Positions 1-64,000 of a stretch of DNA of 64,000 bases are shown piece after piece. Each line of letters opens with the position of its first letter. The stretch's first letter is position 1. Below the pieces are notes generated by a model. That model was not told the origin of the DNA and did not search any database. It was given only the letters and a program-made list of their open reading frames with translations. Position numbers and translations under genes: made by a program. Where the stretch lies: positions 5,580,001 to 5,644,000 of the forward strand of contig NZ_AP022614.1 of the NCBI RefSeq assembly GCF_010730575.1. Reading direction: 5' to 3'. The DNA comes from Mycobacterium parmense (lineage in GTDB: Bacteria > Actinomycetota > Actinomycetes > Mycobacteriales > Mycobacteriaceae).

Positions 1-612
1 GGAATGTGCCAGTACGATCAGCGCGATCCCAGCGGTGGGCAGTGCACTGAAGAGCACCCACGTAATCATCAGGCGTGCAAGCACTCCCGGCATTTCGCTA
101 GTCGGTGTTGCGGTCTTCATCGACGCCGCAATGATGGGGCGCAGGATCCGGTGAGTAATCAGGTATCCCATAGAGGCGGTGACGGCACCCCCGAACACAA
201 TGGCGGTACCAATTACCCACGCGGTGTCGCCACCCGCGCGGATGTTAACCAAAACAAACACTGCCCCGCTGGTGACCCAGATGCCGAACTGGACGACGGT
301 CTGGCGGGGGGCTATGCGCATGGCAGCGCGCTGTTGAGCATCCGTTGGTTCGGCGCCGTCAGCGAACCAACGGAAGGACGGAACCATGTTCAGGACGCCC
401 GCCACGGCACCGACGGTCGCTGAGATTGCGACCAGACCGCACAAAGCGATCAGGTTCCTGCGGGTGAACAGGGCGCCGGGGTTACCGCTGGTGTTTCGGG
501 TGAGCGAGACGATCACCAACGAAACTGCGCCGGCAGCCAGGATATGCGCGGACGTCAACGCAGCTGCATAGCTGGCTCCAAGCCGGATAGCTGCTTTGCG
601 CCTGCTGATCAT
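1..612 (-). CDS. Adenylate/guanylate cyclase-like membrane protein, N-terminal part (cut by window edge)
   Basis: The minus strand is open from 612 down to base 1 and encodes 204 residues rich in hydrophobic segments. I see membrane-like stretches near residues 10-30, 45-65, 100-120, 122-140 and at the truncated end. The segment around HRILRPII, followed by a region ending in another helix, resembles the N-terminal multi-helix module of the mycobacterial Rv1318c-Rv1320c cyclase family, where a HAMP and a catalytic cyclase domain follow. Those domains would lie beyond the left edge, so catalysis cannot be checked. The start is the ATG at 612 (MISRRKAAIRLG); the frame stays open further upstream, so an alternative start is possible. 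It is divergent from mmsA. Confidence 0.65.
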   Translation of the reverse strand, partial: MISRRKAAIRLGASYAAALTSAHILAAGAVSLVIVSLTRNTSGNPGALFTRRNLIALCGLVAISATVGAVAGVLNMVPSFRWFADGAEPTDAQQRAAMRIAPRQTVVQFGIWVTSGAVFVLVNIRAGGDTAWVIGTAIVFGGAVTASMGYLITHRILRPIIAASMKTATPTSEMPGVLARLMITWVLFSALPTAGIALIVLAHS

Positions 613-984
613 TGGCCTCAGTTCCGGGCTTGCCAGGTCGATATGGATCGGCTCGGACCTTTTGCGTGACGCGCGAATGCGACCGCGACGGCAGGCGGTA
701 TCGGCGGTCTCGGTCCGTGGTCTGCCGTCCGGGTGCGACTTTGTCGATGCCGCTGACTCGTTATCGAGCTGTCCCGAAGCGAGGCGCGGCAACCGAGGAT
801 CATTATATGGTGCCCTTAGTAGACCATGACTTTTGCTTTACGCATTGATGCCTATTATAAACAGCATCAGACACTCTACTTCTGCGAAGGTGCAACTTGC
901 GCAAAGCGCCAGAAGCGAGCGTCCGTGACGCCGGGAGTGGTCGCGACGCCGCAAGCCCGCAAACCTAAGGCCAGGACAGACTGA
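613..984. other. Divergent intergenic region, cyclase-like gene / mmsA
   Basis: This 372-base gap separates two divergent genes and should hold both promoters. The stretch around 835-875 is locally AT-rich and contains an inverted repeat TGATGC (846-851) and GCATCA (864-869) whose spacer includes CTATTATAA. This is a candidate operator or promoter core about 115 bases before the mmsA start. I see no convincing coding frame on either strand. Confidence 0.4.
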
Positions 985-2514
985 ATGAATGCGCAGACAA
1001 CGCTGATTCCGCACTTCATCGACGGCCGGCGCACGCCTGGCCGGTCCGCTCGCGCGGTCGACGTGCGCAATCCAAGCACCGGTCGGGTGCGGGCCCGGGT
1101 ACCCATGGCTTCGGCCGCAGAGGTCGGCGAGGCCGTGGTGAGCGCGATCGAAGCGCAGAAGGAATGGGCCGCCTTCAATCCGCAGCGCCGGGCGCGGGTG
1201 ATGATGCGATTCGTCGATCTGGTCAGCAAGGAAACGGACGAACTCGCCGAACTGCTCTCGCTGGAACACGGCAAGACGGTCGCCGATTCGCGCGGTGATA
1301 TCCAACGTGGCATCGAGGTCATCGAGTTCACCATCGGTATCCCGCACCTGCTCAAGGGTGAGCACACTGAAGGCGCGGGGGGCGGCATCGACGTTTATTC
1401 ACTGCGCCAACCGCTAGGCGTAGTCGCTGGCATCACACCCTTCAACTTCCCGGCGATGATCCCACTGTGGAAGGTGGGCCCCGCGCTCGCGTGCGGCAAC
1501 GCATTTGTCCTCAAGCCCAGCGAACGGGACCCGTCCGTTCCGGTGAGGCTGGCGGAGCTTTTCGTCGAAGCAGGCCTGCCCAAGGGCGTCTTCCAGGTGG
1601 TACATGGCGACAAGGAGGCCGTCGACGCCATCGTGAGCCACGAGGGCATCCAGGCGGTCGGATTCGTCGGCAGCTCCGACATCGCCGGGTACATCTACTC
1701 GACCGCCGCCGCCAACGGTAAGCGCGCACAGTGCTTCGGCGGAGCCAAGAATCACATGATCGTGATGCCCGACGCCGACCTCGACCAGGCTGTCGACGCG
1801 CTCATCGGCGCGGGTTACGGCAGCGCGGGCGAACGGTGTATGGCCATCAGCGTCGCAGTCCCGGTCGGCGAACAGACCGCAAATCGTTTGCGCGCCAGGC
1901 TCGTCGAACGGATCAGCAATCTGCGAGTCGGCCACAGCCTCGATCCGAAGGCCGACTACGGGCCACTGATCACGTCGGCGGCACTAGCGCGGGTGAAGGA
2001 CTACATCAGCCAGGGCATCGAGGCAGGCGCCGAAGCCGTCGTCGATGGTCGCGAACGCGCCAGCGACGAAATGACTTTCGATGGCGCCAGCCTGGCAGCC
2101 GGCTACTTCATCGGACCCACGCTGTTCGACCATGTCACCACCGACATGTCGATCTATACCGACGAAATCTTCGGTCCGGTGCTCTGCATCGTTCGGGCCA
2201 ACGACTACGAGGCGGCGCTCGCGCTGCCCTCCGAGCACCAGTACGGCAACGGCGCGGCGATCTTCACCCGGGACGGCGACACCGCACGCGACTTCACCTC
2301 CCGGGTTCAAGTCGGCATGGTCGGTGTGAACGTGCCGATCCCGGTTCCGGTGGCCTATCACACCTTTGGCGGTTGGAAGCGGTCCGGCTTCGGCGATCTC
2401 AACCAGCACGGGCCCGCGTCGATCCAGTTCTACACGAAGGTCAAGACCGTCACCCAGCGGTGGCCGTCGGGCATCAAGGACGGTGCCGAGTTCAGCATCC
2501 CGACCATGAAATAG
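985..2514 (+). CDS. mmsA: Methylmalonate-semialdehyde dehydrogenase (CoA-acylating)
   Basis: This 509-residue aldehyde dehydrogenase matches the MmsA branch. It should convert (methyl)malonate semialdehyde plus CoA and NAD+ to propionyl-CoA or acetyl-CoA and CO2 in the cytoplasm. Visible motifs are TPFNFPAMIPLW (about residues 150-165), GFVGSSDIAGYIY (about 230) and the catalytic cysteine in GERCMAISV, which is diagnostic for MmsA. The C-terminus keeps the FGGWKRSGFGD motif. The ATG at 985 is used. It is the first gene of a plus-strand run to 8251, and the C3 acid semialdehyde chemistry fits terminal steps of branched-chain degradation. Confidence 0.92.
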   Translation: MNAQTTLIPHFIDGRRTPGRSARAVDVRNPSTGRVRARVPMASAAEVGEAVVSAIEAQKEWAAFNPQRRARVMMRFVDLVSKETDELAELLSLEHGKTVADSRGDIQRGIEVIEFTIGIPHLLKGEHTEGAGGGIDVYSLRQPLGVVAGITPFNFPAMIPLWKVGPALACGNAFVLKPSERDPSVPVRLAELFVEAGLPKGVFQVVHGDKEAVDAIVSHEGIQAVGFVGSSDIAGYIYSTAAANGKRAQCFGGAKNHMIVMPDADLDQAVDALIGAGYGSAGERCMAISVAVPVGEQTANRLRARLVERISNLRVGHSLDPKADYGPLITSAALARVKDYISQGIEAGAEAVVDGRERASDEMTFDGASLAAGYFIGPTLFDHVTTDMSIYTDEIFGPVLCIVRANDYEAALALPSEHQYGNGAAIFTRDGDTARDFTSRVQVGMVGVNVPIPVPVAYHTFGGWKRSGFGDLNQHGPASIQFYTKVKTVTQRWPSGIKDGAEFSIPTMK

Positions 2515-2583
2515 TCGAGCCCGCGTCGGGCAACCACTTTGGCACCGTCCCAGCAGCCTTCACACTCCAATACAGGAGCGGCA

Positions 2584-3474
2584 GTGAGCGAACCAGTCAT
2601 CATCGAGGCCGCGATCAACGGCGCGACACCGAAAAGCGTAAATCCGAACGTGCCGGTGACCGAAGACGAGATCGTTGCCGACGCGCTGGCCTGCTTTGAA
2701 GCCGGGGCCGCGATCGTTCACCAGCACATATCGAACTTCAACCTTTCCGGCGACGAGGCGGCCGAGGTGTATCTCGGTATCTGGCGACAGGTGCTGGCCG
2801 AGCGGCCCGATGCGTTGTGGTATCCCACAATCAATCTCGGGCCACCGGCTCAGTGGTACGACCACATTCGGCCCCTGGCGGAGTCCGGGCTGCTCCGGAT
2901 GGGCGTCAGCGACCCGGGATCGGTCAACATGGGAGTCTCGGTGGACGGCCTGCCCGCCGGTTCGTTCGTGTACACCAACACCTTCGACGATGTCGCCCAT
3001 CAGCTGGAGCTCTGCCGCACCCACCGGCTGGGCCCGAGCTTAGCCATCTACGAACCAGGCTTCCTGCGCACGGTCTTGGCTTACCGCCGCAGCGGACAGC
3101 TTCCGCCCGGCTCGTTCATCAAGCTCTACTTCAGCTCCGAGCGCGGTCTGAGCGGAACGGCATTCGGGTTGCCGCCCAGCCCCGCGGCTCTCGCGGCCTA
3201 TGTCGAGCTTCTCGACGGCACCGGTCTGCCTTGGGCGGCTTCGGCAGTTGGTGATGACCTCGTTCGCAGCGAACTGTGCCGCGCTGCACTCGACGCCGGT
3301 GGCCACCTGCACGTCGGGCTGGAGTTCTATGCCGGCGAGCGCGCGCCCACCAATGTCGAGCTGGTGGCCGAGGCCGTCGTGGCCACCGCCGCAGCTGGCC
3401 GGGAGGTGGCCACCGGCGCCGAAGCCGCCGCACTGCTCGGCCTGGTGCGCACCATGGAATCTATGCCCCGCTAA
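2584..3474 (+). CDS. BKACE-type beta-keto acid cleavage enzyme (DUF849 family)
   Basis: The product is 296 residues if it starts at the GTG at 2584, which follows the Shine-Dalgarno-like AGGAG at 2574-2578; an in-frame ATG at 2539 has poorer support. The N-terminus IEAAINGATP and the VHQHISNF metal-binding pair (HxH) are typical of BKACE enzymes, which condense a beta-keto acid with acetyl-CoA and release acetoacetate plus a new acyl-CoA. A second conserved segment, GGHLHVGLE, carries a likely metal-ligand Glu. KLYFSSERG lies in the middle. The true beta-keto acid cannot be read from sequence. It sits between mmsA and an amidohydrolase in one apparent operon. Confidence 0.85.
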   Translation: MSEPVIIEAAINGATPKSVNPNVPVTEDEIVADALACFEAGAAIVHQHISNFNLSGDEAAEVYLGIWRQVLAERPDALWYPTINLGPPAQWYDHIRPLAESGLLRMGVSDPGSVNMGVSVDGLPAGSFVYTNTFDDVAHQLELCRTHRLGPSLAIYEPGFLRTVLAYRRSGQLPPGSFIKLYFSSERGLSGTAFGLPPSPAALAAYVELLDGTGLPWAASAVGDDLVRSELCRAALDAGGHLHVGLEFYAGERAPTNVELVAEAVVATAAAGREVATGAEAAALLGLVRTMESMPR

Positions 3475-3528
3475 ACCACTCGGATTCGAAAATCTATTGT
3501 GAAACGACTACAAGAAAGAGCCAGTTAA

Positions 3529-5271
3529 ATGAGCTACGACCTCGTGATCCGTGACGGCACGATCGTCGACGGCTTGGGGGGAGCGCCGTATCGGGGCGAC
3601 GTTGCGGTGGGTGGCGGTGTCATCGCGGCCGTCGGGTCCATCGATGGTGCGGGCAGGCGTGAAATTGAGGCGGCAGGCCTACTGGTCACGCCGGGGTTCA
3701 TCGACCTGCACACCCATTACGACGGCCAGGCGATCTGGTCGGATCGGCTCAACCCGTCGTCCTCGCACGGTGTGACCACCGCGGTGATAGGTAACTGCGG
3801 GGTGGGGTTCGCTCCGTGCCGACCGGCCGATCATGACGTGCTCGTCGACGTTATGGCCGGTGTCGAAGACATTCCTGGCGTGGTCATGGTTGAGGGGCTG
3901 GCATGGGATTGGGAGACGTTCCCGCAATTCCTGGACCGGCTCGAAGCGGGTCGGCGTGACATTGATGTGGCGGCTTTTCTGCCGCATTCGCCGTTGCGGG
4001 TCTACGTGATGGGGCAGCGCGGCGCCGACCGCGAACCAGCGACCGCTCACGACCTGACCGAGATGCGCAAGCTGGCTACCGAGGCCGTGCGGGCCGGAGC
4101 ATTGGGCTTTGCCTCGTCACGGTTGGCTACCCACCGTACCGACGGCGGTCAGCAGATCCCGAGCTACGACGCCGGCGAGAACGAGATTCTCGAGATCGCG
4201 CGGGGGATAGCCGACGGCGGTGGGGGGTTGATCCAGTTCGTCCCGGACATCCCGGTCGCCGGCTACGAATCGGTGCTACAGACGGTGTTTGACGCCGCCG
4301 GCATCGCCGGTCTTCCGGTGACGTTCACGCTTCTCGTCGGCAATGCGGGTGATCCCCTATGGGAGAAGGCAATCGCTATGGTGGAGAAGGCCAATCGTGG
4401 CGGCGGGGACGTCACCGCGCAAGTCTTCCCCCGGCCAATCGGGTTGATGCTGGGTCTGGAGTTGACGATAAACCCGTTCACGTTGTGTCCCGCCTATGGC
4501 CACATCGCTGATCTTCCGCTGGCCGAACGCGTCGCGCAGATGCGCAAACCCGATGTGCGCGCGAAGATCCTGGCCGACCGACCCACCGACGCCGCATCCA
4601 ATCCGTTGTTCCACTTGGGGCAGGCGTGGGAATGGATCTTTCCCATCGACGACCGCGCCATCTACGAGCCCGACCGCACCGAGAGCATCCTGGCCAGGGC
4701 ACGGGCCCGGGGTGTCTCACCGGTGGAGGAGGCCTACGATCGTCTGCTCGATGATGATGGCCACGCCATGCTGCTGGGCGCCATGGCTAACTTCACCGAC
4801 AACTCCCTGGACACTGTCGGCAAGCTGATGCGTCGTGACGATGTGGTGCTCGGTTTGGGTGACGGTGGCGCGCATTACGGGATGATCTGCGACTCAAGCT
4901 ATCCGACCTACGTGCTGACCCATTGGGCCCGCGACCGGGACGCGGGTCGACTGTCGGTCGCCGAGGCGGTTCGTAAATTGACCTCGATACCGGCCAAAGT
5001 AGCCGGATTGCTCGACCGTGGCCGTATAGACATCGGCTATAAAGCCGACCTCAACATCATCGACCACACCGCGCTGCGATTACACAAGCCAGTGGTCACC
5101 CTCGACCTGCCTGCGGGAGGACGCAGACTGGACCAGACGGCAAATGGCTATGTCGCGACCATCGTCTCGGGCCAGGTGATCGCCGAGCACGACGTGCCCA
5201 ATGATGCCAGGCCCGGCCGACTTGTCCGCGGCCGCCGGCCCGCACCGGCCGGATTGCGCGAGCGCGGATGA
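3529..5271 (+). CDS. N-acyl-D-amino-acid deacylase-like amidohydrolase
   Basis: This 580-residue protein belongs to the D-aminoacylase branch of the amidohydrolase superfamily. The N-terminal beta-sandwich strand is YDLVIRDGTIVDG, followed by the metal motif GFIDLHTHYDGQ at about residues 57-68 and GNCGVGFAPC at about 87-97. A late GDGGAHYGMICD segment (about 443-454) matches the family's conserved active-site Asp region. Members cleave N-acyl amino acids or related amides; this suggests, but does not prove, deconjugation of an amide-linked substrate. The ATG at 3529 follows an AAGAAAGAG purine stretch. Its stop overlaps the ATG of the next gene, so the two are probably translationally coupled. 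Confidence 0.82.
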   Translation: MSYDLVIRDGTIVDGLGGAPYRGDVAVGGGVIAAVGSIDGAGRREIEAAGLLVTPGFIDLHTHYDGQAIWSDRLNPSSSHGVTTAVIGNCGVGFAPCRPADHDVLVDVMAGVEDIPGVVMVEGLAWDWETFPQFLDRLEAGRRDIDVAAFLPHSPLRVYVMGQRGADREPATAHDLTEMRKLATEAVRAGALGFASSRLATHRTDGGQQIPSYDAGENEILEIARGIADGGGGLIQFVPDIPVAGYESVLQTVFDAAGIAGLPVTFTLLVGNAGDPLWEKAIAMVEKANRGGGDVTAQVFPRPIGLMLGLELTINPFTLCPAYGHIADLPLAERVAQMRKPDVRAKILADRPTDAASNPLFHLGQAWEWIFPIDDRAIYEPDRTESILARARARGVSPVEEAYDRLLDDDGHAMLLGAMANFTDNSLDTVGKLMRRDDVVLGLGDGGAHYGMICDSSYPTYVLTHWARDRDAGRLSVAEAVRKLTSIPAKVAGLLDRGRIDIGYKADLNIIDHTALRLHKPVVTLDLPAGGRRLDQTANGYVATIVSGQVIAEHDVPNDARPGRLVRGRRPAPAGLRERG

Positions 5272-6326
5272 TGGAGGCCACGGCCCTGGAGTCAGTGGAC
5301 GACCTCACCCCGGAGTGGATGACAGCCGTCCTTGCGCAGAACGGCATCGCCGCCCACGTGGGTCGCGTATTGACCGTGCCGGTCGGCAACGGACAAATGG
5401 GTTCGTGTCATCGGCTATTCATTGAATACGGCACCGGCGGTGGACCGGAGCGGCTGATCGTGAAGCTGCCGGCCACCGATGCGGCAAGTCGCGCCGCGGG
5501 CCGGCTCGGCTACCGGTGCGAGACGACTTTTTACCGCACGGTCGCTGATCGGCTACACCTCGACATCCCACGGTGTTACTTCGCCGCGATGACTGAGTGC
5601 GGGGATGGATTCACGCTCGTGCTGGAGGACCTCGCACCCGCGCAGCCCGGCGATCAGATCGCCGGTTGCTCTGTGGATCAAGCTCGTGCGGGCGCAGTCA
5701 ACGTCGCTGGATTGCACGCGCCGACATGGAACGACCCGTCGCTTCGCGAACTCGACTGGCTGATACCAGATCTCGCGGCGTCGCCCGAGGTCGCTGCCGC
5801 GTTCCTCGTGGATGCCACCAAGCAGTTCCTGGACCGCTATCAGGTGACCCCGGACACCGCGGCGACACTGCGTGGTTTCGCTGATCGATTCGTGGACTGG
5901 GCAACTGGGCGACCCGAGCCGTTCGCCATGCTGCACAGCGACTACCGGCTGGATAACCTGCTCTTCGGCGAACCCGATTCCCCCCGCCCGGTGGTCGCCG
6001 TCGACTGGCAGGTCGTCACTGTCGGTTGCCCGCTGCGCGATGTTGCCTTCCTTGTCGCGACTGGTCTGTCGACGGAAAGCCGTCGTGCCGGCGAGAAGGG
6101 GATCGTCGAGGCTTACCACCATCGCCTCGTGGCGCTCGGAGTCAACGGCTACGGCGCCGAACAATGTTGGGAGGACTACCGGTACGGGTTGTTTCAAGGC
6201 CCACTCATCACAGTGTTGGGCGCGTTCGTCGCCCAGCCCACCGCGCGGGGCCACCGGATGTTCCCCGTCATGGCCGAGCGGTCGTCGACGGCGATCCGCG
6301 ATCTAGATGCGATGTCTCTGCTGTGA
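5268..6326 (+). CDS. APH-fold phosphotransferase (aminoglycoside phosphotransferase / ecdysteroid-kinase-like)
   Basis: This 352-residue kinase-fold protein has the catalytic loop HSDYRLDNLLF (about residues 222-232; Brenner motif HxDxxxxN) and the metal-binding VAVDWQ in the DFG position (about 243-248). An ATP-site Lys is likely in LIVKLP. Proteins of this kind occur in mycobacterial lipid and acyl-CoA gene clusters and phosphorylate small hydroxyl-bearing molecules; a role in antibiotic resistance is not implied here. The ATG at 5268 overlaps the upstream stop (ATGATG; the second ATG at 5271 is in a different frame). Its own stop overlaps the GTG of the next gene. Confidence 0.8.
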   Translation: MMEATALESVDDLTPEWMTAVLAQNGIAAHVGRVLTVPVGNGQMGSCHRLFIEYGTGGGPERLIVKLPATDAASRAAGRLGYRCETTFYRTVADRLHLDIPRCYFAAMTECGDGFTLVLEDLAPAQPGDQIAGCSVDQARAGAVNVAGLHAPTWNDPSLRELDWLIPDLAASPEVAAAFLVDATKQFLDRYQVTPDTAATLRGFADRFVDWATGRPEPFAMLHSDYRLDNLLFGEPDSPRPVVAVDWQVVTVGCPLRDVAFLVATGLSTESRRAGEKGIVEAYHHRLVALGVNGYGAEQCWEDYRYGLFQGPLITVLGAFVAQPTARGHRMFPVMAERSSTAIRDLDAMSLL

Positions 6327-7108
6327 CGGCGTCCGGGATTGGGATTGAGCGCTTCCGTGGCCGAGTCGCGATCGTGACCGGAGGGACCACAGGAATCGGG
6401 CGCGGTATCGTCGAACGCCTCGTCAGCGAAGGGGCTTCGGTCGTCACCTGTGCACGTCATGCGCCGGAAGCCGCATTGCCCGACGGAGCGACTTTTGTTC
6501 CCGCGGACATCACCGACGAGGAGTCGATATCTGGCGTCATCGATGCGGCAGTGGACCGCTACGGGCGGCTTGACGTGGTCGTCGCGAATGCCGGCGGTGC
6601 CAACATCGGGCCCTGGCCCGACGAACCCGTCGAGCAATGGCGGGAGCTCGTCGACATCAACCTGCATGGGACGATGCTCACGTGTCGGACAGCGTGGCCG
6701 CATCTGGTGTCAACAAAGGGAAATATCGTTGTCATCTCGTCGCTTTCGGCGTGGATGGGTGTCGGCGCGCACGAATTGGAACGGATGGACGGCTTTCAGC
6801 CCTCAGCCGCGTACCAGGCAAGCAAGGCCGGGATCGAGGGACTCGCAAAGCATCTCGCAGGCCGTGGCGGCGAGCATGGCCTGCGAGTCAACGTCGTGCG
6901 TCCGGGGCGCATCCTGACCGACAAGTGGCAAGGTCTCCTCGGCGTGGATGGCCTTTTCTGGTCGCATTATCGCAACATTCAATTACTCAAGCGCCACGGC
7001 CGCGCTGAGGACGTCGCAGCTGCCGTGGCGTTCTTGGCTTCCGACGAAGCAGCGTTCATTACCGCCGCAGTCCTCGACGTCGACGGCGGCGCAGTCGCCA
7101 AACTCTAG
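6323..7108 (+). CDS. SDR family oxidoreductase
   Basis: This is a 261-residue classical short-chain dehydrogenase. It has the cofactor motif TGGTTGIGRG near residue 18, NAGG, the catalytic Ser in VISSLS, the catalytic AAYQASK (YxxxK) and the C-terminal LDVDGG strand. The GTG at 6323 overlaps the stop of the upstream kinase gene (GTGA), and the Rossmann motif follows at the expected distance; the frame is open further upstream but that part is antisense-like noise inside the kinase gene. It probably oxidises a hydroxyl of an operon intermediate. Substrate unknown. Confidence 0.88.
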   Translation: MTASGIGIERFRGRVAIVTGGTTGIGRGIVERLVSEGASVVTCARHAPEAALPDGATFVPADITDEESISGVIDAAVDRYGRLDVVVANAGGANIGPWPDEPVEQWRELVDINLHGTMLTCRTAWPHLVSTKGNIVVISSLSAWMGVGAHELERMDGFQPSAAYQASKAGIEGLAKHLAGRGGEHGLRVNVVRPGRILTDKWQGLLGVDGLFWSHYRNIQLLKRHGRAEDVAAAVAFLASDEAAFITAAVLDVDGGAVAKL

Positions 7109-7123
7109 CCACCTGGAGGAACC

Positions 7124-8251
7124 GTGTTAAGCCCGTTCGACGACTTCCCGATCCACCCCTCGGCCGATCCGATCGCCCACCCCGCCACGGGCGATTTCAA
7201 TCATTACGACCGGTACTGGTTCAACGGACATCAACGTGATGCAGCGTTCTACTTCGGTGCGGCGATGGGTCATTACCCGGTGCGCGGCGTGATCGACGCC
7301 GCATTCAGCATCGTGCGCGACGAAGTGGAGCACTCGATCTTCGCCTCCGGCGCGATGCCGACCGACCGGTCCACCACCATCGGGCCTATTCGCGTCGACG
7401 TGGTCGACCCGATGCGCAGCATCCGCTACGTCGTCGAGCCCAATGAGCATGGCATTACATGCGATCTGCTCTTCCGTGCCACCACTGTTGCCATCGAGGA
7501 ACCCCGCCAACAGCGCCGCACGCCCGAGGGAATCCTGCTCACCGATCACACACGTCTGACCCAGTGGGGCACCTGGGAAGGCACCGTCACCGTAGATGGC
7601 GACGAGCTGGAAATCGACCCCGTCGAGGTCTCGGGCACGCGGGATCGCTCGTGGGGTGTTCGCCCGATTGGCGAACAGGTTCAAGTAATTCGAGAACCCA
7701 TGCCGTTCCAGGTGTTCTGGCTCTGGGCGCCACTGCATTTCGGCGACCGCTTCACTCACCTGGCTGTGCACGAGCACGAAGACGGCAGACGGTGGCTCGA
7801 GACCGCGCTGGTCATCGATCCCATTCCCGACGGCGCACCCGCATGGAGTATCGCCGGCGTCCGCGAATGTCACGACATCCGCTACGAACTCGACTGGGAG
7901 CCCGGGCGCCGAGAAATCAAACGCGCGCGACTGTGGTTCGATCACCCCGATGAGGGCGAAGTCCTCGTCGAAGTCGAAAAGAAGTTCACCTTCCGCATGC
8001 GCGGAATCGGCTATTGGCACCCGCACTGGGGTCACGGAACCATCCACGGCCCGCTCGAGACGGGGCGCGAGTCAATCAGGTTGGACGACTTTGATCCCAC
8101 CGACTTCGCCTCGATACATCTCCAAAACCTCGTAACCGCAACGATGGGTGATCGCCGCGGCATTGGCGTCGTCGAACAGATCGCCATCGGACCTCATCGA
8201 CCGAGCGGTTTGACCGGCCTGCTGGACGGACATCGACTTGCGAACCCCTAG
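7124..8251 (+). CDS. Conserved protein of unknown function (DUF7064/7065-like)
   Basis: This 375-residue soluble protein starts at a GTG preceded by a strong CTGGAGGA ribosome site at 7113-7120. I see no signal peptide or membrane helix. It is rich in Trp, His and acidic residues, with recurring beta-strand-like segments such as DRSWGVRPIG and FGDRFTHLAVHEHEDG. This pattern reminds me of the large mycobacterial protein family that often sits beside APH-fold kinases and acyl-CoA enzymes, but I cannot assign a reaction. It ends the plus-strand run that starts with mmsA, 15 bases after the SDR gene, so it is probably co-transcribed. Confidence 0.72.
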   Translation: MLSPFDDFPIHPSADPIAHPATGDFNHYDRYWFNGHQRDAAFYFGAAMGHYPVRGVIDAAFSIVRDEVEHSIFASGAMPTDRSTTIGPIRVDVVDPMRSIRYVVEPNEHGITCDLLFRATTVAIEEPRQQRRTPEGILLTDHTRLTQWGTWEGTVTVDGDELEIDPVEVSGTRDRSWGVRPIGEQVQVIREPMPFQVFWLWAPLHFGDRFTHLAVHEHEDGRRWLETALVIDPIPDGAPAWSIAGVRECHDIRYELDWEPGRREIKRARLWFDHPDEGEVLVEVEKKFTFRMRGIGYWHPHWGHGTIHGPLETGRESIRLDDFDPTDFASIHLQNLVTATMGDRRGIGVVEQIAIGPHRPSGLTGLLDGHRLANP

Positions 8252-8883
8252 CGGCGGTCGGTGCCGGCGATGAAGCAGGCGATGGCGGGATGGCGCCCGG
8301 CGACGGCGACGGCGGTTGCGCCCCAGGGTGTGATCCGGATGTCGTCAGCGCATGACCCGGCGGACGTCAGTCCTGTGGTAGCCCCAGGCCGGGAGAGTTT
8401 TCGCAACGCTTCTGCGGCGGTGGTCGGCCGCAACGGGGTGATATCCTCCTGCCCTTGGTTGTGCGGGTGTTTTCGTGGGCTTCCCCCGGTGATAACACGG
8501 GCGACGCGCCCGCGTCGCAGACAGCGAGCATCTCCGTAAATCGGCGCGGGTTCCCCGGTGGTTCGGCGCCACCAGGAGGGCGGTCGCGGATGGTGCTTAC
8601 TCGGGATGTCAGACCGCTGGACATGTGGAATCGGAAAACGCTAACTGTTTTAATGTTAAACCCTAGACGCCGCCGAGCGTCATGGGTAGCCTACATCCCA
8701 TGGTCGGGCTGAGTCCGGTCGTATATCGACCAGATCCACTCGGCCCAATGCCCGCTCGCGGCGGCAGCCGGCGAGTTCGAACGACCTTGGGCCGAGATGC
8801 CCGCGGCCAACGCAGTACTTGATAGCACCACCTCCGCCGCACCGTACCGTCCGCCACCGCGCGTAGTTGATGAGGACTTGGAC
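8252..8883. other. 632-base stretch without a convincing gene; palindromes
   Basis: The minus strand is open from about 8640 to 8248 (ending near GRHPAIACFIAGTDRR) but has odd composition, no clear start and no family I recognise; it may be a gene remnant or chance. Structural features are a perfect hairpin GCGACGCG / CGCGTCGC at 8501-8508 and 8511-8518, and an AT-rich inverted repeat TTTAATGTTAAA at 8649-8660 lying about 220 bases before the CAP-domain gene. The second is a plausible operator or promoter element. Confidence 0.35.
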
Positions 8884-9561
8884 ATGCACTATCGGCCACT
8901 GCTCCTGCCGGCTTTGGTGGTTGCCGCCGCTCCCCTCGTGGGAACTCCCGTCGCGCACGCTGATGGTGACAACAACACGCTCATACCGAATAACAAGCGA
9001 TTCAACAACAGTGTTGTCGCCAACGTCTTCACCGTGCAGCACCAAGCCGGCTGCACTAACGACGTGAGGATCAGCCCCCAACTGCAAGCCGCTGCGCAGC
9101 GGCACACCCAGGATGTGTTGAACAACCGCGCCCTCGATGGTGATATCGGTTCGGACGGGTCTAGCCCACAAGACCGCGCCAATGCGGCCGGTTTCCATGG
9201 CCCAGTGGCAGAGACGGTGGCGATCAATCAGTCAATCGCGATCAGCGGCAATGACTTGATCAACCGGTGGTATTACAACCCAGACTATTTCAAGATCATG
9301 TCCAGCTGCGCCAACAGCCAGATGGGAGTTTGGTCGTTGAACAGTCCGGATCGCACCGTTGTGGTTGCGGTCTACGGACAGCCACAAGCCGATGCCTCGG
9401 GACGGGGCGGACAAGCAACACCGCTGAACACTGACGGGCAGAACATTCCCCTCGATCCCAGTCCCGACTATGACGCCAGCGATGAACTCGAGTTCGGTCT
9501 CAACTGGTTACCGTGGATCCTGAGAGGGGTGTACCCGCCGCCGGGCAATCCTCCGCAGTAG
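8884..9561 (+). CDS. Secreted CAP (SCP-like) domain protein
   Basis: The ATG at 8884 gives 225 residues and a textbook Sec signal peptide: MHYRP, a hydrophobic core LLLPALVVAAAPLVG and a likely cleavage after VAHA. The mature part has a CAP-like fold: helix with QLQAAAQRHTQDVL, then DRANAAGFHG, VAETVAIN and the NRWYYNPDYFKIM segment, and ends with a Pro-rich tail. A GAGGAC purine stretch precedes the ATG. CAP proteins are extracellular and some bind lipids or sterols; mycobacteria encode several small ones with unknown roles. It stands alone on the plus strand and converges on the lipoprotein gene. Confidence 0.82.
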   Translation: MHYRPLLLPALVVAAAPLVGTPVAHADGDNNTLIPNNKRFNNSVVANVFTVQHQAGCTNDVRISPQLQAAAQRHTQDVLNNRALDGDIGSDGSSPQDRANAAGFHGPVAETVAINQSIAISGNDLINRWYYNPDYFKIMSSCANSQMGVWSLNSPDRTVVVAVYGQPQADASGRGGQATPLNTDGQNIPLDPSPDYDASDELEFGLNWLPWILRGVYPPPGNPPQ

Positions 9562-9589
9562 CGGGATCTTTGATCGTTGACGAATGCGA

Positions 9590-9602
9590 GCCGCCAGGCG
9601 GC
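9590..9602. terminator. Small hairpin between convergent genes
   Basis: GCCGC and GCGGC flank a 3-base loop in the 78-base gap between the convergent CAP and lipoprotein genes. There is no T-run. A bidirectional terminator is plausible by position only. Confidence 0.3.
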
Positions 9603-9639
9603 ACAGTCGACGTAGTTCGGGCAACGGGGCTGGGTTGCG

Positions 9640-10083
9640 TCAACAGGCGACTTTGATTGTGAACGTGTCGGTCGCCCTCAAACTGGGGTCGCCGGTGTCA
9701 AAGCCCTCCGCACGTCCGCGGATGGTGTACGTATCTCCTTGCAGGGTTACCTCGGCGGCGCCTTGGAGGTGTTCGGCGTAGCTGCCAGTGAAGCCGCCCA
9801 GATCACTGATGTTGACCGTTTTGGCGGTCAGAGCAGTCTCGTTGGAAACTAACGCTTTTGTGCCTGCCGCAGTGTCACCGGTATTGATCGCAGTTAGCGA
9901 TCCCATCGGTACGCACTTGACCGCGTGGGTCTCTGGAAGAGCATGATCGTTGATCGTTACCTGCGCTGTTTCCGGGGACAATGTTCCCGGCGGAGGTGCG
10001 GCTGCGTGGGGCGACGACGAGCATGCCCCGACACTCGTTGCCGTCAAAACGATCGCGGACGCATTGCGGAACCGCTTCTGCAC
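9640..10083 (-). CDS. LpqH (19 kDa antigen)-like lipoprotein
   Basis: This 147-residue protein has a lipoprotein signal: MQKRFRNASAI, a hydrophobic stretch and the lipobox VGAC with Cys at residue 21, followed by a Ser/Pro/Ala linker. The rest shows beta-rich segments of the mycobacterial LpqH-like family, with Cys residues in AVKCVP and at the C-terminus (IKVAC) that could form a disulfide. It would be exported and lipid-anchored. LpqH family members are cell-envelope antigens. The start follows GAGGTGCG. No operon partner is obvious. Confidence 0.83.
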   Translation of the reverse strand: MQKRFRNASAIVLTATSVGACSSSPHAAAPPPGTLSPETAQVTINDHALPETHAVKCVPMGSLTAINTGDTAAGTKALVSNETALTAKTVNISDLGGFTGSYAEHLQGAAEVTLQGDTYTIRGRAEGFDTGDPSLRATDTFTIKVAC

Positions 10084-10389
10084 GAGCGCACCTCATTTCA
10101 TCTCGCCGTCATCCCGACTCTGCATCAAGAGCAGGGTAGCCTCCGCTAGACGCCTCGGCGGCAGCTTGCTCAGCAAGGCAGGCGGTCGCCTTGGTTAAAA
10201 CAACGGTATCTGAATTTGGCGTCGTGGCACCGCTATCGCGATGTATTCATTGACAACCGTTTTCGTCCAGGCCCTATGCCGGGGATCAGCCATCGTCACG
10301 GGCGACGGCGCGTCGCCTGAACGAGCAGAACAAGATTGAAGAGCCGACGGGTCAGCCGCCACAGCCGGGACTCGACATCGCCGGGGAGG
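10084..10389. other. 306-base intergenic region with a terminator-like hairpin
   Basis: This gap lies between the start of the lipoprotein gene and the stop of the TetR gene, both on the minus strand. It contains a perfect 7-bp stem GGCGACG / CGTCGCC with a GCG loop at 10301-10317, 73 bases downstream of the TetR stop, which could terminate TetR transcription. A smaller stem CTTGC / GCAAG lies at 10165-10177. The lipoprotein promoter should also be here. No coding frame is convincing. Confidence 0.4.
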
Positions 10390-11016
10390 TTATCGCCGAG
10401 GGGTTAGCGAGGCGACGAGCAAGTTGCGCAGCACGCCCTCGTCACCACCGTCGTCGGGCCCGGCGGGTTCGGCGATGAGGCTGAAGTTGACGCGGACGAT
10501 CCAGCGGGCGAGGGTTTCGGCCGGAACGTCTCGTCGAATATCGCCGGCAGCGGCAGCAACCTCGAGGCGTCGCACCAGCGCGTCAGCGAGTTTGGCTCGC
10601 CACAGCTCAGAGCCTTCGGCGGCGTGATAGGCAGCGCCGACGGCTTGGTGGTCGTCCACTAGTGATCGCATTATGGGGGAGCCACGGGCGATGTCGATTC
10701 CCCGCATGCAGGCGGCGACGAGCTGAGTCAGAAAGGGCTCGTCCGTCTGCCAACATTGTTCGACGGCGTGCAGGGTGACGGTGAGTACTCGCACGAAGGA
10801 GGCCGCCAGCAGAGCGTCCTTGCTCGGGAAGTAGTAGTACGCCGTCGACCGGTGCACGCCCGCGCGCCGGGCGATGTCGCCCATGCGGGTGTGCACAGGC
10901 CCCTTATCCGAGTAGCAGGAATCGGCCGCGGTCAGCAACCGTTCGCGCACCTCATTGTCTGCCGGCGAGTCCTCTCCGGCTGGCCTCGGGCGACGGCCTC
11001 TGGGATGGGCGGTCAC
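10390..11016 (-). CDS. TetR-family transcriptional regulator
   Basis: This 208-residue protein has an N-terminal TetR helix-turn-helix: RERLLTAADSCYSDKG, MGDIARRAGVHRSTAYYYF and PSKDALLAASF, at about residues 24-72. The C-terminal ligand domain is not diagnostic. It is transcribed away from the mce operon, 1.35 kb from yrbE, and one copy of the 23-bp element found across the catabolic block lies 327 bases upstream of its start (11343-11365). It may control mce, the CAP/lipoprotein pair or itself. The assignment to a target is inference only. Confidence 0.88.
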   Translation of the reverse strand: MTAHPRGRRPRPAGEDSPADNEVRERLLTAADSCYSDKGPVHTRMGDIARRAGVHRSTAYYYFPSKDALLAASFVRVLTVTLHAVEQCWQTDEPFLTQLVAACMRGIDIARGSPIMRSLVDDHQAVGAAYHAAEGSELWRAKLADALVRRLEVAAAAGDIRRDVPAETLARWIVRVNFSLIAEPAGPDDGGDEGVLRNLLVASLTPRR

Positions 11017-11342
11017 ATCAGCACACTACGGCCTCGGTGCTGGTCGGTGACGCGCGAGCGGCCCGGCGAGGACTCGCTGGCGGATCACTGCGCTGGGCGG
11101 GGTGGGCGGCGCACTCGCGCGGGGCGCCACCGCCGGTGCCCGGCGGGGGAGGCTCAAGCGGACTCGAGTGGTTGTCCGGTTTCCGCGATGAGGGCCGGGC
11201 CGCGCGCAGAGCAGCGGCGCTATCCCCGGCCGGTAAACCGGGATAGCAACTGTCCGGCACCGCGCCTGACTCATGGTGGCGCAGCAGTGCATAGTTCCCT
11301 CGAGATTCTCCGGCACCCCTTATGAAGAGCTAACCACGCAAA

Positions 11343-11365
11343 CCGATATATAGATAACTATTTAG
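11343..11365 (+). promoter_or_regulatory. Candidate operator, copy S3 of the 23-bp element
   Basis: The sequence fits the core TAnATAnCTnnTTAG shared by four sites in the window and has 18 of 23 bases in common with the site at 47778-47800. It lies between the divergent TetR gene and the mce operon. Whether it controls TetR, mce or an unseen transcript is unknown. Confidence 0.55.
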
Positions 11366-11817
11366 CTTTACCCGTCACTTCGGTTGGCCACTTTTGTGCG
11401 CTGGATCGCCGTCCTCCGCGCGGCTGAGTAAGCCTCGGGCGGGAGGCCGGTTAGTCGTGATCGGCGATTAATTGCCTCGCCTGTGGGGGGCGGCGTTGAT
11501 CCATGGTGGTATGCACCGCATGGGCACATTTGGAGCCCGGGCGAGTGGACATCACGCTGACGCTGGAAAGTTCGTAGCGCTGCCTTCGTGCGTAACCGCA
11601 GCTCAGGACCCCGTCAGCGGCTCAACTCGACTTGAGAGCGCCTAAAGAAGTAGGGGGCCGAAGGCGGGCCAGTATGGACTCGATCCCGATCAGCGGCCGC
11701 CTGTGATGCTGGAAATGCAGGGGATGCGTCCGCACTTCTTTGAGCCGATTTAGGTCACAATCTCTTTATTTTCTCCGATAGCAATAAGAGAAGCGGTTGA
11801 AGCATCCTGCCTCGCAA

Positions 11818-11840
11818 CAGGTGCTATTGTCTGGCACCTG
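11818..11840. promoter_or_regulatory. Perfect inverted repeat upstream of mce
   Basis: Arms CAGGTGC (11818-11824) and GCACCTG (11834-11840) flank a 9-base spacer in the AT-richer part of the mce upstream region. The 23-base dyad has the size of a dimeric repressor site, but an RNA hairpin is equally possible. Confidence 0.4.
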
Positions 11841-12361
11841 ATGATTAAATCAACGAGGGTGCTGACTGGAAATAGATACGCGCCAATATCATAGTTTCCA
11901 ACTATTGACAGAAATCCTAATGCGCAGCCGAAGCACTTAACCAACAGCAAACTTGATGACGTTGGACTGGCCACGATGCGGCTGATGCTTCGCGTGGGCG
12001 CCACTGGTCCGGTTGGGTGTGGCCGATCAACCGGCCTTGCGATGTCTACTAGGCCGGATGGGTGCGGCACTGTTCGACAGAAGTAGAGCGAGCCTCGCTG
12101 ACGCCTCGGTCCCGTCGGTGAGTATTACGACATTTCAACCAAAAATGTCGGAACCTACAGCAAACCGCCGCAGTCGCGCTCGCGCCACTTGGCGGGTTTG
12201 TCCAAAATGGCGTTTGGCGATGTTGCCCTGACTTAATGTAATGGTGTAGCGTGCGCTGTGCTCTGGGCCACACCGTTCGAAAGACAGCAGCACGCCATAC
12301 CTGCTGCGGGGAGGAATCATCGTCTAATGTCGGCTCCGACTGGTTACAAACGAGGGCGCTA

Positions 12362-13216
12362 GTGGTAGTGGCGGACACAGCACCTCTCCCCGCCGTGACC
12401 GGCGCGCCGGAGGACGGGGTGATCTCAGGGGTGGTCTCCCCCGCAGGAACCGCTCGGCTCGCGGTCGCCGGCAAGCCGCTACGCGAGGTTGGTAGCTACT
12501 TCGCATTGACTCTCGACATCTTCATGCAGTTGGTGCGCCCGCCGTTTGCTTGGCGGGAATTCGTCCATCAGGCGTGGTTCGTTGCTCGGGTGTCGATCGC
12601 CCCGACGATCTTGTTGGCGATTCCGTTCAACGCGCTCAGTGTCTTCATCATCAACGTTCTGCTCGTCGAGATCGGCGCCGCCGACGCATCAGGTGCTGGC
12701 GCTGCGCTGGCGAGCGTCGCCTACATCGGCCCGATAACCACGGTGCTTGTCGTTGCGGGTACCGGCGCTACCGCGATTTGTGCTGACCTGGGTGCTCGGA
12801 CCATCCGCGAAGAGCTCGACGCGATGCGGGTGATGGGGATCAACCCGGTGCAGCGACTGCTGGTTCCCAGGGTCTTGGCGCTGTGCCTCAACGGGTTGTT
12901 GCTTAATTCGATCAACACCATCGTCGGCTTGGTCGGCAGTTTCTTCTTCTCGGTGTACTTTCAGCACGTCACTCCGGGTGCCTGGGCGGCGAGCCTGACG
13001 CTGCTGGTCAAGATCACCGACGTGGCCATCGCCTTCTTCAAGGCGGCGTTGTTCGGCCTGGTTGCTGGGACCATCGCGTGCTATAAGGGCGTCACGGTTG
13101 GTGGGGGACCCCAAGGTGTCGGCAACGCGGTCAACGAAACCGTGGTGTACACGTTCATGGCGTTGTTCGTGATCAACGTCGTGCTAGTCGCGGTCGGCAC
13201 GAAGGTGACGATGTGA
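12362..13216 (+). CDS. yrbEA: YrbEA: Mce-system ABC permease subunit A
   Basis: This is a MlaE/YrbE-type permease that pairs with YrbEB in the inner membrane to form the transport channel of an Mce lipid importer. The family signature IREELDAMRVMGINP, the loop thought to couple to the MceG ATPase, lies at about residues 155-170. Several membrane helices are visible, and TVGGGPQGVGNAVNETVV lies near the end. No ATPase is encoded nearby, as usual for mycobacteria, where MceG is elsewhere. The start is uncertain: I chose the GTG at 12362 (GAGGG at 12351-12355 lies before it), giving 284 residues; GTG 12368 also fits. It opens an operon running to 23341. Confidence 0.88.
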   Translation: MVVADTAPLPAVTGAPEDGVISGVVSPAGTARLAVAGKPLREVGSYFALTLDIFMQLVRPPFAWREFVHQAWFVARVSIAPTILLAIPFNALSVFIINVLLVEIGAADASGAGAALASVAYIGPITTVLVVAGTGATAICADLGARTIREELDAMRVMGINPVQRLLVPRVLALCLNGLLLNSINTIVGLVGSFFFSVYFQHVTPGAWAASLTLLVKITDVAIAFFKAALFGLVAGTIACYKGVTVGGGPQGVGNAVNETVVYTFMALFVINVVLVAVGTKVTM

Positions 13217-14097
13217 CCGCCGCCCCCGCCCGACACCGCCCGATGAGCGCGACTCTCGCACCGCCGCGGTTGGCGCGATTGTCGATCACCATGCGTCGCT
13301 TGGTCGCCGGGTGGAATCGACTGGGAAGCCAAACCGCGTTCTACGCGAAGGCGTTGAGTCTGATTTGGGATGCGGTCGCCCGTTACAAGGCTGAGACGCT
13401 GCGACTGATCGCCACTATGAGTCTGGGTATCGGTGCGCTGGCCGTCATCGGCGGGACCGTGGTGGTCGTCACCACACTGGTCATGTCGACCGGATCGTTC
13501 ATCGGTATCCAGCTCTACCGATCATTGTCCGATGTTGGTGTGGAGGCTTTGAGCGGTTTCGCCTCGGCCTACCTCAACACCCGTTTCGCCGCGCCGCTGA
13601 CCGCCGCCATCGGGCTTGCCGCGACCATCGGCGCCGGAGCCACCGCACAGCTGGGAGCTATGCGCATCAACGAGGAGATCGACGCCTTGGAAGTGATGGG
13701 CATCCGCGCGATCAGCTACCTGGCATCAACGCGAATCGTGGCTGGCGTGCTGGTTACCGTTCCGTTGTGGTGCCTGTCGTCGCTGGCCGGGTATCTGGCG
13801 ACGCGAACGTTGGTGGTCGTCGCCTTCGGGCAGGCGCCCGGGGTCTATGACCACTACTTCAACACCTACTTGCAGCCCACCGACTTGATCTGGTCACTGC
13901 TGCAAGTGATGGCGACTGCAACGGTCGTCATGCTGGTGCACACCTACTACGGCTTCAACGCGACCGGTGGCCCAGCCGGCGTCGGCGAGGCTGTCGGCCG
14001 CTCGGTGCGCGCCTCACTGGTCGTGGCGGTGACGGTGCAGTTGGCGGTGGCAATGGCCGCCTACGGGGTGTCCGGCAACTTCAACCTGTCTGGATAG
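13213..14097 (+). CDS. yrbEB: YrbEB: Mce-system ABC permease subunit B
   Basis: This 294-residue permease is the partner of YrbEA. It has multiple membrane helices and the family loop INEEIDALEVMGIRA at about residues 152-166, plus YYGFNATGGPAGVGEAVG near the C-terminus. Its GTG start overlaps the YrbEA stop (GTGA), which implies coupled translation and a 1:1 complex. The N-terminal 25 residues are basic and cytoplasmic. mceA follows four bases after the stop. Confidence 0.92.
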   Translation: MTAAPARHRPMSATLAPPRLARLSITMRRLVAGWNRLGSQTAFYAKALSLIWDAVARYKAETLRLIATMSLGIGALAVIGGTVVVVTTLVMSTGSFIGIQLYRSLSDVGVEALSGFASAYLNTRFAAPLTAAIGLAATIGAGATAQLGAMRINEEIDALEVMGIRAISYLASTRIVAGVLVTVPLWCLSSLAGYLATRTLVVVAFGQAPGVYDHYFNTYLQPTDLIWSLLQVMATATVVMLVHTYYGFNATGGPAGVGEAVGRSVRASLVVAVTVQLAVAMAAYGVSGNFNLSG

Positions 14098-14101
14098 CGC
14101 G

Positions 14102-15571
14102 ATGAGGAAGATGCAACGTGAAGCTGGCCTGCCACCGGCGCTCTGGACTCTCATCCTCTTGGTCACGATCGCCGGCTTGGTCATGCTCACGGTGGCGGCG
14201 TTCAACAGAGACCTGAGGCCCTACGCGAGGGTGACCCTCACCTCCGACCGCTCGGGTCTCATCATGGAACCAGGCGCCAAGGTGAAGTTGCGCGGTGTTC
14301 AGGTGGGCCGGGTTACCTCGATTCACTCAGGCGATCCCGTGACGCTGCGGCTGGAGCTCTACCCTGAGCAGCTCCAATACATCCCGGCCAACGTAACCGC
14401 CCAGATCACCGCCACCACGGCGTTCGGGGGCAAATACGTCGATCTTCAGATCCCCGAAAGCCCGAGCCCCAGACACCTCGCGGCGGGTGCCGTGGTGCGG
14501 TCACGCAACGTGACCACCGAAGTCAACACCGTGTTCCAGAACCTTGTTGCGGTGCTCGATAAGGTCGACACGCCGAAGCTGAACGCCGTGCTCACCGCGC
14601 TGGGCGACGGGTTGCGCGGCAAAGGGGAGGCCCTCGGTGAGGCCACCACCGACCTCAGCGAAGTCCTCGGGGCGATCAATCCCCGCAGTGAGACAATCCG
14701 GGCCGACTACCGTGCACTAGAAGGGTTCAGCGATACCTACAGCGCGGCCGCACACGACCTCGTTACGGTGCTCGATGCGGCAAGCACCACCAGCGCCACT
14801 GTGAGCAAGAATGCTCGGGCCCTGGATTCGCTGCTGCTCAACGTCATTGGACTCTCTCGCAGCGGCATCGAGTTGATCGGCCCGAATAAGGACAACCTCG
14901 TGCACGGCGTCAACCTGCTCGAGTCGACCACTCGGCTGCTGATGAAGTACAACCCGGAACTGACCTGCACGCTGCTCGGCGCCAAGTACGACTCTGAGTT
15001 TTTCTCTGACGTATCGGGCGGCCACAACGGGTACTCGGTCACCCTCGACGTCGCGTTGCTGCTGGGTGACGAGGCATACCGATTCCCCGACAATCTCCCG
15101 GTCAACGGAGCCAAAGGCGGGCCCGGTGGACAGCCCGGCTGCGGATCGCTACCCGATGTTTCCAAGAACTTCCCGCAGCGCTATCTCGTCACGAACACCG
15201 GGTGGGGGAGCGGCTTGGACATGCGACCCAACCCCGGCATCGGTTTCCCGGGGTATGTCGACTACCTCCCGGTAACCCGTGGAACGCCTCAGCCGCCCAG
15301 CCTTCGCCATCCGGGAGGGGTGGCGCCTGGTCCGATCCCGTACCCCGGTGCGCCACCGTACGGGGCGCCGCAGTACGCGCCGGACGGGTCGCCGCTGTAT
15401 CCGGGTTTGCCACCCGCGCCCCCGCCGGGACGACCGCGAGAAGGCGGCCCGCCGCCGGCGGGGTCTGAACCCTTCGTACCGCCAGCACCGGCGGCAATCC
15501 AACCGACCTGCGGAGTCGTCACCCAGGTGTGCGACCCGCTGCCACCGCCACCATATGTCCCGGGGCCATGA
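14102..15571 (+). CDS. mceA: MceA: Mce-family substrate-binding protein
   Basis: This 489-residue protein has one N-terminal membrane helix (about residues 12-34), then the MCE domain (about 40-115, with KLRGVQVGRVTSI), a long helical region and a Pro/Gly-rich tail from about residue 390 ending PPPPYVPGP. It should sit in the cell envelope as one of six Mce proteins forming a tunnel for hydrophobic substrates. The Pro-rich tail is long. The start is the ATG four bases after yrbEB. Confidence 0.92.
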   Translation: MRKMQREAGLPPALWTLILLVTIAGLVMLTVAAFNRDLRPYARVTLTSDRSGLIMEPGAKVKLRGVQVGRVTSIHSGDPVTLRLELYPEQLQYIPANVTAQITATTAFGGKYVDLQIPESPSPRHLAAGAVVRSRNVTTEVNTVFQNLVAVLDKVDTPKLNAVLTALGDGLRGKGEALGEATTDLSEVLGAINPRSETIRADYRALEGFSDTYSAAAHDLVTVLDAASTTSATVSKNARALDSLLLNVIGLSRSGIELIGPNKDNLVHGVNLLESTTRLLMKYNPELTCTLLGAKYDSEFFSDVSGGHNGYSVTLDVALLLGDEAYRFPDNLPVNGAKGGPGGQPGCGSLPDVSKNFPQRYLVTNTGWGSGLDMRPNPGIGFPGYVDYLPVTRGTPQPPSLRHPGGVAPGPIPYPGAPPYGAPQYAPDGSPLYPGLPPAPPPGRPREGGPPPAGSEPFVPPAPAAIQPTCGVVTQVCDPLPPPPYVPGP

Positions 15572-15608
15572 CTGCCGCCGCGTCGAGAAGAGTTAGGGGA
15601 GGGCAGCA

Positions 15609-16637
15609 ATGAAAGAGAACCTAACTGGGACGCTATGGCGTCTCGCCATCTACCTCGTCGTCTCAGTCCTAGGCATGTTCACGCTGGTCGCCGTTTTCGG
15701 TCAGCTGCGCTTCCAGGCTGAGAAGACCTACAAAGCGCAGTTCGTGAACGTGTCGGGATTGGAGGGCGGAAACTTCGTCCGTATCGCCGGTGTCGAGGTC
15801 GGCAAAGTCAAGAACATCACCGTCGAGCCCGACTCCACCGTTCTCGTCGAATTCACCGCGTCAGACAACGTGGTGCTCACCGAGGGAACCAGGGCCGCCA
15901 TCCGTTTCGCGGACCTCACCGGCGGCAGATATGTCGCACTAGAAGAGGGAGCGGGCAACATCAGGCGACTCAGTCCAGGCGGGACCATCCCCTTGGCTCG
16001 TACCGAACCGGCACTCGATCTGGACGCATTGATAGGCGGTTTCCGGCCTCTGTTCCGGGCGCTGGACCCAGAGCAGGTCAACAAGCTAACCGGGCAACTC
16101 ATCGCGGCCTTCCAAGGTCAGGGCGGCACGATCGGCTCATTTCTCACCCAGGCCGCCGCCCTGACTAACACCTTGGCCGACCGAGACCACCTGATCGGTC
16201 AGGTCATCGTCAACTTAAACACTGTGCTCGGTTCGCTCGGGGGCCAAAGCGGTCAGTTCGCGCGTGCCGTCGACTCGCTGTCCGAACTGGTGGCGGGGCT
16301 TGAGGCTCGCAAGCAGGACATCAGCAACGGCGTGGCGTATGCGAACGCTGCCGCCGGGTCGATCACGGAATTGCTGGCCCAAGCCCGGCCGCCGGTGAAA
16401 AAGGTTGTGCACGAGGCGGATCGCACCGCTGCAACGGTGTTGGCCGACCACGACTGGCTCGAAAAATACCTCGACGACTGGCCCGCCGCGTTCAAGATTC
16501 TGAACAGGCAAGGCTTGTACGGAGACTTCTTCAGCTTCTACCTGTGTGACATCGTGCTGAAGGTCAACGGCAAGGGTGGCCAGCCGGTATATATCAAGCT
16601 GGCCGGCCAGGCCAGCGGCAGGTGCACGCCGCGATGA
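15609..16637 (+). CDS. mceB: MceB: Mce-family protein
   Basis: This 342-residue protein has an N-terminal membrane helix (about residues 12-32) followed by the MCE domain (VSGLEGGNFVRIAGVEVGKV at about 46-65) and a helical tail ending in AGQASGRCTPR. It is the compact member of the set, with no Pro-rich extension. The ATG at 15609 is preceded by a strong AGGGGAGGG purine run. The stop overlaps the ATG of mceC. Confidence 0.92.
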   Translation: MKENLTGTLWRLAIYLVVSVLGMFTLVAVFGQLRFQAEKTYKAQFVNVSGLEGGNFVRIAGVEVGKVKNITVEPDSTVLVEFTASDNVVLTEGTRAAIRFADLTGGRYVALEEGAGNIRRLSPGGTIPLARTEPALDLDALIGGFRPLFRALDPEQVNKLTGQLIAAFQGQGGTIGSFLTQAAALTNTLADRDHLIGQVIVNLNTVLGSLGGQSGQFARAVDSLSELVAGLEARKQDISNGVAYANAAAGSITELLAQARPPVKKVVHEADRTAATVLADHDWLEKYLDDWPAAFKILNRQGLYGDFFSFYLCDIVLKVNGKGGQPVYIKLAGQASGRCTPR

Positions 16638-17956
16638 AAACGTTCTCCGAACGCAATCCCTTCGTCATCGGCGTCATCGGGCTGGGTGCGGTTTTTACAC
16701 TCATGCTGCTCTCCCTGAACTACGACAAGTTGCCGTTTTTCCATAACGACAGAACGTATTCGGCGTACTTCGCCGAAGCGGGCGGCCTGGAGCCCGGCAA
16801 CCACGTCCAGGTATCGGGTTACCGGGTCGGGCAGGTCGACAGCGTCGGGTTGGACGGACCGCGCGTGCTGGTGAAGTTCACCGTCGCTCGGAATCTCCGC
16901 CTCGGTGAGCGCACCGAGGCAGCGATCAAATTGCGGACCGTGCTGGGTAGCAAGGTCCTCGAGGTCAGCCCTCGTGGCGAGGGGCAGCTGACCGGACCGA
17001 TCCCGCTGGAGCGAACCACATCGGCTTATCAGCTGCCTGACGCGCTCGGCGACCTCACCGCGACAATCAGCGGTCTCAACACCGACCAGCTGTCTCAATC
17101 GCTTGCGGTACTGGCCAACACCTTTGCCGACACCCCACCCGACCTGAAGGCTGCGGTGCAGGGAGTGGCGCGATTCTCGCATACCCTGGATGAACGCGAC
17201 GGTCAGCTACGGACCCTGCTGAGCAATGCCAACAAGGCGACCACAGTCCTGGCCGAGCGCAGCGACGAAGTGGCCCAGCTCGTCCGCAACACCAACTCAC
17301 TGTTGACGCAACTGAGAAGCCAAAGCAACGCGCTGGACCAGATTTCCAACAACCTTGCTGCGCTGGCCCGCCAACTCAAAGGCTTCATCGCCGAAAACCG
17401 CGACACGTTGAAGCCGGCCCTCGACAAGCTCAACGGTGTGCTGGAGATCGTCGACAAACGCAAGGAGAACGTACAGAAGGCGCTCGTCGGGCTCAACAAA
17501 TACGCGCTGGGCCTGGGCGAATCGGTGTCCTCCGGGCCCTTTTTCAAGGCCTACGTCGTCAACCTTTTCCCGGGACAGTTTGTGCAGCCGTTCATCGATG
17601 CAGCGTTCTCCGACCTCGGCCTAGACCCGAATGTGTTGCTGCCCAGCCAACGCGCCGACCCACAGGTTGGCCAGCCCGCGACACCGCCACTGCCCATGCC
17701 GTATCCGCGAACCGGCCAGGGCGGGCCACCGCGGATGACGCTGCCCGACGCCATAACCGGCAATCCGGGTGACCATCCGTGTGGTCCGGGCGCAGCCTCG
17801 TCGGGGCCCGGCTGCTACCCCTACCGGGAGCCGCTTCCCGCTCCTCCTCCAGGTGGGCCACCACCAGGGCCACCGGCGCAGCCGGGTCAAGGCGCGGGCC
17901 AGTCAGCACCGTCGCCGGGGCCAGCGCAACCAGGCGAAGGGGGTGGGGGACGATGA
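16634..17956 (+). CDS. mceC: MceC: Mce-family protein
   Basis: The ATG at 16634 overlaps the mceB stop (ATGA) and gives 440 residues; a GTG at 16622 is the alternative. A membrane helix lies at about residues 10-30, then the MCE domain (GGLEPGNHVQVSGYRVGQV). A long predicted helical region spans about residues 130-290, and a Pro/Gly-rich tail follows from about residue 350. The product is an envelope component of the importer, with the family's usual order maintained in the operon. Confidence 0.91.
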   Translation: MKTFSERNPFVIGVIGLGAVFTLMLLSLNYDKLPFFHNDRTYSAYFAEAGGLEPGNHVQVSGYRVGQVDSVGLDGPRVLVKFTVARNLRLGERTEAAIKLRTVLGSKVLEVSPRGEGQLTGPIPLERTTSAYQLPDALGDLTATISGLNTDQLSQSLAVLANTFADTPPDLKAAVQGVARFSHTLDERDGQLRTLLSNANKATTVLAERSDEVAQLVRNTNSLLTQLRSQSNALDQISNNLAALARQLKGFIAENRDTLKPALDKLNGVLEIVDKRKENVQKALVGLNKYALGLGESVSSGPFFKAYVVNLFPGQFVQPFIDAAFSDLGLDPNVLLPSQRADPQVGQPATPPLPMPYPRTGQGGPPRMTLPDAITGNPGDHPCGPGAASSGPGCYPYREPLPAPPPGGPPPGPPAQPGQGAGQSAPSPGPAQPGEGGGGR

Positions 17957-19296
17957 GTTACCGCGGCGCGAGGATCGGGGTGGCCATCGCGCTCGTAGCG
18001 GTGCTGCTCGGCGGAATCGTCACCGTGGTGCGGTCTGCTGCAGGGGTCGGTCGCACCACCGTCGTCGGATACTTTGCCAACAGCACTGGCCTCTACAAAG
18101 GTGACAGCGTCGTTATTCTCGGAGTGCCGGTCGGTAAGATCGAAAAAATCGAACCACAACCCGAACATGTGCGAATCACCTTCTGGTTCAACGACAAATA
18201 TAAGGTGCCCGCTGACGTCAAAGCGGCTATCCTGTCGCCTTCCCTGGTGACGCCCCGGTCTATCCAGTTGACTCCCGCCTATACAGGCGGCCCCGTGCTG
18301 GCCGACCATGCGGTAATCCCGCAGCAACGTACCGCGGTACCGGTGGAGTATGACGACTTCCGTCAGCAGCTGGAGAAGCTTGCGCAGGTGCTGCAGCCGA
18401 CCGCTCCGGGTGGAACCAGCACTTTGGGGGAGTTCATCAACACCGCGGCCGACAACCTTCGGGGCCAGGGCTCCGACATTCGCAAGACTGTTATCGAACT
18501 TTCGCAGGCGATTTCAGCGCTCGGCGACCATAGCAATGACCTGTTCAGCACCGTGAAAAACCTGTCCATTCTGGTCTCCGCACTGCACGACAGCAGCGAC
18601 CTGCTCCAACATCTGAATCAGAACCTTGCCGAGGTCACCGGTCTGCTCGCCAACGACCCCAACGAGGTCGCTAATGCTGTCCGCAACCTCAACGACGTGG
18701 TTGGCGACGTCCGAGACTTTGTCGCCGAGAACCGAGAAGCGCTGGGTACGACGTCGGACAAACTGGCGTCAGTGACTCAAGCCGTGAACGACAGCCTCGG
18801 TGACGTCAAGCAGCTGCTGCATACCGCACCAACGGCATTCCAGAACTTCCTCAACATCTACCAACCCGCACAAGGGACGTTGACCGGTGCGCTGGCCTTC
18901 AACAACTTCGCTAATACAATCCAATTCCTTTGTGGGGCAGTAGAAGCCGCATCACGTCTAGGTGCCAAAGAATCAGCCAAGTTGTGTGTCCAGTATCTGG
19001 CGCCGATCATCAAGAACCGCCAAGTGAATTTTCCGCCCCTCGGTGAAAATCTCTTCGTCGGAGCGGCGGCGCGCCCCAACGAACTCACCTATAGCGAGGA
19101 CTGGCTGCGCCCAGATTATATTCCGCCGCAACCTGACTCCCCGCCAACTCAGGGCCCGGCAGCGTCGGCCGCTGGGTCGACCCCGGCCGAAACCCCGCCG
19201 CCGGCAGCGGACGGGCCGGGGCCAGCGCAGGCGGCGCCAACAAACCCGGCTGACGGTTTACGCGGAATGATGGTGCCGCCCGGAGGTGCACAATGA
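17953..19296 (+). CDS. mceD: MceD: Mce-family protein
   Basis: The ATG at 17953 overlaps the mceC stop (ATGA) and gives 447 residues. The N-terminal helix (about residues 8-28) is followed by the MCE domain (STGLYKGDSVVILGVPVGKI at about 44-63), a helical region and an Ala/Pro-rich tail. The frame is open further upstream inside mceC, but that part reads as a shadow. The position in the operon and the N-terminal motif set it as the D component. Confidence 0.91.
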   Translation: MSYRGARIGVAIALVAVLLGGIVTVVRSAAGVGRTTVVGYFANSTGLYKGDSVVILGVPVGKIEKIEPQPEHVRITFWFNDKYKVPADVKAAILSPSLVTPRSIQLTPAYTGGPVLADHAVIPQQRTAVPVEYDDFRQQLEKLAQVLQPTAPGGTSTLGEFINTAADNLRGQGSDIRKTVIELSQAISALGDHSNDLFSTVKNLSILVSALHDSSDLLQHLNQNLAEVTGLLANDPNEVANAVRNLNDVVGDVRDFVAENREALGTTSDKLASVTQAVNDSLGDVKQLLHTAPTAFQNFLNIYQPAQGTLTGALAFNNFANTIQFLCGAVEAASRLGAKESAKLCVQYLAPIIKNRQVNFPPLGENLFVGAAARPNELTYSEDWLRPDYIPPQPDSPPTQGPAASAAGSTPAETPPPAADGPGPAQAAPTNPADGLRGMMVPPGGAQ

Positions 19297-20453
19297 GTCG
19301 ATCAACACTTTGGTGTCGCGCGATGGTGGCGCTCCTGGCAGTGGTGGCGCTTACAACACTGTCCGGCTGCGGGTTTCGAGGTCTGAACTCGATCAGTTTG
19401 CCGGGGACAAAAGGCGGCGGCCCGGGCGCATATACCATCCGCGCCCAAATGCCCGATGTGCAGAATTTGCAACGGAATTCGCGGGTCCGGGTCAACGACG
19501 TGACGGTCGGCAACGTTACCGACATAGAACTTCAGGGTTGGAATGCGTTGGTCACCATGACGATCGACGGCGATGTCGACCTCCCCGCCAATGCAACCGC
19601 TACCCTCGGTCAAACCAGCTTACTGGGTTCGGTGCACGTCGAACTGGCGCCTCCCGCGGGAATAGCGCCGCAGGGCAAGCTGACGAACGGCTCGTTGATT
19701 CCCCTGTCGTCGGCCGGCGCCTACCCGTCCACCGAGCGCACACTGGCCGCTGTGTCGCTGCTGCTTAACGGCGGCGGCCTGGGTCAGATTCAAGACATCA
19801 CCAAGACGTTGAGCACTGCCTTCAGTGGGCGCGAACAAGATTTGCGAAACCTGCTGAATCAGCTCGATACGTTTGTCGGCTACCTCAATGACCAAAAGAG
19901 CGACATCATCGCCGCAATGGACCACTTCAACAGTCTCGTCGGGCAATTTGCCGATCAGAAACCGATTATTGACAAGGCGCTGAAGACCATTCCGGAAGCG
20001 TTGACCGTGCTCAAAGACCAGCGAGAAAACCTCGCCAACGCCCTGGGTGAAGTCGGCAAGTTGAGCGCGCTCGCCGCCGACTCGGTTAACAAGACCAAGG
20101 AAAACCTAATCAAGGAATTGAAAGACCTTGGGCCCGTGCTGCAATCGCTAGCCGACGCCGGGCCCGCATTGACTCGGTCGCTGGGCTTCCTCGGGACATT
20201 CCCGTTCCCCGCATCGACACTCAGCAAATGGGTGCGCGGAGATTATGCGAACCTGACGGCGGTAATCGACTTGACGCTGAGTCGGCTCGACGCGGGGTTC
20301 TTCACCGGCACCCGCTTCGAGTGCAATCTAACCGAGCTCGAGTTGCAGTGGGGCCGCACCATCGGACAGATGCCCAGCCCGTGCACCGGGGGCGGACCTT
20401 ACAACCCGGGCAACCCCTTGGTTGTTCCCTACCATTTCGACCAGGGGCGCTGA
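19293..20453 (+). CDS. mceE: MceE: Mce-family lipoprotein
   Basis: This 386-residue protein carries the lipoprotein signal expected of the E component: hydrophobic VALLAVVALTTLSGC with the lipobox LSGC (Cys about residue 26). The MCE domain follows (QNLQRNSRVRVNDVTVGNV at about 57-75), then helical segments. It should be lipid-anchored on the outer face of the plasma membrane. The ATG overlaps the mceD stop, and mceF starts two bases after its stop. Confidence 0.93.
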   Translation: MSRSTLWCRAMVALLAVVALTTLSGCGFRGLNSISLPGTKGGGPGAYTIRAQMPDVQNLQRNSRVRVNDVTVGNVTDIELQGWNALVTMTIDGDVDLPANATATLGQTSLLGSVHVELAPPAGIAPQGKLTNGSLIPLSSAGAYPSTERTLAAVSLLLNGGGLGQIQDITKTLSTAFSGREQDLRNLLNQLDTFVGYLNDQKSDIIAAMDHFNSLVGQFADQKPIIDKALKTIPEALTVLKDQRENLANALGEVGKLSALAADSVNKTKENLIKELKDLGPVLQSLADAGPALTRSLGFLGTFPFPASTLSKWVRGDYANLTAVIDLTLSRLDAGFFTGTRFECNLTELELQWGRTIGQMPSPCTGGGPYNPGNPLVVPYHFDQGR

Positions 20454-20454
20454 G

Positions 20455-21930
20455 ATGCTGCATCTGACCCGGCGCATCAAGATCCAGCTGGCCATTTTCA
20501 CGGTGATCAGCCTGGGCGCGGCCTCGCTCATGTTCTTCGACTACATGCAAATACCGACGGTATTCTTCGGTTTCGACCGCTACACGGTCACTGTGGAGCT
20601 ACCTCAAGCCGGCGGGCTTTACCCGGGCGGCAACGTCACCTACCGAGGCGTCGAGGTGGGTCGGGTGCAAGCGGTACGGCTCACCGCGACCGGCGCCGAG
20701 GCCGTGCTTCAGCTCAATTCTGATGTGCACATTCCAGCCAACCTGAATGCACAAGTCCACAGCGTTTCGGCGGTCGGCGAGCAATACGTCGAGTTGCTGC
20801 CACGTGTTGGGCAGGGGCCGTCGCTGAAGGACGGTGACGTGATTCCCATCGACCGCAGTTATGTTCCACCAGACATCAATTCGCTGCTGGCGGCCACGAA
20901 CCGTGGCCTTGCCGTTATCCCCCGCGACAACCTCAAAACGGTGGTCGACGAGTCCTATACGGCCGTGGGCGGGCTCGGCCCAGAGCTTTCCCGGCTGGTC
21001 AGCGGAACATCTAAGCTGGCGATCGACAGCCGTCAGAACCTCGATGCGCTCGTCAACCTGATTGATGGATCAAAGCCGCTGCTGGACAGCCAGACCCAGT
21101 CAGCAGATGCGGTCCAAGGGTGGGCCGCTCACCTGGCGACGATCACCTCCGAGCTGCGCGATAACGATTCCGCGGTCGCAGGTCTGCTACAAGACGGCGG
21201 CCCGGCGGCCGCCGAGGCTCGGCAGTTGTTCGACCGGCTGAACCCCACGCTGCCGATCGTGCTGGCCAACCTGGTCAGTGTCGGGCAGGTGGGCGTCACC
21301 TACCGGGACAACCTCGAATCCTTGTTGGTCGAGCTGCCCCAGGGGACGGCCGACATCCAAGCGACCGGTGTGGCCAACAAAAACACCAAGCAGGATTACA
21401 ACGGTGCCTTCCTCAGCTTCAATCTGAACCTCAACTGGCCACCCCCATGTACCACCGGATTCCTGCCCATCCAGCAGCAGCGCGCTGCCAGCTACGAGGA
21501 CTACCCGGACGCCCCTAAAGGTGACATCTATTGCCGGGTGCCGCAGGACTCGGTGCTCAACGTGCGTGGCGCCCACAACTTGCCCTGCGAGACGCGCCCC
21601 GGCAAACGCGCGCCGACCGTCAAGCTGTGCGAAAGCGACCAAACCTACGTTCCGCTCAACGAGGGCTTCAACTGGAAGGGTGATCCGAACGCTACGTACT
21701 CCGGGCAAGGCGTACCGCAGTTCAGACCGGGTGAGGAGCCACCCGGACAGGTCCCTCCACCGTCGCCGCCGGGTCCGTTGCCACCGCCGATAGCGGCCGT
21801 TCAATACGATCCCGCGACGGGCATGTATATGGGTCCGGACGGCCGGATGTACACCCAGACCGACCTAGCTGTCGGCACCAAGAAAGGGCAAACATGGCAG
21901 AGCATGCTGATGCCACCCAAGAGAAACTGA
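20455..21930 (+). CDS. mceF: MceF: Mce-family protein
   Basis: The ATG at 20455 (MLHLTRRIKIQLAIF) gives 491 residues. A membrane helix lies at about residues 8-28, and the MCE domain follows (GGLYPGGNVTYRGVEVGRV). The C-terminal half has several Cys residues (PPPCTTGF, YCRVP, LPCET, KLCES) that may form disulfides in the envelope, and then a Pro-rich stretch before YDPATGMYMGPDGRMY. The last 37 bases overlap the next gene in another frame. Confidence 0.92.
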   Translation: MLHLTRRIKIQLAIFTVISLGAASLMFFDYMQIPTVFFGFDRYTVTVELPQAGGLYPGGNVTYRGVEVGRVQAVRLTATGAEAVLQLNSDVHIPANLNAQVHSVSAVGEQYVELLPRVGQGPSLKDGDVIPIDRSYVPPDINSLLAATNRGLAVIPRDNLKTVVDESYTAVGGLGPELSRLVSGTSKLAIDSRQNLDALVNLIDGSKPLLDSQTQSADAVQGWAAHLATITSELRDNDSAVAGLLQDGGPAAAEARQLFDRLNPTLPIVLANLVSVGQVGVTYRDNLESLLVELPQGTADIQATGVANKNTKQDYNGAFLSFNLNLNWPPPCTTGFLPIQQQRAASYEDYPDAPKGDIYCRVPQDSVLNVRGAHNLPCETRPGKRAPTVKLCESDQTYVPLNEGFNWKGDPNATYSGQGVPQFRPGEEPPGQVPPPSPPGPLPPPIAAVQYDPATGMYMGPDGRMYTQTDLAVGTKKGQTWQSMLMPPKRN

Positions 21931-22577
21931 GCGAGTCGGACCTGGCGGTCACTACTGATGAGGGGACCGCTGAGGCGCACCCTCCGGACAACCCAACGGT
22001 GGACGAGAAGGCCGACGAGGCCGAGGATTACGACGCCTCGGTGGATGATGCGGCCGAACCGGATGCCGAAGGCGCTGTGCCGGCGAAGAAATCAAGCTCG
22101 CCTGCGCGACTGGCGACAGTCTTCGGGTTGGTCACAGCGGTCGGCTTAACGGCGCTCGCGGGCTGGTTCGGGTATCAGACGTATCAGTCACACCAGGCCC
22201 AACAACAGCGCGAACTGCTAGTTCGCATCGGCAGGCAAGGCGCACTGAATCTGACGACAATCGACTGGCGGCACGCCGACGCCGACGTCCAGCGGATCTT
22301 GGACTCAGCGACCGGCGCTTTCTACGACGACTTCTCTCATCGATCCAAACCCTTCATCGACGTCGTCAAGAGAGCGCAGTCGACATCGGTCGGGACAATT
22401 ACCGAGGCGGGCCTGGAGTCACAATCGGGCAACGAAGCCCAGGTGCTGGTCGCTGTGTCCGTCAAGACGTCGAATCTCGGTGCGGCCGAGCAGGACCCGC
22501 GGCATTGGCGGATGCGCGTCAGCGTCCAGAAGGTCGGAAACGAGGTGAAAGTCTCCAACGTCGCATTCGTACCGTGA
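21894..22577 (+). CDS. Mce-associated membrane protein 1
   Basis: This 227-residue protein has an acidic cytoplasmic N-terminus (about residues 1-70), one membrane helix (about 77-97) and an extracytoplasmic domain of the Mce-associated type, which resembles a SnoaL/VirB8-like fold in known members. Such Mam proteins stabilise Mce complexes and are needed for efficient import in cholesterol-type Mce systems. The ATG at 21894 overlaps the end of mceF by 37 bases. It is part of the same operon. Confidence 0.86.
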   Translation: MAEHADATQEKLSESDLAVTTDEGTAEAHPPDNPTVDEKADEAEDYDASVDDAAEPDAEGAVPAKKSSSPARLATVFGLVTAVGLTALAGWFGYQTYQSHQAQQQRELLVRIGRQGALNLTTIDWRHADADVQRILDSATGAFYDDFSHRSKPFIDVVKRAQSTSVGTITEAGLESQSGNEAQVLVAVSVKTSNLGAAEQDPRHWRMRVSVQKVGNEVKVSNVAFVP

Positions 22578-22639
22578 CGAAGGCGCACCCCGGCCAACGC
22601 CGACGACCAAGCCCACGAACCAGAAAAGGAACCATCGCA

Positions 22640-23341
22640 GTGCGGGTTATATCCGATTCCGCCGTAGAGCAGGACGAAGCGCAGGTCGACGAGCAGACGA
22701 CTCAGCAAATCGATATTGAGACAGACGAAGCCGAACAGGCCAGTGACGACGTGGACACCGTCGATACCGCCGACGTTGCCGAATCGGAGGACGAATCCGT
22801 CGACGATGCTGGAACGGGAGATCCCAGAGACGTTCAACGCCGGCCGCGTAAGCGCCGGATCAGATGGTCGCGGCTGCTGGTCTTCGGGGTGTTGCCTATA
22901 TCAGCTTTGCTGATCGCCGTGGCCACCGGCTTTCTCAAGTGGCAAGACGCGTCGAACCGTTGGTCTAGGGCGGCCGAAATCGAGTCAGTCGCCGCCGCCA
23001 AGGATTCCAGCGTTGCGATACTGTCCTACCAGCCTGACACAGTCGAAAAGGACCTAGACGCCGCCCGCGATCGGCTGACCGGGAAGTTCAAGGACTCCTA
23101 CACTCAATTGGTCCACGACGTGGTGATACCAGGCGCCAAGAAGGACCACATCTCGGCGGTCGCTACCGTTCCCGCCGTCGCGTCGGTGTCGGCGAACCCG
23201 GACCACGCTGTCGCACTGGTGTACGTCGACCAGACTGTGATCGTCGGCAACGATGCACCTACCGACACTGCATCCACTGTCCGAGTGACGATGGACAAGG
23301 TCGGAAACCGTTGGCTGATTTCCTCATTCGACCCAGTGTGA
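22640..23341 (+). CDS. Mce-associated membrane protein 2
   Basis: This second Mam protein has a strongly acidic N-terminus (about residues 1-60), a basic patch PRKRRIRWSR just before one membrane helix (about 82-102) and an outer domain ending in WLISSFDPV. I chose the GTG at 22640 because AAAAGGA at 22625-22631 lies at ribosome-site distance (233 residues). The alternative GTG at 22574 overlaps the preceding stop and would add 22 basic residues. It is the last mce operon gene. Confidence 0.82.
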   Translation: MRVISDSAVEQDEAQVDEQTTQQIDIETDEAEQASDDVDTVDTADVAESEDESVDDAGTGDPRDVQRRPRKRRIRWSRLLVFGVLPISALLIAVATGFLKWQDASNRWSRAAEIESVAAAKDSSVAILSYQPDTVEKDLDAARDRLTGKFKDSYTQLVHDVVIPGAKKDHISAVATVPAVASVSANPDHAVALVYVDQTVIVGNDAPTDTASTVRVTMDKVGNRWLISSFDPV

Positions 23342-23371
23342 GGCCGCGATGGCACAGAAGGATATCTGCCC

Positions 23372-23392
23372 GGTCTGACTGGGGTCAGCACC
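23372..23392 (+). terminator. Hairpin downstream of the mce operon
   Basis: GGTCTGAC and GTCAGCACC form an eight-pair stem with one bulged C and a TGGG loop, 31 bases after the last mce operon stop. There is no U-rich tail, which is common in mycobacteria. Terminator function is likely by position only. Confidence 0.4.
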
Positions 23393-23601
23393 GCGACACG
23401 GCCCCCGGATGAGCTGCGCAACAGTGGTTTGATCGGTGAGGGAGAGGTAGGGTGCGCTGGCCAGGCGGACTATGTCGTTTACACCATACGAATTTGGAAA
23501 ACTCGGATGTCTTTTGAATCGCCGGCTTTTCGCGGTGCGGAACGGTCGAGAAGTGCGTCGCCGCCGGGCGCGGCCGGCGGCGACGTGCTTAGCTTGCCTA
23601 C

Positions 23602-24456
23602 GTGATCTCGACGCTCGAAGACCTGCTGCGTCTGTTGGACCTGCAGCAGATCGATGACGCAGTGTTCGTGGGCACTCAACCCGACACCCCCAATCACCAC
23701 ATCATCGGAAGCCAGGTCGCCGCTCAGGCGTTGATGGCGGCGGGCCGGATGACACCCGGGCGACTGGCGCACAGCATGCACATGTACTTTCTGCGGCGGG
23801 GTGACGCAAGGCAGCCGATCGAGTATGACGTGACCCCGCTACGTGACGGCGGCACCATATCCTCGCGTCGGGTGACCGCAAGCCAGTCGGGAGTCGTCCT
23901 CTTCGAGGCACTCGCCTCGTTCACAATCGTTGTCGACGATGTCGACTGGCAACAAAGAATGCCGGACGTGGCGGGGCCGGACGCCGCCCGTGGACTCGAG
24001 GATCTGTTGACGCCCTATGCCGAGGAATTTGGTGACTGGTGGCCGCGGCAACGTCCCTTCAGCATGCGGTACCTCGACCCGCCGCCGCGGGTTGCCCTTG
24101 ATCTCTCCGACCCGCCGCCGCCGCGGCTTCGGATCTGGCTTCGCGCTAACGGCGAGGTCTCCGACGATCCGGTGGTCAACAGTTGTGTGGCGGCCTACCT
24201 CAGCGCGCTCACACTGCTCGAGTGTGCGATGACGACGATGCGCACCACACCGATGGGTCCTCGCCTCTCGGCGCTAGTCGACCACACCATCTGGTTTCAC
24301 CGCGCTGCCGATTTTACTGACTGGCTGCTCTTCGACCAGTCATCGCCGAGCATTGTGGGCCGTCGCGGTTTGGCCACCGGGACCCTGTACAACCGCTCCG
24401 GTGAATTGGTGTGCATCGCAACCCAGGAGGGCTACTTCGCTGAGGAGCGACAGTGA
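23602..24456 (+). CDS. tesB: Acyl-CoA thioesterase II (TesB-like)
   Basis: This 284-residue enzyme has the tandem hot-dog fold of TesB thioesterases, which hydrolyse acyl-CoAs in the cytoplasm. The N-terminal half has GSQVAAQALMAAGRM and SMHMYFLRRGD; the second half has RIWLRANGEVSDDPVVNSC, where the family's catalytic Asp lies, and IWFHRAADFTDWLL. The GTG at 23602 gives a normal N-terminus (ISTLEDLLRLLDL). It is monocistronic and converges on the CaiB gene. It could release free acid from a dead-end CoA thioester. Confidence 0.87.
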   Translation: MISTLEDLLRLLDLQQIDDAVFVGTQPDTPNHHIIGSQVAAQALMAAGRMTPGRLAHSMHMYFLRRGDARQPIEYDVTPLRDGGTISSRRVTASQSGVVLFEALASFTIVVDDVDWQQRMPDVAGPDAARGLEDLLTPYAEEFGDWWPRQRPFSMRYLDPPPRVALDLSDPPPPRLRIWLRANGEVSDDPVVNSCVAAYLSALTLLECAMTTMRTTPMGPRLSALVDHTIWFHRAADFTDWLLFDQSSPSIVGRRGLATGTLYNRSGELVCIATQEGYFAEERQ

Positions 24457-24484
24457 AGCCGATCAACGGCGTTGGCAGCGCTGA

Positions 24485-24496
24485 GATCACGTGATC
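24485..24496. repeat. 12-bp perfect palindrome at a convergent gene junction
   Basis: GATCACGTGATC is its own reverse complement and overlaps the stop codon of the CaiB gene, 28 bases after the thioesterase stop. It could be chance, a protein site or part of a bidirectional terminator. Confidence 0.3.
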
Positions 24497-25716
24497 GCGC
24501 CGGCGATCTTGAGCTCAATGAGTCGTTCGTCATCGATACCGAGTTCGCGCAGCACCCCGTCGGTGTGTTCGGCGAACTGCGGCGCTCTGCCCAGCCTTGC
24601 CGGATCATCATCGAACTTCACGGGGTTGGCTACCAACCTCTGCGGATGACCTTCGGCATCGATGATTTCGGCGATGCGCCCGTTGGCGGTCAGTGCCTCG
24701 TCGTGGGCTATTTCCCAGGCGTCCTGTACCGGGGCCCACTGCCCTCTGCCCTTGTTTAGCAACGCCTGACACTCGGCATAGGTCAAGTTGCCGATCGCGT
24801 CCCCGACGATTCGTTGGGCGGTTTCGCTGTGTCGGGCCATCGCCTCTGTCGAGGTGAACCGGGGATCTTCAGCGAGATCGCGCAGACCCATCAGCCGGCA
24901 GAACTCCGGCCAGTATCGCGCCGGCTGCAGCATCGACAACTGGACGAACCTTCCGTCCGCCGTTTTATAGGCGCCGGTCAGCGGGTTGCCCGGGGCCTGG
25001 GTTCGGCGTTCCATTTTAGGCAGTGGACCGCCCGTCAGCATGGCCATGTTCACGCTGAATTGGGTTGCCCAGGCGCCGACGGCAAGCAGCGAGACGTCGA
25101 GCACCGATGGTTCACCGGTGTTCTGTCTACCGTAGAGCGCCGCCGCCACCCCTCCGGCGATGGTGATCCCTCCGATGTTGTCTCCGTAAGCCCCGGCGGG
25201 CATGAACGGAGTTTGCGCGGCGTCGGGCGATGTGAGGCCGTCCGCGCTGCCGCCGCGGGCCCAGAAGGCCGTGGCGTCGTAGGCCCCGGCATCGCGGTCA
25301 GGCCCATTGGAACCGAAGCCACTGCCGGCGACATAAATGATGTCGGGGTTGACGCGGCGGACGTCTTCGACGTCGATGGCCAGCTTCTTTCGCGAGGACG
25401 GCAGGTAGTTCGTCAGGAACACGTCGCTTCGCCGGATCAGCTCGTCGAGCAGGGGACGCGCCTCGGGATTGTCGAGGGCCATTCCGACACTGCGCTTTCC
25501 GCGGTTGGGTGCTTCCATGATCGGCGCGAACGACGATCCGGGTACGGTTGCCGCGGCGCCCAACACCTTGACCAAGCCGCGCTGGGCATCGCCGGTGACA
25601 GGATGCTCGATCTTCACGACGTCGGCGCCCCAGTCCGCGAGCACCGCGCCCGCCGACGGAACGAAGGTGAACTGTGCGATCTCCAGCACGCGAACTCCGT
25701 TGAGCGGTTTACGCAT
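24487..25716 (-). CDS. CaiB/BaiF family CoA-transferase
   Basis: This 409-residue class III CoA-transferase moves CoA between acids. Diagnostic features are GVRVLEIAQF, GAVLADWGADVVKIEHP, NRGKRSVG and the region around AYDATAFWARGG, where the catalytic Asp of the family is expected. The ATG at 25716 has GAAGGA at good distance; the frame is open further upstream to the regulator gene. It is downstream of the GntR gene on the same strand with a 38-base gap, so they are likely co-transcribed. Confidence 0.87.
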   Translation of the reverse strand: MRKPLNGVRVLEIAQFTFVPSAGAVLADWGADVVKIEHPVTGDAQRGLVKVLGAAATVPGSSFAPIMEAPNRGKRSVGMALDNPEARPLLDELIRRSDVFLTNYLPSSRKKLAIDVEDVRRVNPDIIYVAGSGFGSNGPDRDAGAYDATAFWARGGSADGLTSPDAAQTPFMPAGAYGDNIGGITIAGGVAAALYGRQNTGEPSVLDVSLLAVGAWATQFSVNMAMLTGGPLPKMERRTQAPGNPLTGAYKTADGRFVQLSMLQPARYWPEFCRLMGLRDLAEDPRFTSTEAMARHSETAQRIVGDAIGNLTYAECQALLNKGRGQWAPVQDAWEIAHDEALTANGRIAEIIDAEGHPQRLVANPVKFDDDPARLGRAPQFAEHTDGVLRELGIDDERLIELKIAGAIT

Positions 25717-25754
25717 CAAATGTCCTTCAAAGTGAGGGTGGGCGCATTGCCCAC

Positions 25755-26537
25755 TCAATGCATGATGTCTTGGACCTTCGTCTTCTCGTAGCCCTTGAGC
25801 AGCTCAGCGCTGGCGTTCTTCATGTGTCGTCGCCAATGCGCCTCGGCCTCTGTGCCGTCGCGCTCGGCCACCAGATCGGCGAGCCGGATATACGACCGCA
25901 TCAGCTTGTTGTACTGAGCCTTTGGCACGACGTTCTGAACGCTGAGAAATGCTGCGGTCATGTGCCTTTCGAAGATCTCGTGCAGCATGCCGGCGATCAC
26001 GGTCAGCGTCGTGTTGCCCGACAGCTCCACGAGTCGGCGGTGCAACCCGGTCGAGGCTGCGGCCAATTCGCCGGTCTCCCAGGCAGCGGGGATCTCATCG
26101 ATGAGATCACGCAATTCGCGGTGGGCCGCCACGGTGCCATCTTCTGCGAGCAATCGGGCCGCATACGGTTCAATCCCCATCCGTGCGGTCATCACGTCGG
26201 CGAGGGTGGTCCCCGCGAGGGCGAGCAGGAAGCCTGCCGGTCGCGCCACGATTTCGGGGCCCGGGACCCGAACCCGGGCGCCGGTGCGCGAGCCGCGCCG
26301 AACCTCCACGAGGCGATCGGACTCCAAGACTCGCACGGCTTCTCGCAGTGACGGTCGGCTGACCTGAAAGTGATTCATGAGTTCGGCTTCATAGGGGAGG
26401 AAGTCGCCGTCTTTGAGCTGTCCCTCGACTATCATCCGCCGTAACGTGTCCGCCACGATTTCGGCCGTCTTGGGTGACCGTACCGCACCGTTGTTCTCTC
26501 GCGCTGTCATCGGCGCGAGTGGTTCCCGCTTGGGCAT
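25755..26537 (-). CDS. GntR-family (FadR-type) transcriptional regulator
   Basis: This 260-residue protein has an N-terminal winged helix (AEIVADTLRRMIVEGQLKDG, then HFQVSRPSLREAVRVLES at about residues 55-72) and an all-helical FCD-like C-terminal ligand domain. A strong GGAGG precedes the ATG at 26537. A palindrome TGTACT-N4-AGTACA lies 23 bases upstream (26560-26575), fitting autoregulation. It heads a minus-strand unit with the CaiB gene, so it may sense a CoA thioester or acid handled by that enzyme. Confidence 0.9.
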   Translation of the reverse strand: MPKREPLAPMTARENNGAVRSPKTAEIVADTLRRMIVEGQLKDGDFLPYEAELMNHFQVSRPSLREAVRVLESDRLVEVRRGSRTGARVRVPGPEIVARPAGFLLALAGTTLADVMTARMGIEPYAARLLAEDGTVAAHRELRDLIDEIPAAWETGELAAASTGLHRRLVELSGNTTLTVIAGMLHEIFERHMTAAFLSVQNVVPKAQYNKLMRSYIRLADLVAERDGTEAEAHWRRHMKNASAELLKGYEKTKVQDIMH

Positions 26538-26559
26538 CGCGGCCTCCTGAATCTAGACA

Positions 26560-26575
26560 TGTACTACTCAGTACA
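26560..26575. promoter_or_regulatory. Palindromic operator candidate upstream of GntR
   Basis: TGTACT and AGTACA flank a 4-base centre (ACTC), a perfect 6-bp inverted repeat just upstream of the GntR start codon. It is of the size bound by FadR-type dimers, and differs from the 23-bp element elsewhere in the window. Confidence 0.5.
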
Positions 26576-26611
26576 CCATGTGGAGCGCCTATTCGGGGTA
26601 TCCAGCCTGCG

Positions 26612-27607
26612 TCAGTGCAGCTGCGAAAGGACGCGCGTCGCGGCTGCACCGTAGCCGGCGCGCCGTCGGCGGCCGACCAGAAAGCTTGGCGGTGACGCAA
26701 ACGCCATGTCGGGCAGGCGTTTGCGAGCCGCAAGCATTTCGCGCGCCTGGGTGTCATCTCCGCAGACCGCGATCGACCACAGCATATCGTCGGTGACGTG
26801 GTCGGCGATCGCCTCTGGTCGGCCGCTGCGGAAGGCCGAACGGATCCGCGCGACCTCGTCTGTCCAGCCGTGCAGCTCGACGAGCGAGTCGTAGGTCTTG
26901 ACCGTGAAGTAGAAGGCAATCTGAAGCCGTGCGTCGCGGACGGCTCGGGCCGGGTCGTCGTTGTCGATCGCAGTGATCAGCCACCCCCAGCGTCGTAGCT
27001 CGGCGGGGTCACGCCCGCTTGATTCGGCGCCGCGGCCCAGTTCGGGCCCCACAAGTTCGATCCACCACCGGTCGGTGAAGAGCCCGTGCCCCAGCACACC
27101 ATCGGCGGTGCGCCCCGCCGTGCGCAACATGATCTTGTTGAAGGCTCCGATCAGGATGGGCACGTCCAACCGGCCAAGCACGGGCGCACGTATTTCGGCG
27201 TCGATCGTGTAGAACCGGCCCTCGTAGTGGACGCGTTCGCCATTCTCGGCGTGGAGGAACGCCCTGATCACCTCGACCAGCTCGGCCATCCGAGGTGCGG
27301 GGTGGGCAGCGTCGACACCGAACCAGTCCCTGTTCATCCGCGAGGTCCCCGACCCAAGTCCCAGAAAGACCCTGCCGGGGGCGAGTGCGCAGAGATGTCG
27401 GACCGCAGCGGCGTGTACGAACGGGGACCGGGCGAACGCATACGCGATCCCCGGGCCGATCTTCGCCTGTGAGGTACCAAGGGCCATCTCAGTCGCCGTG
27501 ATGTAAGCGTTCAGGTCGGCGAACTCGCCGGCGCAAAACGCCTGCGCCCCGGCAGTCTCGGCCTGCGTCGCCAGCGCGGGTCCCGGCCACGGCAGACCCC
27601 AGTCCAT
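26612..27607 (-). CDS. LLM-class (luciferase-like, F420-type) oxidoreductase
   Basis: This 331-residue protein is a TIM-barrel luciferase-like monooxygenase/F420-dependent reductase. Visible motifs are QAETAGAQAFCAGEF, IGPGIAYAFARSPF, LAPGRVFLGLGSG and DVPILIGAFNKIML, all typical of the family. Cofactor choice (F420 or FMN) cannot be settled by eye; mycobacterial members with the GPGI segment are often F420-linked. It starts at the ATG at 27607 and is upstream of the GntR-CaiB pair on the same strand, with a 74-base gap that holds the GntR palindrome. Confidence 0.85.
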   Translation of the reverse strand: MDWGLPWPGPALATQAETAGAQAFCAGEFADLNAYITATEMALGTSQAKIGPGIAYAFARSPFVHAAAVRHLCALAPGRVFLGLGSGTSRMNRDWFGVDAAHPAPRMAELVEVIRAFLHAENGERVHYEGRFYTIDAEIRAPVLGRLDVPILIGAFNKIMLRTAGRTADGVLGHGLFTDRWWIELVGPELGRGAESSGRDPAELRRWGWLITAIDNDDPARAVRDARLQIAFYFTVKTYDSLVELHGWTDEVARIRSAFRSGRPEAIADHVTDDMLWSIAVCGDDTQAREMLAARKRLPDMAFASPPSFLVGRRRRAGYGAAATRVLSQLH

Positions 27608-27636
27608 TTGTCCTCACATCCGTCGGCGATACATCA

Positions 27637-27649
27637 CTAACCTAGTTAG
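27637..27649. promoter_or_regulatory. Palindrome upstream of the LLM oxidoreductase gene
   Basis: CTAAC and GTTAG flank a CTA centre, 30 bases upstream of the LLM oxidoreductase start and on the other side from the Rieske gene. It may be an operator of this divergent promoter region. Confidence 0.35.
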
Positions 27650-27701
27650 ACATGTGATTATACGTCGTGGCTCGCGTCGAAGCTATCGCCAGGCAGTGAC
27701 G

Positions 27702-27730
27702 AAATTTTTAGACAAAGGTGTCAAAAATGG
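27702..27730 (+). promoter_or_regulatory. Operator-like repeat A upstream of the Rieske gene
   Basis: This site carries AAATTTTT followed by AGGTGTCAAAAA and TGG. The same pattern, reversed, is at 30013-30042. The two share AAATTTTTnGnCAnAGG and TGTCAAAAA, forming an imperfect dyad TTTTTnGnCA / TGTCAAAAA. It lies 53 bases upstream of the Rieske start, consistent with control by the TetR encoded in the same module. Confidence 0.6.
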
Positions 27731-27782
27731 GTAGCCTCGAACATTGCTGCCAGTCTGTCATGGGTGGAGGGACGTTCCGATA

Positions 27783-28796
27783 ATGCAAACCCTGCCGAGC
27801 ATGCTGCCCACGGGTTGGTTCCAGGTCGCCTGGAGTGCCGACATCGCCGTCGCCGAGGTGGTGCCGATGCATTACTTTGGGCGGGATCTGGTCGCCTTCC
27901 GGCAGCTCGATGGGCTGGTGAAGGTGCTGGACGCGCACTGCCAGCACCTTGGCGCGAGCCTGGCTCATGGTGGTTGTGTGGTCGAAGACGGGATCCAGTG
28001 CCCTTTTCACGGCTGGGTGTGGAACGGCGCCGGACGCAACGTCCACATTCCGTACCAGGATCGGCCCAATAAGGCCCGGCGAGTACGTTCCTATCCGGTC
28101 GCAGAACTCAACGAGTCGATCTTGATCTGGCATGACAGCGCGGGCAGGCAACCGCTGTGGGAAGCGCCTGACGCCTTCGCGGTGCTGGGCGATCATGTGC
28201 GCTCGCGGCGGTTCCACCCGTTGGGGGCCGATTGTCGGACGCGGCACGAGCGTGTGAAGGTGCACCCCCAGGTGATCGCCGAGAACGCCGTGGATCCCCA
28301 CCACTTCCGGTTCGTACATCGCACCCCGATCAGTCCCGTGGTGTTGCGCGAGAGCACGGACAGCTCGACCTGGTCGGCTAAGGTCGGCTTCGGCAGGAGG
28401 TGGAACGACGGCCTGGACCGCGTCGGCGACACGATGAACACGATCGAGATCTATTGGTCAGGAATTGGTGTCAGCTACAACGGCGAACACGTCCGCGACG
28501 GCATCCGGGTCATCTCGATCTGTGCGACACCGGTGGACGACACCAGATCCGACATCTTCGCCGGCTACTGGATCAGCGAGGAAACGTCAGAAGGCCCGGA
28601 TGATTTCGAGGCGCGTCTGGCGGCAGCGAAACTCGCCCTGCCCGACGACATCCGGATCTGGGAGCACCAGAAGTACCTCGAACCGCCGGGCCTGGCGACC
28701 TCGGAGGCGGCAGGCTTTCGCGCGCTGCGTCGGTGGGCGAGCGGGTTTTATCCCGAACCGGAAGCCGCAGCCGAGCCGGTCGCACATGGTGTCTGA
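27783..28796 (+). CDS. Rieske non-haem iron oxygenase, oxygenase subunit (KshA-like)
   Basis: The ATG at 27783 gives 337 residues. The N-terminal Rieske [2Fe-2S] domain has CxH (Cys53, His55) and CxxH (Cys73, His76). The catalytic domain has NAVDPHHFRFVH at about residue 178, matching the mononuclear iron site (N/D/H/H). This architecture resembles 3-ketosteroid 9-alpha-hydroxylase KshA and related ring hydroxylases. A separate reductase (KshB-like) is not seen in the window. The stop overlaps the next gene, the TetR regulator, so they are likely co-transcribed. Confidence 0.87.
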   Translation: MQTLPSMLPTGWFQVAWSADIAVAEVVPMHYFGRDLVAFRQLDGLVKVLDAHCQHLGASLAHGGCVVEDGIQCPFHGWVWNGAGRNVHIPYQDRPNKARRVRSYPVAELNESILIWHDSAGRQPLWEAPDAFAVLGDHVRSRRFHPLGADCRTRHERVKVHPQVIAENAVDPHHFRFVHRTPISPVVLRESTDSSTWSAKVGFGRRWNDGLDRVGDTMNTIEIYWSGIGVSYNGEHVRDGIRVISICATPVDDTRSDIFAGYWISEETSEGPDDFEARLAAAKLALPDDIRIWEHQKYLEPPGLATSEAAGFRALRRWASGFYPEPEAAAEPVAHGV

Positions 28797-29397
28797 GGGC
28801 TCGCCCCGGCGGGTAACACGCAAGTCCGACCGCACCCGAGAGTCAATCCTGGACGCTGCGCGGACGGCGTTTGCGCGCAAGGGTTTCTCCGGCGTCACCA
28901 TCAAGGACATCACTGACCTCGCGCCGGTCACCCGGGCGAACTTCTACTATTACTTCTCCGACAAGACCGAGCTCTTCATCGAACTCGGCACCGATACCTA
29001 TCGCCAGGCGCTCGCGGTTGTTGAAGGCTTCATGGAGCAGGGGAGCCCGCCCAGCAGGGAGGACATCGAGGCCTGGGTTGCCGGCTACTTCGACTACCTC
29101 GACCGCAACGGTGCGTTCGTCATCCGCTCCACCGAGGACATGCCTCCCGATCGCAAATTCCGCGCCGCGGTCGCCCGCTCGCACCGTCGAACCGCCGCCG
29201 CGCTCGGTGAGGGCATCGCAAAGATGGCGCCGACACCGCCCGACCTCGACCCCGTGGCTACCGGGCTGGTGATTATGGCGATGCTCGAACGCTCATGGCT
29301 GATGGTTCGCCACAACGAGGTCCCGTCGACTACGCGCCAAGCGGTGCTCATGGCGGCCACCGAGATGCTGTGGCGAACGGTCAACGGTCAGACCTGA
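28786..29397 (+). CDS. TetR-family regulator of the Rieske module
   Basis: The ATG at 28786 overlaps the last 11 bases of the Rieske gene and gives 203 residues; the frame upstream of it is a shadow. The TetR helix-turn-helix is clear: RESILDAARTAFARKGFSG, IKDITDLAPVTRANFYYYF and SDKTELFIELG (about residues 18-68). The two operator-like repeats at the edges of its module (27702-27730 and 30013-30042) are the best candidate binding sites. Its 3' end overlaps the convergent isochorismatase-like gene by 17 bases. Confidence 0.9.
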   Translation: MVSEGSPRRVTRKSDRTRESILDAARTAFARKGFSGVTIKDITDLAPVTRANFYYYFSDKTELFIELGTDTYRQALAVVEGFMEQGSPPSREDIEAWVAGYFDYLDRNGAFVIRSTEDMPPDRKFRAAVARSHRRTAAALGEGIAKMAPTPPDLDPVATGLVIMAMLERSWLMVRHNEVPSTTRQAVLMAATEMLWRTVNGQT

Positions 29398-29998
29398 CCG
29401 ATGTCCATTCGTCGATGAGCTTATCGATCGTGGTCAGCCGGCCCAGCACGGCAATAGTGTTGTCCAGCACCTGTTCTGCATAGTCTTTGGGGGTTCCGCC
29501 GACGGCGTCGCGTGGGACGACGAGTTCGAAACCGGCCTGCGTAACATGCCCGGCAGTGTGGGTGATCGCCAGGTTCAGCGAAACGCCGGCAAGGACGATG
29601 GTGCTCACGCCGAAGCCTTTGAGCACGGGCAGTAGTTCGGAATCGAGCGTTGGGAAAAGGCCGTGGTGGCGCGCTAACACCAGATCGGTGGGTGCCAGCA
29701 GGTCGGGAAGCACTGTAGTGGAGGCGGTTCCGGGGGCCCAGTGGGCGGTTGCGGGGCCTAGGGCCCGCCAGATGCGCGCCGTCCCGGTCGGCCGGCCGCC
29801 GAGGTTGCCCTCGTAGGTCGCGTGCACAACCCGCGCGCCGAACTGGCGGGCGGAATCGAGAAGTCGGCGCACACTGGAGACGAGTTCAGAGCTGTCGGCG
29901 GCCAAAGCGGGCAAGACGGACTCGGGGCCCAGCACGCCGTTCTGGCATTCCACACAGACAACGGCCGTGGTCTCGGGGTCCCATGGTTTCGGAGCCAT
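29381..29998 (-). CDS. Isochorismatase-like hydrolase-fold protein lacking the catalytic triad
   Basis: This 205-residue protein has the isochorismatase/cysteine-hydrolase fold. The usual Asp (DxQ) reads Glu in VCVECQNGVLG (residues about 14-24), the usual Lys position reads Arg in LVLARHHGLF, and the nucleophile position GVxTNxCV reads GVSLNLAI, so Cys is Ala. All three triad positions therefore look changed, which argues against normal amidase or isochorismatase activity. It is divergent from the ligase gene, with the shared repeat between them. A binding or altered-chemistry role is possible. Confidence 0.8.
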   Translation of the reverse strand: MAPKPWDPETTAVVCVECQNGVLGPESVLPALAADSSELVSSVRRLLDSARQFGARVVHATYEGNLGGRPTGTARIWRALGPATAHWAPGTASTTVLPDLLAPTDLVLARHHGLFPTLDSELLPVLKGFGVSTIVLAGVSLNLAITHTAGHVTQAGFELVVPRDAVGGTPKDYAEQVLDNTIAVLGRLTTIDKLIDEWTSVRSDR

Positions 29999-30012
29999 CC
30001 CTGCACCCTAGT

Positions 30013-30042
30013 CCATTTTTTGACACCTGTGACGAAAAATTT
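30013..30042 (-). promoter_or_regulatory. Operator-like repeat B between isochorismatase-like and ligase genes
   Basis: On the minus strand the site reads AAATTTTTCGTCACAGG then TGTCAAAAAATGG, the same pattern as repeat A at 27702-27730. As a dyad, TTTTTTGACAC and GTGACGAAAAA match at 9 of 11 positions around a CT centre. It lies in the 107-base divergent promoter, 15 bases from the isochorismatase-like start. Confidence 0.62.
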
Positions 30043-30105
30043 GGTAGATCGCTTACAAAATATGGAGTTTCGCCTTCTTACCTCGAAAGGCTTTAAGGTG
30101 AAATC

Positions 30106-31632
30106 GTGGAGATCCGCGGTCACATCTCATCCGGTAAACCTGCCCTGGTCCTCGCTCGGGCCGGTACTGCGATCGATTTCGCCGAGCTGGAGAAGCGTGC
30201 CAATCGTCTGGCTCACTTCTGGTATGCCGCCGGACTTCGCGAGGGCGACACGGTTGCGGCAGTACTCGAGAACAATGAACACGTCCATGCCGTGATGTGG
30301 GCGGCGCGCCGGAGCGGTCTGTACTACGCGTTGATCAACACTCACCTGACGGCCGCCGAGGCCGCCTACATCGTCGACAACAGTTCAGCAAAGGCGCTGA
30401 TCGGGTCACGCGCGACTCGCGACGTCTGCGAAGGCCTTGCCGAGCATTCCCCCGGCGGGCTACCTGAGTTGCTGCTGATGGCCGACGACGATCTGGACGG
30501 ATGGTATCGCTACCCGGAATGTGTTGCCGACCAACCCGAGACGCCGATCCCCGACGAACGCGAAGGCGATCTGCTGCAGTACTCGTCGGGAACCACCGGC
30601 AGACCCAAGGGGATCCGCCGTGAGCTTCCGCATCTACCACCAAGTGAAGCACCCAACATCCTGACGCCGTTGATGGATGCGGTCGGTATCACCAGCGAGT
30701 CCGTGTATCTGAGCCCGGCGCCGCTGTATCACACCGCGCCGTCGTTCTGGTCAATGGTGGTGCAGTCGCTGGGTGGCACCACCGTCGTGATGGAGAAGTT
30801 CGACCCGCAACACGCGCTCGAGTGCATCCAGCGCTACGGCATCACTCATGGCCAATTCGTCCCGGCGATGTTCGTGCGGATGCTCAAACTGCCCGAAGCG
30901 GTGCGCATGTCCTACGACGTTTCCAGCCTGCAGCGGGTGGTGCATGCGGCCGCGCCGTGCCCGGTGGACATCAAGAAACAGATGATCGCGTGGTGGGGGC
31001 CGATCATCGACGAGTACTACGCCGCTTCGGAGGCCGTGGGAGCCTCGTTCATCCGCGCCGAGGACTGGCTGAACCACCCCGGCTCGGTCGGCCGACCCTT
31101 GGTTGGGGTCCCACACATCCTCGATGAGAGCGGCCATGAGCTACCGCCCGGTGTGCCCGGCGAGATCTATTACGAGGGAGGGCATTCGTTCCAGTACCTC
31201 AAAGACGACGCGAAGACGGCAGCGGCCCACGACGCGCACGGCTGGGTGACCGTCGGTGACATCGGCTATCTCGACGTGGACGGCTACCTCTATCTCACTG
31301 ATCGCCGTCATCACATGATCATTTCGGGCGGTGTGAATATCTACCCGCAAGAAGCCGAAGATCTGCTGATCACCCATCCCAAGGTGCTCGACGCCGCAGT
31401 CTTCGGTATTCCGGATGACGAGATGGGTCAGGCTGCCAAAGGCGTGGTGCAGACGGTCGATCCGGCTGATGCCAACGACGACTTCGCGGCGGAGTTATTG
31501 GAGTGGCTGCGAAACCGGTTGGCGCACTACAAGTGTCCGCGGTCGCTGTCGTTCGAGGCGCAGCTGCCCCGGACCGATGCCGGTAAGTTGTACAAGCAGC
31601 CGCTCGTCGGCAAGTATTCGGCGAGGGGATAG
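30106..31632 (+). CDS. Acyl-CoA ligase (FadD/AMP-binding)
   Basis: This 508-residue ANL-superfamily enzyme should activate a carboxylic acid to its CoA thioester through an acyl-AMP. Motifs are the P-loop-like YSSGTTGRPKGIRR (about residues 162-175), DEYYAASE (about 304) and the hinge region TVGDIGYLDVDGYLYLTDRRH (about 382-402), with PRTDAGKLYKQPL near the end carrying the likely catalytic Lys. The GTG at 30106 is used. It is divergent from the isochorismatase-like gene and converges on the P450 with a 4-base gap. Confidence 0.88.
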   Translation: MEIRGHISSGKPALVLARAGTAIDFAELEKRANRLAHFWYAAGLREGDTVAAVLENNEHVHAVMWAARRSGLYYALINTHLTAAEAAYIVDNSSAKALIGSRATRDVCEGLAEHSPGGLPELLLMADDDLDGWYRYPECVADQPETPIPDEREGDLLQYSSGTTGRPKGIRRELPHLPPSEAPNILTPLMDAVGITSESVYLSPAPLYHTAPSFWSMVVQSLGGTTVVMEKFDPQHALECIQRYGITHGQFVPAMFVRMLKLPEAVRMSYDVSSLQRVVHAAAPCPVDIKKQMIAWWGPIIDEYYAASEAVGASFIRAEDWLNHPGSVGRPLVGVPHILDESGHELPPGVPGEIYYEGGHSFQYLKDDAKTAAAHDAHGWVTVGDIGYLDVDGYLYLTDRRHHMIISGGVNIYPQEAEDLLITHPKVLDAAVFGIPDDEMGQAAKGVVQTVDPADANDDFAAELLEWLRNRLAHYKCPRSLSFEAQLPRTDAGKLYKQPLVGKYSARG

Positions 31633-31636
31633 GTGA

Positions 31637-33606
<1,970 letters not shown>

Positions 33607-33618
33607 CCGGTGCGCCGA

Positions 33619-34449
33619 CTAGCCTCGCCGCACGTCCATGCCGGCGTCCACCTTGAGCATGCTTCCGGTGAACGAACGGCCCGCGTCGCTGATCAAAAAG
33701 AGGATCGTGTTGCTGACGTCGCGTGGCTCGATCAGCGGCAAGTCCGGCAGCGCGGTCTGGACTGCATTGACCATGCGGGGGTTGTCCTCGATCACCTTGA
33801 ACAGCGCCGGGTTGTCAGTGATCATCGGGGTCGCGCAATTCGTCGGCGCCACCGCGTTGACGCGAATACGGTCGGGAGCGAGCATGGCCGCATACGCGCG
33901 GACCAGGCCGACGACGGCGACCTTGGACATCAGGTAGGCGTCGCTGCCGCCGCGGCCGTCGGTGAGGTCCAATAGCGCGATCATCGAACTCGTCGCGATC
34001 AAGTTGCCGCCCTCGCCGCGTTCCTTGAGGTGCGGTATCGCGACTTGGAATGCGTTCCAGACACCGATGAGCATGATGTCGAGACCGAGCCGCAACGCTT
34101 CGGACGCGTCGCGCTCGTCGGCATTGGTCAGCACCACGCCGGCGTTTGCGATCACGGTGTCGATGTGCCCGAACTGTTCGACGCCGGCGTCGAACGCTGC
34201 CTGCAGGGCAGCTTTGTCGCGGACGTCTGCCTTACGGAAAAGCATTTCCTGACCGGTCTTTTCGACCAGGCGCGCTGTCTCCTCAAGGTCCTCGTAGGTG
34301 CCCAGCTTGTAGGGCACGATGTCTAGGTCTTCACAGAGGTCGACTCCGACGATGTTCGCACCCTGCTCGGCGCACATGACCGCGTGCGAGCGGCCCTGCC
34401 CACGGGCGGCGCCGGTGATGAAGATGACCCGGCCGTCGAGTGAACCCAT
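33619..34449 (-). CDS. Mycofactocin-coupled SDR family oxidoreductase
   Basis: This 276-residue SDR has the N-terminal GAARGQGRSHAVMCAEQG and the extra insert LCEDLDIVPYKLGTYEDLEE that marks the mycofactocin-coupled SDR subfamily. The catalytic residues are in ATSSMIALLD and DAYLMSKVAVVG. In this subfamily NAD(H) is bound tightly and electrons pass to the redox cofactor mycofactocin. It should oxidise an alcohol. It is 12 bases upstream of the SDR and P450 on the same strand, so they form one transcription unit. Confidence 0.9.
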   Translation of the reverse strand: MGSLDGRVIFITGAARGQGRSHAVMCAEQGANIVGVDLCEDLDIVPYKLGTYEDLEETARLVEKTGQEMLFRKADVRDKAALQAAFDAGVEQFGHIDTVIANAGVVLTNADERDASEALRLGLDIMLIGVWNAFQVAIPHLKERGEGGNLIATSSMIALLDLTDGRGGSDAYLMSKVAVVGLVRAYAAMLAPDRIRVNAVAPTNCATPMITDNPALFKVIEDNPRMVNAVQTALPDLPLIEPRDVSNTILFLISDAGRSFTGSMLKVDAGMDVRRG

Positions 34450-34546
34450 TCGTTTGCCTCCAGTAGCTCGCTAGTGGCCGCGCTCAGCGGGATGGAGCGG
34501 ACGCGGCGTAGTGACGTGCGCCACGTGCAGGATGCTACGCCGCGAG

Positions 34547-34569
34547 GTTGGAATCATACAACTATTTCG
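34547..34569 (+). promoter_or_regulatory. Weak copy S5 of the 23-bp element
   Basis: The segment keeps 8 of 12 invariant positions of the 23-bp element, with CAACTATTTCG aligned to AACTATTTAG of site S3. It lies in the divergent region between the mycofactocin SDR and the enoyl-CoA hydratase gene, 51 bases before the latter. It is a weaker match than the other sites. Confidence 0.35.
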
Positions 34570-34620
34570 CTACTTTGGGGGTCAGGCGAACGATCAATCT
34601 GTTTTCGAAGGGAATCCCAC

Positions 34621-35448
34621 ATGTCCGAAGGCCTCAATGGCGGTCCCCGTCCTCCCGATGGCGACTGGCTGGGAACCCCGTTCCTGACATTCGAACGCCA
34701 AGGTGCATTCGCGATCTGCACCCTGGACCGTCCGCAGGCACGTAATGCGATGACGCCCGCCATGTATTTCGGGATCCGATACGCGGTCAGCCGCGTCAAC
34801 GCCGATCCCGATCTCGCCGGCCTGCTCATCACCGGAACCGGCGACGTCTTCGCGCCGGGTGGAGATTTGGGACAGGCCGCCGAGGACAATTGGATGGACT
34901 TTGCCTCCACCATGGGAATGGACGTCACGCCTTTCGACGTCCTGCGACAGTCTCCGAAACCGGTCGTGTCCGCAGTCAATGGGCTGTGCCAAGGTGGCGG
35001 CCTGCAGATCGCCATGTGCAGTGACATCGCGGTGGTCAGCGAGCGGGCCACCTTCCGCGTGCCCGAGTTGTTCCGTGGCATCGCTGACACCTACTACAGC
35101 CAGGTGTTGGCACGCTTGATCGGCCCGGTCCGCACGAAGGACCTGATGTTCACCGGCCGCACGCTGTCCGCAGAGGAGGCCGTCGACTGGGGCATGGTGG
35201 CCAGGATGGTTCCCCACGACGACCTGCTGGACGTGGCCAAGGAGCTTCTCGCGCAATGCTGCCGGACCGCACCCGGGGCGCGGGGCGTGATCAAAGCCAG
35301 TCTCGACAACTACCTGGGGCTGTTCGACCGCATCGGCATGCAGGCCAGCCTCTTCGGTCCCGAAGCCCGCGAAGGCTTCCGGGCCTTCAAGCAGAAGAAC
35401 TCGCCAGCGTGGGTACATCCCGAGCTTCAGGTGGACGGCCGGTTGTAA
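34621..35448 (+). CDS. Enoyl-CoA hydratase/isomerase family protein
   Basis: The ATG at 34621 follows GAAGGGA and gives 275 residues of the crotonase fold. The oxyanion-hole segments are LITGTGDVFAPGGDLGQ and NGLCQGGGLQIAMCSD. The catalytic region has RVPELFRGIADTYYSQ, where Glu is present but the second hydratase Glu is not obvious, so isomerase or hydrolase chemistry is possible. It is divergent from the mycofactocin SDR and converges on the next SDR. It should act on a 2-enoyl-CoA of the block. Confidence 0.85.
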   Translation: MSEGLNGGPRPPDGDWLGTPFLTFERQGAFAICTLDRPQARNAMTPAMYFGIRYAVSRVNADPDLAGLLITGTGDVFAPGGDLGQAAEDNWMDFASTMGMDVTPFDVLRQSPKPVVSAVNGLCQGGGLQIAMCSDIAVVSERATFRVPELFRGIADTYYSQVLARLIGPVRTKDLMFTGRTLSAEEAVDWGMVARMVPHDDLLDVAKELLAQCCRTAPGARGVIKASLDNYLGLFDRIGMQASLFGPEAREGFRAFKQKNSPAWVHPELQVDGRL

Positions 35449-35460
35449 CCGCCGCCGCGC

Positions 35461-36240
35461 CTACTTCGGAGTGAAGCGCTGCGCGCCGTCGAGGCGCATT
35501 ACCTCGCCGTTGACGTAGCCGTTGGTGAGCAGGAACGTGGCCGCGTCGGCAAACTCATCGGGGGAGCCGAGTCGTTTCGGGAACGGCACGTTGGCGGCGA
35601 ACTTGGCGATGGCCTCTTCGCCGACAGACTCCATGATCGGCGTCTTCATGGTGCCCGGCGCGATGGTGTTGACCCGGATGCCCACCGAACTCAGGTCGCG
35701 GGCGGCGGCGATGGTCAACCCGATGACACCGGCTTTCGCGGCGGCATAGGCGGTCTGCCCGATCTGCCCCTCGTAGCCCGCAATCGAGGCGGTGAGCACC
35801 AGCGCGCCCCGCTCGCCGCCATCGCGGGGTTCTGCGGTGGCCACGGCTGCGGCCACGAGTCGGGCCATGTTGTAGGTGCCATTGAGATAGAGATCGATCG
35901 TCTTGGTGAAGCCGCCGAAGTCCGCGGGGCTGCCGTCGCGCTGCACGATCCGTTGCGCCACACCGAAACCGCCGTGGGCGACCACCGCGTAGCGCAGCTG
36001 ACCGAGCTGGTTGGCCTGCTCGATCGCGCCGAGAACGCTGTCCTCACTCGTCACGTCGGTGCTCACGAACAGCGCTCGACTGCCCAGCTCGTCGGCCAGA
36101 GCCTTACCCTTGTCGGCGGCGAGATCGGCGATCACCACGCCGAGTCCGTCGGCATGGAGCCGACGGACCGTCGCCTCGCCCAGGCCACCCGCGCCGCCGC
36201 TGACAATCGCCGACGCTCCGTCGAATTTCGCTACAGTCAC
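35461..36240 (-). CDS. 3-hydroxyacyl-CoA dehydrogenase, SDR type (HSD17B10-like)
   Basis: This 259-residue SDR resembles type II 3-hydroxyacyl-CoA dehydrogenase/17-beta-HSD10. It has SGGAGGLGEATVRR, LTASIAGYEG, TAYAAAKAGVIG and the family-like end FPKRLGSPDEFADAATF with NGEVMRLDGA. It would oxidise a 3-hydroxyacyl-CoA in beta-oxidation. The GTG at 36240 has AAGGAGG just before it; a TTG one codon earlier is possible. It follows two acyl-CoA dehydrogenase genes on the same strand with a 12-base gap. Confidence 0.88.
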   Translation of the reverse strand: MTVAKFDGASAIVSGGAGGLGEATVRRLHADGLGVVIADLAADKGKALADELGSRALFVSTDVTSEDSVLGAIEQANQLGQLRYAVVAHGGFGVAQRIVQRDGSPADFGGFTKTIDLYLNGTYNMARLVAAAVATAEPRDGGERGALVLTASIAGYEGQIGQTAYAAAKAGVIGLTIAAARDLSSVGIRVNTIAPGTMKTPIMESVGEEAIAKFAANVPFPKRLGSPDEFADAATFLLTNGYVNGEVMRLDGAQRFTPK

Positions 36241-36252
36241 CAATCCTCCTTA

Positions 36253-37347
36253 TTAACCGTTGTTTTCCACTTCAGGCGGATCGCCCGTCATCAAGCTCCA
36301 CGGATCCTCCGCGGCCAGCACCAGCCGGCCGAGCCGTCGTGCGTAGTTCGCGGTCGTGCCGTAGTCCGCGGTCCAGCTCTGAGCGCGCAGGGTGAACAGC
36401 CACAGCGGGTGCTCACTGGTGACGCCGATCGCGCCGTGCAACTGATGGGCGACGCTGGTGACCGGGCCGACGGCGCGACCGACTGCGACCTTCGCGACGG
36501 TGACGGCATAGTCGGTGTGGGGGGAGTTGAAGCCGTGCTCGGCCGCGGCTGCGACAGCCAATTCCGCAGCAGCACGAGCTGTTTCGATTTCCCCGGCCAT
36601 GCCGGCCAGTGACTGCTGCACCGACTGGAAAGCGCTGAGCGGACGACCGAACTGGACGCGCTGCCGGGTGTGCTGCACCGACAGCGCTGCGGCAGCGTCC
36701 AGCACCCCGATGGTCTGCACACAGCGTGACCATGCGCCGCGCCGAGCCAGCTCGGCGCCGAGCGCCGGGTCGACGTCGTACAGCTGGTCGGCCGGCACGT
36801 CGAACACGAGCGAATCGCGGGGTTCGCCCGCTAGGTTGTGACCTTCCCGCAGTTGGCCGGGGATCACGTCGATAACACCGACCCGCAGCCTGGAGGGCGT
36901 GGTGACGGCCAGCAGGGCGGCGGCGCACGCTCGCGCCCATGGCACGCCGGTCGCGGTGCCGGTGACCCTGGCGCCGTCGGTTTCGGCATCGGCGACGGCA
37001 GCGGTCAGCGGCCCGTTGGGGAGCTCGATCCCGGCCTGCTGGCCCAGCCACCCGGCAAGCGCGTCGGTTTCGGCCAACGGCACCGCGCCGGCGTGGCGGG
37101 CCACGCCGTAAAGCGCAATGGCCAACTCGCGCGGGCCGGCTCCCATGTCGGGCGTGCTCGTCAGCCTGGCCAGCCCGGTGTCCTCGAGGTTGCCCCAGAG
37201 CTCGGCGTCGAACTGGTCGGGGATGCCGCGGTGGCCCAGCCCGGCGTCGTAGGAGCGCTGCCCGAGGTCGTCGACGAGCTGACGCAGCTGCGTGTCGTCA
37301 TTTTGAGAGTCGGTCGCGGCGAATATCCCGCCAGCCAGCGCGCTCAT
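36253..37347 (-). CDS. Acyl-CoA dehydrogenase, small subunit of a split pair (FadE28-like)
   Basis: This 364-residue protein has an acyl-CoA dehydrogenase fold, but the C-terminus (LHGAIGVTSEHPLWLFTLRA) lacks the catalytic-base segment of canonical enzymes. A flavin-contact motif QHTRQRVQFGRPLSAFQSVQ is present. This is the pattern of the subunit without the catalytic base in heteromeric alpha2beta2 dehydrogenases such as ChsE1-ChsE2 for sterol side chains. It overlaps its upstream partner (37344-38495) by 4 bases, so the two are likely made together. Confidence 0.86.
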   Translation of the reverse strand: MSALAGGIFAATDSQNDDTQLRQLVDDLGQRSYDAGLGHRGIPDQFDAELWGNLEDTGLARLTSTPDMGAGPRELAIALYGVARHAGAVPLAETDALAGWLGQQAGIELPNGPLTAAVADAETDGARVTGTATGVPWARACAAALLAVTTPSRLRVGVIDVIPGQLREGHNLAGEPRDSLVFDVPADQLYDVDPALGAELARRGAWSRCVQTIGVLDAAAALSVQHTRQRVQFGRPLSAFQSVQQSLAGMAGEIETARAAAELAVAAAAEHGFNSPHTDYAVTVAKVAVGRAVGPVTSVAHQLHGAIGVTSEHPLWLFTLRAQSWTADYGTTANYARRLGRLVLAAEDPWSLMTGDPPEVENNG

Positions 37348-38495
37348 CGCAGCCCCATTCCGCGGGCGATCACGCCGCGAAGCACCTCATTGGTACCGCC
37401 GCGCAGGGTGAACATGGGCTTGTGCAGCCACGCGGTGCTCAGCATCGTCTCCAGTTCGGAATTCGGGGGTACCGCCTCGAGCAGATCGGCGATCAACCCC
37501 ACGGATTCGGCTTCGAAACGCGTGCCGAGGTCCTTCACCAGCGCGGCCTGATTCGCCGCGTCGCCGCCGTCGGTGAGCGTGCGTGCCACCGACAACGACA
37601 GCTGCCGCAGCGAGATCAACCGCGCCATCAGGTCGCCGATGTCGGCGGCGGTGCGGCCATCGGGCACCGGTCCACCACCGAGTGCGCGGATGGCGGCGAA
37701 CAGCAGGGGACCGGTGGACAGGATCCGCTCGGGCCCGCTGCGTTCGAACGACAACTCGGAGGTGACCTGGTGCCAGCCGTTGCCGACCTCGCCGAGCACA
37801 TCGGCATCGGATACGAAGACCTGATCGAACAGCACCTCGTTGAAGTGATGTGCGCCCGACATCAAGATGATGGGCTCGATGCGGACGCCCTCGGCATCGC
37901 ACGGCACCAGGAATTGGCTGAACCCGGCGTGGCGGTGTTCTGGATCCGGCGGGCTGGTGCGGGCTAGCACGACGACTTGGTGCGCATGGTGGGCCCCGCT
38001 GGTCCACACCTTGCTGCCGGAGAGTAACCAGCCGCCGTCGGCGCGGACAGCCTTGGTTTGCACAGCAGCAAGGTCGGACCCGGCGCCGTGCTCGCTCATG
38101 CCGATTGACGAAAAAAGCTGTCCAGCAACAATTTTGGGCAACAAACGTTCGCGCTGCTCCTCATTGCCGTAGGTCAGCAGGCCCGGTGCGACCTGACGAT
38201 CGGCCGTCCAGTGCGCGGCCACGGGCGCACCCGCTGCGATCAGCTCCTCGGTGACCACGTAGCGGTGCAGGTGCCCGAGGCCGTGGCCGCCGTAACGCTG
38301 CGGGATGGTCAGGCCGATGAATCCGGCGGCGCCAAGCCGCGCCGAGAACTGCTCGTCCCACCCGGCCAGCCATGAATCGACGCCGGGCTGCCAGCCGAAT
38401 TCAGCACGGTCGGACTCCAAGAAGTCGCGCACGGCGTGCCGCAGCTTGACCAACTCGGGCTCACGGGCGCTCAACGCGTCGAACGAATTCACCAC
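37344..38495 (-). CDS. Acyl-CoA dehydrogenase, large subunit of a split pair (FadE29-like)
   Basis: This 383-residue partner has IPQRYGGHGLGHLHRY, IGMSEHGAGSDLAAVQT with the usual FAD/CoA-proximal segment, GSKVWTSGAHHAHQ and the C-terminal TLRGGTNEVLRGVIARGM. The GTG at 38495 has AGGAAG before it; a GTG one codon on is possible. Together with 36253-37347 it should form one enzyme for a bulky acyl-CoA. It is 9 bases downstream of the SDR gene, so it may be in its transcript. Confidence 0.87.
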   Translation of the reverse strand: MVNSFDALSAREPELVKLRHAVRDFLESDRAEFGWQPGVDSWLAGWDEQFSARLGAAGFIGLTIPQRYGGHGLGHLHRYVVTEELIAAGAPVAAHWTADRQVAPGLLTYGNEEQRERLLPKIVAGQLFSSIGMSEHGAGSDLAAVQTKAVRADGGWLLSGSKVWTSGAHHAHQVVVLARTSPPDPEHRHAGFSQFLVPCDAEGVRIEPIILMSGAHHFNEVLFDQVFVSDADVLGEVGNGWHQVTSELSFERSGPERILSTGPLLFAAIRALGGGPVPDGRTAADIGDLMARLISLRQLSLSVARTLTDGGDAANQAALVKDLGTRFEAESVGLIADLLEAVPPNSELETMLSTAWLHKPMFTLRGGTNEVLRGVIARGMGLR

Positions 38496-38504
38496 TGCCG
38501 CTTC

Positions 38505-39368
38505 CTAAACCGTAGGCACCGGGGCCGACAGAAGGTAGAAGTTGGGCGTCAGGTCATCTTCGTTGGCGGCCAGTCGGTACTCCGACAGGTCGACGCGGCC
38601 CTCCTCGCGAAGGATCTCCTCGTCGGTGTAGAAGTGGCCGCTGCACGCCGCGGCGGGACGGGTGACCAGCGCGTGCACCGCCTCGGCCATGACCTGCGGG
38701 CTGCGGGCCTGCGCCCGCACCGTTTCCTCGCCCATTGCGACCATCATTCCCGTACTGGCGATCGTGGTGGCCGGCCACAGCGAATTCACCGCGATCGGTA
38801 CCGAGGCGAATTCCTCGGCCCATCCCAAGGTAAGCAGGCTCTCGGCGTACTTGCCCACGGTGTGCCCGACATGGGCACCAACCCATCGGGGGTCCATATT
38901 CAGCGGGGGAGCGACATTGACCACGTGCGCGTTGCCCGACCGGCGCAAGTACGGAAGTGCGGCCTGCACAATCGCGAACGGCCCTTCGACATTGACCTCC
39001 AGCAGCCGGCGCAGGCTTTTGGGCGGTAGCTGCGCGGTCGGTCGTAGATCCAGGGCTCCGGCGTTGTTGACGACGACGTCGATGCCACCGAACGCGTCGG
39101 CTGCCGCCTCGACTGCCGCTGCGACCGCTGCCGCGTCGCGCACATCGCACGTCAGCGGCAACGCCCGACCGCCGGCACGTCGCACGGCGTCCGCGGTCTC
39201 GGCAAGGGTGCCCGCGATCTTGGGATTCGGCGTCTGAGTCTTAGCCAACAGGGCCACGGCAGCGCCATCGGCGGCGGCCCGCACGGCCACGGCGGCTCCG
39301 ATGCCGCGGCTCGCGCCGGTGACCACGACCACGCGGTGCTTCAAGGTGCGAGAATCGGGACTACCCAC
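38505..39368 (-). CDS. SDR-fold protein, HSDL2-like, with catalytic Ser and Tyr replaced
   Basis: The GTG at 39368 gives 287 residues; the frame is open further but into antisense of the divergent gene. The fold and the stretches VVNVAPPLNMDPRW and LGWAEEFASV match the HSDL2-type SDRs, in which the motif is SPPLN and the active site is YTxAK. Here it reads APPLN and HTVGK, so Ser is Ala and Tyr is His. A normal dehydrogenase reaction is doubtful. It is divergent from the OB-fold gene, with the 23-bp element in the promoter. Confidence 0.84.
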   Translation of the reverse strand: MGSPDSRTLKHRVVVVTGASRGIGAAVAVRAAADGAAVALLAKTQTPNPKIAGTLAETADAVRRAGGRALPLTCDVRDAAAVAAAVEAAADAFGGIDVVVNNAGALDLRPTAQLPPKSLRRLLEVNVEGPFAIVQAALPYLRRSGNAHVVNVAPPLNMDPRWVGAHVGHTVGKYAESLLTLGWAEEFASVPIAVNSLWPATTIASTGMMVAMGEETVRAQARSPQVMAEAVHALVTRPAAACSGHFYTDEEILREEGRVDLSEYRLAANEDDLTPNFYLLSAPVPTV

Positions 39369-39410
39369 GGTTCGTTGGCCTTCCGCCGTCGCTGCGGTGA
39401 TTCGAGGAAT

Positions 39411-39433
39411 GCTATAACTATATAGCTCATTAG
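39411..39433 (+). promoter_or_regulatory. Candidate operator, copy S1 of the 23-bp element
   Basis: The site contains CTATAACTATATA and ends in CATTAG; 20 of its 23 bases equal the site at 60728-60750. The inner part GCTATA-N4-TATAGC is a perfect dyad. It lies mid-way in the 102-base divergent promoter, 38-43 bases from both start codons, as expected for a shared operator. Confidence 0.65.
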
Positions 39434-39470
39434 TGGGAGGGATGAACCCGCCCGACCGAAGCGAGGCCCC

Positions 39471-40691
39471 ATGACTCAGGTTCTGTCGATCGGCACCTAT
39501 CTGCCGCCATGGACGGTGCGCGACCGGCGGGTCAAGGGACCCGATGAGGACGCGCTGACGATGGCCGTCGCCGCCGGTCGCGCTGCCGATCCCGAGGCCA
39601 CGGCGCAACGCGTGGCGATGGTGTCGCGTGACTTTCCACTGCTGGAGGGCGGCAACGGCGCGGTGCTGTTGGCTGCGTTGTCCCTGCCGGCCGACACCCC
39701 CGTCGCCGAGGTCCTCGGCGGTGCGCCCGCCGTGCTGGACCAAATCTGCAACGCCGGCGAACGCACCTTGGTGATCGCCGCCGACGACAACGATCTCGCG
39801 GCGGGGGCCGGGGCGGTGCTCACGGGCGGCGGCGGCGTCACGCTGACCCCGGCGGCGCGCCAGACGCGGAGCCTGCCGCTGACGGCCCGAGGGGAGGACG
39901 GCGCGCGCCATGCCTACGTCGACCCCCGGCTGCAACGCGAGGTGGGGGTGCGCTCCACCCTGACCCGACTGGGCCTGACCGGAAGCCCGGCGCTGGCCGC
40001 CGTGGCAGGCGTGCCGCTGGCGCAGATCGCGAGCGACTTCGACACATCGCGGGCCGTCGCCGACCCCAGTGTCTGCGCGTCGGCGATCATCCGGCTGCTC
40101 GCCGACGCGATCGAGGCGGGCACGCAGGGCTTGTTGCTCGCCGTCGAGCAGTCCAGCATCAGCGCGGCCGACCTCGCGTTCGGGGGCGCGACGCCCGGGA
40201 TCTCCCGCGACGAATTTCCGGCGCGGGAGCTACCCAAGATGCGCGTTGCCGACGGCGTCGGCATTCCGATTTCGATGCCCGCGTACGCGCGCGCTTTCGA
40301 GCCGAAGATCCGTTGGGAAGCAGCGGTTTTCGAAGAGAGCCCGGGCATCGATGCCGCGCCGCAGTTTCCACCGCGGCTGCGAGTCGACAATGCCGGGCGG
40401 TTGGCCAGCGAGTACCGGCTCGAGTCGCTGCCGCGAACCGGCACCGTATACACCCACACCACCGTGCGGATTCCGGTGCCCGACGTGCCCAGCCCGTACT
40501 CCCTGGCCGTCGTTCAACTCGACGGCAGCCCGGTGCGGGTGCTGCTGAAAGTCACCGGTGTGCCCGCGGGTGAGGCGACGATCGGACAGCCTGGCTCGGT
40601 GGTGTTGCGCAGGATCGCCACTCGCGCCGGCATTCCCGATTACGGCTACGCCTTCTGGCCCGGACGGACGCTGGAAGGAGCGGTTGCGTGA
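39471..40691 (+). CDS. OB-fold (DUF35-like) protein fused to a degenerate thiolase/HMG-CoA synthase-like domain
   Basis: This 406-residue protein begins with a HMG-CoA-synthase/KAS-like domain (SIGTYLPPWTVRDRR; SRDFPLLEGG; GGAPAVLDQI at the place where the catalytic Cys loop would be, now without Cys) and ends with an OB-fold DUF35 domain (VYTHTTVRIPVPDVPSP; AVVQLDG; DYGYAFWPG). The usual DUF35 zinc-ribbon Cys residues are missing; no Cys lies between about 250 and 330. In related systems such proteins activate a thiolase/aldolase partner. The stop overlaps the start of the SCP-x-type thiolase, so a complex is likely. Confidence 0.82.
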   Translation: MTQVLSIGTYLPPWTVRDRRVKGPDEDALTMAVAAGRAADPEATAQRVAMVSRDFPLLEGGNGAVLLAALSLPADTPVAEVLGGAPAVLDQICNAGERTLVIAADDNDLAAGAGAVLTGGGGVTLTPAARQTRSLPLTARGEDGARHAYVDPRLQREVGVRSTLTRLGLTGSPALAAVAGVPLAQIASDFDTSRAVADPSVCASAIIRLLADAIEAGTQGLLLAVEQSSISAADLAFGGATPGISRDEFPARELPKMRVADGVGIPISMPAYARAFEPKIRWEAAVFEESPGIDAAPQFPPRLRVDNAGRLASEYRLESLPRTGTVYTHTTVRIPVPDVPSPYSLAVVQLDGSPVRVLLKVTGVPAGEATIGQPGSVVLRRIATRAGIPDYGYAFWPGRTLEGAVA

Positions 40692-41848
40692 GAAAAGTCG
40701 CCATCGTCGGCGCGGGGATGACGCCCTTCGCCGAACACTTCGAACTGGGTATCAAGGATCTGGTGCCGATGGCCTACGCCGAAGCGGTCGCCAACGTTGA
40801 CAAGGGCATTCAGAAGTCTGAGCTCGAAGCCGCGTGGTTCGGCGAGCTAGCGACCACCGACGGGTTCCCGTCCGGCATTTTGGCCGACACCCTCGATCTG
40901 ACCGATATCCCGGTAACCCGCGTCGAAAATGCCTGTGCCACCGGCAATGACGCGATCCGGAACGGCACGCTGGCCATCGCCTCCGGCCTCTACGATGTGG
41001 TGCTCGTAGTCGGGGCCGACAAGGTCCGCGAGACCTCCTCGAACACCACGTTCTGGGACTGGGCGGCGATGACCCGCGACAACGCGTGGGACTACCCGCT
41101 GGGGCTGGTTGCGCCCGCCAACTTCGCGCTGCACGTGATGCGGTATCTGCACGAGTCTCCGGCGACGAAGGAGCACATGGCGATGGTGGCGGTGAAGAAC
41201 CATTTCCACGCGGTGAACAACCCGAAAGCTCAACTGCGCTATGAGATCACCGTCGAGCAGGCGCTGGCTGCGCCGATCGTGGTCGAACCCTTCGGACTCT
41301 ACGACTGCACCCCGCAGAGCGACGGCGCGGCCGCGGTGATCTTGGCTGCGGAGGACGTCGTCGACCGCTACACCGACCGTCCCGTCTGGGTTCGCGGCGT
41401 GGGGCTGGGGATGGACCGGGTGATGCACCAGCATAAGACGGACATGACGACGTTTCCGCCGACGGTGCGTGCCGCCAAGGCCGCGATGGCGATGGCCGGG
41501 GTGACGCCGCGCGACATCGACGTCGCCGAGGTCCACGACTGCTTCACCGGGGTCGAGCTGATCAGCTACGAAGATCTGGGGTTCGCACACCGTTTCGAGG
41601 CCTACAAGTTGGTGGAAGGCCGCGAACACTATGTGGGCGGATCGATTCCGATCAACCCGAGTGGCGGGTTGAAGGCCAAGGGGCATCCGCCGGGTGCCAC
41701 CGGCGTGGCGCAGTGCTACGAACTGTTCAACCAGCTTCGCGGTGAGGCCGAGAATCAAGTCGACGGTGCGCGCATCGCGTTGGCCCACAACATCGGCGGG
41801 CCGACCGCGGTCTCCGCGGTCACTGTCCTTTCCAACGAGAAGAACTGA
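40688..41848 (+). CDS. SCP-x-type thiolase / side-chain aldolase-like
   Basis: This 386-residue thiolase has ENACATGNDAIRN with the nucleophile Cys (about residue 84), EVHDCFTGVELISYEDLG typical of SCP-x proteins and KAKGHPPGATGVAQ with the active-site His. The second Cys of true thiolases is replaced in LAHNIGGPT, as in SCP-x/Ltp enzymes that cleave branched side chains by retro-aldol or thiolysis. The GTG overlaps the upstream OB-fold protein's stop. The coupling implies a two-protein cleavage enzyme. Confidence 0.89.
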   Translation: MRKVAIVGAGMTPFAEHFELGIKDLVPMAYAEAVANVDKGIQKSELEAAWFGELATTDGFPSGILADTLDLTDIPVTRVENACATGNDAIRNGTLAIASGLYDVVLVVGADKVRETSSNTTFWDWAAMTRDNAWDYPLGLVAPANFALHVMRYLHESPATKEHMAMVAVKNHFHAVNNPKAQLRYEITVEQALAAPIVVEPFGLYDCTPQSDGAAAVILAAEDVVDRYTDRPVWVRGVGLGMDRVMHQHKTDMTTFPPTVRAAKAAMAMAGVTPRDIDVAEVHDCFTGVELISYEDLGFAHRFEAYKLVEGREHYVGGSIPINPSGGLKAKGHPPGATGVAQCYELFNQLRGEAENQVDGARIALAHNIGGPTAVSAVTVLSNEKN

Positions 41849-41860
41849 CGGGACCATCAC

Positions 41861-42670
41861 ATGACCACTTCCGAGATCGCCACGCTGCCCGGCTACGAAG
41901 AGTTTGCGCCGTGGCTGCTGGTGGAGAAGCGCGGCAACGTCCACGTCGTGAGCATCAACCGGCCCGAGGCGTTCAACGCCGTCAACGAACAGGTCCACCA
42001 CGCGTTCGCCACGATCTGGCGGGTGCTGACTGCCGACGACGACGTACGGGCGGTGGTGACGACCGGTATCGGTAAGGCGTTCTCGGCCGGCGGTGACATG
42101 GTGATGTTCGGGCGCCTCATCGAGGATCCGGTGGCACGTCAGTTTCAGATCACCGAGGCCCGCACGGTGTTTCTCGAGGTGATCAATTTTCCCAAGCCGC
42201 TGGTGTCGGCTGTCAACGGCCCGGCTGTCGGGCTCGGCTGCTCGATCGCTTTGTTGAGCGACTTCCTGGTGATGGGGGAGAGCAGCTACCTGGCCGACCC
42301 GCATGTCGCGGTCGGCTTGGTGGCCGGTGACGGCGGTGCCGCGATGCTTCCGCTGCTGATCGGCCTGATGAAAGCCAAAGAGTATGTGCTGCTCGGGGAT
42401 CGGATCACCCCTAGCATTGCGGACAAGCTGAACCTCGTCACCAAAGTGGCCACCGATGACACCGTGCTCGACGAGGCGCTCGCAATAGGAGAGCGGCTGG
42501 CCGGGCTGCCGCCCCAGGCCCTGCGCGCCAGCAAGGTCGCGATGAACATGCACCTGTCGCGGGCCGCGCTCGGTGTGCTGGAGTACGCGCTGGCCGAGGA
42601 ATACACGTCGTTCTCGACCCCGGAGTTCAAGGAGCGGGTGGCCGCGTTCCGGGCGCGCTCGAAGAAGTAG
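41861..42670 (+). CDS. Enoyl-CoA hydratase/isomerase family protein
   Basis: This 269-residue crotonase-fold protein has INRPEAFNAVNEQ, GIGKAFSAGGDMVMFG and NGPAVGLGCSIALLSD forming the oxyanion hole. The region ADPHVAVGLVAGDGGAAM has Asp/His in place of a hydratase Glu pair, as in isomerase- or hydrolase-like members, so I keep the call at family level. It is 12 bases downstream of the thiolase gene and likely in the same transcript, providing the hydration or isomerisation step before cleavage. Confidence 0.86.
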   Translation: MTTSEIATLPGYEEFAPWLLVEKRGNVHVVSINRPEAFNAVNEQVHHAFATIWRVLTADDDVRAVVTTGIGKAFSAGGDMVMFGRLIEDPVARQFQITEARTVFLEVINFPKPLVSAVNGPAVGLGCSIALLSDFLVMGESSYLADPHVAVGLVAGDGGAAMLPLLIGLMKAKEYVLLGDRITPSIADKLNLVTKVATDDTVLDEALAIGERLAGLPPQALRASKVAMNMHLSRAALGVLEYALAEEYTSFSTPEFKERVAAFRARSKK

Positions 42671-42695
42671 CCCGAGGGGCCGGCGCGGGAATCAG

Positions 42696-43520
42696 TCAGC
42701 GGTAGGCGGTCACTCGCGCGGTGATCGCCACCTTGCCGTCGTCGCCGATGGCCTGCGCATCGCTCACACCGGTGTTGCGGCCTATCCGCATCGTCGTGCC
42801 CTCATAGCGGGATTCGGTGCCGGCGAAAAACGGACGAAGAAAGTTCACCCGTAATGATCCCGTCTGCAGCAGACCGTCAAAGGGGTCCCGGTTGATCGCC
42901 GCCGATGCCGCGAGCTCCAGGCCGGCGGCGGCGACGCCCCCGTGCACGATGTCGATGTCGTTGTTCAGGTTGCGGTCGACCCGCTGCGCCAGCACCGTCG
43001 CCGGACCATCCTGCGTAACTTGTACCGCCATCAGGTCGGCGAAAGAGGTCTCGCCCGACCGGTGCAGCGTCTCCGGCCGTTGCTGGGGGACGACGTCGCC
43101 GGCGTCGATGAAGAACGACCGCACTATGCCTATGCCGATGACCGTGCCGCGATAGGTCAGCCTGCAGATGCCCAGCGACGTGGCACCCAGCGGACCCGGC
43201 GAATGCGCGCTGGCCAGCACCGGGCCGTCGAGGTCACCGACGTCGGGGCTGAGGTCCATCGACAGCTCGCTTGACACCGTCCACTGGCCTGGCCGTCTGC
43301 GGTAATGGTTGACGATCCCGGCAGCGGCGTCGACGAGGATCGCCAGAGGGCCCACAGTGGGAGCGTCGGTGCAAGGATTGCGGAATCGGTGCATCGGCAT
43401 CGACAGCACGGCTGTGGCCTCGGGCGGGTCGGATTCGACGTATTCGATACCGAACCGGACCTGTATCGAGTCGGGTGTCTCGAGATCGTGCTCGTTTACC
43501 TGTTCGTCGACCCCGGTCAT
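42696..43520 (-). CDS. Double hot-dog thioesterase-like protein (PaaI-type halves)
   Basis: This 274-residue protein has two hot-dog-like halves: the first with GPLAILVDAAAGIVNHYR (about residues 55-75), the second with NNDIDIVHGGVAAAGLELAA (about 187-206), where the motif HGG resembles PaaI/acyl-CoA thioesterases. It could hydrolyse a CoA thioester of the block. The stop of the upstream GntR gene overlaps its start by 4 bases, so the two genes form one unit. Confidence 0.8.
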   Translation of the reverse strand: MTGVDEQVNEHDLETPDSIQVRFGIEYVESDPPEATAVLSMPMHRFRNPCTDAPTVGPLAILVDAAAGIVNHYRRRPGQWTVSSELSMDLSPDVGDLDGPVLASAHSPGPLGATSLGICRLTYRGTVIGIGIVRSFFIDAGDVVPQQRPETLHRSGETSFADLMAVQVTQDGPATVLAQRVDRNLNNDIDIVHGGVAAAGLELAASAAINRDPFDGLLQTGSLRVNFLRPFFAGTESRYEGTTMRIGRNTGVSDAQAIGDDGKVAITARVTAYR

Positions 43521-44257
43521 TCGAGAAGGTCAACGACGGTGGACAATTCGGCGCCGGTCAAGACGAACTCTTCTGCCTTCTGCAGGTGCCGCTTCCAGAG
43601 CTGGCCGGCCTTTTCGGCGTCGCCGTCCTTGATCAAGTCCAGCACCATCCGGTGCGTCTTCGCCGAGCGGCGGACCGCCTGCTCGGCGCGAGTGCCCTTG
43701 GTGGGCTGCAGCGACCGGTTGGCCTTCTCGATGATGTGATGCAGCATGTCGCTGACGATTTGTAGGGTGCTGTTGCCGGACAACCGCGCGATTGCGGCGT
43801 GGAAGTCGGTGAGCTGATCGACGGCTTCGCCGCCGGGATTCAGCTGCGATTCGCGTTCGACGATCTGCTCGAGTTCGGCGATCACCGTGGGATTGCGGTC
43901 CTTGGCCAACTGCTCGACCATCGGAACCTCGAGCGTCACTCGTGCGTCGTAGACGTCCTTGACCGTGACGCCTTCGTATTCGAGGATCAACCCGGCGTAG
44001 CGGGCGAGTGTCTCGCGCTGGGGGCGGGTGACGCGGGCCCCGCCGCGTACCCCACGCTGAACCTGGATCAGCGACTCCGACTCGAGCACGCGGAACGCTT
44101 CCCGCAGCGTTGGCCGGGACACGCCGAAACGCTCCATCAGCTCCGATTCCGGCGGCAACATGGTGCCTTCGGTGATCTCGCCGCGGATAAACATCCGCCT
44201 CAGCACTGTGGCCACCCGATCGGCCATCTTCGGTTCCCGAAGACTGGTGACCTCCAT
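43517..44257 (-). CDS. GntR-family (FadR-type) transcriptional regulator
   Basis: The ATG at 44257 has GGAGG five bases before it and gives 246 residues. The winged helix is MADRVATVLRRMFIRG and MERFGVSRPTLREAFRVLES (about residues 45-70); the all-helical FCD-like ligand domain follows. A weak copy of the 23-bp element (44282-44304) and a tandem repeat TATGCGAA lie directly upstream. This makes it the best candidate in the window for recognising the shared element in the catabolic block, although no binding can be shown from sequence. Confidence 0.9.
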   Translation of the reverse strand: MEVTSLREPKMADRVATVLRRMFIRGEITEGTMLPPESELMERFGVSRPTLREAFRVLESESLIQVQRGVRGGARVTRPQRETLARYAGLILEYEGVTVKDVYDARVTLEVPMVEQLAKDRNPTVIAELEQIVERESQLNPGGEAVDQLTDFHAAIARLSGNSTLQIVSDMLHHIIEKANRSLQPTKGTRAEQAVRRSAKTHRMVLDLIKDGDAEKAGQLWKRHLQKAEEFVLTGAELSTVVDLLE

Positions 44258-44273
44258 TGCAACCTCCACCGCT

Positions 44274-44304
44274 ATGCGAATATGCGAATCAACTAACCAT
44301 TTAG
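44274..44304 (-). promoter_or_regulatory. Upstream region of the GntR gene: tandem repeat and weak copy S6 of the 23-bp element
   Basis: Bases 44274-44290 are two tandem copies of TATGCGAA. Next to them, TAACCATTTAGC at 44294-44305 aligns with TAACTATTTAGC of site S3, and the 23-base window ending at 44304 keeps 8 of 12 invariant positions. TAACC and GGTTA at 44294-44298 and 44307-44311 form a short dyad. Position suggests autoregulation. Confidence 0.45.
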
Positions 44305-44367
44305 CAGGTTATCCGAATCGGCCGGTCGAGCCGGGAATTGGTGACTGTCAGTTAGCAACATCACCCT

Positions 44368-45510
44368 TTAATACCCCATTGCCCTTCCCATGAGGTCCTT
44401 CATGATCTCGGTGGTGCCGGCGTAGAGGCGTTGCACCCGCGAATCCCGCCAGAGCCTCGCCACTTCGTACTCGTTGATGTAGCCGTAGCCGCCGTGCAGC
44501 TGCAGGCAGCGGTCGATGATCTCCCACTGCACTTCCGAGGTCCACCACTTCAGCCCGGCGGCGTCCTGATCGCTCAGAGTGCCGTCGTTGACCGAGAGCA
44601 CGCACTGATCGAGGTAAGTCTGGGCGGCGTCGAGTTTGGTCTGCATTTCGGCGAGGAAGTGCCTATTGACCTGAAACTTGCCGATCGGCTGACCGAACGC
44701 GGTGCGCTCCAGCGCGTAGGCCTTGGTCAGGTCGAGCGCGCGGCGGGCGGCCGGCAGCGCGTAGCACGCTACGCCGACCCGCTCGCTGGGCAGGTTGGAG
44801 ACCAGATGGTAGAAGCCGCGGTTGAGCTCTCCCACCAGGTTGTCCTTGGGCACCTTGACATCTTCGAAGAACAATTCGGCGGTGTCGGCGGAGTATTGGC
44901 CGATTTTGTCGAGCTTGCGGCCGCGGGTGAAACCCTCCATCCCGTCCTCGATCATCAGCAGGCTGATGCCTTTGTGCCGGGCCGACGGATCGGTCTTCAC
45001 GGCCGTCAGCACCAGCTTGGACAGCAGGCCGTTGCTGATAAAGGTCTTCTGGCCGTTGACCACCCAGTGGTCGCCCTCGTCGCGTGCGGTGGTCTTGATG
45101 CCGGCCAGGTCGGACCCGGCCGCGGGTTCGGACATCGCGATGGATCCGATGTACTCGCCGGAGACGAACTTGGGCAGCCAGCGTTCCTTCTGCTCCTCGG
45201 TGGTCAGGTCGTTGAGGTACGGCACCAGGATGTCGTTCTGCACGCCGAGGCCGATGCCGACCGAGCCGGTCAGAAACATCTCCTCGGAGATGATCTGGTT
45301 GAACCGGAAGTCCTTGACGCCAAGGCCGCCGTACTTTTCGTCGAACTCCCAGCCGATCAATCCGTGTTCGCCTGCGGCCAGCCAGGCCTCGCGGCTCACC
45401 TTGCCGTCGCGTTCCCACTTCTCTACGTTCGGCACGCATTCGCGCTCGAAGAAGCTCCTGGCGGTGGCCCGGAACTCGTCGTGGATTCCATCGAAGATGT
45501 TGCGGCGCAT
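44368..45510 (-). CDS. Acyl-CoA dehydrogenase (canonical FadE, LCAD/IVD-like)
   Basis: The ATG at 45510 follows AAAAGGAAG and gives 380 residues. It has MSEPAAGSDLAGIKTTA, NGQKTFISNG, the SERVGVA helix that carries the catalytic Glu in long-chain-type enzymes, and RLYAGTTEIMKDLMGR near the end. Unlike the pairs next to it, this looks like a complete homomeric dehydrogenase. It is 10 bases downstream of the split pair at 45521-47727 and likely in the same operon, so it may act at a different chain length. Confidence 0.91.
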   Translation of the reverse strand: MRRNIFDGIHDEFRATARSFFERECVPNVEKWERDGKVSREAWLAAGEHGLIGWEFDEKYGGLGVKDFRFNQIISEEMFLTGSVGIGLGVQNDILVPYLNDLTTEEQKERWLPKFVSGEYIGSIAMSEPAAGSDLAGIKTTARDEGDHWVVNGQKTFISNGLLSKLVLTAVKTDPSARHKGISLLMIEDGMEGFTRGRKLDKIGQYSADTAELFFEDVKVPKDNLVGELNRGFYHLVSNLPSERVGVACYALPAARRALDLTKAYALERTAFGQPIGKFQVNRHFLAEMQTKLDAAQTYLDQCVLSVNDGTLSDQDAAGLKWWTSEVQWEIIDRCLQLHGGYGYINEYEVARLWRDSRVQRLYAGTTEIMKDLMGRAMGY

Positions 45511-45520
45511 GGGCTTCCTT

Positions 45521-46525
45521 TTAATCGGTCCACGTGACGACGGCGGGTAGTGCGCGGCCGGGTGCCCAGCCCTCGTCGGAGTCCTCGAAGAGCCGCTCGG
45601 CGAGTAGCCCTTCGAGCTGATCGTGCGACCCGCAGAGCGCGTCGACCTGGAATCCGCGAGTGACATAGCGATGCAGGTCGTGCTCGGCGGTCAGTCCGAT
45701 TGCCCCGCACACTTGCAGCGCCACGTCGCTGACGGCGCGGTGCGCCCGGCCGGCGGCGGCCTTGGCGGCCAGCGCCAACAGTTCGCCGCCATCTCGCCAT
45801 GCCTCGCCCAGCAGCGCCCGCGCGCCTGCCAGCACCGCCGAGGCATCGGCCAGTGCATGCCGCGGCGATTGGAATGACCCGATCGGTGCGCCGAACTGGA
45901 CGCGCACGCTGACGTGCTCGACCGCGATGCGCAGCGCCTGCTCGGCCAGTTCCACCAGTTCGGTGGCCAGCGCCCGACGGGCCGCTGTGACGGCGTTCTT
46001 CCATTCGTTGGTGGCCTCGACCGGCGGGGTGTCGATCGATCCGCTCACCCCTGTCCAATGCGTCGAAGCATCGAAGGTGTCCAGACGCCGGCCGTCAAGG
46101 CGCGACGCGTCGACCACTGCCACCGACACGGTGCTATTCGGCCCGGCTACAGGGACCACGATGCGGCCTTCCAGCGGTCCCAGGACGATGCCCGAGACTT
46201 GGTCGGCGTCGAAACCCGGCATGCAATTGGTGGACAAGTCCGGCAGCAGAACGTGAGCTACGGGACCGTCAAGCACTCCGGCCAGTTCGGCCAACATGAC
46301 GCGGTCCAGGCAGTCCGTCAGGGCCAGTGATCTGCCTTGGGCGCGGAACAACAACTCGCACGCCTCGACGGGATACTCGGCCTCGATCTCCGACCAGCCC
46401 AACTCGGTCAGCCGCCCACCGATCGCGAGGTGTTCACCGGCGCGCTTGCCCGCCAGCTCCTCGAAGAGGCGAAACACCGCATCCTCGACCATCTGCCACG
46501 ACCCGTCAACCGCCTGCTGGCTCAT
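45521..46525 (-). CDS. Acyl-CoA dehydrogenase, small subunit of a second split pair
   Basis: The ATG at 46525 overlaps the stop of its partner (ATGA) and gives 334 residues. The flavin contact VRVQFGAPIGSFQSPRHAL is present, but the C-terminus (VCGAIGLTAEHDLHRYVTRG) lacks the usual catalytic-base segment and resembles FadE28-like subunits. It should pair with the 46522-47727 product. The frame is open further upstream but only as a shadow of the partner. Confidence 0.86.
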   Translation of the reverse strand: MSQQAVDGSWQMVEDAVFRLFEELAGKRAGEHLAIGGRLTELGWSEIEAEYPVEACELLFRAQGRSLALTDCLDRVMLAELAGVLDGPVAHVLLPDLSTNCMPGFDADQVSGIVLGPLEGRIVVPVAGPNSTVSVAVVDASRLDGRRLDTFDASTHWTGVSGSIDTPPVEATNEWKNAVTAARRALATELVELAEQALRIAVEHVSVRVQFGAPIGSFQSPRHALADASAVLAGARALLGEAWRDGGELLALAAKAAAGRAHRAVSDVALQVCGAIGLTAEHDLHRYVTRGFQVDALCGSHDQLEGLLAERLFEDSDEGWAPGRALPAVVTWTD

Positions 46526-47727
46526 CGTTTCTCCTTGGGCAGCCCGAGCAGGTGGTCGGCGATGATGCCGCGCTGCACTTCGGCGGTGCCACCCATCACC
46601 GTGGCGGCCCGCGAGTACCACCACTCGGCCCGCGCGGTGTCCAGTTCGGCGCCGCCGCGGCGCATGCCGGCGATCAGGTGCTCCCGCTCGATTTCCAGGA
46701 TGAGGTCGTTGACCTCTTTCTCGGCGCGGCCGAACAGCAGTTTGTCGATGCTGCTGTCGGCGCCGACCGCCTCGCCCGCGGCCAATCGGCGCACGGTGGT
46801 AGCGGTGCGTGCCTGGGCGGCCGCCACGTCGACATATACCCTGGCGAAGCGCTGGCGTTGGGCGTCGGGAGCGCCGGCGGCCACCATGTGCTCACGCAAT
46901 CGGCCCAATTCGGTGAGCACCTTGTTGAGCACCGCGTAGCCGTACATACCGCGTTCGTACTGCATCAGATGCATCGCCACGGCCCAGCCGCCGTCGACGT
47001 CGCCGACCACGCGTTCACGGTCGACGCGGACGTCGTCGAAGAACACCTCGGCCAGTTCGCGTCGCCCGCTGGCCAGCGCGATCGGGCGAATGGTGACGCC
47101 CGGCGCGTCGGCGTCGACCATGATCATCGTCAGCCCGCGGTGGCGGCTCTCGGGTGTTCCGGTGCGGACCAACGCCAGCAGCCGCGTGGCGGTGGGCCCT
47201 TGGCTGGTCCAGATCTTCTGGCCGTTGACGACGAATCCTCCGGCCCCGTCGTCGACCGCGCGGGTGCGCAGGCTGGCCAGGTCGCTGCCCGACTCGGGTT
47301 CGGAAAAACTCTGACCCCACCACTCGGCGCCGCTGAGGTAACCCGGCAGATATGCCGCGGCCAGACGGGGGGCGAACTTCAGCAGGGCGGGGCCGAGCGT
47401 CTCCAGCGTCCAGTGTTGGGCCGGAATGGGCAGCATCGCGTGGCCGAGCTCCTCGTAGTAGACCGCACGGTGAATCTCGTTGCCGCCCAATCCACCCGCG
47501 GCCTCCGGCCAGCCGTAACGGTTCCAGCCGTCGGCGTTCAACCTGGCCATCACCGTGGCGTCGTGCGCAAGCCCGTCCTCGGCGCTGGCGAACGCGGCCG
47601 CGCGCCACTCGTCGGCTGTCGTCAAATTGCGCAGGTAACGCCGGAAGTCCTCGCGGTAAGCCGCGAGGCTGGTCAAATATTCGGGGTGGCGACCGCTATG
47701 CAGGGCGCTATCGACAGGGGCGGACAA
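46522..47727 (-). CDS. Acyl-CoA dehydrogenase, large subunit of a second split pair
   Basis: This protein has WPEAAGGLGGNEIHRAVYYEE, FSEPESGSDLASLRTRA, GQKIWTSQGPTATR and the C-terminal VMGGTAEVQRGIIADHLLG. I chose the TTG at 47727 (401 residues), which has GGAAGGG before it; a GTG at 47805 lies inside the regulatory element and is unlikely. It is the first gene of a minus-strand operon with its partner and the canonical dehydrogenase, and is divergent from the aldehyde dehydrogenase. Confidence 0.85.
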   Translation of the reverse strand: MSAPVDSALHSGRHPEYLTSLAAYREDFRRYLRNLTTADEWRAAAFASAEDGLAHDATVMARLNADGWNRYGWPEAAGGLGGNEIHRAVYYEELGHAMLPIPAQHWTLETLGPALLKFAPRLAAAYLPGYLSGAEWWGQSFSEPESGSDLASLRTRAVDDGAGGFVVNGQKIWTSQGPTATRLLALVRTGTPESRHRGLTMIMVDADAPGVTIRPIALASGRRELAEVFFDDVRVDRERVVGDVDGGWAVAMHLMQYERGMYGYAVLNKVLTELGRLREHMVAAGAPDAQRQRFARVYVDVAAAQARTATTVRRLAAGEAVGADSSIDKLLFGRAEKEVNDLILEIEREHLIAGMRRGGAELDTARAEWWYSRAATVMGGTAEVQRGIIADHLLGLPKEKR

Positions 47728-47777
47728 CTGGCTGCCCTTCCGTTGGTAATCGCGTTCGCCAGCCGGGGCTGAATCCG

Positions 47778-47800
47778 CTAAACAGTTATCTATAACAAGG
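47778..47800 (-). promoter_or_regulatory. Candidate operator, copy S4 of the 23-bp element
   Basis: On the minus strand the site reads TATAGATAACTGTTTAG in its second part and fits TAnATAnCTnnTTAG. It shares 18 of 23 bases with the site at 11343-11365. It lies in the divergent promoter between the acyl-CoA dehydrogenase operon and the aldehyde dehydrogenase operon, 51 and 41 bases from their starts. Confidence 0.62.
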
Positions 47801-47841
47801 TACACTAGCCCACGCCGACAATTCTGCGAGAGGGAGCGCCA

Positions 47842-49335
47842 ATGACGGCTTCACCGGTCGCCGCGACAACTGTCCCGTTCAATCCCGAGGCCAGGCTTTT
47901 TATCGACGGTCGGCTGCGGGATTCGTCGACCGGGAAGACCGTCGACAACATCAATCCGGCTAACGAGGAAGTGCTCGGGCTCGCCACCGACGCCGGCGCC
48001 GAAGACATGGAGGAGGCCATCGCCGCTGCGCGGCGCGCCTTCGACACCACCGACTGGTCGGTCAACCACGAGTTCCGTCAGCGCTGCCTTATGCAGTTGC
48101 ACGACGCGCTGCAAGAGGAAGCCGAAGATATCCGCGCCGAGCTGATCGCCGAGGTCGGCGCGACGGTGGGGATGACCCACATCGCACAGATGGGGTGGCC
48201 TCTGGCCGACGCCGTCCGGTGGCCGGCCCAGCTGATCTCGACCTTCCAGTGGGAGCGGATGCTCGATCAGGACGCGAAGATGGGCGTGCCGTACAACCGC
48301 GTCGTGGTCAAGGAACCGATGGGTGTCGTCGGCGCCATCACGCCGTGGAACTTCCCGTTCGAGATCATCAGCAACAAGGTGGGCCAGATTCTGGCCACCG
48401 GCAACACGATGGTGCTCAAGCCGGCCATGGAGACGCCGTGGAGCGCGCTGCGGTGGGGTCGAATCATTGCCGAGAAGACCGACATCCCGGCCGGTGTCGT
48501 CAACATCGTCCCGGCGTCCGACAACGACATCGCCCAGGTGCTTGCCACCGACCCGCGGATTGACATGGTCTCCTTCACCGGATCAACTGCGGTCGGCAAG
48601 CTCATCCAGCGGCTCTCGGCCGACACCATGAAGCGCAACATGCTCGAACTGGGCGGCAAGTCGGCGTACCTGGTACTCGACGATGCCGACATGGCCACGG
48701 CGCTGCCCGGCTGTATCGGCGCGCTGATGCATTCCGGGCAGGGTTGCGCGCTGGCCACCCGGATGCTGGTGCCGCGTTCGCATTACGACCAGGCCGTCGA
48801 GGTCGTCACCGCCACCTTCGGCGCTGTCACCGTGGGTGACCCCTCGGACCCGAACACCTTCTGCGGGCCGCTGGTCTCGGCCAAGCAACAGGCCCGGGTG
48901 CTGAACTACATCGAGACAGCCAAGCGTGACGGAGGCCGCGTCACCGTCGGTGGCGGCGTGCCCGACGGCCTGGACCGCGGCTACTTCATGGCACCGACCG
49001 TCGTTGCCGACGTCGCGCCGGACCACACGATCTTCCAGGAGGAAGTGTTCGGGCCGGTGCTGTCCATCACGCCGTACGACGGGGGTGACGACGGCGCCGT
49101 CGAGTTGGCCAACAACTCCACCTACGGCCTGGCCGGCGGCATCATGGGCTCCGACGAGCGCGCCATGGCCGTCGCCCGCCGCATCCGCACCGGCTCACTG
49201 ATGATCAACAGCGGCATGTACTACGGCGCCGACGCCCCCTTCGGTGGCTACAAGATGAGCGGTATCGGCAGGCAGAACGGCATCGAGGGCTTCGAGCAGC
49301 ATTTGCAGACCAAGACGATCGGATACCCCCTGTGA
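47842..49335 (+). CDS. Aldehyde dehydrogenase (NAD(P)+-dependent)
   Basis: This 497-residue ALDH has TPWNFPFEIISNKVGQILAT, FTGSTAVGKLI, the Glu in LELGGKSAYL and the catalytic Cys in SGQGCALATRML (about residue 302). It should oxidise an aldehyde to an acid in the cytoplasm. It heads a plus-strand operon with the CaiB, VOC and SDR genes, coupled by overlaps. The aldehyde could come from a P450- or aldolase-generated intermediate; this is inference. Confidence 0.92.
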   Translation: MTASPVAATTVPFNPEARLFIDGRLRDSSTGKTVDNINPANEEVLGLATDAGAEDMEEAIAAARRAFDTTDWSVNHEFRQRCLMQLHDALQEEAEDIRAELIAEVGATVGMTHIAQMGWPLADAVRWPAQLISTFQWERMLDQDAKMGVPYNRVVVKEPMGVVGAITPWNFPFEIISNKVGQILATGNTMVLKPAMETPWSALRWGRIIAEKTDIPAGVVNIVPASDNDIAQVLATDPRIDMVSFTGSTAVGKLIQRLSADTMKRNMLELGGKSAYLVLDDADMATALPGCIGALMHSGQGCALATRMLVPRSHYDQAVEVVTATFGAVTVGDPSDPNTFCGPLVSAKQQARVLNYIETAKRDGGRVTVGGGVPDGLDRGYFMAPTVVADVAPDHTIFQEEVFGPVLSITPYDGGDDGAVELANNSTYGLAGGIMGSDERAMAVARRIRTGSLMINSGMYYGADAPFGGYKMSGIGRQNGIEGFEQHLQTKTIGYPL

Positions 49336-50543
49336 GCGACATTCTCAGCGGAATACGCGTCGTTGAGCTGGCGGCGTGGACGTTTGTTCCGGCCGCCGGC
49401 GCGGTGCTGGCCGATTGGGGTGCCGACGTCATCAAGATCGAGCACCCCGAGACCGGTGACCCGCAGCGCGGCCTGATCAGCTCCGGGATCGTCACCGCCG
49501 CAGGGGGAGTGAACCACTTCATCGAGCAACCGAATCGCGGCAAGCGCAGCATTGGGCTGGACACCTCGACCCCGGACGGGCTCGAGCTGCTGATGAAGCT
49601 GCTCGAAACCGCCGACGTCTTCGTCACGAATCTGCTGCCGGATTCGCGCCAGCGGATGGGAATCGACGTCGAGCAGGTGCGGGCGCGCAACCCAAAGATC
49701 ATCTATGCCCGCGGGCACGGCTACGGCACCCGCGGCGACCTCGCCTCGCAAGGCGGCTTCGACCTGGCCGCCTACTGGGCGCGCGGCGGCATCGGCGACG
49801 CCTATTCCGCCGGCGACGGCTCATACCCGCCGATCCAGCGGCCGGCATTCGGTGACTCCTATGGCGGCCTCGCCATCGCGGGCGGCATCGCCGCGGCCCT
49901 GGTGAAACGCGAGCGCACCGGCGAACCGTCGGTGGTCGACGTGTCGCTGCTCAACGCCGCGATCTGGCAGTTGGGTCCGGACATCGTCGGTTCAGGCGTC
50001 ACCGGTCAGGACATCCCGAAGTTCAACCTGGACGAGATGCCCAACCCGGTGGCCAGCATCTACAAGACCCGCGACGACCGGTTCATCGCCTTCGTGCTGC
50101 TGCAAGCCGACCGATTCTGGGCGGACTTCTGTACACGGCTGGGCCGCACCGACCTGATTGAGGACGAGCGGTTCGCCAACGCGGTGGTGAGGTTCGGCAA
50201 CCGTCAGGAGTGCATCGGTGAGTTGCGCAGCGCCTTTGAGTCCGAAGATCTTTCACACTGGGAGAAGGCATTTGCCGGTTTCGACGGGGTGTGGGACGTC
50301 ATGCACACCGCGCACGAGGTGCACAGCGATCCACAGGTGATCGCCAATGGGTATCTGCCCAAAGTCACCGATGCGAACGACAACAAGTTCGCGCTGGCGG
50401 CCAGTCCCGTGCAGTTCGACGAGACACCCTTGGACCTCAGGTGTGCGCCGGGCCACGGTGAGCACACCGACGCGCTACTGGCCGAACTCGGGTTCAGTGA
50501 GGACGAAATAATCGAGTTCAAAATCAATTCGGTTGTGCTGTAG
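49332..50543 (+). CDS. CaiB/BaiF family CoA-transferase
   Basis: This 403-residue class III CoA-transferase has GIRVVELAAWTFVPAAGAVL, ADWGADVIKIEHPETGD, NRGKRSIGLDTS and the region FDLAAYWARGG where the catalytic Asp is expected. The GTG overlaps the aldehyde dehydrogenase stop (GTGA), so an acid made by the dehydrogenase may be activated here without ATP. It is a clear relative of the CaiB protein at 24487-25716, which sits next to a different regulator. Confidence 0.89.
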   Translation: MSDILSGIRVVELAAWTFVPAAGAVLADWGADVIKIEHPETGDPQRGLISSGIVTAAGGVNHFIEQPNRGKRSIGLDTSTPDGLELLMKLLETADVFVTNLLPDSRQRMGIDVEQVRARNPKIIYARGHGYGTRGDLASQGGFDLAAYWARGGIGDAYSAGDGSYPPIQRPAFGDSYGGLAIAGGIAAALVKRERTGEPSVVDVSLLNAAIWQLGPDIVGSGVTGQDIPKFNLDEMPNPVASIYKTRDDRFIAFVLLQADRFWADFCTRLGRTDLIEDERFANAVVRFGNRQECIGELRSAFESEDLSHWEKAFAGFDGVWDVMHTAHEVHSDPQVIANGYLPKVTDANDNKFALAASPVQFDETPLDLRCAPGHGEHTDALLAELGFSEDEIIEFKINSVVL

Positions 50544-51502
50544 TGGGTTCCGAGGAACTCGCGCGGCGCTTCCTGCACGTCAACCTCAATTGTTCCTCGC
50601 TGGACGCCACCGAAGGCCTCTATGTCAGGCAGCTCGGGCTCTCGGCGCGAATGCGCACCGATCCCAGAGTTCCGACCGACGGCAGCATCCTCGGCATCGA
50701 CGGCGACGAAACCTTCTGTGAGACGTCGTTTCTCTACGACTCACGAGGCGCCCGCGCCGGCTGTGCTTTGGAGGCCATCGAGTTTCACAGCCCGGCGCTG
50801 AAAGCCGACCCGAACAGCGACCCGACTCGTCCCGGCATCCGGTCGACGCTGCTGACCGTGGCCGATCTCGATGCAACCGTCACAGCGTTGCGCGCAGCCG
50901 GCATCACCGTGGGCGGGCCGGTCGACGGCCTGATCTCGGGCGCCAAGTCAGTTCTCGCGCTCGACCCCGACGGCGCGGTCATCGAGTTCGCCCAAGCCCC
51001 GAGCGACAAGCCGGGGGCGGTGTTCGCCGGAATCCGCGTCGCCGCCATCGACGCGGTGGCCACCGGGGAATTCCTCACCGCGATCGGCTTCGATCAGGTT
51101 GAGGGGCCGGCACGCGTCGAGGTCGGCGGCGACCAACTCGCGCCCGGCGGGTCACCCGATGCCGTCAAATGCGCGGTGTCGCGCTACGCACTTGCTGAGG
51201 ACGCGCACCAGTTCAGCCTCACCATCGTAGAACATCCCGACACCCGCAAGGCGGACCCGGTGCCGTGGGGCGGGAACCATCAAGGGCTGTACCGCTGCGC
51301 GCTGCGGGTGGAGAATACCGAGGCGGCGATGTCATTGGTTCCGAACTCTGTTGAGGTGATGGGTGATCCGGTGTGGTGCCCGCTGCCGGGGACCAAGATC
51401 GAGGGGCTGTACATCTCTTTCCTGCGCTCGCCCGACGGGGTCGTATTCGAATTCGTGGAGAGGCCGCTGAAATACTTCGGTCCAGCCGCAGTAAGGGGTT
51501 GA
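50543..51502 (+). CDS. VOC (glyoxalase/dioxygenase-fold) protein, two modules
   Basis: This 319-residue protein has vicinal-oxygen-chelate modules: the first begins FLHVNLNCSSLDATEGLYVR and includes TVADLDATVTALRAAGIT and DPDGAVIEFAQAP; the second ends SPDGVVFEFVERPLKYFG. The His of the first strand (HVNLN) and the Glu positions could bind a metal. Reactions of this superfamily vary widely (isomerases, dioxygenases, epimerases), so no reaction is assigned. The GTG at 50543 overlaps the CaiB stop by one base. Confidence 0.82.
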   Translation: MGSEELARRFLHVNLNCSSLDATEGLYVRQLGLSARMRTDPRVPTDGSILGIDGDETFCETSFLYDSRGARAGCALEAIEFHSPALKADPNSDPTRPGIRSTLLTVADLDATVTALRAAGITVGGPVDGLISGAKSVLALDPDGAVIEFAQAPSDKPGAVFAGIRVAAIDAVATGEFLTAIGFDQVEGPARVEVGGDQLAPGGSPDAVKCAVSRYALAEDAHQFSLTIVEHPDTRKADPVPWGGNHQGLYRCALRVENTEAAMSLVPNSVEVMGDPVWCPLPGTKIEGLYISFLRSPDGVVFEFVERPLKYFGPAAVRG

Positions 51503-51505
51503 GCG

Positions 51506-52293
51506 TTGGATCTGCACGTACGCGGCAAGAGCTATGTCGTCGTCGGCGGAACGGCCGGCATGGGACTGGCGGCAGCACGCGCGCTGGCGCGCGAGGGTGC
51601 GTCGGTCGTGGTGGTCGGGCGCGACGCCGACAGGGGCAAGAACGCCGCGGAAGAACTCGCGGCCGCCGGCGCGGAATCGGCGCACAGCCTGGCTTTCAAC
51701 GTGAGCCAAGCTGGAGCCGCGGTGGCCGCCGTCGACGAAGCGGTCCGGATACTTGGCCGACTCGACGGCATCGCCATCACGATGGGCACCGCCGGGATGA
51801 TGCCCATCGACGCCGACGACGACGCCTGGGACACCGCGTTTCACGACGTCCTGCTGGCGACCACCCGCAGTGTGCAAGCCGCGCTGCCGCACCTCGCGGT
51901 CAACGGGGGCGCGATCGTGACCACCGCCGCGTACTCGGCACGCTCACCGCACGGCCGAGGCTGCCGTATGCGAGCCTCAAGGCAGCCGTTGCGACGTTCA
52001 CCCGCGGCATCGCTCGTACACACGGAAGATCGGGTATCCGGGCCAACAGCATAGCCCCCGGTGCAGTGGAAACTGATGCGCTGCATGCCATTCGCGGATA
52101 CGTTGCCGAAAGCAAGGGCTATCCCTACGACGAAGCCCTCGAGCGGGCGCTGGTGGAGGACTTCGGGTTCGACGCCGCGCTCGGTCGCCCCGGCCAGCCC
52201 GACGAGATCGGCGCGCTGATCGCCTTCCTGCTGTCGGATATCTGCGCTTTCGTCACTGGACAGACCATCTACGCCGATGGCGGGGCGCCGTAA
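51506..52293 (+). pseudogene. SDR family oxidoreductase with an apparent frameshift
   Basis: The N-terminal part (51506-about 51949) has GGTAGMGLAAARALAREG and TTAAYSARS; the remainder, in another frame, has RLPYASLKAAVATFTRG with the catalytic YASLK, IAPGAVETDAL and TGQTIYADGGAP. The change occurs near 51947-51949, where TCACCGCACGG would read through if one C were added. It is either a real one-base deletion or a sequence error. The start is the TTG at 51506 with AAGGGG before it. It follows the VOC gene by 3 bases. Confidence 0.75.
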
Positions 52294-52306
52294 TCTCCTT
52301 CGAAGT

Positions 52307-53218
52307 TCAGGCCGTCGGCAGCGGCCCGGCCAACCCGCGGGGAGAGGTCCCGTACAGCCAGCTGACAGCCTGTCCGATCTCCGAAAAGGTCAGGGAAGAA
52401 CCATCTTTGGCGTGATATGCGGCCGGAAACTCGGTGTATCCCCCGATGCGGGTCAGCTTGTCGCCGTTGATGCGCAGGATCTGCCCGGTGAGCCAGGACG
52501 ACTGCGCGGACTGCAGCCATGCGACCACGGCGGAGCTGCGTGCAGGATCCAGCGCGGGATCGTCGGCACGGCCACCGAACACATCCGCTGTCATCCGCGA
52601 CATCGCCAGGGGGGAAATCGCATTGACTGCAACACCATAACGCTGCGCCTCCATCGCGGTAACGACGGTCAGGTTGGCGATCGCGGCCTTGGCCGCACCA
52701 TACGCACTCTGCCCGACATTGCCCCACAACCCCGCGCCGGACACCGTGTTGACGATGTGGGCGTCAATCGGGCTGCCCGCCTTGAACTGCGCACGCCAGT
52801 ACTCGCAGGCATGTCGGGTGAGCGCGAAGGTGCCTTTCAGATGTACCGCGATGACGGCGTCCCAATCGGCCTCGCTGGAGGCGGCGACCATGGAATCACG
52901 CAGGATGCCTGCATTATTCACCACGCCGGTGAGCGAGCCGAAAGTGTCGACGGCGGTGGAGATCATGTGGGCGACGTCATCCCATGCCGACACCGAACCC
53001 GTATGTGCAATCGCCTTACCGCCGGACGCCTCGATTTCGGCGACAACGTCGGCCGCGGGGCCCTCCCCGTCGCCGCTTGAGCCATCCCTGCCGACACCTG
53101 GATCGTTCACAACGACGGCTGCGCCCTGCTTGGCCAACTCGAGACAGTGGGCGCGGCCGATTCCCCGGCCGCCGCCCGTCACCAAAACGACCTTGCCGGT
53201 CAGCGGGCCTTCAGGCAT
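52307..53218 (-). CDS. SDR family oxidoreductase (HSD17B4/MFE-2 dehydrogenase-like)
   Basis: This 303-residue SDR has GGGRGIGRAHCLELAKQGA, the characteristic NDPGVGRDGSSGDG segment and SAYGAAKAAIAN with catalytic Tyr and Lys. The insert around NDPGV and the length resemble the dehydrogenase part of multifunctional enzyme 2, which oxidises (3R)-hydroxyacyl-CoA. It is 15 bases downstream of the CoA-transferase gene on the same strand and converges on the frameshifted SDR. Confidence 0.88.
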   Translation of the reverse strand: MPEGPLTGKVVLVTGGGRGIGRAHCLELAKQGAAVVVNDPGVGRDGSSGDGEGPAADVVAEIEASGGKAIAHTGSVSAWDDVAHMISTAVDTFGSLTGVVNNAGILRDSMVAASSEADWDAVIAVHLKGTFALTRHACEYWRAQFKAGSPIDAHIVNTVSGAGLWGNVGQSAYGAAKAAIANLTVVTAMEAQRYGVAVNAISPLAMSRMTADVFGGRADDPALDPARSSAVVAWLQSAQSSWLTGQILRINGDKLTRIGGYTEFPAAYHAKDGSSLTFSEIGQAVSWLYGTSPRGLAGPLPTA

Positions 53219-53233
53219 TGCTCGTTATCCCTC

Positions 53234-54427
53234 TCACTTCGAGAACAATTCGGCGATGAGTTGCCGGCGTTGCGACCAGTCTGCTGCGCGCAGGTCGACG
53301 TATCCGGACTCGGTGACGATGACGTCCACGTCGTAGGCGGGTGTGGACGCAGGCCGGCTGAGCTGCTCGACGAGCGGCGAGCGTCCGTTCACCTGAGTTG
53401 GAACGGCGATGATCGACAGACCGCCGCAGCTCATCCTCGCGGCGGCGCAATAGTCGGGATGCCCGCCGATTCCACCGATCACCTTGTCGCCCAAACCCTC
53501 GACGTTGATCTGCCCGTATGGGTCGATCTCGATGGCGGTGTTCACTGCGACCAGCGGTGACCCGCGCGACAGCCGGGCAAGGTCGTGGGTGTAGTCGAGG
53601 CCGCGCAGAATCCGGCGTCCATCGGCCCAGTCGTAGAGAGCGTCGCTGCCCAGGAGATACGTAGCCGACGGTGTACCCGCCAGCAGGCCGCGCCTGTCGA
53701 GGTCGACGACGGCGTCGGTGAGTAACCCGGTGTCGATATGCAACGGCACCTGTGCCCGGCGCAGCAGTGCGGTGCCGAGCTGGCCTGGCCCGTACTGGAC
53801 CCGGGCGCCTTTGGGCAGCAGCAAAAGTACCGTGTCGGCGAGGGCGTCGTGAATCGGTTCCGGCTCGCGCTGCGGCACTCGCACCGGTCCGCTCCCGACG
53901 GTTCCGAGCACTTCGACTTCCGACGGGTCGAGTCCAGGCTCGGCATCCGCCCCGGGCGCCGAGGTGTCTATGATCGCGAGTGCCCTTGTGCCGTTGCGGA
54001 TCGCCGCGCGTTGCCACGAGACCTCGGTGCCGAACTGCAGCAAATCATTCCGGCGTACCAGCCGGGTGAGCAGCACCTGAGGCCGCAACACGTCAGCCAG
54101 CAGAGCGGGAATCGCGGCCAGCCGCGTCGGCAGGAATCGCACCGTCGAGCTGCGCAATACGTCACGCACGCCCCAACCGGGCATCAACGCAATGACTTCG
54201 GCGAATGCGTCTGTGTCGAGGCCGTCGATCGGGGCGGGCAGCCAGCCCAGTACCAGGCGCACCGAGCCCACCTCGCCGGCGGCGGCGCTCAGCGCCGCTC
54301 CGACCGACCCGCCGTCGTCGAGGCAGCGCAGTGCGCCCACCCCGTCGCCGAGGGCCACTGTCATTCCGGGGCGCAGCGCGGCGCGCAGCGCTACGGTCAA
54401 CTCAGTTGTGGTCAAAGCTGTTGTCAT
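53234..54427 (-). CDS. Acetyl-CoA hydrolase/transferase family protein (4-hydroxybutyrate CoA-transferase-like)
   Basis: The ATG at 54427 overlaps the stop of the upstream dehydrogenase (ATGA) and gives 397 residues. The C-terminal half has the family stretch NTAIEIDPYGQINVEGLGDK, with the catalytic Glu position, and GGIGGHPDYCAAARMSCGG. Such proteins use a Glu-CoA intermediate to transfer CoA from one acid to another, or to hydrolyse acyl-CoA. It probably recycles CoA in the side-chain pathway; donor and acceptor unknown. Confidence 0.83.
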   Translation of the reverse strand: MTTALTTTELTVALRAALRPGMTVALGDGVGALRCLDDGGSVGAALSAAAGEVGSVRLVLGWLPAPIDGLDTDAFAEVIALMPGWGVRDVLRSSTVRFLPTRLAAIPALLADVLRPQVLLTRLVRRNDLLQFGTEVSWQRAAIRNGTRALAIIDTSAPGADAEPGLDPSEVEVLGTVGSGPVRVPQREPEPIHDALADTVLLLLPKGARVQYGPGQLGTALLRRAQVPLHIDTGLLTDAVVDLDRRGLLAGTPSATYLLGSDALYDWADGRRILRGLDYTHDLARLSRGSPLVAVNTAIEIDPYGQINVEGLGDKVIGGIGGHPDYCAAARMSCGGLSIIAVPTQVNGRSPLVEQLSRPASTPAYDVDVIVTESGYVDLRAADWSQRRQLIAELFSK

Positions 54428-56739
54428 CGAGGCTCTTTGGGAAGCCCGAGCACCCGCTCGCCGAGGATATTGCGCTGGATCTCGCTGGTGCCGCCCAGGA
54501 TCGTCTGCGCCCGCCCGACCAGCATGTGGTGCACCAGCCCGTCGTCCGCTGGGTCGGTGCACGCGTCGGTGCCCAGAACTTCGGTGGCCATGTCCCCGAG
54601 GTCCTGATCGGTTTCCGAGGTCATCAACTTCAGCACCGAGAAGGCCGGCGACGTGAGGTCACCGGAGTCGATGGCGCGCTGCCAGGTGTAGCGCAGCAGC
54701 CACATCCTCGCCCATAACCGGGTCATCGACCTCGACAACACGGGGTCGAGCAGGTCGTGGTCACGGGCCGCATCGACCATGCGCTCGTGCATCCGGAACA
54801 TCGATACCGCTTGGGAACCCAACGTCAGGCGCTCACGGCCCAGCGTCACCATCGCCACGGTCCAGCCCTGGCCGACGTCACCGATCAGGGCGTCTTCGCC
54901 GAGTTCGGCTCCATCGAAGAAGACTTCGTTGAACTTGCTTTCGCCGTCCATCTGCATCAGCGGGCGCACCATGACCCCCGGGATGTCCATGGGCACGATG
55001 AACATCGACAGATCCCGGTGCTTGTCCGGACCGGTGCGGGCGAGCAGCAGGCCGAAGCGGGCCGAGGCGGCGGCCGAACTCCACACCTTCTGACCATCGA
55101 TCCGCCAGCCCATGGCGGTGCGCTCGGCCCGGGTGCGCACGCCGGCGAGGTCTGAGCCGGCGCCCGGCTCGGAGAAGAGCTGACACCAGACGTCGTCGCC
55201 CACTCTGATCGGCTCCAGGTAGCGATCCTTCTGCTCCTGGCTGCCGAACTTGATCAGCACCGGTCCGACCAGGTCGGCGCCGGTGATGTTGAGCTGACGG
55301 GGCACGTCGGCTCGTGCGCATTCCTCGGCGAAGACGGCCTGGTACGTGACTGTCGCTGCGGCACCGCCGAACTCACGCGGCCAGTGCAGGCAGGCGTAGC
55401 CGTGGTCGGCCAGGTATCGGTGCCAGATCCGGCCGGGTTCGACGTCGTCCGCAGTGGGTGTGGGCCCGTAGTTACGCAGACCGGCCGGCCGCGGTGCCTC
55501 GTGCAGGAACGAGCGGATCTCCGCGCGTAGGGCGTCGACGTCGTTCAGGTCTTTCGTCACTTCTGGCGACGCCGGCGGCTGAGTCGACGGGTCCAGCGCA
55601 GACAGCCGATCCCAGTGTTGAGCTGGGCTGCCGAACACCACCTCGTCCGTGCGGGCGCGCCGAAAGTACAGGTGCGCGGCATCCTCCCAGGTGAAGCCGA
55701 TGCCGCCGTGAATCTGGACGTTCGCTTTCGCGGCGTTGCACAGCGCCTCCGAGCACACCGCCTTCGCCATGCTCGCGCGCCAGCCCGCTTCGCCGGCGAC
55801 CGCGGTATCCGAACCGTCCAGGGCATCCAGGGCCGCCTGCGAGGCCGACCGTGCCCACTCGAGATCGACCAGCATGTCGGCGCACTTGTGCTTGATGGCC
55901 TGAAAGCTGCCGATCTGCCGACCGAACTGTTCGCGGGTGCGGGCGTATTCGGTGGCGATCTCGAGCACCCGTTCGCACGCGCCCACCTGTTCGGCCGACA
56001 ACACCGCCAGTGCAATGTCGACGTTGCGGTCGACGACGTCGTCGATGGGGCCGTCGCCAGACAGCCGCAGTGCCGGCGCCGCGCTGAGCGTGATGGTGGC
56101 CATCGGCCTGGTGCCGTCGAGGACCCGTTCGGCCTCGGCGACGACACCGTCGACGGTGGGGTCGAGCAGGAACAGCGCCGGCTCGCCGTGTTCGTCGATG
56201 GCGACCACAACGAGGTCGTCGGCAGCGGACCCGCCCAGCACGTGGCGCACCGTGCCGTCGATGTTCCAGTCGTCCCCGGTGCGGGCGGCGCTCAGCGTCA
56301 CCGCGGACCGACGCCACAACCCGCCGTCGCCCGTGAGCGCTGCGGCCGCGGTGCGGCGACCCTCGATCAGACCGGTGAGCCGCTTGTCAGCATCGGGATC
56401 GCGCTCGGTCAAGTCGAGCAGCAGGCCGGTGGCCAGCACCGTGGAACTGACGAACGGCACCGGGGCCAGCGCGCGGCCGAGTTCGTGAGCGACCACACCC
56501 AGCACGGACACGCCGTAACCTGCACCGCCCAGTTGCTCGGGCAGCGCGATGGCGGCCACCCCCACCTGGTTGCACAGCACGTCCCACAGCACCGTGTCGA
56601 ACCCGGAATGCCCGTCTCCGCCGCGGCCGCCCTCGCCGTATGCGACGGCGCGCACTCGGTCCTCGGATGCCAGTCGCTCACAGGCGGAGCGCACCGATTG
56701 CGCAAGTTCCTGACGCTCGTCAGCGGACAACGCCGTCAT
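54424..56739 (-). CDS. Fused two-domain acyl-CoA dehydrogenase (FadE34/ChsE3-like)
   Basis: The ATG at 56739 has AGGAGG nearby and gives 771 residues. Residues about 1-370 form one acyl-CoA dehydrogenase domain (LPEQLGGAGYGVSVLG; EYARTREQFGRQIGSFQAIK; VQIHGGIGFTWEDAAHLYFR), and about 385-771 a second (LHWPREFGGAAATV; FSEPGAGSDLAGVRT; GQKVWSS; TILGGTSEIQRNILGERVLG). The layout equals a split alpha/beta pair joined end to end, as in FadE34. Overlaps with both neighbours (ATGA) show a tight operon with the ligase. Confidence 0.9.
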   Translation of the reverse strand: MTALSADERQELAQSVRSACERLASEDRVRAVAYGEGGRGGDGHSGFDTVLWDVLCNQVGVAAIALPEQLGGAGYGVSVLGVVAHELGRALAPVPFVSSTVLATGLLLDLTERDPDADKRLTGLIEGRRTAAAALTGDGGLWRRSAVTLSAARTGDDWNIDGTVRHVLGGSAADDLVVVAIDEHGEPALFLLDPTVDGVVAEAERVLDGTRPMATITLSAAPALRLSGDGPIDDVVDRNVDIALAVLSAEQVGACERVLEIATEYARTREQFGRQIGSFQAIKHKCADMLVDLEWARSASQAALDALDGSDTAVAGEAGWRASMAKAVCSEALCNAAKANVQIHGGIGFTWEDAAHLYFRRARTDEVVFGSPAQHWDRLSALDPSTQPPASPEVTKDLNDVDALRAEIRSFLHEAPRPAGLRNYGPTPTADDVEPGRIWHRYLADHGYACLHWPREFGGAAATVTYQAVFAEECARADVPRQLNITGADLVGPVLIKFGSQEQKDRYLEPIRVGDDVWCQLFSEPGAGSDLAGVRTRAERTAMGWRIDGQKVWSSAAASARFGLLLARTGPDKHRDLSMFIVPMDIPGVMVRPLMQMDGESKFNEVFFDGAELGEDALIGDVGQGWTVAMVTLGRERLTLGSQAVSMFRMHERMVDAARDHDLLDPVLSRSMTRLWARMWLLRYTWQRAIDSGDLTSPAFSVLKLMTSETDQDLGDMATEVLGTDACTDPADDGLVHHMLVGRAQTILGGTSEIQRNILGERVLGLPKEPR

Positions 56740-58226
56740 CGGGTTCCTCCTGCGATCTGCCGGGCCAGCTCGGACTTGGCGACCTTGCCGAGCCCCGTCA
56801 GCGGGAACTCGTCGACCAGGACGAGCCGCTCGGGCCACTTCTGCTTCATCAGCCCGCGTTGGTCGAGGAACGTGCAGAGCTCGTCGAGGGTGACGTCGCG
56901 ATGGCGTGGCGAACGGCGCACGACCGCGCACACCAACTCGCCGCGCAGTTCGTCGGCCTGGCCGAGCACGGCGATCTCGTCGACCAGGGGGTGGGCCAGC
57001 AGTTCGTTCTCGATCTCGTCAGGGGCTACGTTCTCGCCCTTGCGAATGATCAAATCCTTGGTGCGGCCGGTGACCACGATTCGCCCGTCCGGGCGAAGGT
57101 GGCCCCGGTCGCCGCTGCGGAACCACCCGTCGGCGGTGAGTGCGTCGGCCCACTGGTCGTGCTGCAGATATCCCGGTGTCAGGTTGTCGCCACGCAGCTC
57201 GATCTCGCCGCTCGCTGCGATCCGCACCTGCGATCCAGGGATGGGCCGGCCCGCGCTGTTGGCCAGTTGCTCGTCGGTGTCGGTGGCCTCGCTGACGCAG
57301 ATCATCGGCGCCTCGGTCATTCCGTAGGCATGCACGACCGGAACGCGTAGGTGTTCACGCACCTGTCGGTGCACCTCGGGCGGACACGGGGCACCCCCGC
57401 CGATCAGCATCCGCAGCGACGGCACCAGCAATTCGGTTGTCGGCGCGGCCATCTGGGCGGCCAGCAGCATCTGGTAGAACGCGGTGCTAGCTCCGGTCAC
57501 CGTCACCTGATGTTCCGCGAGCACCCGGGGCAGGTCGCCTGCGGAAACTTTGGGGATGAGCACCACGGGAAAGTCGCCGAACAGAGCGGTTGCGAGGTAG
57601 ACCATGCCGCCGATGTGGCAGATGGGAAAGGCGATCGTGCCGACTTCCCGCGGATGGCTGCCCACGCCGAGATGCGCGACATAACCGCGGGCGGCGCTGA
57701 GCAAGGTGGTGTCGGTGTGGCGCACGGCTTTCGGGCGCCCGGTGGTGCCCGACGTGAAGTACACCCAGCGCGGCTCCGCTGCGCGGTGGGGCGCTTCGTA
57801 CTCGGCGCTTACGGCCGGCGACGTCTGGAGCCGGCGGACAAAGTCGGCGGGGACCGTGATTGTCGGTAGCCCAGGTGCGGCATTGGCGGTCGTCGACTCG
57901 TCGACCAGCAGGATGTCCGCGCGTGCGACGTCGACCGCCGCGCACACCTCGCGGCACCGATAGAGGTGCAACACCGGGGCCTGCGTAACGGGCATGCGGG
58001 CCAGCGCAAGCATCACCACCGCGGCGTTGACGTTTGAGGGCAGCTGCCAGGCGACCGTCATGCCGGGGCGCACACCGGCATCTGCCAACCATTCCGCGGC
58101 GGCCGACGCCAGCGCGGCTACCTGCGAGATGGTGAGTGTCTCGCCGTCGACGTCGCGCAGCAGCGGACGATCCGGTCGGCCGGCGGCGCACTCATCCAGC
58201 AGCCCGGCGATGGTGCCAGCCGTCAC
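56736..58226 (-). CDS. Acyl-CoA ligase (FadD/AMP-binding)
   Basis: The GTG at 58226 follows GGGAG and gives 496 residues. It has the AMP motif YFTSGTTGRPKAVRHTDTT, HAYGMTEAPMICVSE, FRSGDRGHLRPDGRIVVTGR and the Lys-bearing TGLGKVAKSELARQI. It would convert an acid to acyl-CoA. The stop overlaps the fused dehydrogenase start, suggesting that the ligase product is its substrate. The P450 gene (58252-59472) lies upstream on the same strand, separated by 25 bases. Confidence 0.9.
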   Translation of the reverse strand: MTAGTIAGLLDECAAGRPDRPLLRDVDGETLTISQVAALASAAAEWLADAGVRPGMTVAWQLPSNVNAAVVMLALARMPVTQAPVLHLYRCREVCAAVDVARADILLVDESTTANAAPGLPTITVPADFVRRLQTSPAVSAEYEAPHRAAEPRWVYFTSGTTGRPKAVRHTDTTLLSAARGYVAHLGVGSHPREVGTIAFPICHIGGMVYLATALFGDFPVVLIPKVSAGDLPRVLAEHQVTVTGASTAFYQMLLAAQMAAPTTELLVPSLRMLIGGGAPCPPEVHRQVREHLRVPVVHAYGMTEAPMICVSEATDTDEQLANSAGRPIPGSQVRIAASGEIELRGDNLTPGYLQHDQWADALTADGWFRSGDRGHLRPDGRIVVTGRTKDLIIRKGENVAPDEIENELLAHPLVDEIAVLGQADELRGELVCAVVRRSPRHRDVTLDELCTFLDQRGLMKQKWPERLVLVDEFPLTGLGKVAKSELARQIAGGTR

Positions 58227-58251
58227 CGTGTTCTCCCGTCCCGGCCGGCCG

Positions 58252-59472
58252 TCAGCCCACCCGCGGCCCGGGCGTGAAACTGACCGGCAGTTCGCGCACG
58301 GCGTACACCTCGCCCGCGTCCTCGAACAGTTTCGGATCACCGGCCAACTCGAAGTCGGGTAGCCGCTTGAGCACCTGGGTGATCATCACGTCGAACATCA
58401 GCTTGGCATAGTGCGAACCGAGGCAGCGGTGCATGCCCACACCGAAAGCCATGTGCTTCTTGGCATTCGGGCGATCCAGGTCGAGTTCGTCGGGGTTCTC
58501 GAACATTGCGGGGTCACGGTTCGCGGCAGCCCACATCAGGATCGCCCGGTCGCCCCGGCACAGGTGTTGGCCGTGGAAGTCGGCGTCGCGCGAGACGGTG
58601 CGCGCCAGGCCGAGAGTCGGCGTGTAGAGGCGCAGCAGCTCATCGGTGGACTTCTTCACCAGGCTCGGATCGGCCTTGAACTTAGCGCGCAACTCGGAGT
58701 CCTTACACAGCCGCAACAGCACGTTGCCGGTGAATCCACTGGTGGTGTCCATACCACCGAGCATCATCAGCACCGTGTACATGGTGATCTGACCGTCGTC
58801 GAGAGGCTTGCCGTTCAGCGTTCCGCGCAGGATGTCGCTGAACAGGTCATCACCGAGTCCCTCGGCCCGGCGCTGCTCCATGTGCTTGCCGATCTCGCCG
58901 AACATCTCCATCCCCGCGATTGCGGCCTTCTCCGGGGCGTGGGCACGGTCGTGCACGGTGGTGTGCACCCAGCCGACCCAGTCCATGAACCGCGACTCGT
59001 CGAAGTTCAACAGCCGCAGAATCAACCGCGCCGGCAGCGGGGTTGTCAGCTCACCGACCAGGTCGCACTCGCCTCGCTCGATGAAGGCATCGATCGCCTC
59101 ATTGGTCATCTCGATGGCGGACTCGCGGAACCGCTCCGCCGAAGCCGGTGAGAAGCGCTTGAGGGTGACCTCGCGCAGCTCCTGGGTCTCGGGAGGATCC
59201 GACTCGATCGGCAGGATCGGCAACGGCAGCTCGCTGGCCGGCACACCCACCGACGGATAGGAGTTGAACAGGTCGTCGTTGCGGGCCGCCTCGAAGACAG
59301 ACGCATAGTCGACCAACGCCCAGAAGCCTTCGTAGTGCTCGGAATGTGCGACCGGGCAGCCCAATTCGCGCATCTCGCGGAACCGGCTGTAGGGGTCCTC
59401 GCGGAACTCGGGCGAGTGGTGGTCGAGGTCGACCTCGGCGCGTGGACGCGATTCCGCCTGGGTGTCGGTCAT
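58252..59472 (-). CDS. Cytochrome P450
   Basis: The ATG at 59472 gives 406 residues. The I-helix reads GGMDTTSG, the K-helix ELLRLYTPT with TLGLARTVSRD after it, and the haem loop FGVGMHRCLGSHYAKL (Cys about residue 356). It belongs to the mycobacterial class I type needing external ferredoxin. In this operon (thiolase - P450 - ligase - fused FadE - CoA transferase - SDR) it could make the carboxylate that the ligase then activates. The specific CYP family cannot be set by eye. Confidence 0.92.
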   Translation of the reverse strand: MTDTQAESRPRAEVDLDHHSPEFREDPYSRFREMRELGCPVAHSEHYEGFWALVDYASVFEAARNDDLFNSYPSVGVPASELPLPILPIESDPPETQELREVTLKRFSPASAERFRESAIEMTNEAIDAFIERGECDLVGELTTPLPARLILRLLNFDESRFMDWVGWVHTTVHDRAHAPEKAAIAGMEMFGEIGKHMEQRRAEGLGDDLFSDILRGTLNGKPLDDGQITMYTVLMMLGGMDTTSGFTGNVLLRLCKDSELRAKFKADPSLVKKSTDELLRLYTPTLGLARTVSRDADFHGQHLCRGDRAILMWAAANRDPAMFENPDELDLDRPNAKKHMAFGVGMHRCLGSHYAKLMFDVMITQVLKRLPDFELAGDPKLFEDAGEVYAVRELPVSFTPGPRVG

Positions 59473-59497
59473 CGGCAGTACTCCCTTCGGGTGGCCG

Positions 59498-60652
59498 CTA
59501 CTTGGACAAGATGGCGACAGCTGCGGTTCCCGGTGCGCCGTACAGCTGGGCCAGCGCGACCTGCGGATCGTTCGGTACCTGGCGGTCACCGGCGGCCCCG
59601 CGCAATTGCTGAACCAGCTCGTAGACCTGGCGAAGGCCGGATGCACCGACCGGTTCGCCGTTGGCCAGCAGCCCGCCGTCGGTGTTGATGGGCAGCCGCC
59701 CGCCGATCTTGGTGGCGCCGTCGGCGAGCAGTGCTTCTTGTTCGCCGTCCTTACAGAGACCTGTCTCGGCCATGTGGATGATTTCGGACCCCGAGTCGGT
59801 GTCTTGCAGTTGCGCAACGTCGACGTCCTCGGGACCTATCCCGGCCAACTCGTAGGCGGCGCGGGCGGCCTCAGCGGTAGTGCCGGGCATGATCGGCAGC
59901 TCGATCGAGGTACGAAGGAGCTCGTAAGCGCCTTCGCGGCGGCTGCGCAGCGCGGTGGAGCGCAGGTAGATCGGAGAGTCGGTGTAGTGCTTGGCTTTAT
60001 CGGCCCGGCACACCACCACGGCGGCAGCGCCTTCGTTCGGGTTGCAGTACATGTATTGACGCAGCGGTGCGTTCACGACCGGAGAGCTCAGGATCGCGTC
60101 GACGCTCATCGGCTTGCGGCGCCATGCATGCGGCGCCAGCGCTCCGTTGTCGAAGTTCTTGGCGGCAACGCGGGCCAAGGTCTCCTCGGTGATGCCGTGA
60201 TCGTGCATGTAGCGCATGATCTTGGTGCCGAAGTAATGCGTGGTCAGGAACATGCCCTGGTCGCCGTACCACTGCGGCAACCCCGACACCGAAGGGTCCG
60301 CGCCGAAGGCGCCGCGCGGGTGCTTGTCCAGCCCGACGCCGATCGCAATTTCGGCTTCGCCGAGTTGCACGTCTCGCGCGGCCAGGGTCAACAGCGAGTT
60401 TCCGGTCGCGCAACCGCTCAACGTGGCACGCGCCGGAAGGCCGGTCATCCCGGCCAACCCGGTCACCGCCTCGGGATTGGACACCTCGAGGCTGCCCGCG
60501 TACAGGCTGCCCACGTCGGACCACGCCACCCCGGCATCGCGCAGTGCCCTGCTGATCGCCACGGCGCCCATCTCCAGTGCCGACCGGTCCTCGTACCGCC
60601 CGAACGGGTGGAGGCCGACGCCGATGATGGCGATCTCGGGCCTGCTGCTCAT
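59498..60652 (-). CDS. Ltp2-like thiolase-fold enzyme (lipid-transfer/aldolase type)
   Basis: This 384-residue protein has the nucleophile segment LSGCATGNSLLTLA (Cys about residue 81), then AQLQDTDSGSEIIHMAETG and INTDGGLLANGEPVGASGLRQ. The His of the thiolase HPxGA motif is absent (GEPVGA) and no second catalytic Cys is visible (LYGAPGTAAV). This matches Ltp2-type proteins that cleave side chains by a retro-aldol reaction, usually with an OB-fold partner. The only OB-fold protein seen here is at 39471-40691. The gene heads the minus-strand operon and has element S2 in its promoter. Confidence 0.88.
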   Translation of the reverse strand: MSSRPEIAIIGVGLHPFGRYEDRSALEMGAVAISRALRDAGVAWSDVGSLYAGSLEVSNPEAVTGLAGMTGLPARATLSGCATGNSLLTLAARDVQLGEAEIAIGVGLDKHPRGAFGADPSVSGLPQWYGDQGMFLTTHYFGTKIMRYMHDHGITEETLARVAAKNFDNGALAPHAWRRKPMSVDAILSSPVVNAPLRQYMYCNPNEGAAAVVVCRADKAKHYTDSPIYLRSTALRSRREGAYELLRTSIELPIMPGTTAEAARAAYELAGIGPEDVDVAQLQDTDSGSEIIHMAETGLCKDGEQEALLADGATKIGGRLPINTDGGLLANGEPVGASGLRQVYELVQQLRGAAGDRQVPNDPQVALAQLYGAPGTAAVAILSK

Positions 60653-60727
60653 TGTGTTCCCTTCAGCATGCGCCTCTGTCGAACCCAGCCGTCGACGGGA
60701 GCGTGCGTTGACTTAGATACCGCCAAG

Positions 60728-60750
60728 CCTATAACTATATATCTGATTAG
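60728..60750 (+). promoter_or_regulatory. Candidate operator, copy S2 of the 23-bp element
   Basis: The site contains CTATAACTATATA and GATTAG and equals S1 at 39411-39433 at 20 of 23 positions. It is placed almost exactly in the middle of the 174-base divergent promoter, 75-76 bases from the starts of the thiolase and ligase genes. Confidence 0.65.
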
Positions 60751-60826
60751 TCGGTGCGGGTCCAGGATCGGGTCGCTACGCGCTAACGGCTTAGGGCATC
60801 AACTCGCAGGTGAAGGCTGAGGGGCG

Positions 60827-62326
60827 TTGAGTATTTCGTTGCTGCTGGAGATGGCGGCGTCGGGTGATCCCGACCGGGTTGCCGTGGTGGACGGCGACAT
60901 TCGACTGACTACTGCCGAACTCAGCGAGCTCGCCGATGGCGGTGCAGGTGTAATCGCCGCATCCGGGGCATCCCATGTCGCTTACGTCGGCACCGGCGGA
61001 GCACTGCTCCCGCTGCTGCTGTTCTCTTCGGCGCGCGCGAACACGGCGTTCACGCCACTGAATTATCGGCTGAGTCCAGAGGGGCTGCGCGAACTCATCG
61101 ATCGGCTTCCGGCCCCGTTGGTCGTGGTCGACGTCGAGTACGGCGACATCGTGGCCGGTACCGGCCATCGGGTTATCTCGTCCGCCGAGTTCATCGAAGG
61201 CGCGCGATCCACCGAGCCCGTCTCGGTCTTCGCCGACCCCGACGACGTGGCGGTCGTGTTGTTCACCTCGGGTACCACGTCGCGGCCCAAAGCCGTTGAG
61301 CTGACTCACAACAACCTGACCAGTTATGTCACCGGCACCGTCGAATTCGGTTCCGCCGATCCCGCCGATGCGGCGCTGGTGTGCGTCCCGCCATATCACA
61401 TCGCCGGGGTTGGGGCCGCATTGTCAAACCTCTATGCAGGACGGGCGATCGTGTACCTGCGCCGGTTCGATCCGCACGAATGGGTGCGACTGGTCCGCGA
61501 CGAGCGGGTCACCACCGCGACGGTGGTGCCGACCATGCTGTCCCGCATCGTGGCGGTCCTCGAGGAGCAGTCCACCGAGCTTCCAACGCTGCGCAACTTC
61601 GCGTACGGCGGATCGAAGGTGGCGCGGCCATTGATCCGAAGGGCGCTGGACCTGCTACCGCAGGTCGGCTTCGTCAACGCGTACGGGCTGACCGAGACCA
61701 GCTCGACCATCTCGGTCCTCACGCCGGACGATCATCGTGTGGCCCACGAGGCACCGGACGACGCCGTCGCCCGTCGGCTGAGCTCGGTCGGTCGCCCGGT
61801 CCCCGGCATCGAGGTACAGATCCGCGCAGAAGACGGCACCGTGCTCGGGCCGGGCGAGGCTGGTGAGCTCTTCGTGCGAGGCCCCCAGGTGTCGGGCCGT
61901 TACTCCGAGATCGGATCGGTGCTCGACGCGGAGGGCTGGTTCCCGACCAGGGATGTCGCGATGCTGGATGAGGATGGCTACCTGTTCATCGGAGGGCGGT
62001 CCGACGACACCATCATCCGGGGCGGGGAGAACATCGCCCCGTCGGAGATCGAGGACGTCCTCATCGAGCATCCCGACGTCCGCGAGGTCGTCGTCGTCGG
62101 ACTGGATGACGCCGAGTGGGGTCAGATCATCGTGGCGGTGATCGTGCCCGAGGCAGGCGGTGCGCCGGCACCCGAGCAGCTCCGCGAGTTCGCACGCAGC
62201 CAGCTGCGTGGGTCCCGTACGCCGGATCGCATCGTGTTCCGGGAAGAGTTGCCAACCACGCCGACCGGCAAGGTGTTGCGCCGGGAGATCCTCGATAACC
62301 TGACGCCAGCTGCGGCCGAGCACTGA
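60827..62326 (+). CDS. Acyl-CoA ligase (FadD/AMP-binding)
   Basis: This 499-residue ligase starts at a TTG with GAGGGG just before it. It has LFTSGTTSRPKAVELTHNN, NAYGLTETSSTISVL, TRDVAMLDEDGYLFIGGR and the Lys-bearing TPTGKVLRREIL at the C-terminus. It heads a short plus-strand unit with two small genes and is divergent from the Ltp2-like thiolase under the shared 23-bp element, so its substrate is probably an acid of the same pathway. Confidence 0.88.
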   Translation: MSISLLLEMAASGDPDRVAVVDGDIRLTTAELSELADGGAGVIAASGASHVAYVGTGGALLPLLLFSSARANTAFTPLNYRLSPEGLRELIDRLPAPLVVVDVEYGDIVAGTGHRVISSAEFIEGARSTEPVSVFADPDDVAVVLFTSGTTSRPKAVELTHNNLTSYVTGTVEFGSADPADAALVCVPPYHIAGVGAALSNLYAGRAIVYLRRFDPHEWVRLVRDERVTTATVVPTMLSRIVAVLEEQSTELPTLRNFAYGGSKVARPLIRRALDLLPQVGFVNAYGLTETSSTISVLTPDDHRVAHEAPDDAVARRLSSVGRPVPGIEVQIRAEDGTVLGPGEAGELFVRGPQVSGRYSEIGSVLDAEGWFPTRDVAMLDEDGYLFIGGRSDDTIIRGGENIAPSEIEDVLIEHPDVREVVVVGLDDAEWGQIIVAVIVPEAGGAPAPEQLREFARSQLRGSRTPDRIVFREELPTTPTGKVLRREILDNLTPAAAEH

Positions 62327-62356
62327 ATTCGTCCCTCGAGAGAAGAGGAATCCGAC

Positions 62357-62659
62357 ATGATCAAGAACGGCACGCGCCTGCAGAGCCAGGTGTGTGACAC
62401 GCAGGTGATCGTCGTCAAAGCCGCTGAGAGCCTGGATGATCTGCGTTGCGGAGGCCATCCGATGGTGCCGCTGGATGCCGAGCGGGCCGCCGACGCCGTG
62501 CTCGACCCGGCCTTCGCCGACGGCAGCACGATGGGCAAGCGGTACGTCGACGACGGCGACGCCGAGGTGCTGGTCACCAAGGCCGGCGCCGGGTCGCTCA
62601 GCGTCGGGACGACGCCGCTGGTGCTCAAGGAAGCCAAGCCGCTGCCGGCCAGTGACTGA
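62357..62659 (+). CDS. Small conserved-looking protein of unknown function
   Basis: This 100-residue protein starts at an ATG with AGAGAAGAGGAA before it, 30 bases after the ligase gene. It contains two Cys (about residues 13 and 30; SQVCDTQVIVVKA and LRCGGHPMVP) and ends TTPLVLKEAKPLPASD. The spacing could suit a metal or disulfide site. The ligase context, the good ribosome site and the GC pattern of codon positions support a real gene. I do not recognise the family. Confidence 0.7.
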   Translation: MIKNGTRLQSQVCDTQVIVVKAAESLDDLRCGGHPMVPLDAERAADAVLDPAFADGSTMGKRYVDDGDAEVLVTKAGAGSLSVGTTPLVLKEAKPLPASD

Positions 62660-62665
62660 TAGCCA

Positions 62666-62815
62666 ATGACAGGCCTAGGCTGCCGCGCGTACGCCGCTGG
62701 GCCGTTACCTCCGTCGAACGTCCCCTGGGTGGTGGAGGTTGGCGGTTGGATCGCCTTCGGCCTGGTGGCCGTGTTCCTGAAGGCCGCCGAGCGGGGCGTC
62801 CAGGCCATCCCGTAG
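62666..62815 (+). CDS. Very small predicted membrane protein (49 residues)
   Basis: An ATG at 62666, six bases after the previous stop, opens 49 codons to a TAG at 62813-62815. The product has one hydrophobic segment, VEVGGWIAFGLVAVFLKAAE, and ends AERGVQAIP. A helix of about 15-18 residues is followed by charged residues, consistent with a single-pass membrane peptide. Its close spacing after 62357-62659 suggests co-translation. No family is recognised, so it may be a chance frame. Confidence 0.45.
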   Translation: MTGLGCRAYAAGPLPPSNVPWVVEVGGWIAFGLVAVFLKAAERGVQAIP

Positions 62816-62838
62816 CGGACGCTCCCACCGGCTCCGGC

Positions 62839-64000
62839 TCAGGCGTTGGCCAGTGCCGGCGGCTTGACCGCTTCCGGATCAGGGTTGGCGATCGGCAGGC
62901 CCATGAAGCGACGAGCGTTGTCACCCATGAAGTCGTAGGTGCGCCGCTCATCCATGCCCTCGGCGTACTGCCAGTACCGCTTTGGCTCGGCCAGGCCTTC
63001 GGGATGCGGCCAGTCCGAGCCGAACATCACCTTGTCCCATCCGACGGTCTGCACCACGTCGGCCACCGAACCCTCCCAGAACGGGCTGACCCAGACGTTG
63101 CGGCGGAACACCTCGTGCGGATGCTCGGGGAAGTTCTGCGGCATCTTGCCGTATGTCGACTGCAGGTCATCGAATAGCGGCTTGATCCACGCGCTGCCGT
63201 TCTCGACGCTGGCGATCCGCAGCTTCGGGAATCGGGTCAACGTGCCGTGGCAGATCAGGCTGGTGAGCATGTCGGCAATCTCGCGGTGACCGAGTGCGGT
63301 CCACTTGAATGCCGACATCTCGAACGCGCTACTTGTTGACGGAGGTTCCCACTTGTCGATGTATTCCTGCAACGGAGGTTGGCTGGCGTGCAACACGATC
63401 GGCAGCCCCGCGTCCTCGACGTCACGCCAGAACGGATCGAACTCGGGCAGCGCGGGGGAGCGCCAACCCTTGTAACCGTTCACCGGTGCGGGCTTGATCA
63501 GCGCGACCTTGGCGCCATTGTCGAGGATGTACTCGAGTTCGCGACGCGCTTCGTCCACGAGTCCCAGGGTGAGTACCGGCGTCGAGTAGACGCGGTTGGC
63601 GTGGCTGAACCCCCAGTGCTCCAGCATCCATTGGTTCAGTGCATGGATGATCGCCACCGTCAGGTCGGGATCCTCGGCGGCCGAATGCTCGACCAGATTG
63701 GCCAGCGTGGGGTAGTTCAGGCATGCGTCGACGCCCTGGCGGTCGAGTTCGGCGATTCGGTCTTCGGGGTTGCGTGCTCCCGGCGGGGTGTCGATGCCGC
63801 GGCCGGACATCTCTCGCATCGACAGACCCTCGGGGTTCTGGCCGGAGTAGAACTTTTCGTGCGCGCCGGGAGCGGCGACCCGTTCGAACGTCGGGTTGGG
63901 CATGTAGTCGGTGATCTTGTTCAGGATCGCGATGCGGGTGTGCCTGCCGATCTGGACGAACTGCACCTTCGGCCGGAATTCCTCGGGCAGATACTTCGTC
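62839..64000 (-). CDS. Amidohydrolase (metal-dependent hydrolase/decarboxylase-like), N-terminus beyond window
   Basis: The frame runs from the stop at 62839 past the right edge, with at least 386 residues present (the first visible ones include KYLPEEFRPKVQFVQIG). It has the amidohydrolase-2 pattern: ALNQWMLEHWGFSH, VLHASQPPL (a metal-ligand His), WTALGHREIADMLTSLICHG (another His), SVENGSAW and the late VMFGSDWPHPEG with the catalytic Asp. Members hydrolyse or decarboxylate ring-type acids. It converges on the two small genes. Function in this pathway is unknown. Confidence 0.83.
   Translation of the reverse strand, partial: TKYLPEEFRPKVQFVQIGRHTRIAILNKITDYMPNPTFERVAAPGAHEKFYSGQNPEGLSMREMSGRGIDTPPGARNPEDRIAELDRQGVDACLNYPTLANLVEHSAAEDPDLTVAIIHALNQWMLEHWGFSHANRVYSTPVLTLGLVDEARRELEYILDNGAKVALIKPAPVNGYKGWRSPALPEFDPFWRDVEDAGLPIVLHASQPPLQEYIDKWEPPSTSSAFEMSAFKWTALGHREIADMLTSLICHGTLTRFPKLRIASVENGSAWIKPLFDDLQSTYGKMPQNFPEHPHEVFRRNVWVSPFWEGSVADVVQTVGWDKVMFGSDWPHPEGLAEPKRYWQYAEGMDERRTYDFMGDNARRFMGLPIANPDPEAVKPPALANA

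Follow-up and report, generated by a model that had tools for sequence, protein, structure and literature searches.

An mce operon and catabolic genes share a 24-bp element

The window analysed here is a stretch of 64,000 nt with 65% GC from Mycobacterium parmense (GCF_010730575.1, NZ_AP022614.1, positions 5,580,001-5,644,000 of the forward strand). It carries an mce importer operon, clusters of P450, SDR, acyl-CoA dehydrogenase, thiolase and ligase genes in what are presumably operons, and genes for a TetR and two GntR-type regulators (Table 1). The first protein of the cluster 39471-42670 has OB_ChsH2_C as its only Pfam match and, by sequence, no PDB relative at E ≤ 0.001; "KAS-like" is a label given in our analysis.

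The initial annotation had pointed to four related 23-mers at 11343, 39411, 47778 (minus strand) and 60728, and their coordinates and strands are all correct, as is the count of 12 identical columns out of 23. The pair identities that it gave have the right values, but the labels are wrong if taken in listing order: 39411 and 60728 agree at 20/23 and 11343 and 47778 at 18/23, whereas the pairs in listing order agree at 15/23 each. The sites at 39411, 47778 and 60728 are each flanked by divergent genes, as had been stated.

Alignment of orthologous promoters gives a unit of about 24 bp, with the approximate, AT-rich consensus AATCnTATAACTATWTAGCTGATT. This alignment led us to replace the 23-mer register, in which S1 and S3 stand 8 bp out of phase with S2 and S4. 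Anchoring the sites on TAACT instead places S1 on the wrong strand and is ruled out by the ortholog sites. The correct register, the sites S5 and S6, the latter in the promoter of the proposed regulator itself, and the second GntR gene had been overlooked previously. A seventh candidate at 8635-8658 was discarded as it falls outside the 14 best positions of the final matrix, and Rfam matched no family in 8200-61000. The distances from S1 to its neighbours, 327 bp to the TetR gene and about 890 bp to the gene that opens the mce operon, are both long for a promoter operator.

Table 1. Sites of the 24-bp element, regulator genes and neighbouring genes proposed as targets (window coordinates)
Feature	Position	Strand	Context or basis
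S1	11340-11363	-	between TetR gene and mce operon; formerly 11343-11365
S2	39408-39431	+	between SDR 38505 (-) and KAS-like/OB gene 39471 (+)
S3	47772-47795	-	between acyl-CoA dehydrogenase (-) and ALDH 47842 (+)
S4	60725-60748	+	between thiolase 59498-60652 (-) and ligase 60827 (+)
S5	34552-34575	+	between SDR 33619-34449 (-) and ECH (+, likely ATG 34621); newly found
S6	44287-44310	+	GntR gene promoter, not divergent; newly found
FadR-type regulator (GntR + FCD), proposed binder	43517-44257	-	Pfam, distribution, alignment
TetR regulator adjoining S1, possible local co-regulator	10390-11016	-	Pfam
Second GntR regulator	25755-26537
mce importer operon, MlaE- and MlaD/Mce-type genes	12251-21930	+	Pfam; proposed S1 target
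CYP143-like P450 and two SDRs	31637-34449	-	Pfam, PDB sequence search; proposed S5 target
Enoyl-CoA hydratase-like gene	34621-35448	+	Pfam; proposed S5 target
SDR, two acyl-CoA dehydrogenase-type genes, SDR	35461-39368	-	Pfam; proposed S2 target
KAS-like/OB-fold protein, SCP2-type thiolase, enoyl-CoA hydratase-like	39471-42670	+	Pfam; proposed S2 target
Three acyl-CoA dehydrogenase-type genes	44368-47727	-	Pfam, start inferred; proposed S3 target
Aldehyde dehydrogenase, class III CoA-transferase, glyoxalase-fold protein	47842-51502	+	Pfam; proposed S3 target
Thiolase, P450, AMP-binding ligase, acyl-CoA dehydrogenase domains	54424-60652	-	Pfam; proposed S4 target, putative extent
AMP-binding ligase	60827-62326	+	Pfam; proposed S4 target

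The element is confined to the locus

In the 5.95 Mb genome, the pattern TANATANCTNNTTAG proposed in the initial annotation has 4 exact matches, all at its own four sites; the genome scan did not bring up the many equal matches elsewhere that would have spoken against the initial reading. Allowing up to one mismatch gives 7 matches against 4 for the reversed pattern, so looser matching of it is hardly informative. A model made from the initial four sites recovers, by construction, these four genome-wide at E ≤ 10 and no others, and including all six sites brings nothing additional at the same threshold. When sites were left out one at a time within the window, each ranked fourth, right after its three training sites.

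Several of the models and matrices include the window's own sites. Model R3, derived from the S2/S4 sites of other species, was run against the whole genome at E ≤ 10; it recovers S2 and S4 and misses S1, S3, S5 and S6. With a matrix from the other species' S2/S4 alone, all six sites outrank every non-site position of the window. Model R1, applied to 61 genomes at E ≤ 0.1, a cut-off too strict for this 17-bit model, gave 2 matches, both in its own genome.

Conservation at orthologous promoters

A matrix score of at least 15 was reached at 47/49 GntR promoters (S6; 49 examined out of 56 ortholog rows), 44/49 KAS loci (S2), 43/46 thiolase loci (S4) and 14/15 TetR-ortholog loci (S1), each group including the window's own copy. 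None of the 40 paralog controls scored that high, and 40 column-permuted matrices of the same composition gave on average 0.4-0.75 matches in the ortholog groups. From the 93 ortholog 24-mers collected, 7 were dropped as off-target (4 for S3, 1 for S5 and 2 for S6).

The internal organisation of the element was examined on at most 7 24-mers per group, 42 in total. Shifted by 8 bp, it matches itself at 0.53, compared with 0.30 in permutations (p 0.001). Among the 8-bp units, likeness is found between 1 and 2 (p 0.004) and between 2 and 3 (p 0.0185), the comparison of 1 and 3 giving p 0.52. A plain palindrome was rejected as the organising feature: the best centre, 12.5, gives p 0.006, which becomes 0.055 when all centres are allowed for.

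A FadR-type regulator accompanies the element

The protein encoded at 43517-44257 combines an N-terminal GntR-type winged helix (PF00392, E 1e-17) with an FCD effector domain (PF07729, E 2.5e-21). In the FadR subfamily, the metal/effector pocket of the FCD domain is made of one Asp and three His. We presume that D101, H153, H202 and H224 constitute this pocket; in the ortholog alignment H202 is nearly invariant and the three others are invariant.

Among 297 mycobacterial genomes, 47 carry an ortholog of this GntR gene, 48 one of the KAS-like gene behind S2 (at least 62% identity) and 46 both. We chose 26 genomes with and 14 without the GntR gene, mostly complete, before matches were seen. Operator matches (model R2, E ≤ 1) were present in 24/26 of the former versus 1/14 of the latter (Fisher p 1.1e-7), and they cluster around the GntR copy, 130/143 within 50 kb and 140/143 within 100 kb. 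G122 and G157 possess the GntR gene, but R2 matches neither of them at E ≤ 1. The GntR-promoter element is retained in G157, which has no KAS ortholog, as well as in G122 and G183, where the GntR gene is far from KAS. Genomes with KAS and without GntR remain below 15 at KAS (3.4 in G180, 11.6 in G318); G122 and G203 have the GntR gene, yet no site of at least 15 at KAS. The idea of one regulator for the whole block is thus well supported by ortholog distribution and operator co-occurrence, and of the two candidates named at the outset, GntR fits this distribution and TetR does not.

The sites could be read by a different regulator, either the second GntR or a protein encoded elsewhere; the candidates compared are those encoded within the window. 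The second GntR is 36% identical to the first, shares its domains and is located in the same block. Moreover, Williamsia and Nocardia keep the element at KAS while their best homolog of the first GntR is only 47% identical and shows no element of at least 15 directly at its own promoter (in Gordonia, a 71% ortholog has a weak match, 11.5, at its promoter). On the other hand, the second GntR, with matches in 140/297 genomes at E ≤ 1e-80, is present in 5 of the 14 genomes devoid of the first (G002, G011, G034, G078, G120), all five lacking operator matches, and its promoter bears a different conserved element, TACTCAGTA, in 11/12 loci. It was rejected as the binder on this distribution and the different element, and we find a different reader of the sites improbable overall. 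Another motif, TAGACATGT (26554, 27647), was rejected as operator of the second GntR, being at chance level: its loose pattern has 2 matches in the window, a number reached in 7/100 shuffles.

Less probable still is binding of all sites by the TetR protein. Its gene lies beside S1, which is kept at almost all of its ortholog loci, and the element is partly dyad; but its orthologs (at least 73% identity) are limited to 15/297 genomes, all 15 also carrying the GntR gene, whereas numerous genomes beyond these have S2 and S4 sites, and only 2/15 TetR paralog loci score at least 15. TetR was rejected as the general binder on this distribution. As the site between TetR and mce is conserved in 14/15 loci, with yrbE seen on its other side in 11/15 within the 1.5 kb of flanking sequence covered, the mce operon is probably part of the regulon, which the initial annotation had suggested as a possibility.

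That the element would be an AT-rich promoter or nucleoid-protein feature and no regulator's operator has hardly any probability left: the sites are indeed AT-rich in GC-rich DNA and located at promoters, but the column-permuted matrices match almost nothing at the same loci, 13/14 genomes without GntR have no match, and there is no sigma-70-type match around S2, a weak test with S2 as the one site scanned.

Discussion

From these comparative data, the element is very probably the operator of the FadR-subfamily regulator encoded at 43517-44257, acting at S1-S6. The initial observation is confirmed, and its interpretation is borne out in part.

The regulatory system belongs to a known kind. According to the excerpted text of PMC4494728, FadR-subfamily operators share the core TKGT-N3-ACMA, with exceptions such as NanR and BioR, and often lie near the middle of a divergon. 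Our regulator resembles the local catabolic regulators of this subfamily in its domains, in operators most of which lie between divergent genes and in a gene inside the cluster that it would control. It is unlike them in its operator of about 24 bp and in sites spread over about 50 kb together with an mce operon. The TKGT-N3-ACMA core is absent from all six sites, which makes the element less of a typical FadR operator; the subfamily membership of the protein is unaffected.

BioR recognizes TTATMKATAA, an unusual AT-rich motif for the subfamily (PMC4494728, excerpt). S3 contains TTATAGATAA, which fits this box, whereas the other five sites lack the full box and there are no biotin-gene neighbours here. 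The operator of NanR is a (GGTATA)3 repeat (PMC8012715, excerpt). NanR is the nearest solved relative of the regulator by sequence (6on4, E 2.8e-15), and the 8-bp self-similarity recalls its closely spaced repeats. However, units 1 and 3 do not resemble each other here, no GGTATA repeats are found in the six sites, and the regulator scores 119.1 bits against the NCBIfam NanR model, below the 260-bit cut-off.

As to mce systems, Mce2R of M. tuberculosis is a GntR repressor whose gene opens the mce2 operon, its main target (PMC3847441, excerpt). A GntR-type regulator is likewise associated with an mce operon here, but unlike the Mce1R/Mce2R type, its gene is surrounded by catabolic genes, about 31 kb away from mce. 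In the steroid regulons of the TetR proteins KstR and KstR2, whose motifs have the cores AAC-N2-GTT or CAAG-N2-CTTG, a single regulator governs an mce importer along with numerous promoters of lipid catabolism. This logic is that proposed here, with both cores absent from the six sites. Among the titles and abstract openings brought up by searches of the open-access literature, none dealt with this regulator or operator.

We propose that the GntR/FCD protein binds a 24-bp AT-rich site overlapping the back-to-back promoters at S2-S5, and would also bind its own promoter (S6), suggesting autoregulation, and the TetR/mce intergenic region (S1). Once bound, it most likely represses these promoters. 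A carboxylate or acyl-CoA derived from an imported lipid might enter the FCD domain, upon which the regulator would leave the DNA; one mce importer and about 30 P450, SDR, acyl-CoA dehydrogenase, thiolase and ligase genes would then be switched on together.

It is conceivable, though rather doubtful, that the FadR-type regulator stacks dimers in a NanR-like manner on 8-bp-phased overlapping repeats, in a self-contained regulon having its own mce importer and serving an unnamed lipid or terpenoid route. If true, the mce systems described in M. tuberculosis would be joined by one for another kind of substrate.

For a catabolic locus linked to mce and present in 46/297 mycobacterial genomes, about one in six of those searched, the present work names a likely regulator, its operator and the genes concerned, and with the operator the limits of the regulon can be traced in carrier genomes. 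Judging from the genomic comparisons, a single sensor protein very probably controls a set of genes for the uptake and breakdown of lipids in a number of mycobacteria. Screening this one protein for ligands would indicate the substrate, which makes the cargo of the mce transporter directly testable.

Six copies of one element

The four 23-mers of the initial annotation are all found at the places it gave, with 12 of 23 columns identical throughout; its pairwise identities of 20/23 and 18/23 also hold, but they belong to 39411/60728 and 11343/47778, label order and list order having differed. In the genome carrying the window, a single Mycobacterium contig of 5.95 Mb, the proposed pattern matches exactly at these four sites only. 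With up to one mismatch it gives 7 matches versus 4 for the reversed pattern and is thus unable to extend the list; a model of the four sites (E≤10) found nothing in the genome beyond the four, which are returned by construction. Many genes of the neighbourhood are 97-99% identical to M. scrofulaceum and M. nebraskense loci, which points to a probable close kinship with these species.

Comparisons drew on 47 named loci, each surrounding an ortholog of the KAS-like/OB gene behind S2, together with another 220 loci or upstream regions from mycobacterial genomes. At the S2 promoter the block AATGCTATAACTATATAGCTCATT is conserved while the remaining intergenic DNA varies, and blocks conserved in other promoters align with it as a single 24-bp element, of which S5 and S6 are additional copies. 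In this frame the 23-mers of S1 and S3 sit 8 bp out of step with those of S2 and S4; that they aligned nonetheless is due to the element's self-resemblance when shifted by 8 bp.

Copies of the element (S1-S6) and associated features. For S1-S4 the position is the start of the initial 23-mer and the sequence follows the 24-bp frame; distances for S2-S6 are taken from site centres, several gene starts being our choice among candidates.
Feature	Position (strand)	Sequence	Predicted targets or context	Distance to gene start
S1	11343	AAATAGTTATCTATATATCGGTTT	TetR gene and/or mce importer	327 bp and ~890 bp (neighbours)
S2	39411	AATGCTATAACTATATAGCTCATT	two SDRs, two acyl-CoA dehydrogenase-type genes; other side KAS-like/OB protein, SCP2-type thiolase, ECH	~50 bp (each flanking gene)
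S3	47778	TTATAGATAACTGTTTAGCGGATT	three acyl-CoA dehydrogenase-type genes; other side ALDH, CoA-transferase, glyoxalase-fold protein	~58 bp (ALDH)
S4	60728	AAGCCTATAACTATATATCTGATT	thiolase, P450, ligase, acyl-CoA dehydrogenases; other side second ligase	~84 and ~90 bp
S5	34552-34575	AATCATACAACTATTTCGCTACTT	CYP143-like P450, two SDRs; other side ECH	~57 bp (likely ECH start)
S6	44287-44310	AATCAACTAACCATTTAGCAGGTT	GntR, thioesterase-like gene	~41 bp (GntR)
Weak candidate seventh site	8635-8658	AAAACGCTAACTGTTTTAATGTTA	upstream of CAP-domain gene
CAP-domain gene	8797-9561
TetR	10390-11016 (-)
mce importer	12251-21930
Second GntR	25755-26537 (-)		GntR/FCD
Rieske oxygenase	27744-28796 (+)		KshA C-terminal domain; divergent from luciferase-like monooxygenase
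P450	31637-32851 (-)		best PDB matches include M. tuberculosis CYP143, E 1.7e-158
GntR	43517-44257 (-)		GntR + FCD domains

When a cross-group matrix drawn solely from the S2 and S4 sites of other species, both window copies excluded, was run over every position of the window, the six sites took ranks 1-5 and 7. Rank 6 is S1 on the opposite strand, ranks 8-11 are shifted or opposite-strand readings of the sites, and the first non-site appears at rank 12 with 9.4 bits versus 15.9 for the weakest site. When ortholog groups were left out one by one, no held-out site was outscored by a non-site. Genome-wide, model R2 (28 sequences, including the six window sites) gave 7 matches at E≤10, namely the six sites with S1 counted twice; the stricter R3, restricted to S2 and S4 of other species, recovered only S2 and S4, which limits the claim for a joint six-site set. 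The candidate seventh site scores 18.0 with a six-site symmetric matrix and falls outside the 14 best positions with the final matrix; in loci L025 and L026 a good site lies between CAP and KAS-like orthologs.

Conservation at ortholog loci

Scored with the matrix of alignment A2 (at least 15), and with the window's own copy included in every group, the element is present at 44/49 KAS-like loci (below 15: L142, L143, L144, L147, L160), 43/46 thiolase loci at S4 (L231, L232, and L209, whose upstream region is cut by a contig end), 47/49 GntR promoters (49 of 56 ortholog rows; L272, L275) and 14/15 TetR-ortholog loci at S1 (L122). These counts are descriptive, since some matrix sequences derive from the same loci, and the weight of the case is carried by the controls and the cross-group test. 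None of 40 KAS and thiolase paralog controls reached 15 (highest score 8.0), and TetR paralog loci did so in 2/15 cases. Forty column-permuted matrices gave on average 0.40, 0.38, 0.75 and 0.53 matches in the KAS, thiolase, GntR and TetR ortholog groups.

The probable regulator of the element

The initial annotation had proposed a single regulator for the block, acting at four sites. This reading is largely right, with GntR and not TetR as the probable regulator, six sites in place of four, and the frame corrected to 24 bp. Among 297 mycobacterial genomes, the KAS-like ortholog (at least 62% identity) occurs in 48, the GntR ortholog (E≤1e-60) in 47 and both in 46; TetR (E≤1e-40) is found in 31, with orthologs (at least 73% identity) in 15, all of which possess GntR. 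In a panel of 40 genomes of our choosing, R2 matched at E≤1 in 24/26 genomes with GntR versus 1/14 without (Fisher p 1.1e-7), the exception, G318, having a single match at E 0.65. GntR-containing genomes gave 143 matches, of which 130 are no more than 50 kb, and 140 no more than 100 kb, from a GntR copy. In G180 and G318, which have the KAS ortholog and no GntR, the KAS locus scores 3.4 and 11.6, below the cut-off. The element stands directly upstream of the GntR gene in G157, which has no KAS ortholog (score 23.0), and in G122 and G183, where GntR is far from KAS (19.3 and 18.4); such retention is the pattern that an autoregulated binder would leave.

Some results run against this reading. 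G122 and G203 carry GntR and no site of at least 15 at KAS, and R2 matched nothing at E≤1 in the GntR-containing G122 and G157. Williamsia and Nocardia keep the element at the KAS promoter, but their best GntR homologs share 47% identity and have no scoring element directly at their own promoters; in Gordonia the 71% ortholog has only a weak match at its own promoter. In protein alignment, the 47% homologs share the recognition stretch SRPTLREAFRVLESESL exactly and the second GntR differs there, which fits GntR and these homologs reading one operator, without proving it. The Williamsia/Nocardia version at the KAS promoter has clearer CTAAT/ATTAG arms (L034, L036, L038, L042 (~9928)).

The second GntR, absent from the initial annotation, is 36% identical to GntR and has matches in 140/297 genomes. 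It is present in 5 of the 14 panel genomes lacking GntR, none of these five with an operator match. Its promoter has its own conserved element, TACTCAGTA, kept in 11/12 ortholog loci and a candidate operator for this protein.

Operator architecture and mode of action

The nearest solved relatives of GntR are NanR, PdhR and LldR. Residues D101, H153, H202 and H224 of the FCD domain are conserved and, from what is known of the FCD family, a carboxylate or acyl-CoA is the likely effector. The common FadR-subfamily operator core is absent from S1-S6, as it is from NanR and BioR operators (PMC4494728); S3 includes a sequence matching the BioR box. Self-similarity at 8 bp (p 0.001 for this shift by itself; 0.005 when compared with the best of shifts 3-12) resembles the closely spaced repeats of NanR (PMC8012715), but the outer two units are dissimilar. 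Dyad symmetry about position 12.5 is also present (p 0.006; 0.055 over all centres), and each site may take one dimer or several.

At these distances S2-S6 would overlap promoters, suggesting repression; S1 is more distant. No gene of typical third-position GC occurs in the ~880 bp (11372-12250) that separate S1 from the first mce gene. The longest acyl-CoA dehydrogenase ORF (minus strand, GTG at 47805) would span S3 with its segment 47728-47805; translation more probably begins at the in-frame TTG at 47727.

Predicted regulon

The regulatory system is of a known kind; in the open-access literature we found no description of this regulator, operator or regulon. The Rieske/KshA-like gene hints at a steroid-like substrate. 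Taken together, the P450s, acyl-CoA dehydrogenases, thiolases with an OB-fold partner, nearby KshA-like oxygenase and mce importer suggest that the predicted regulon serves a polycyclic or branched lipid.
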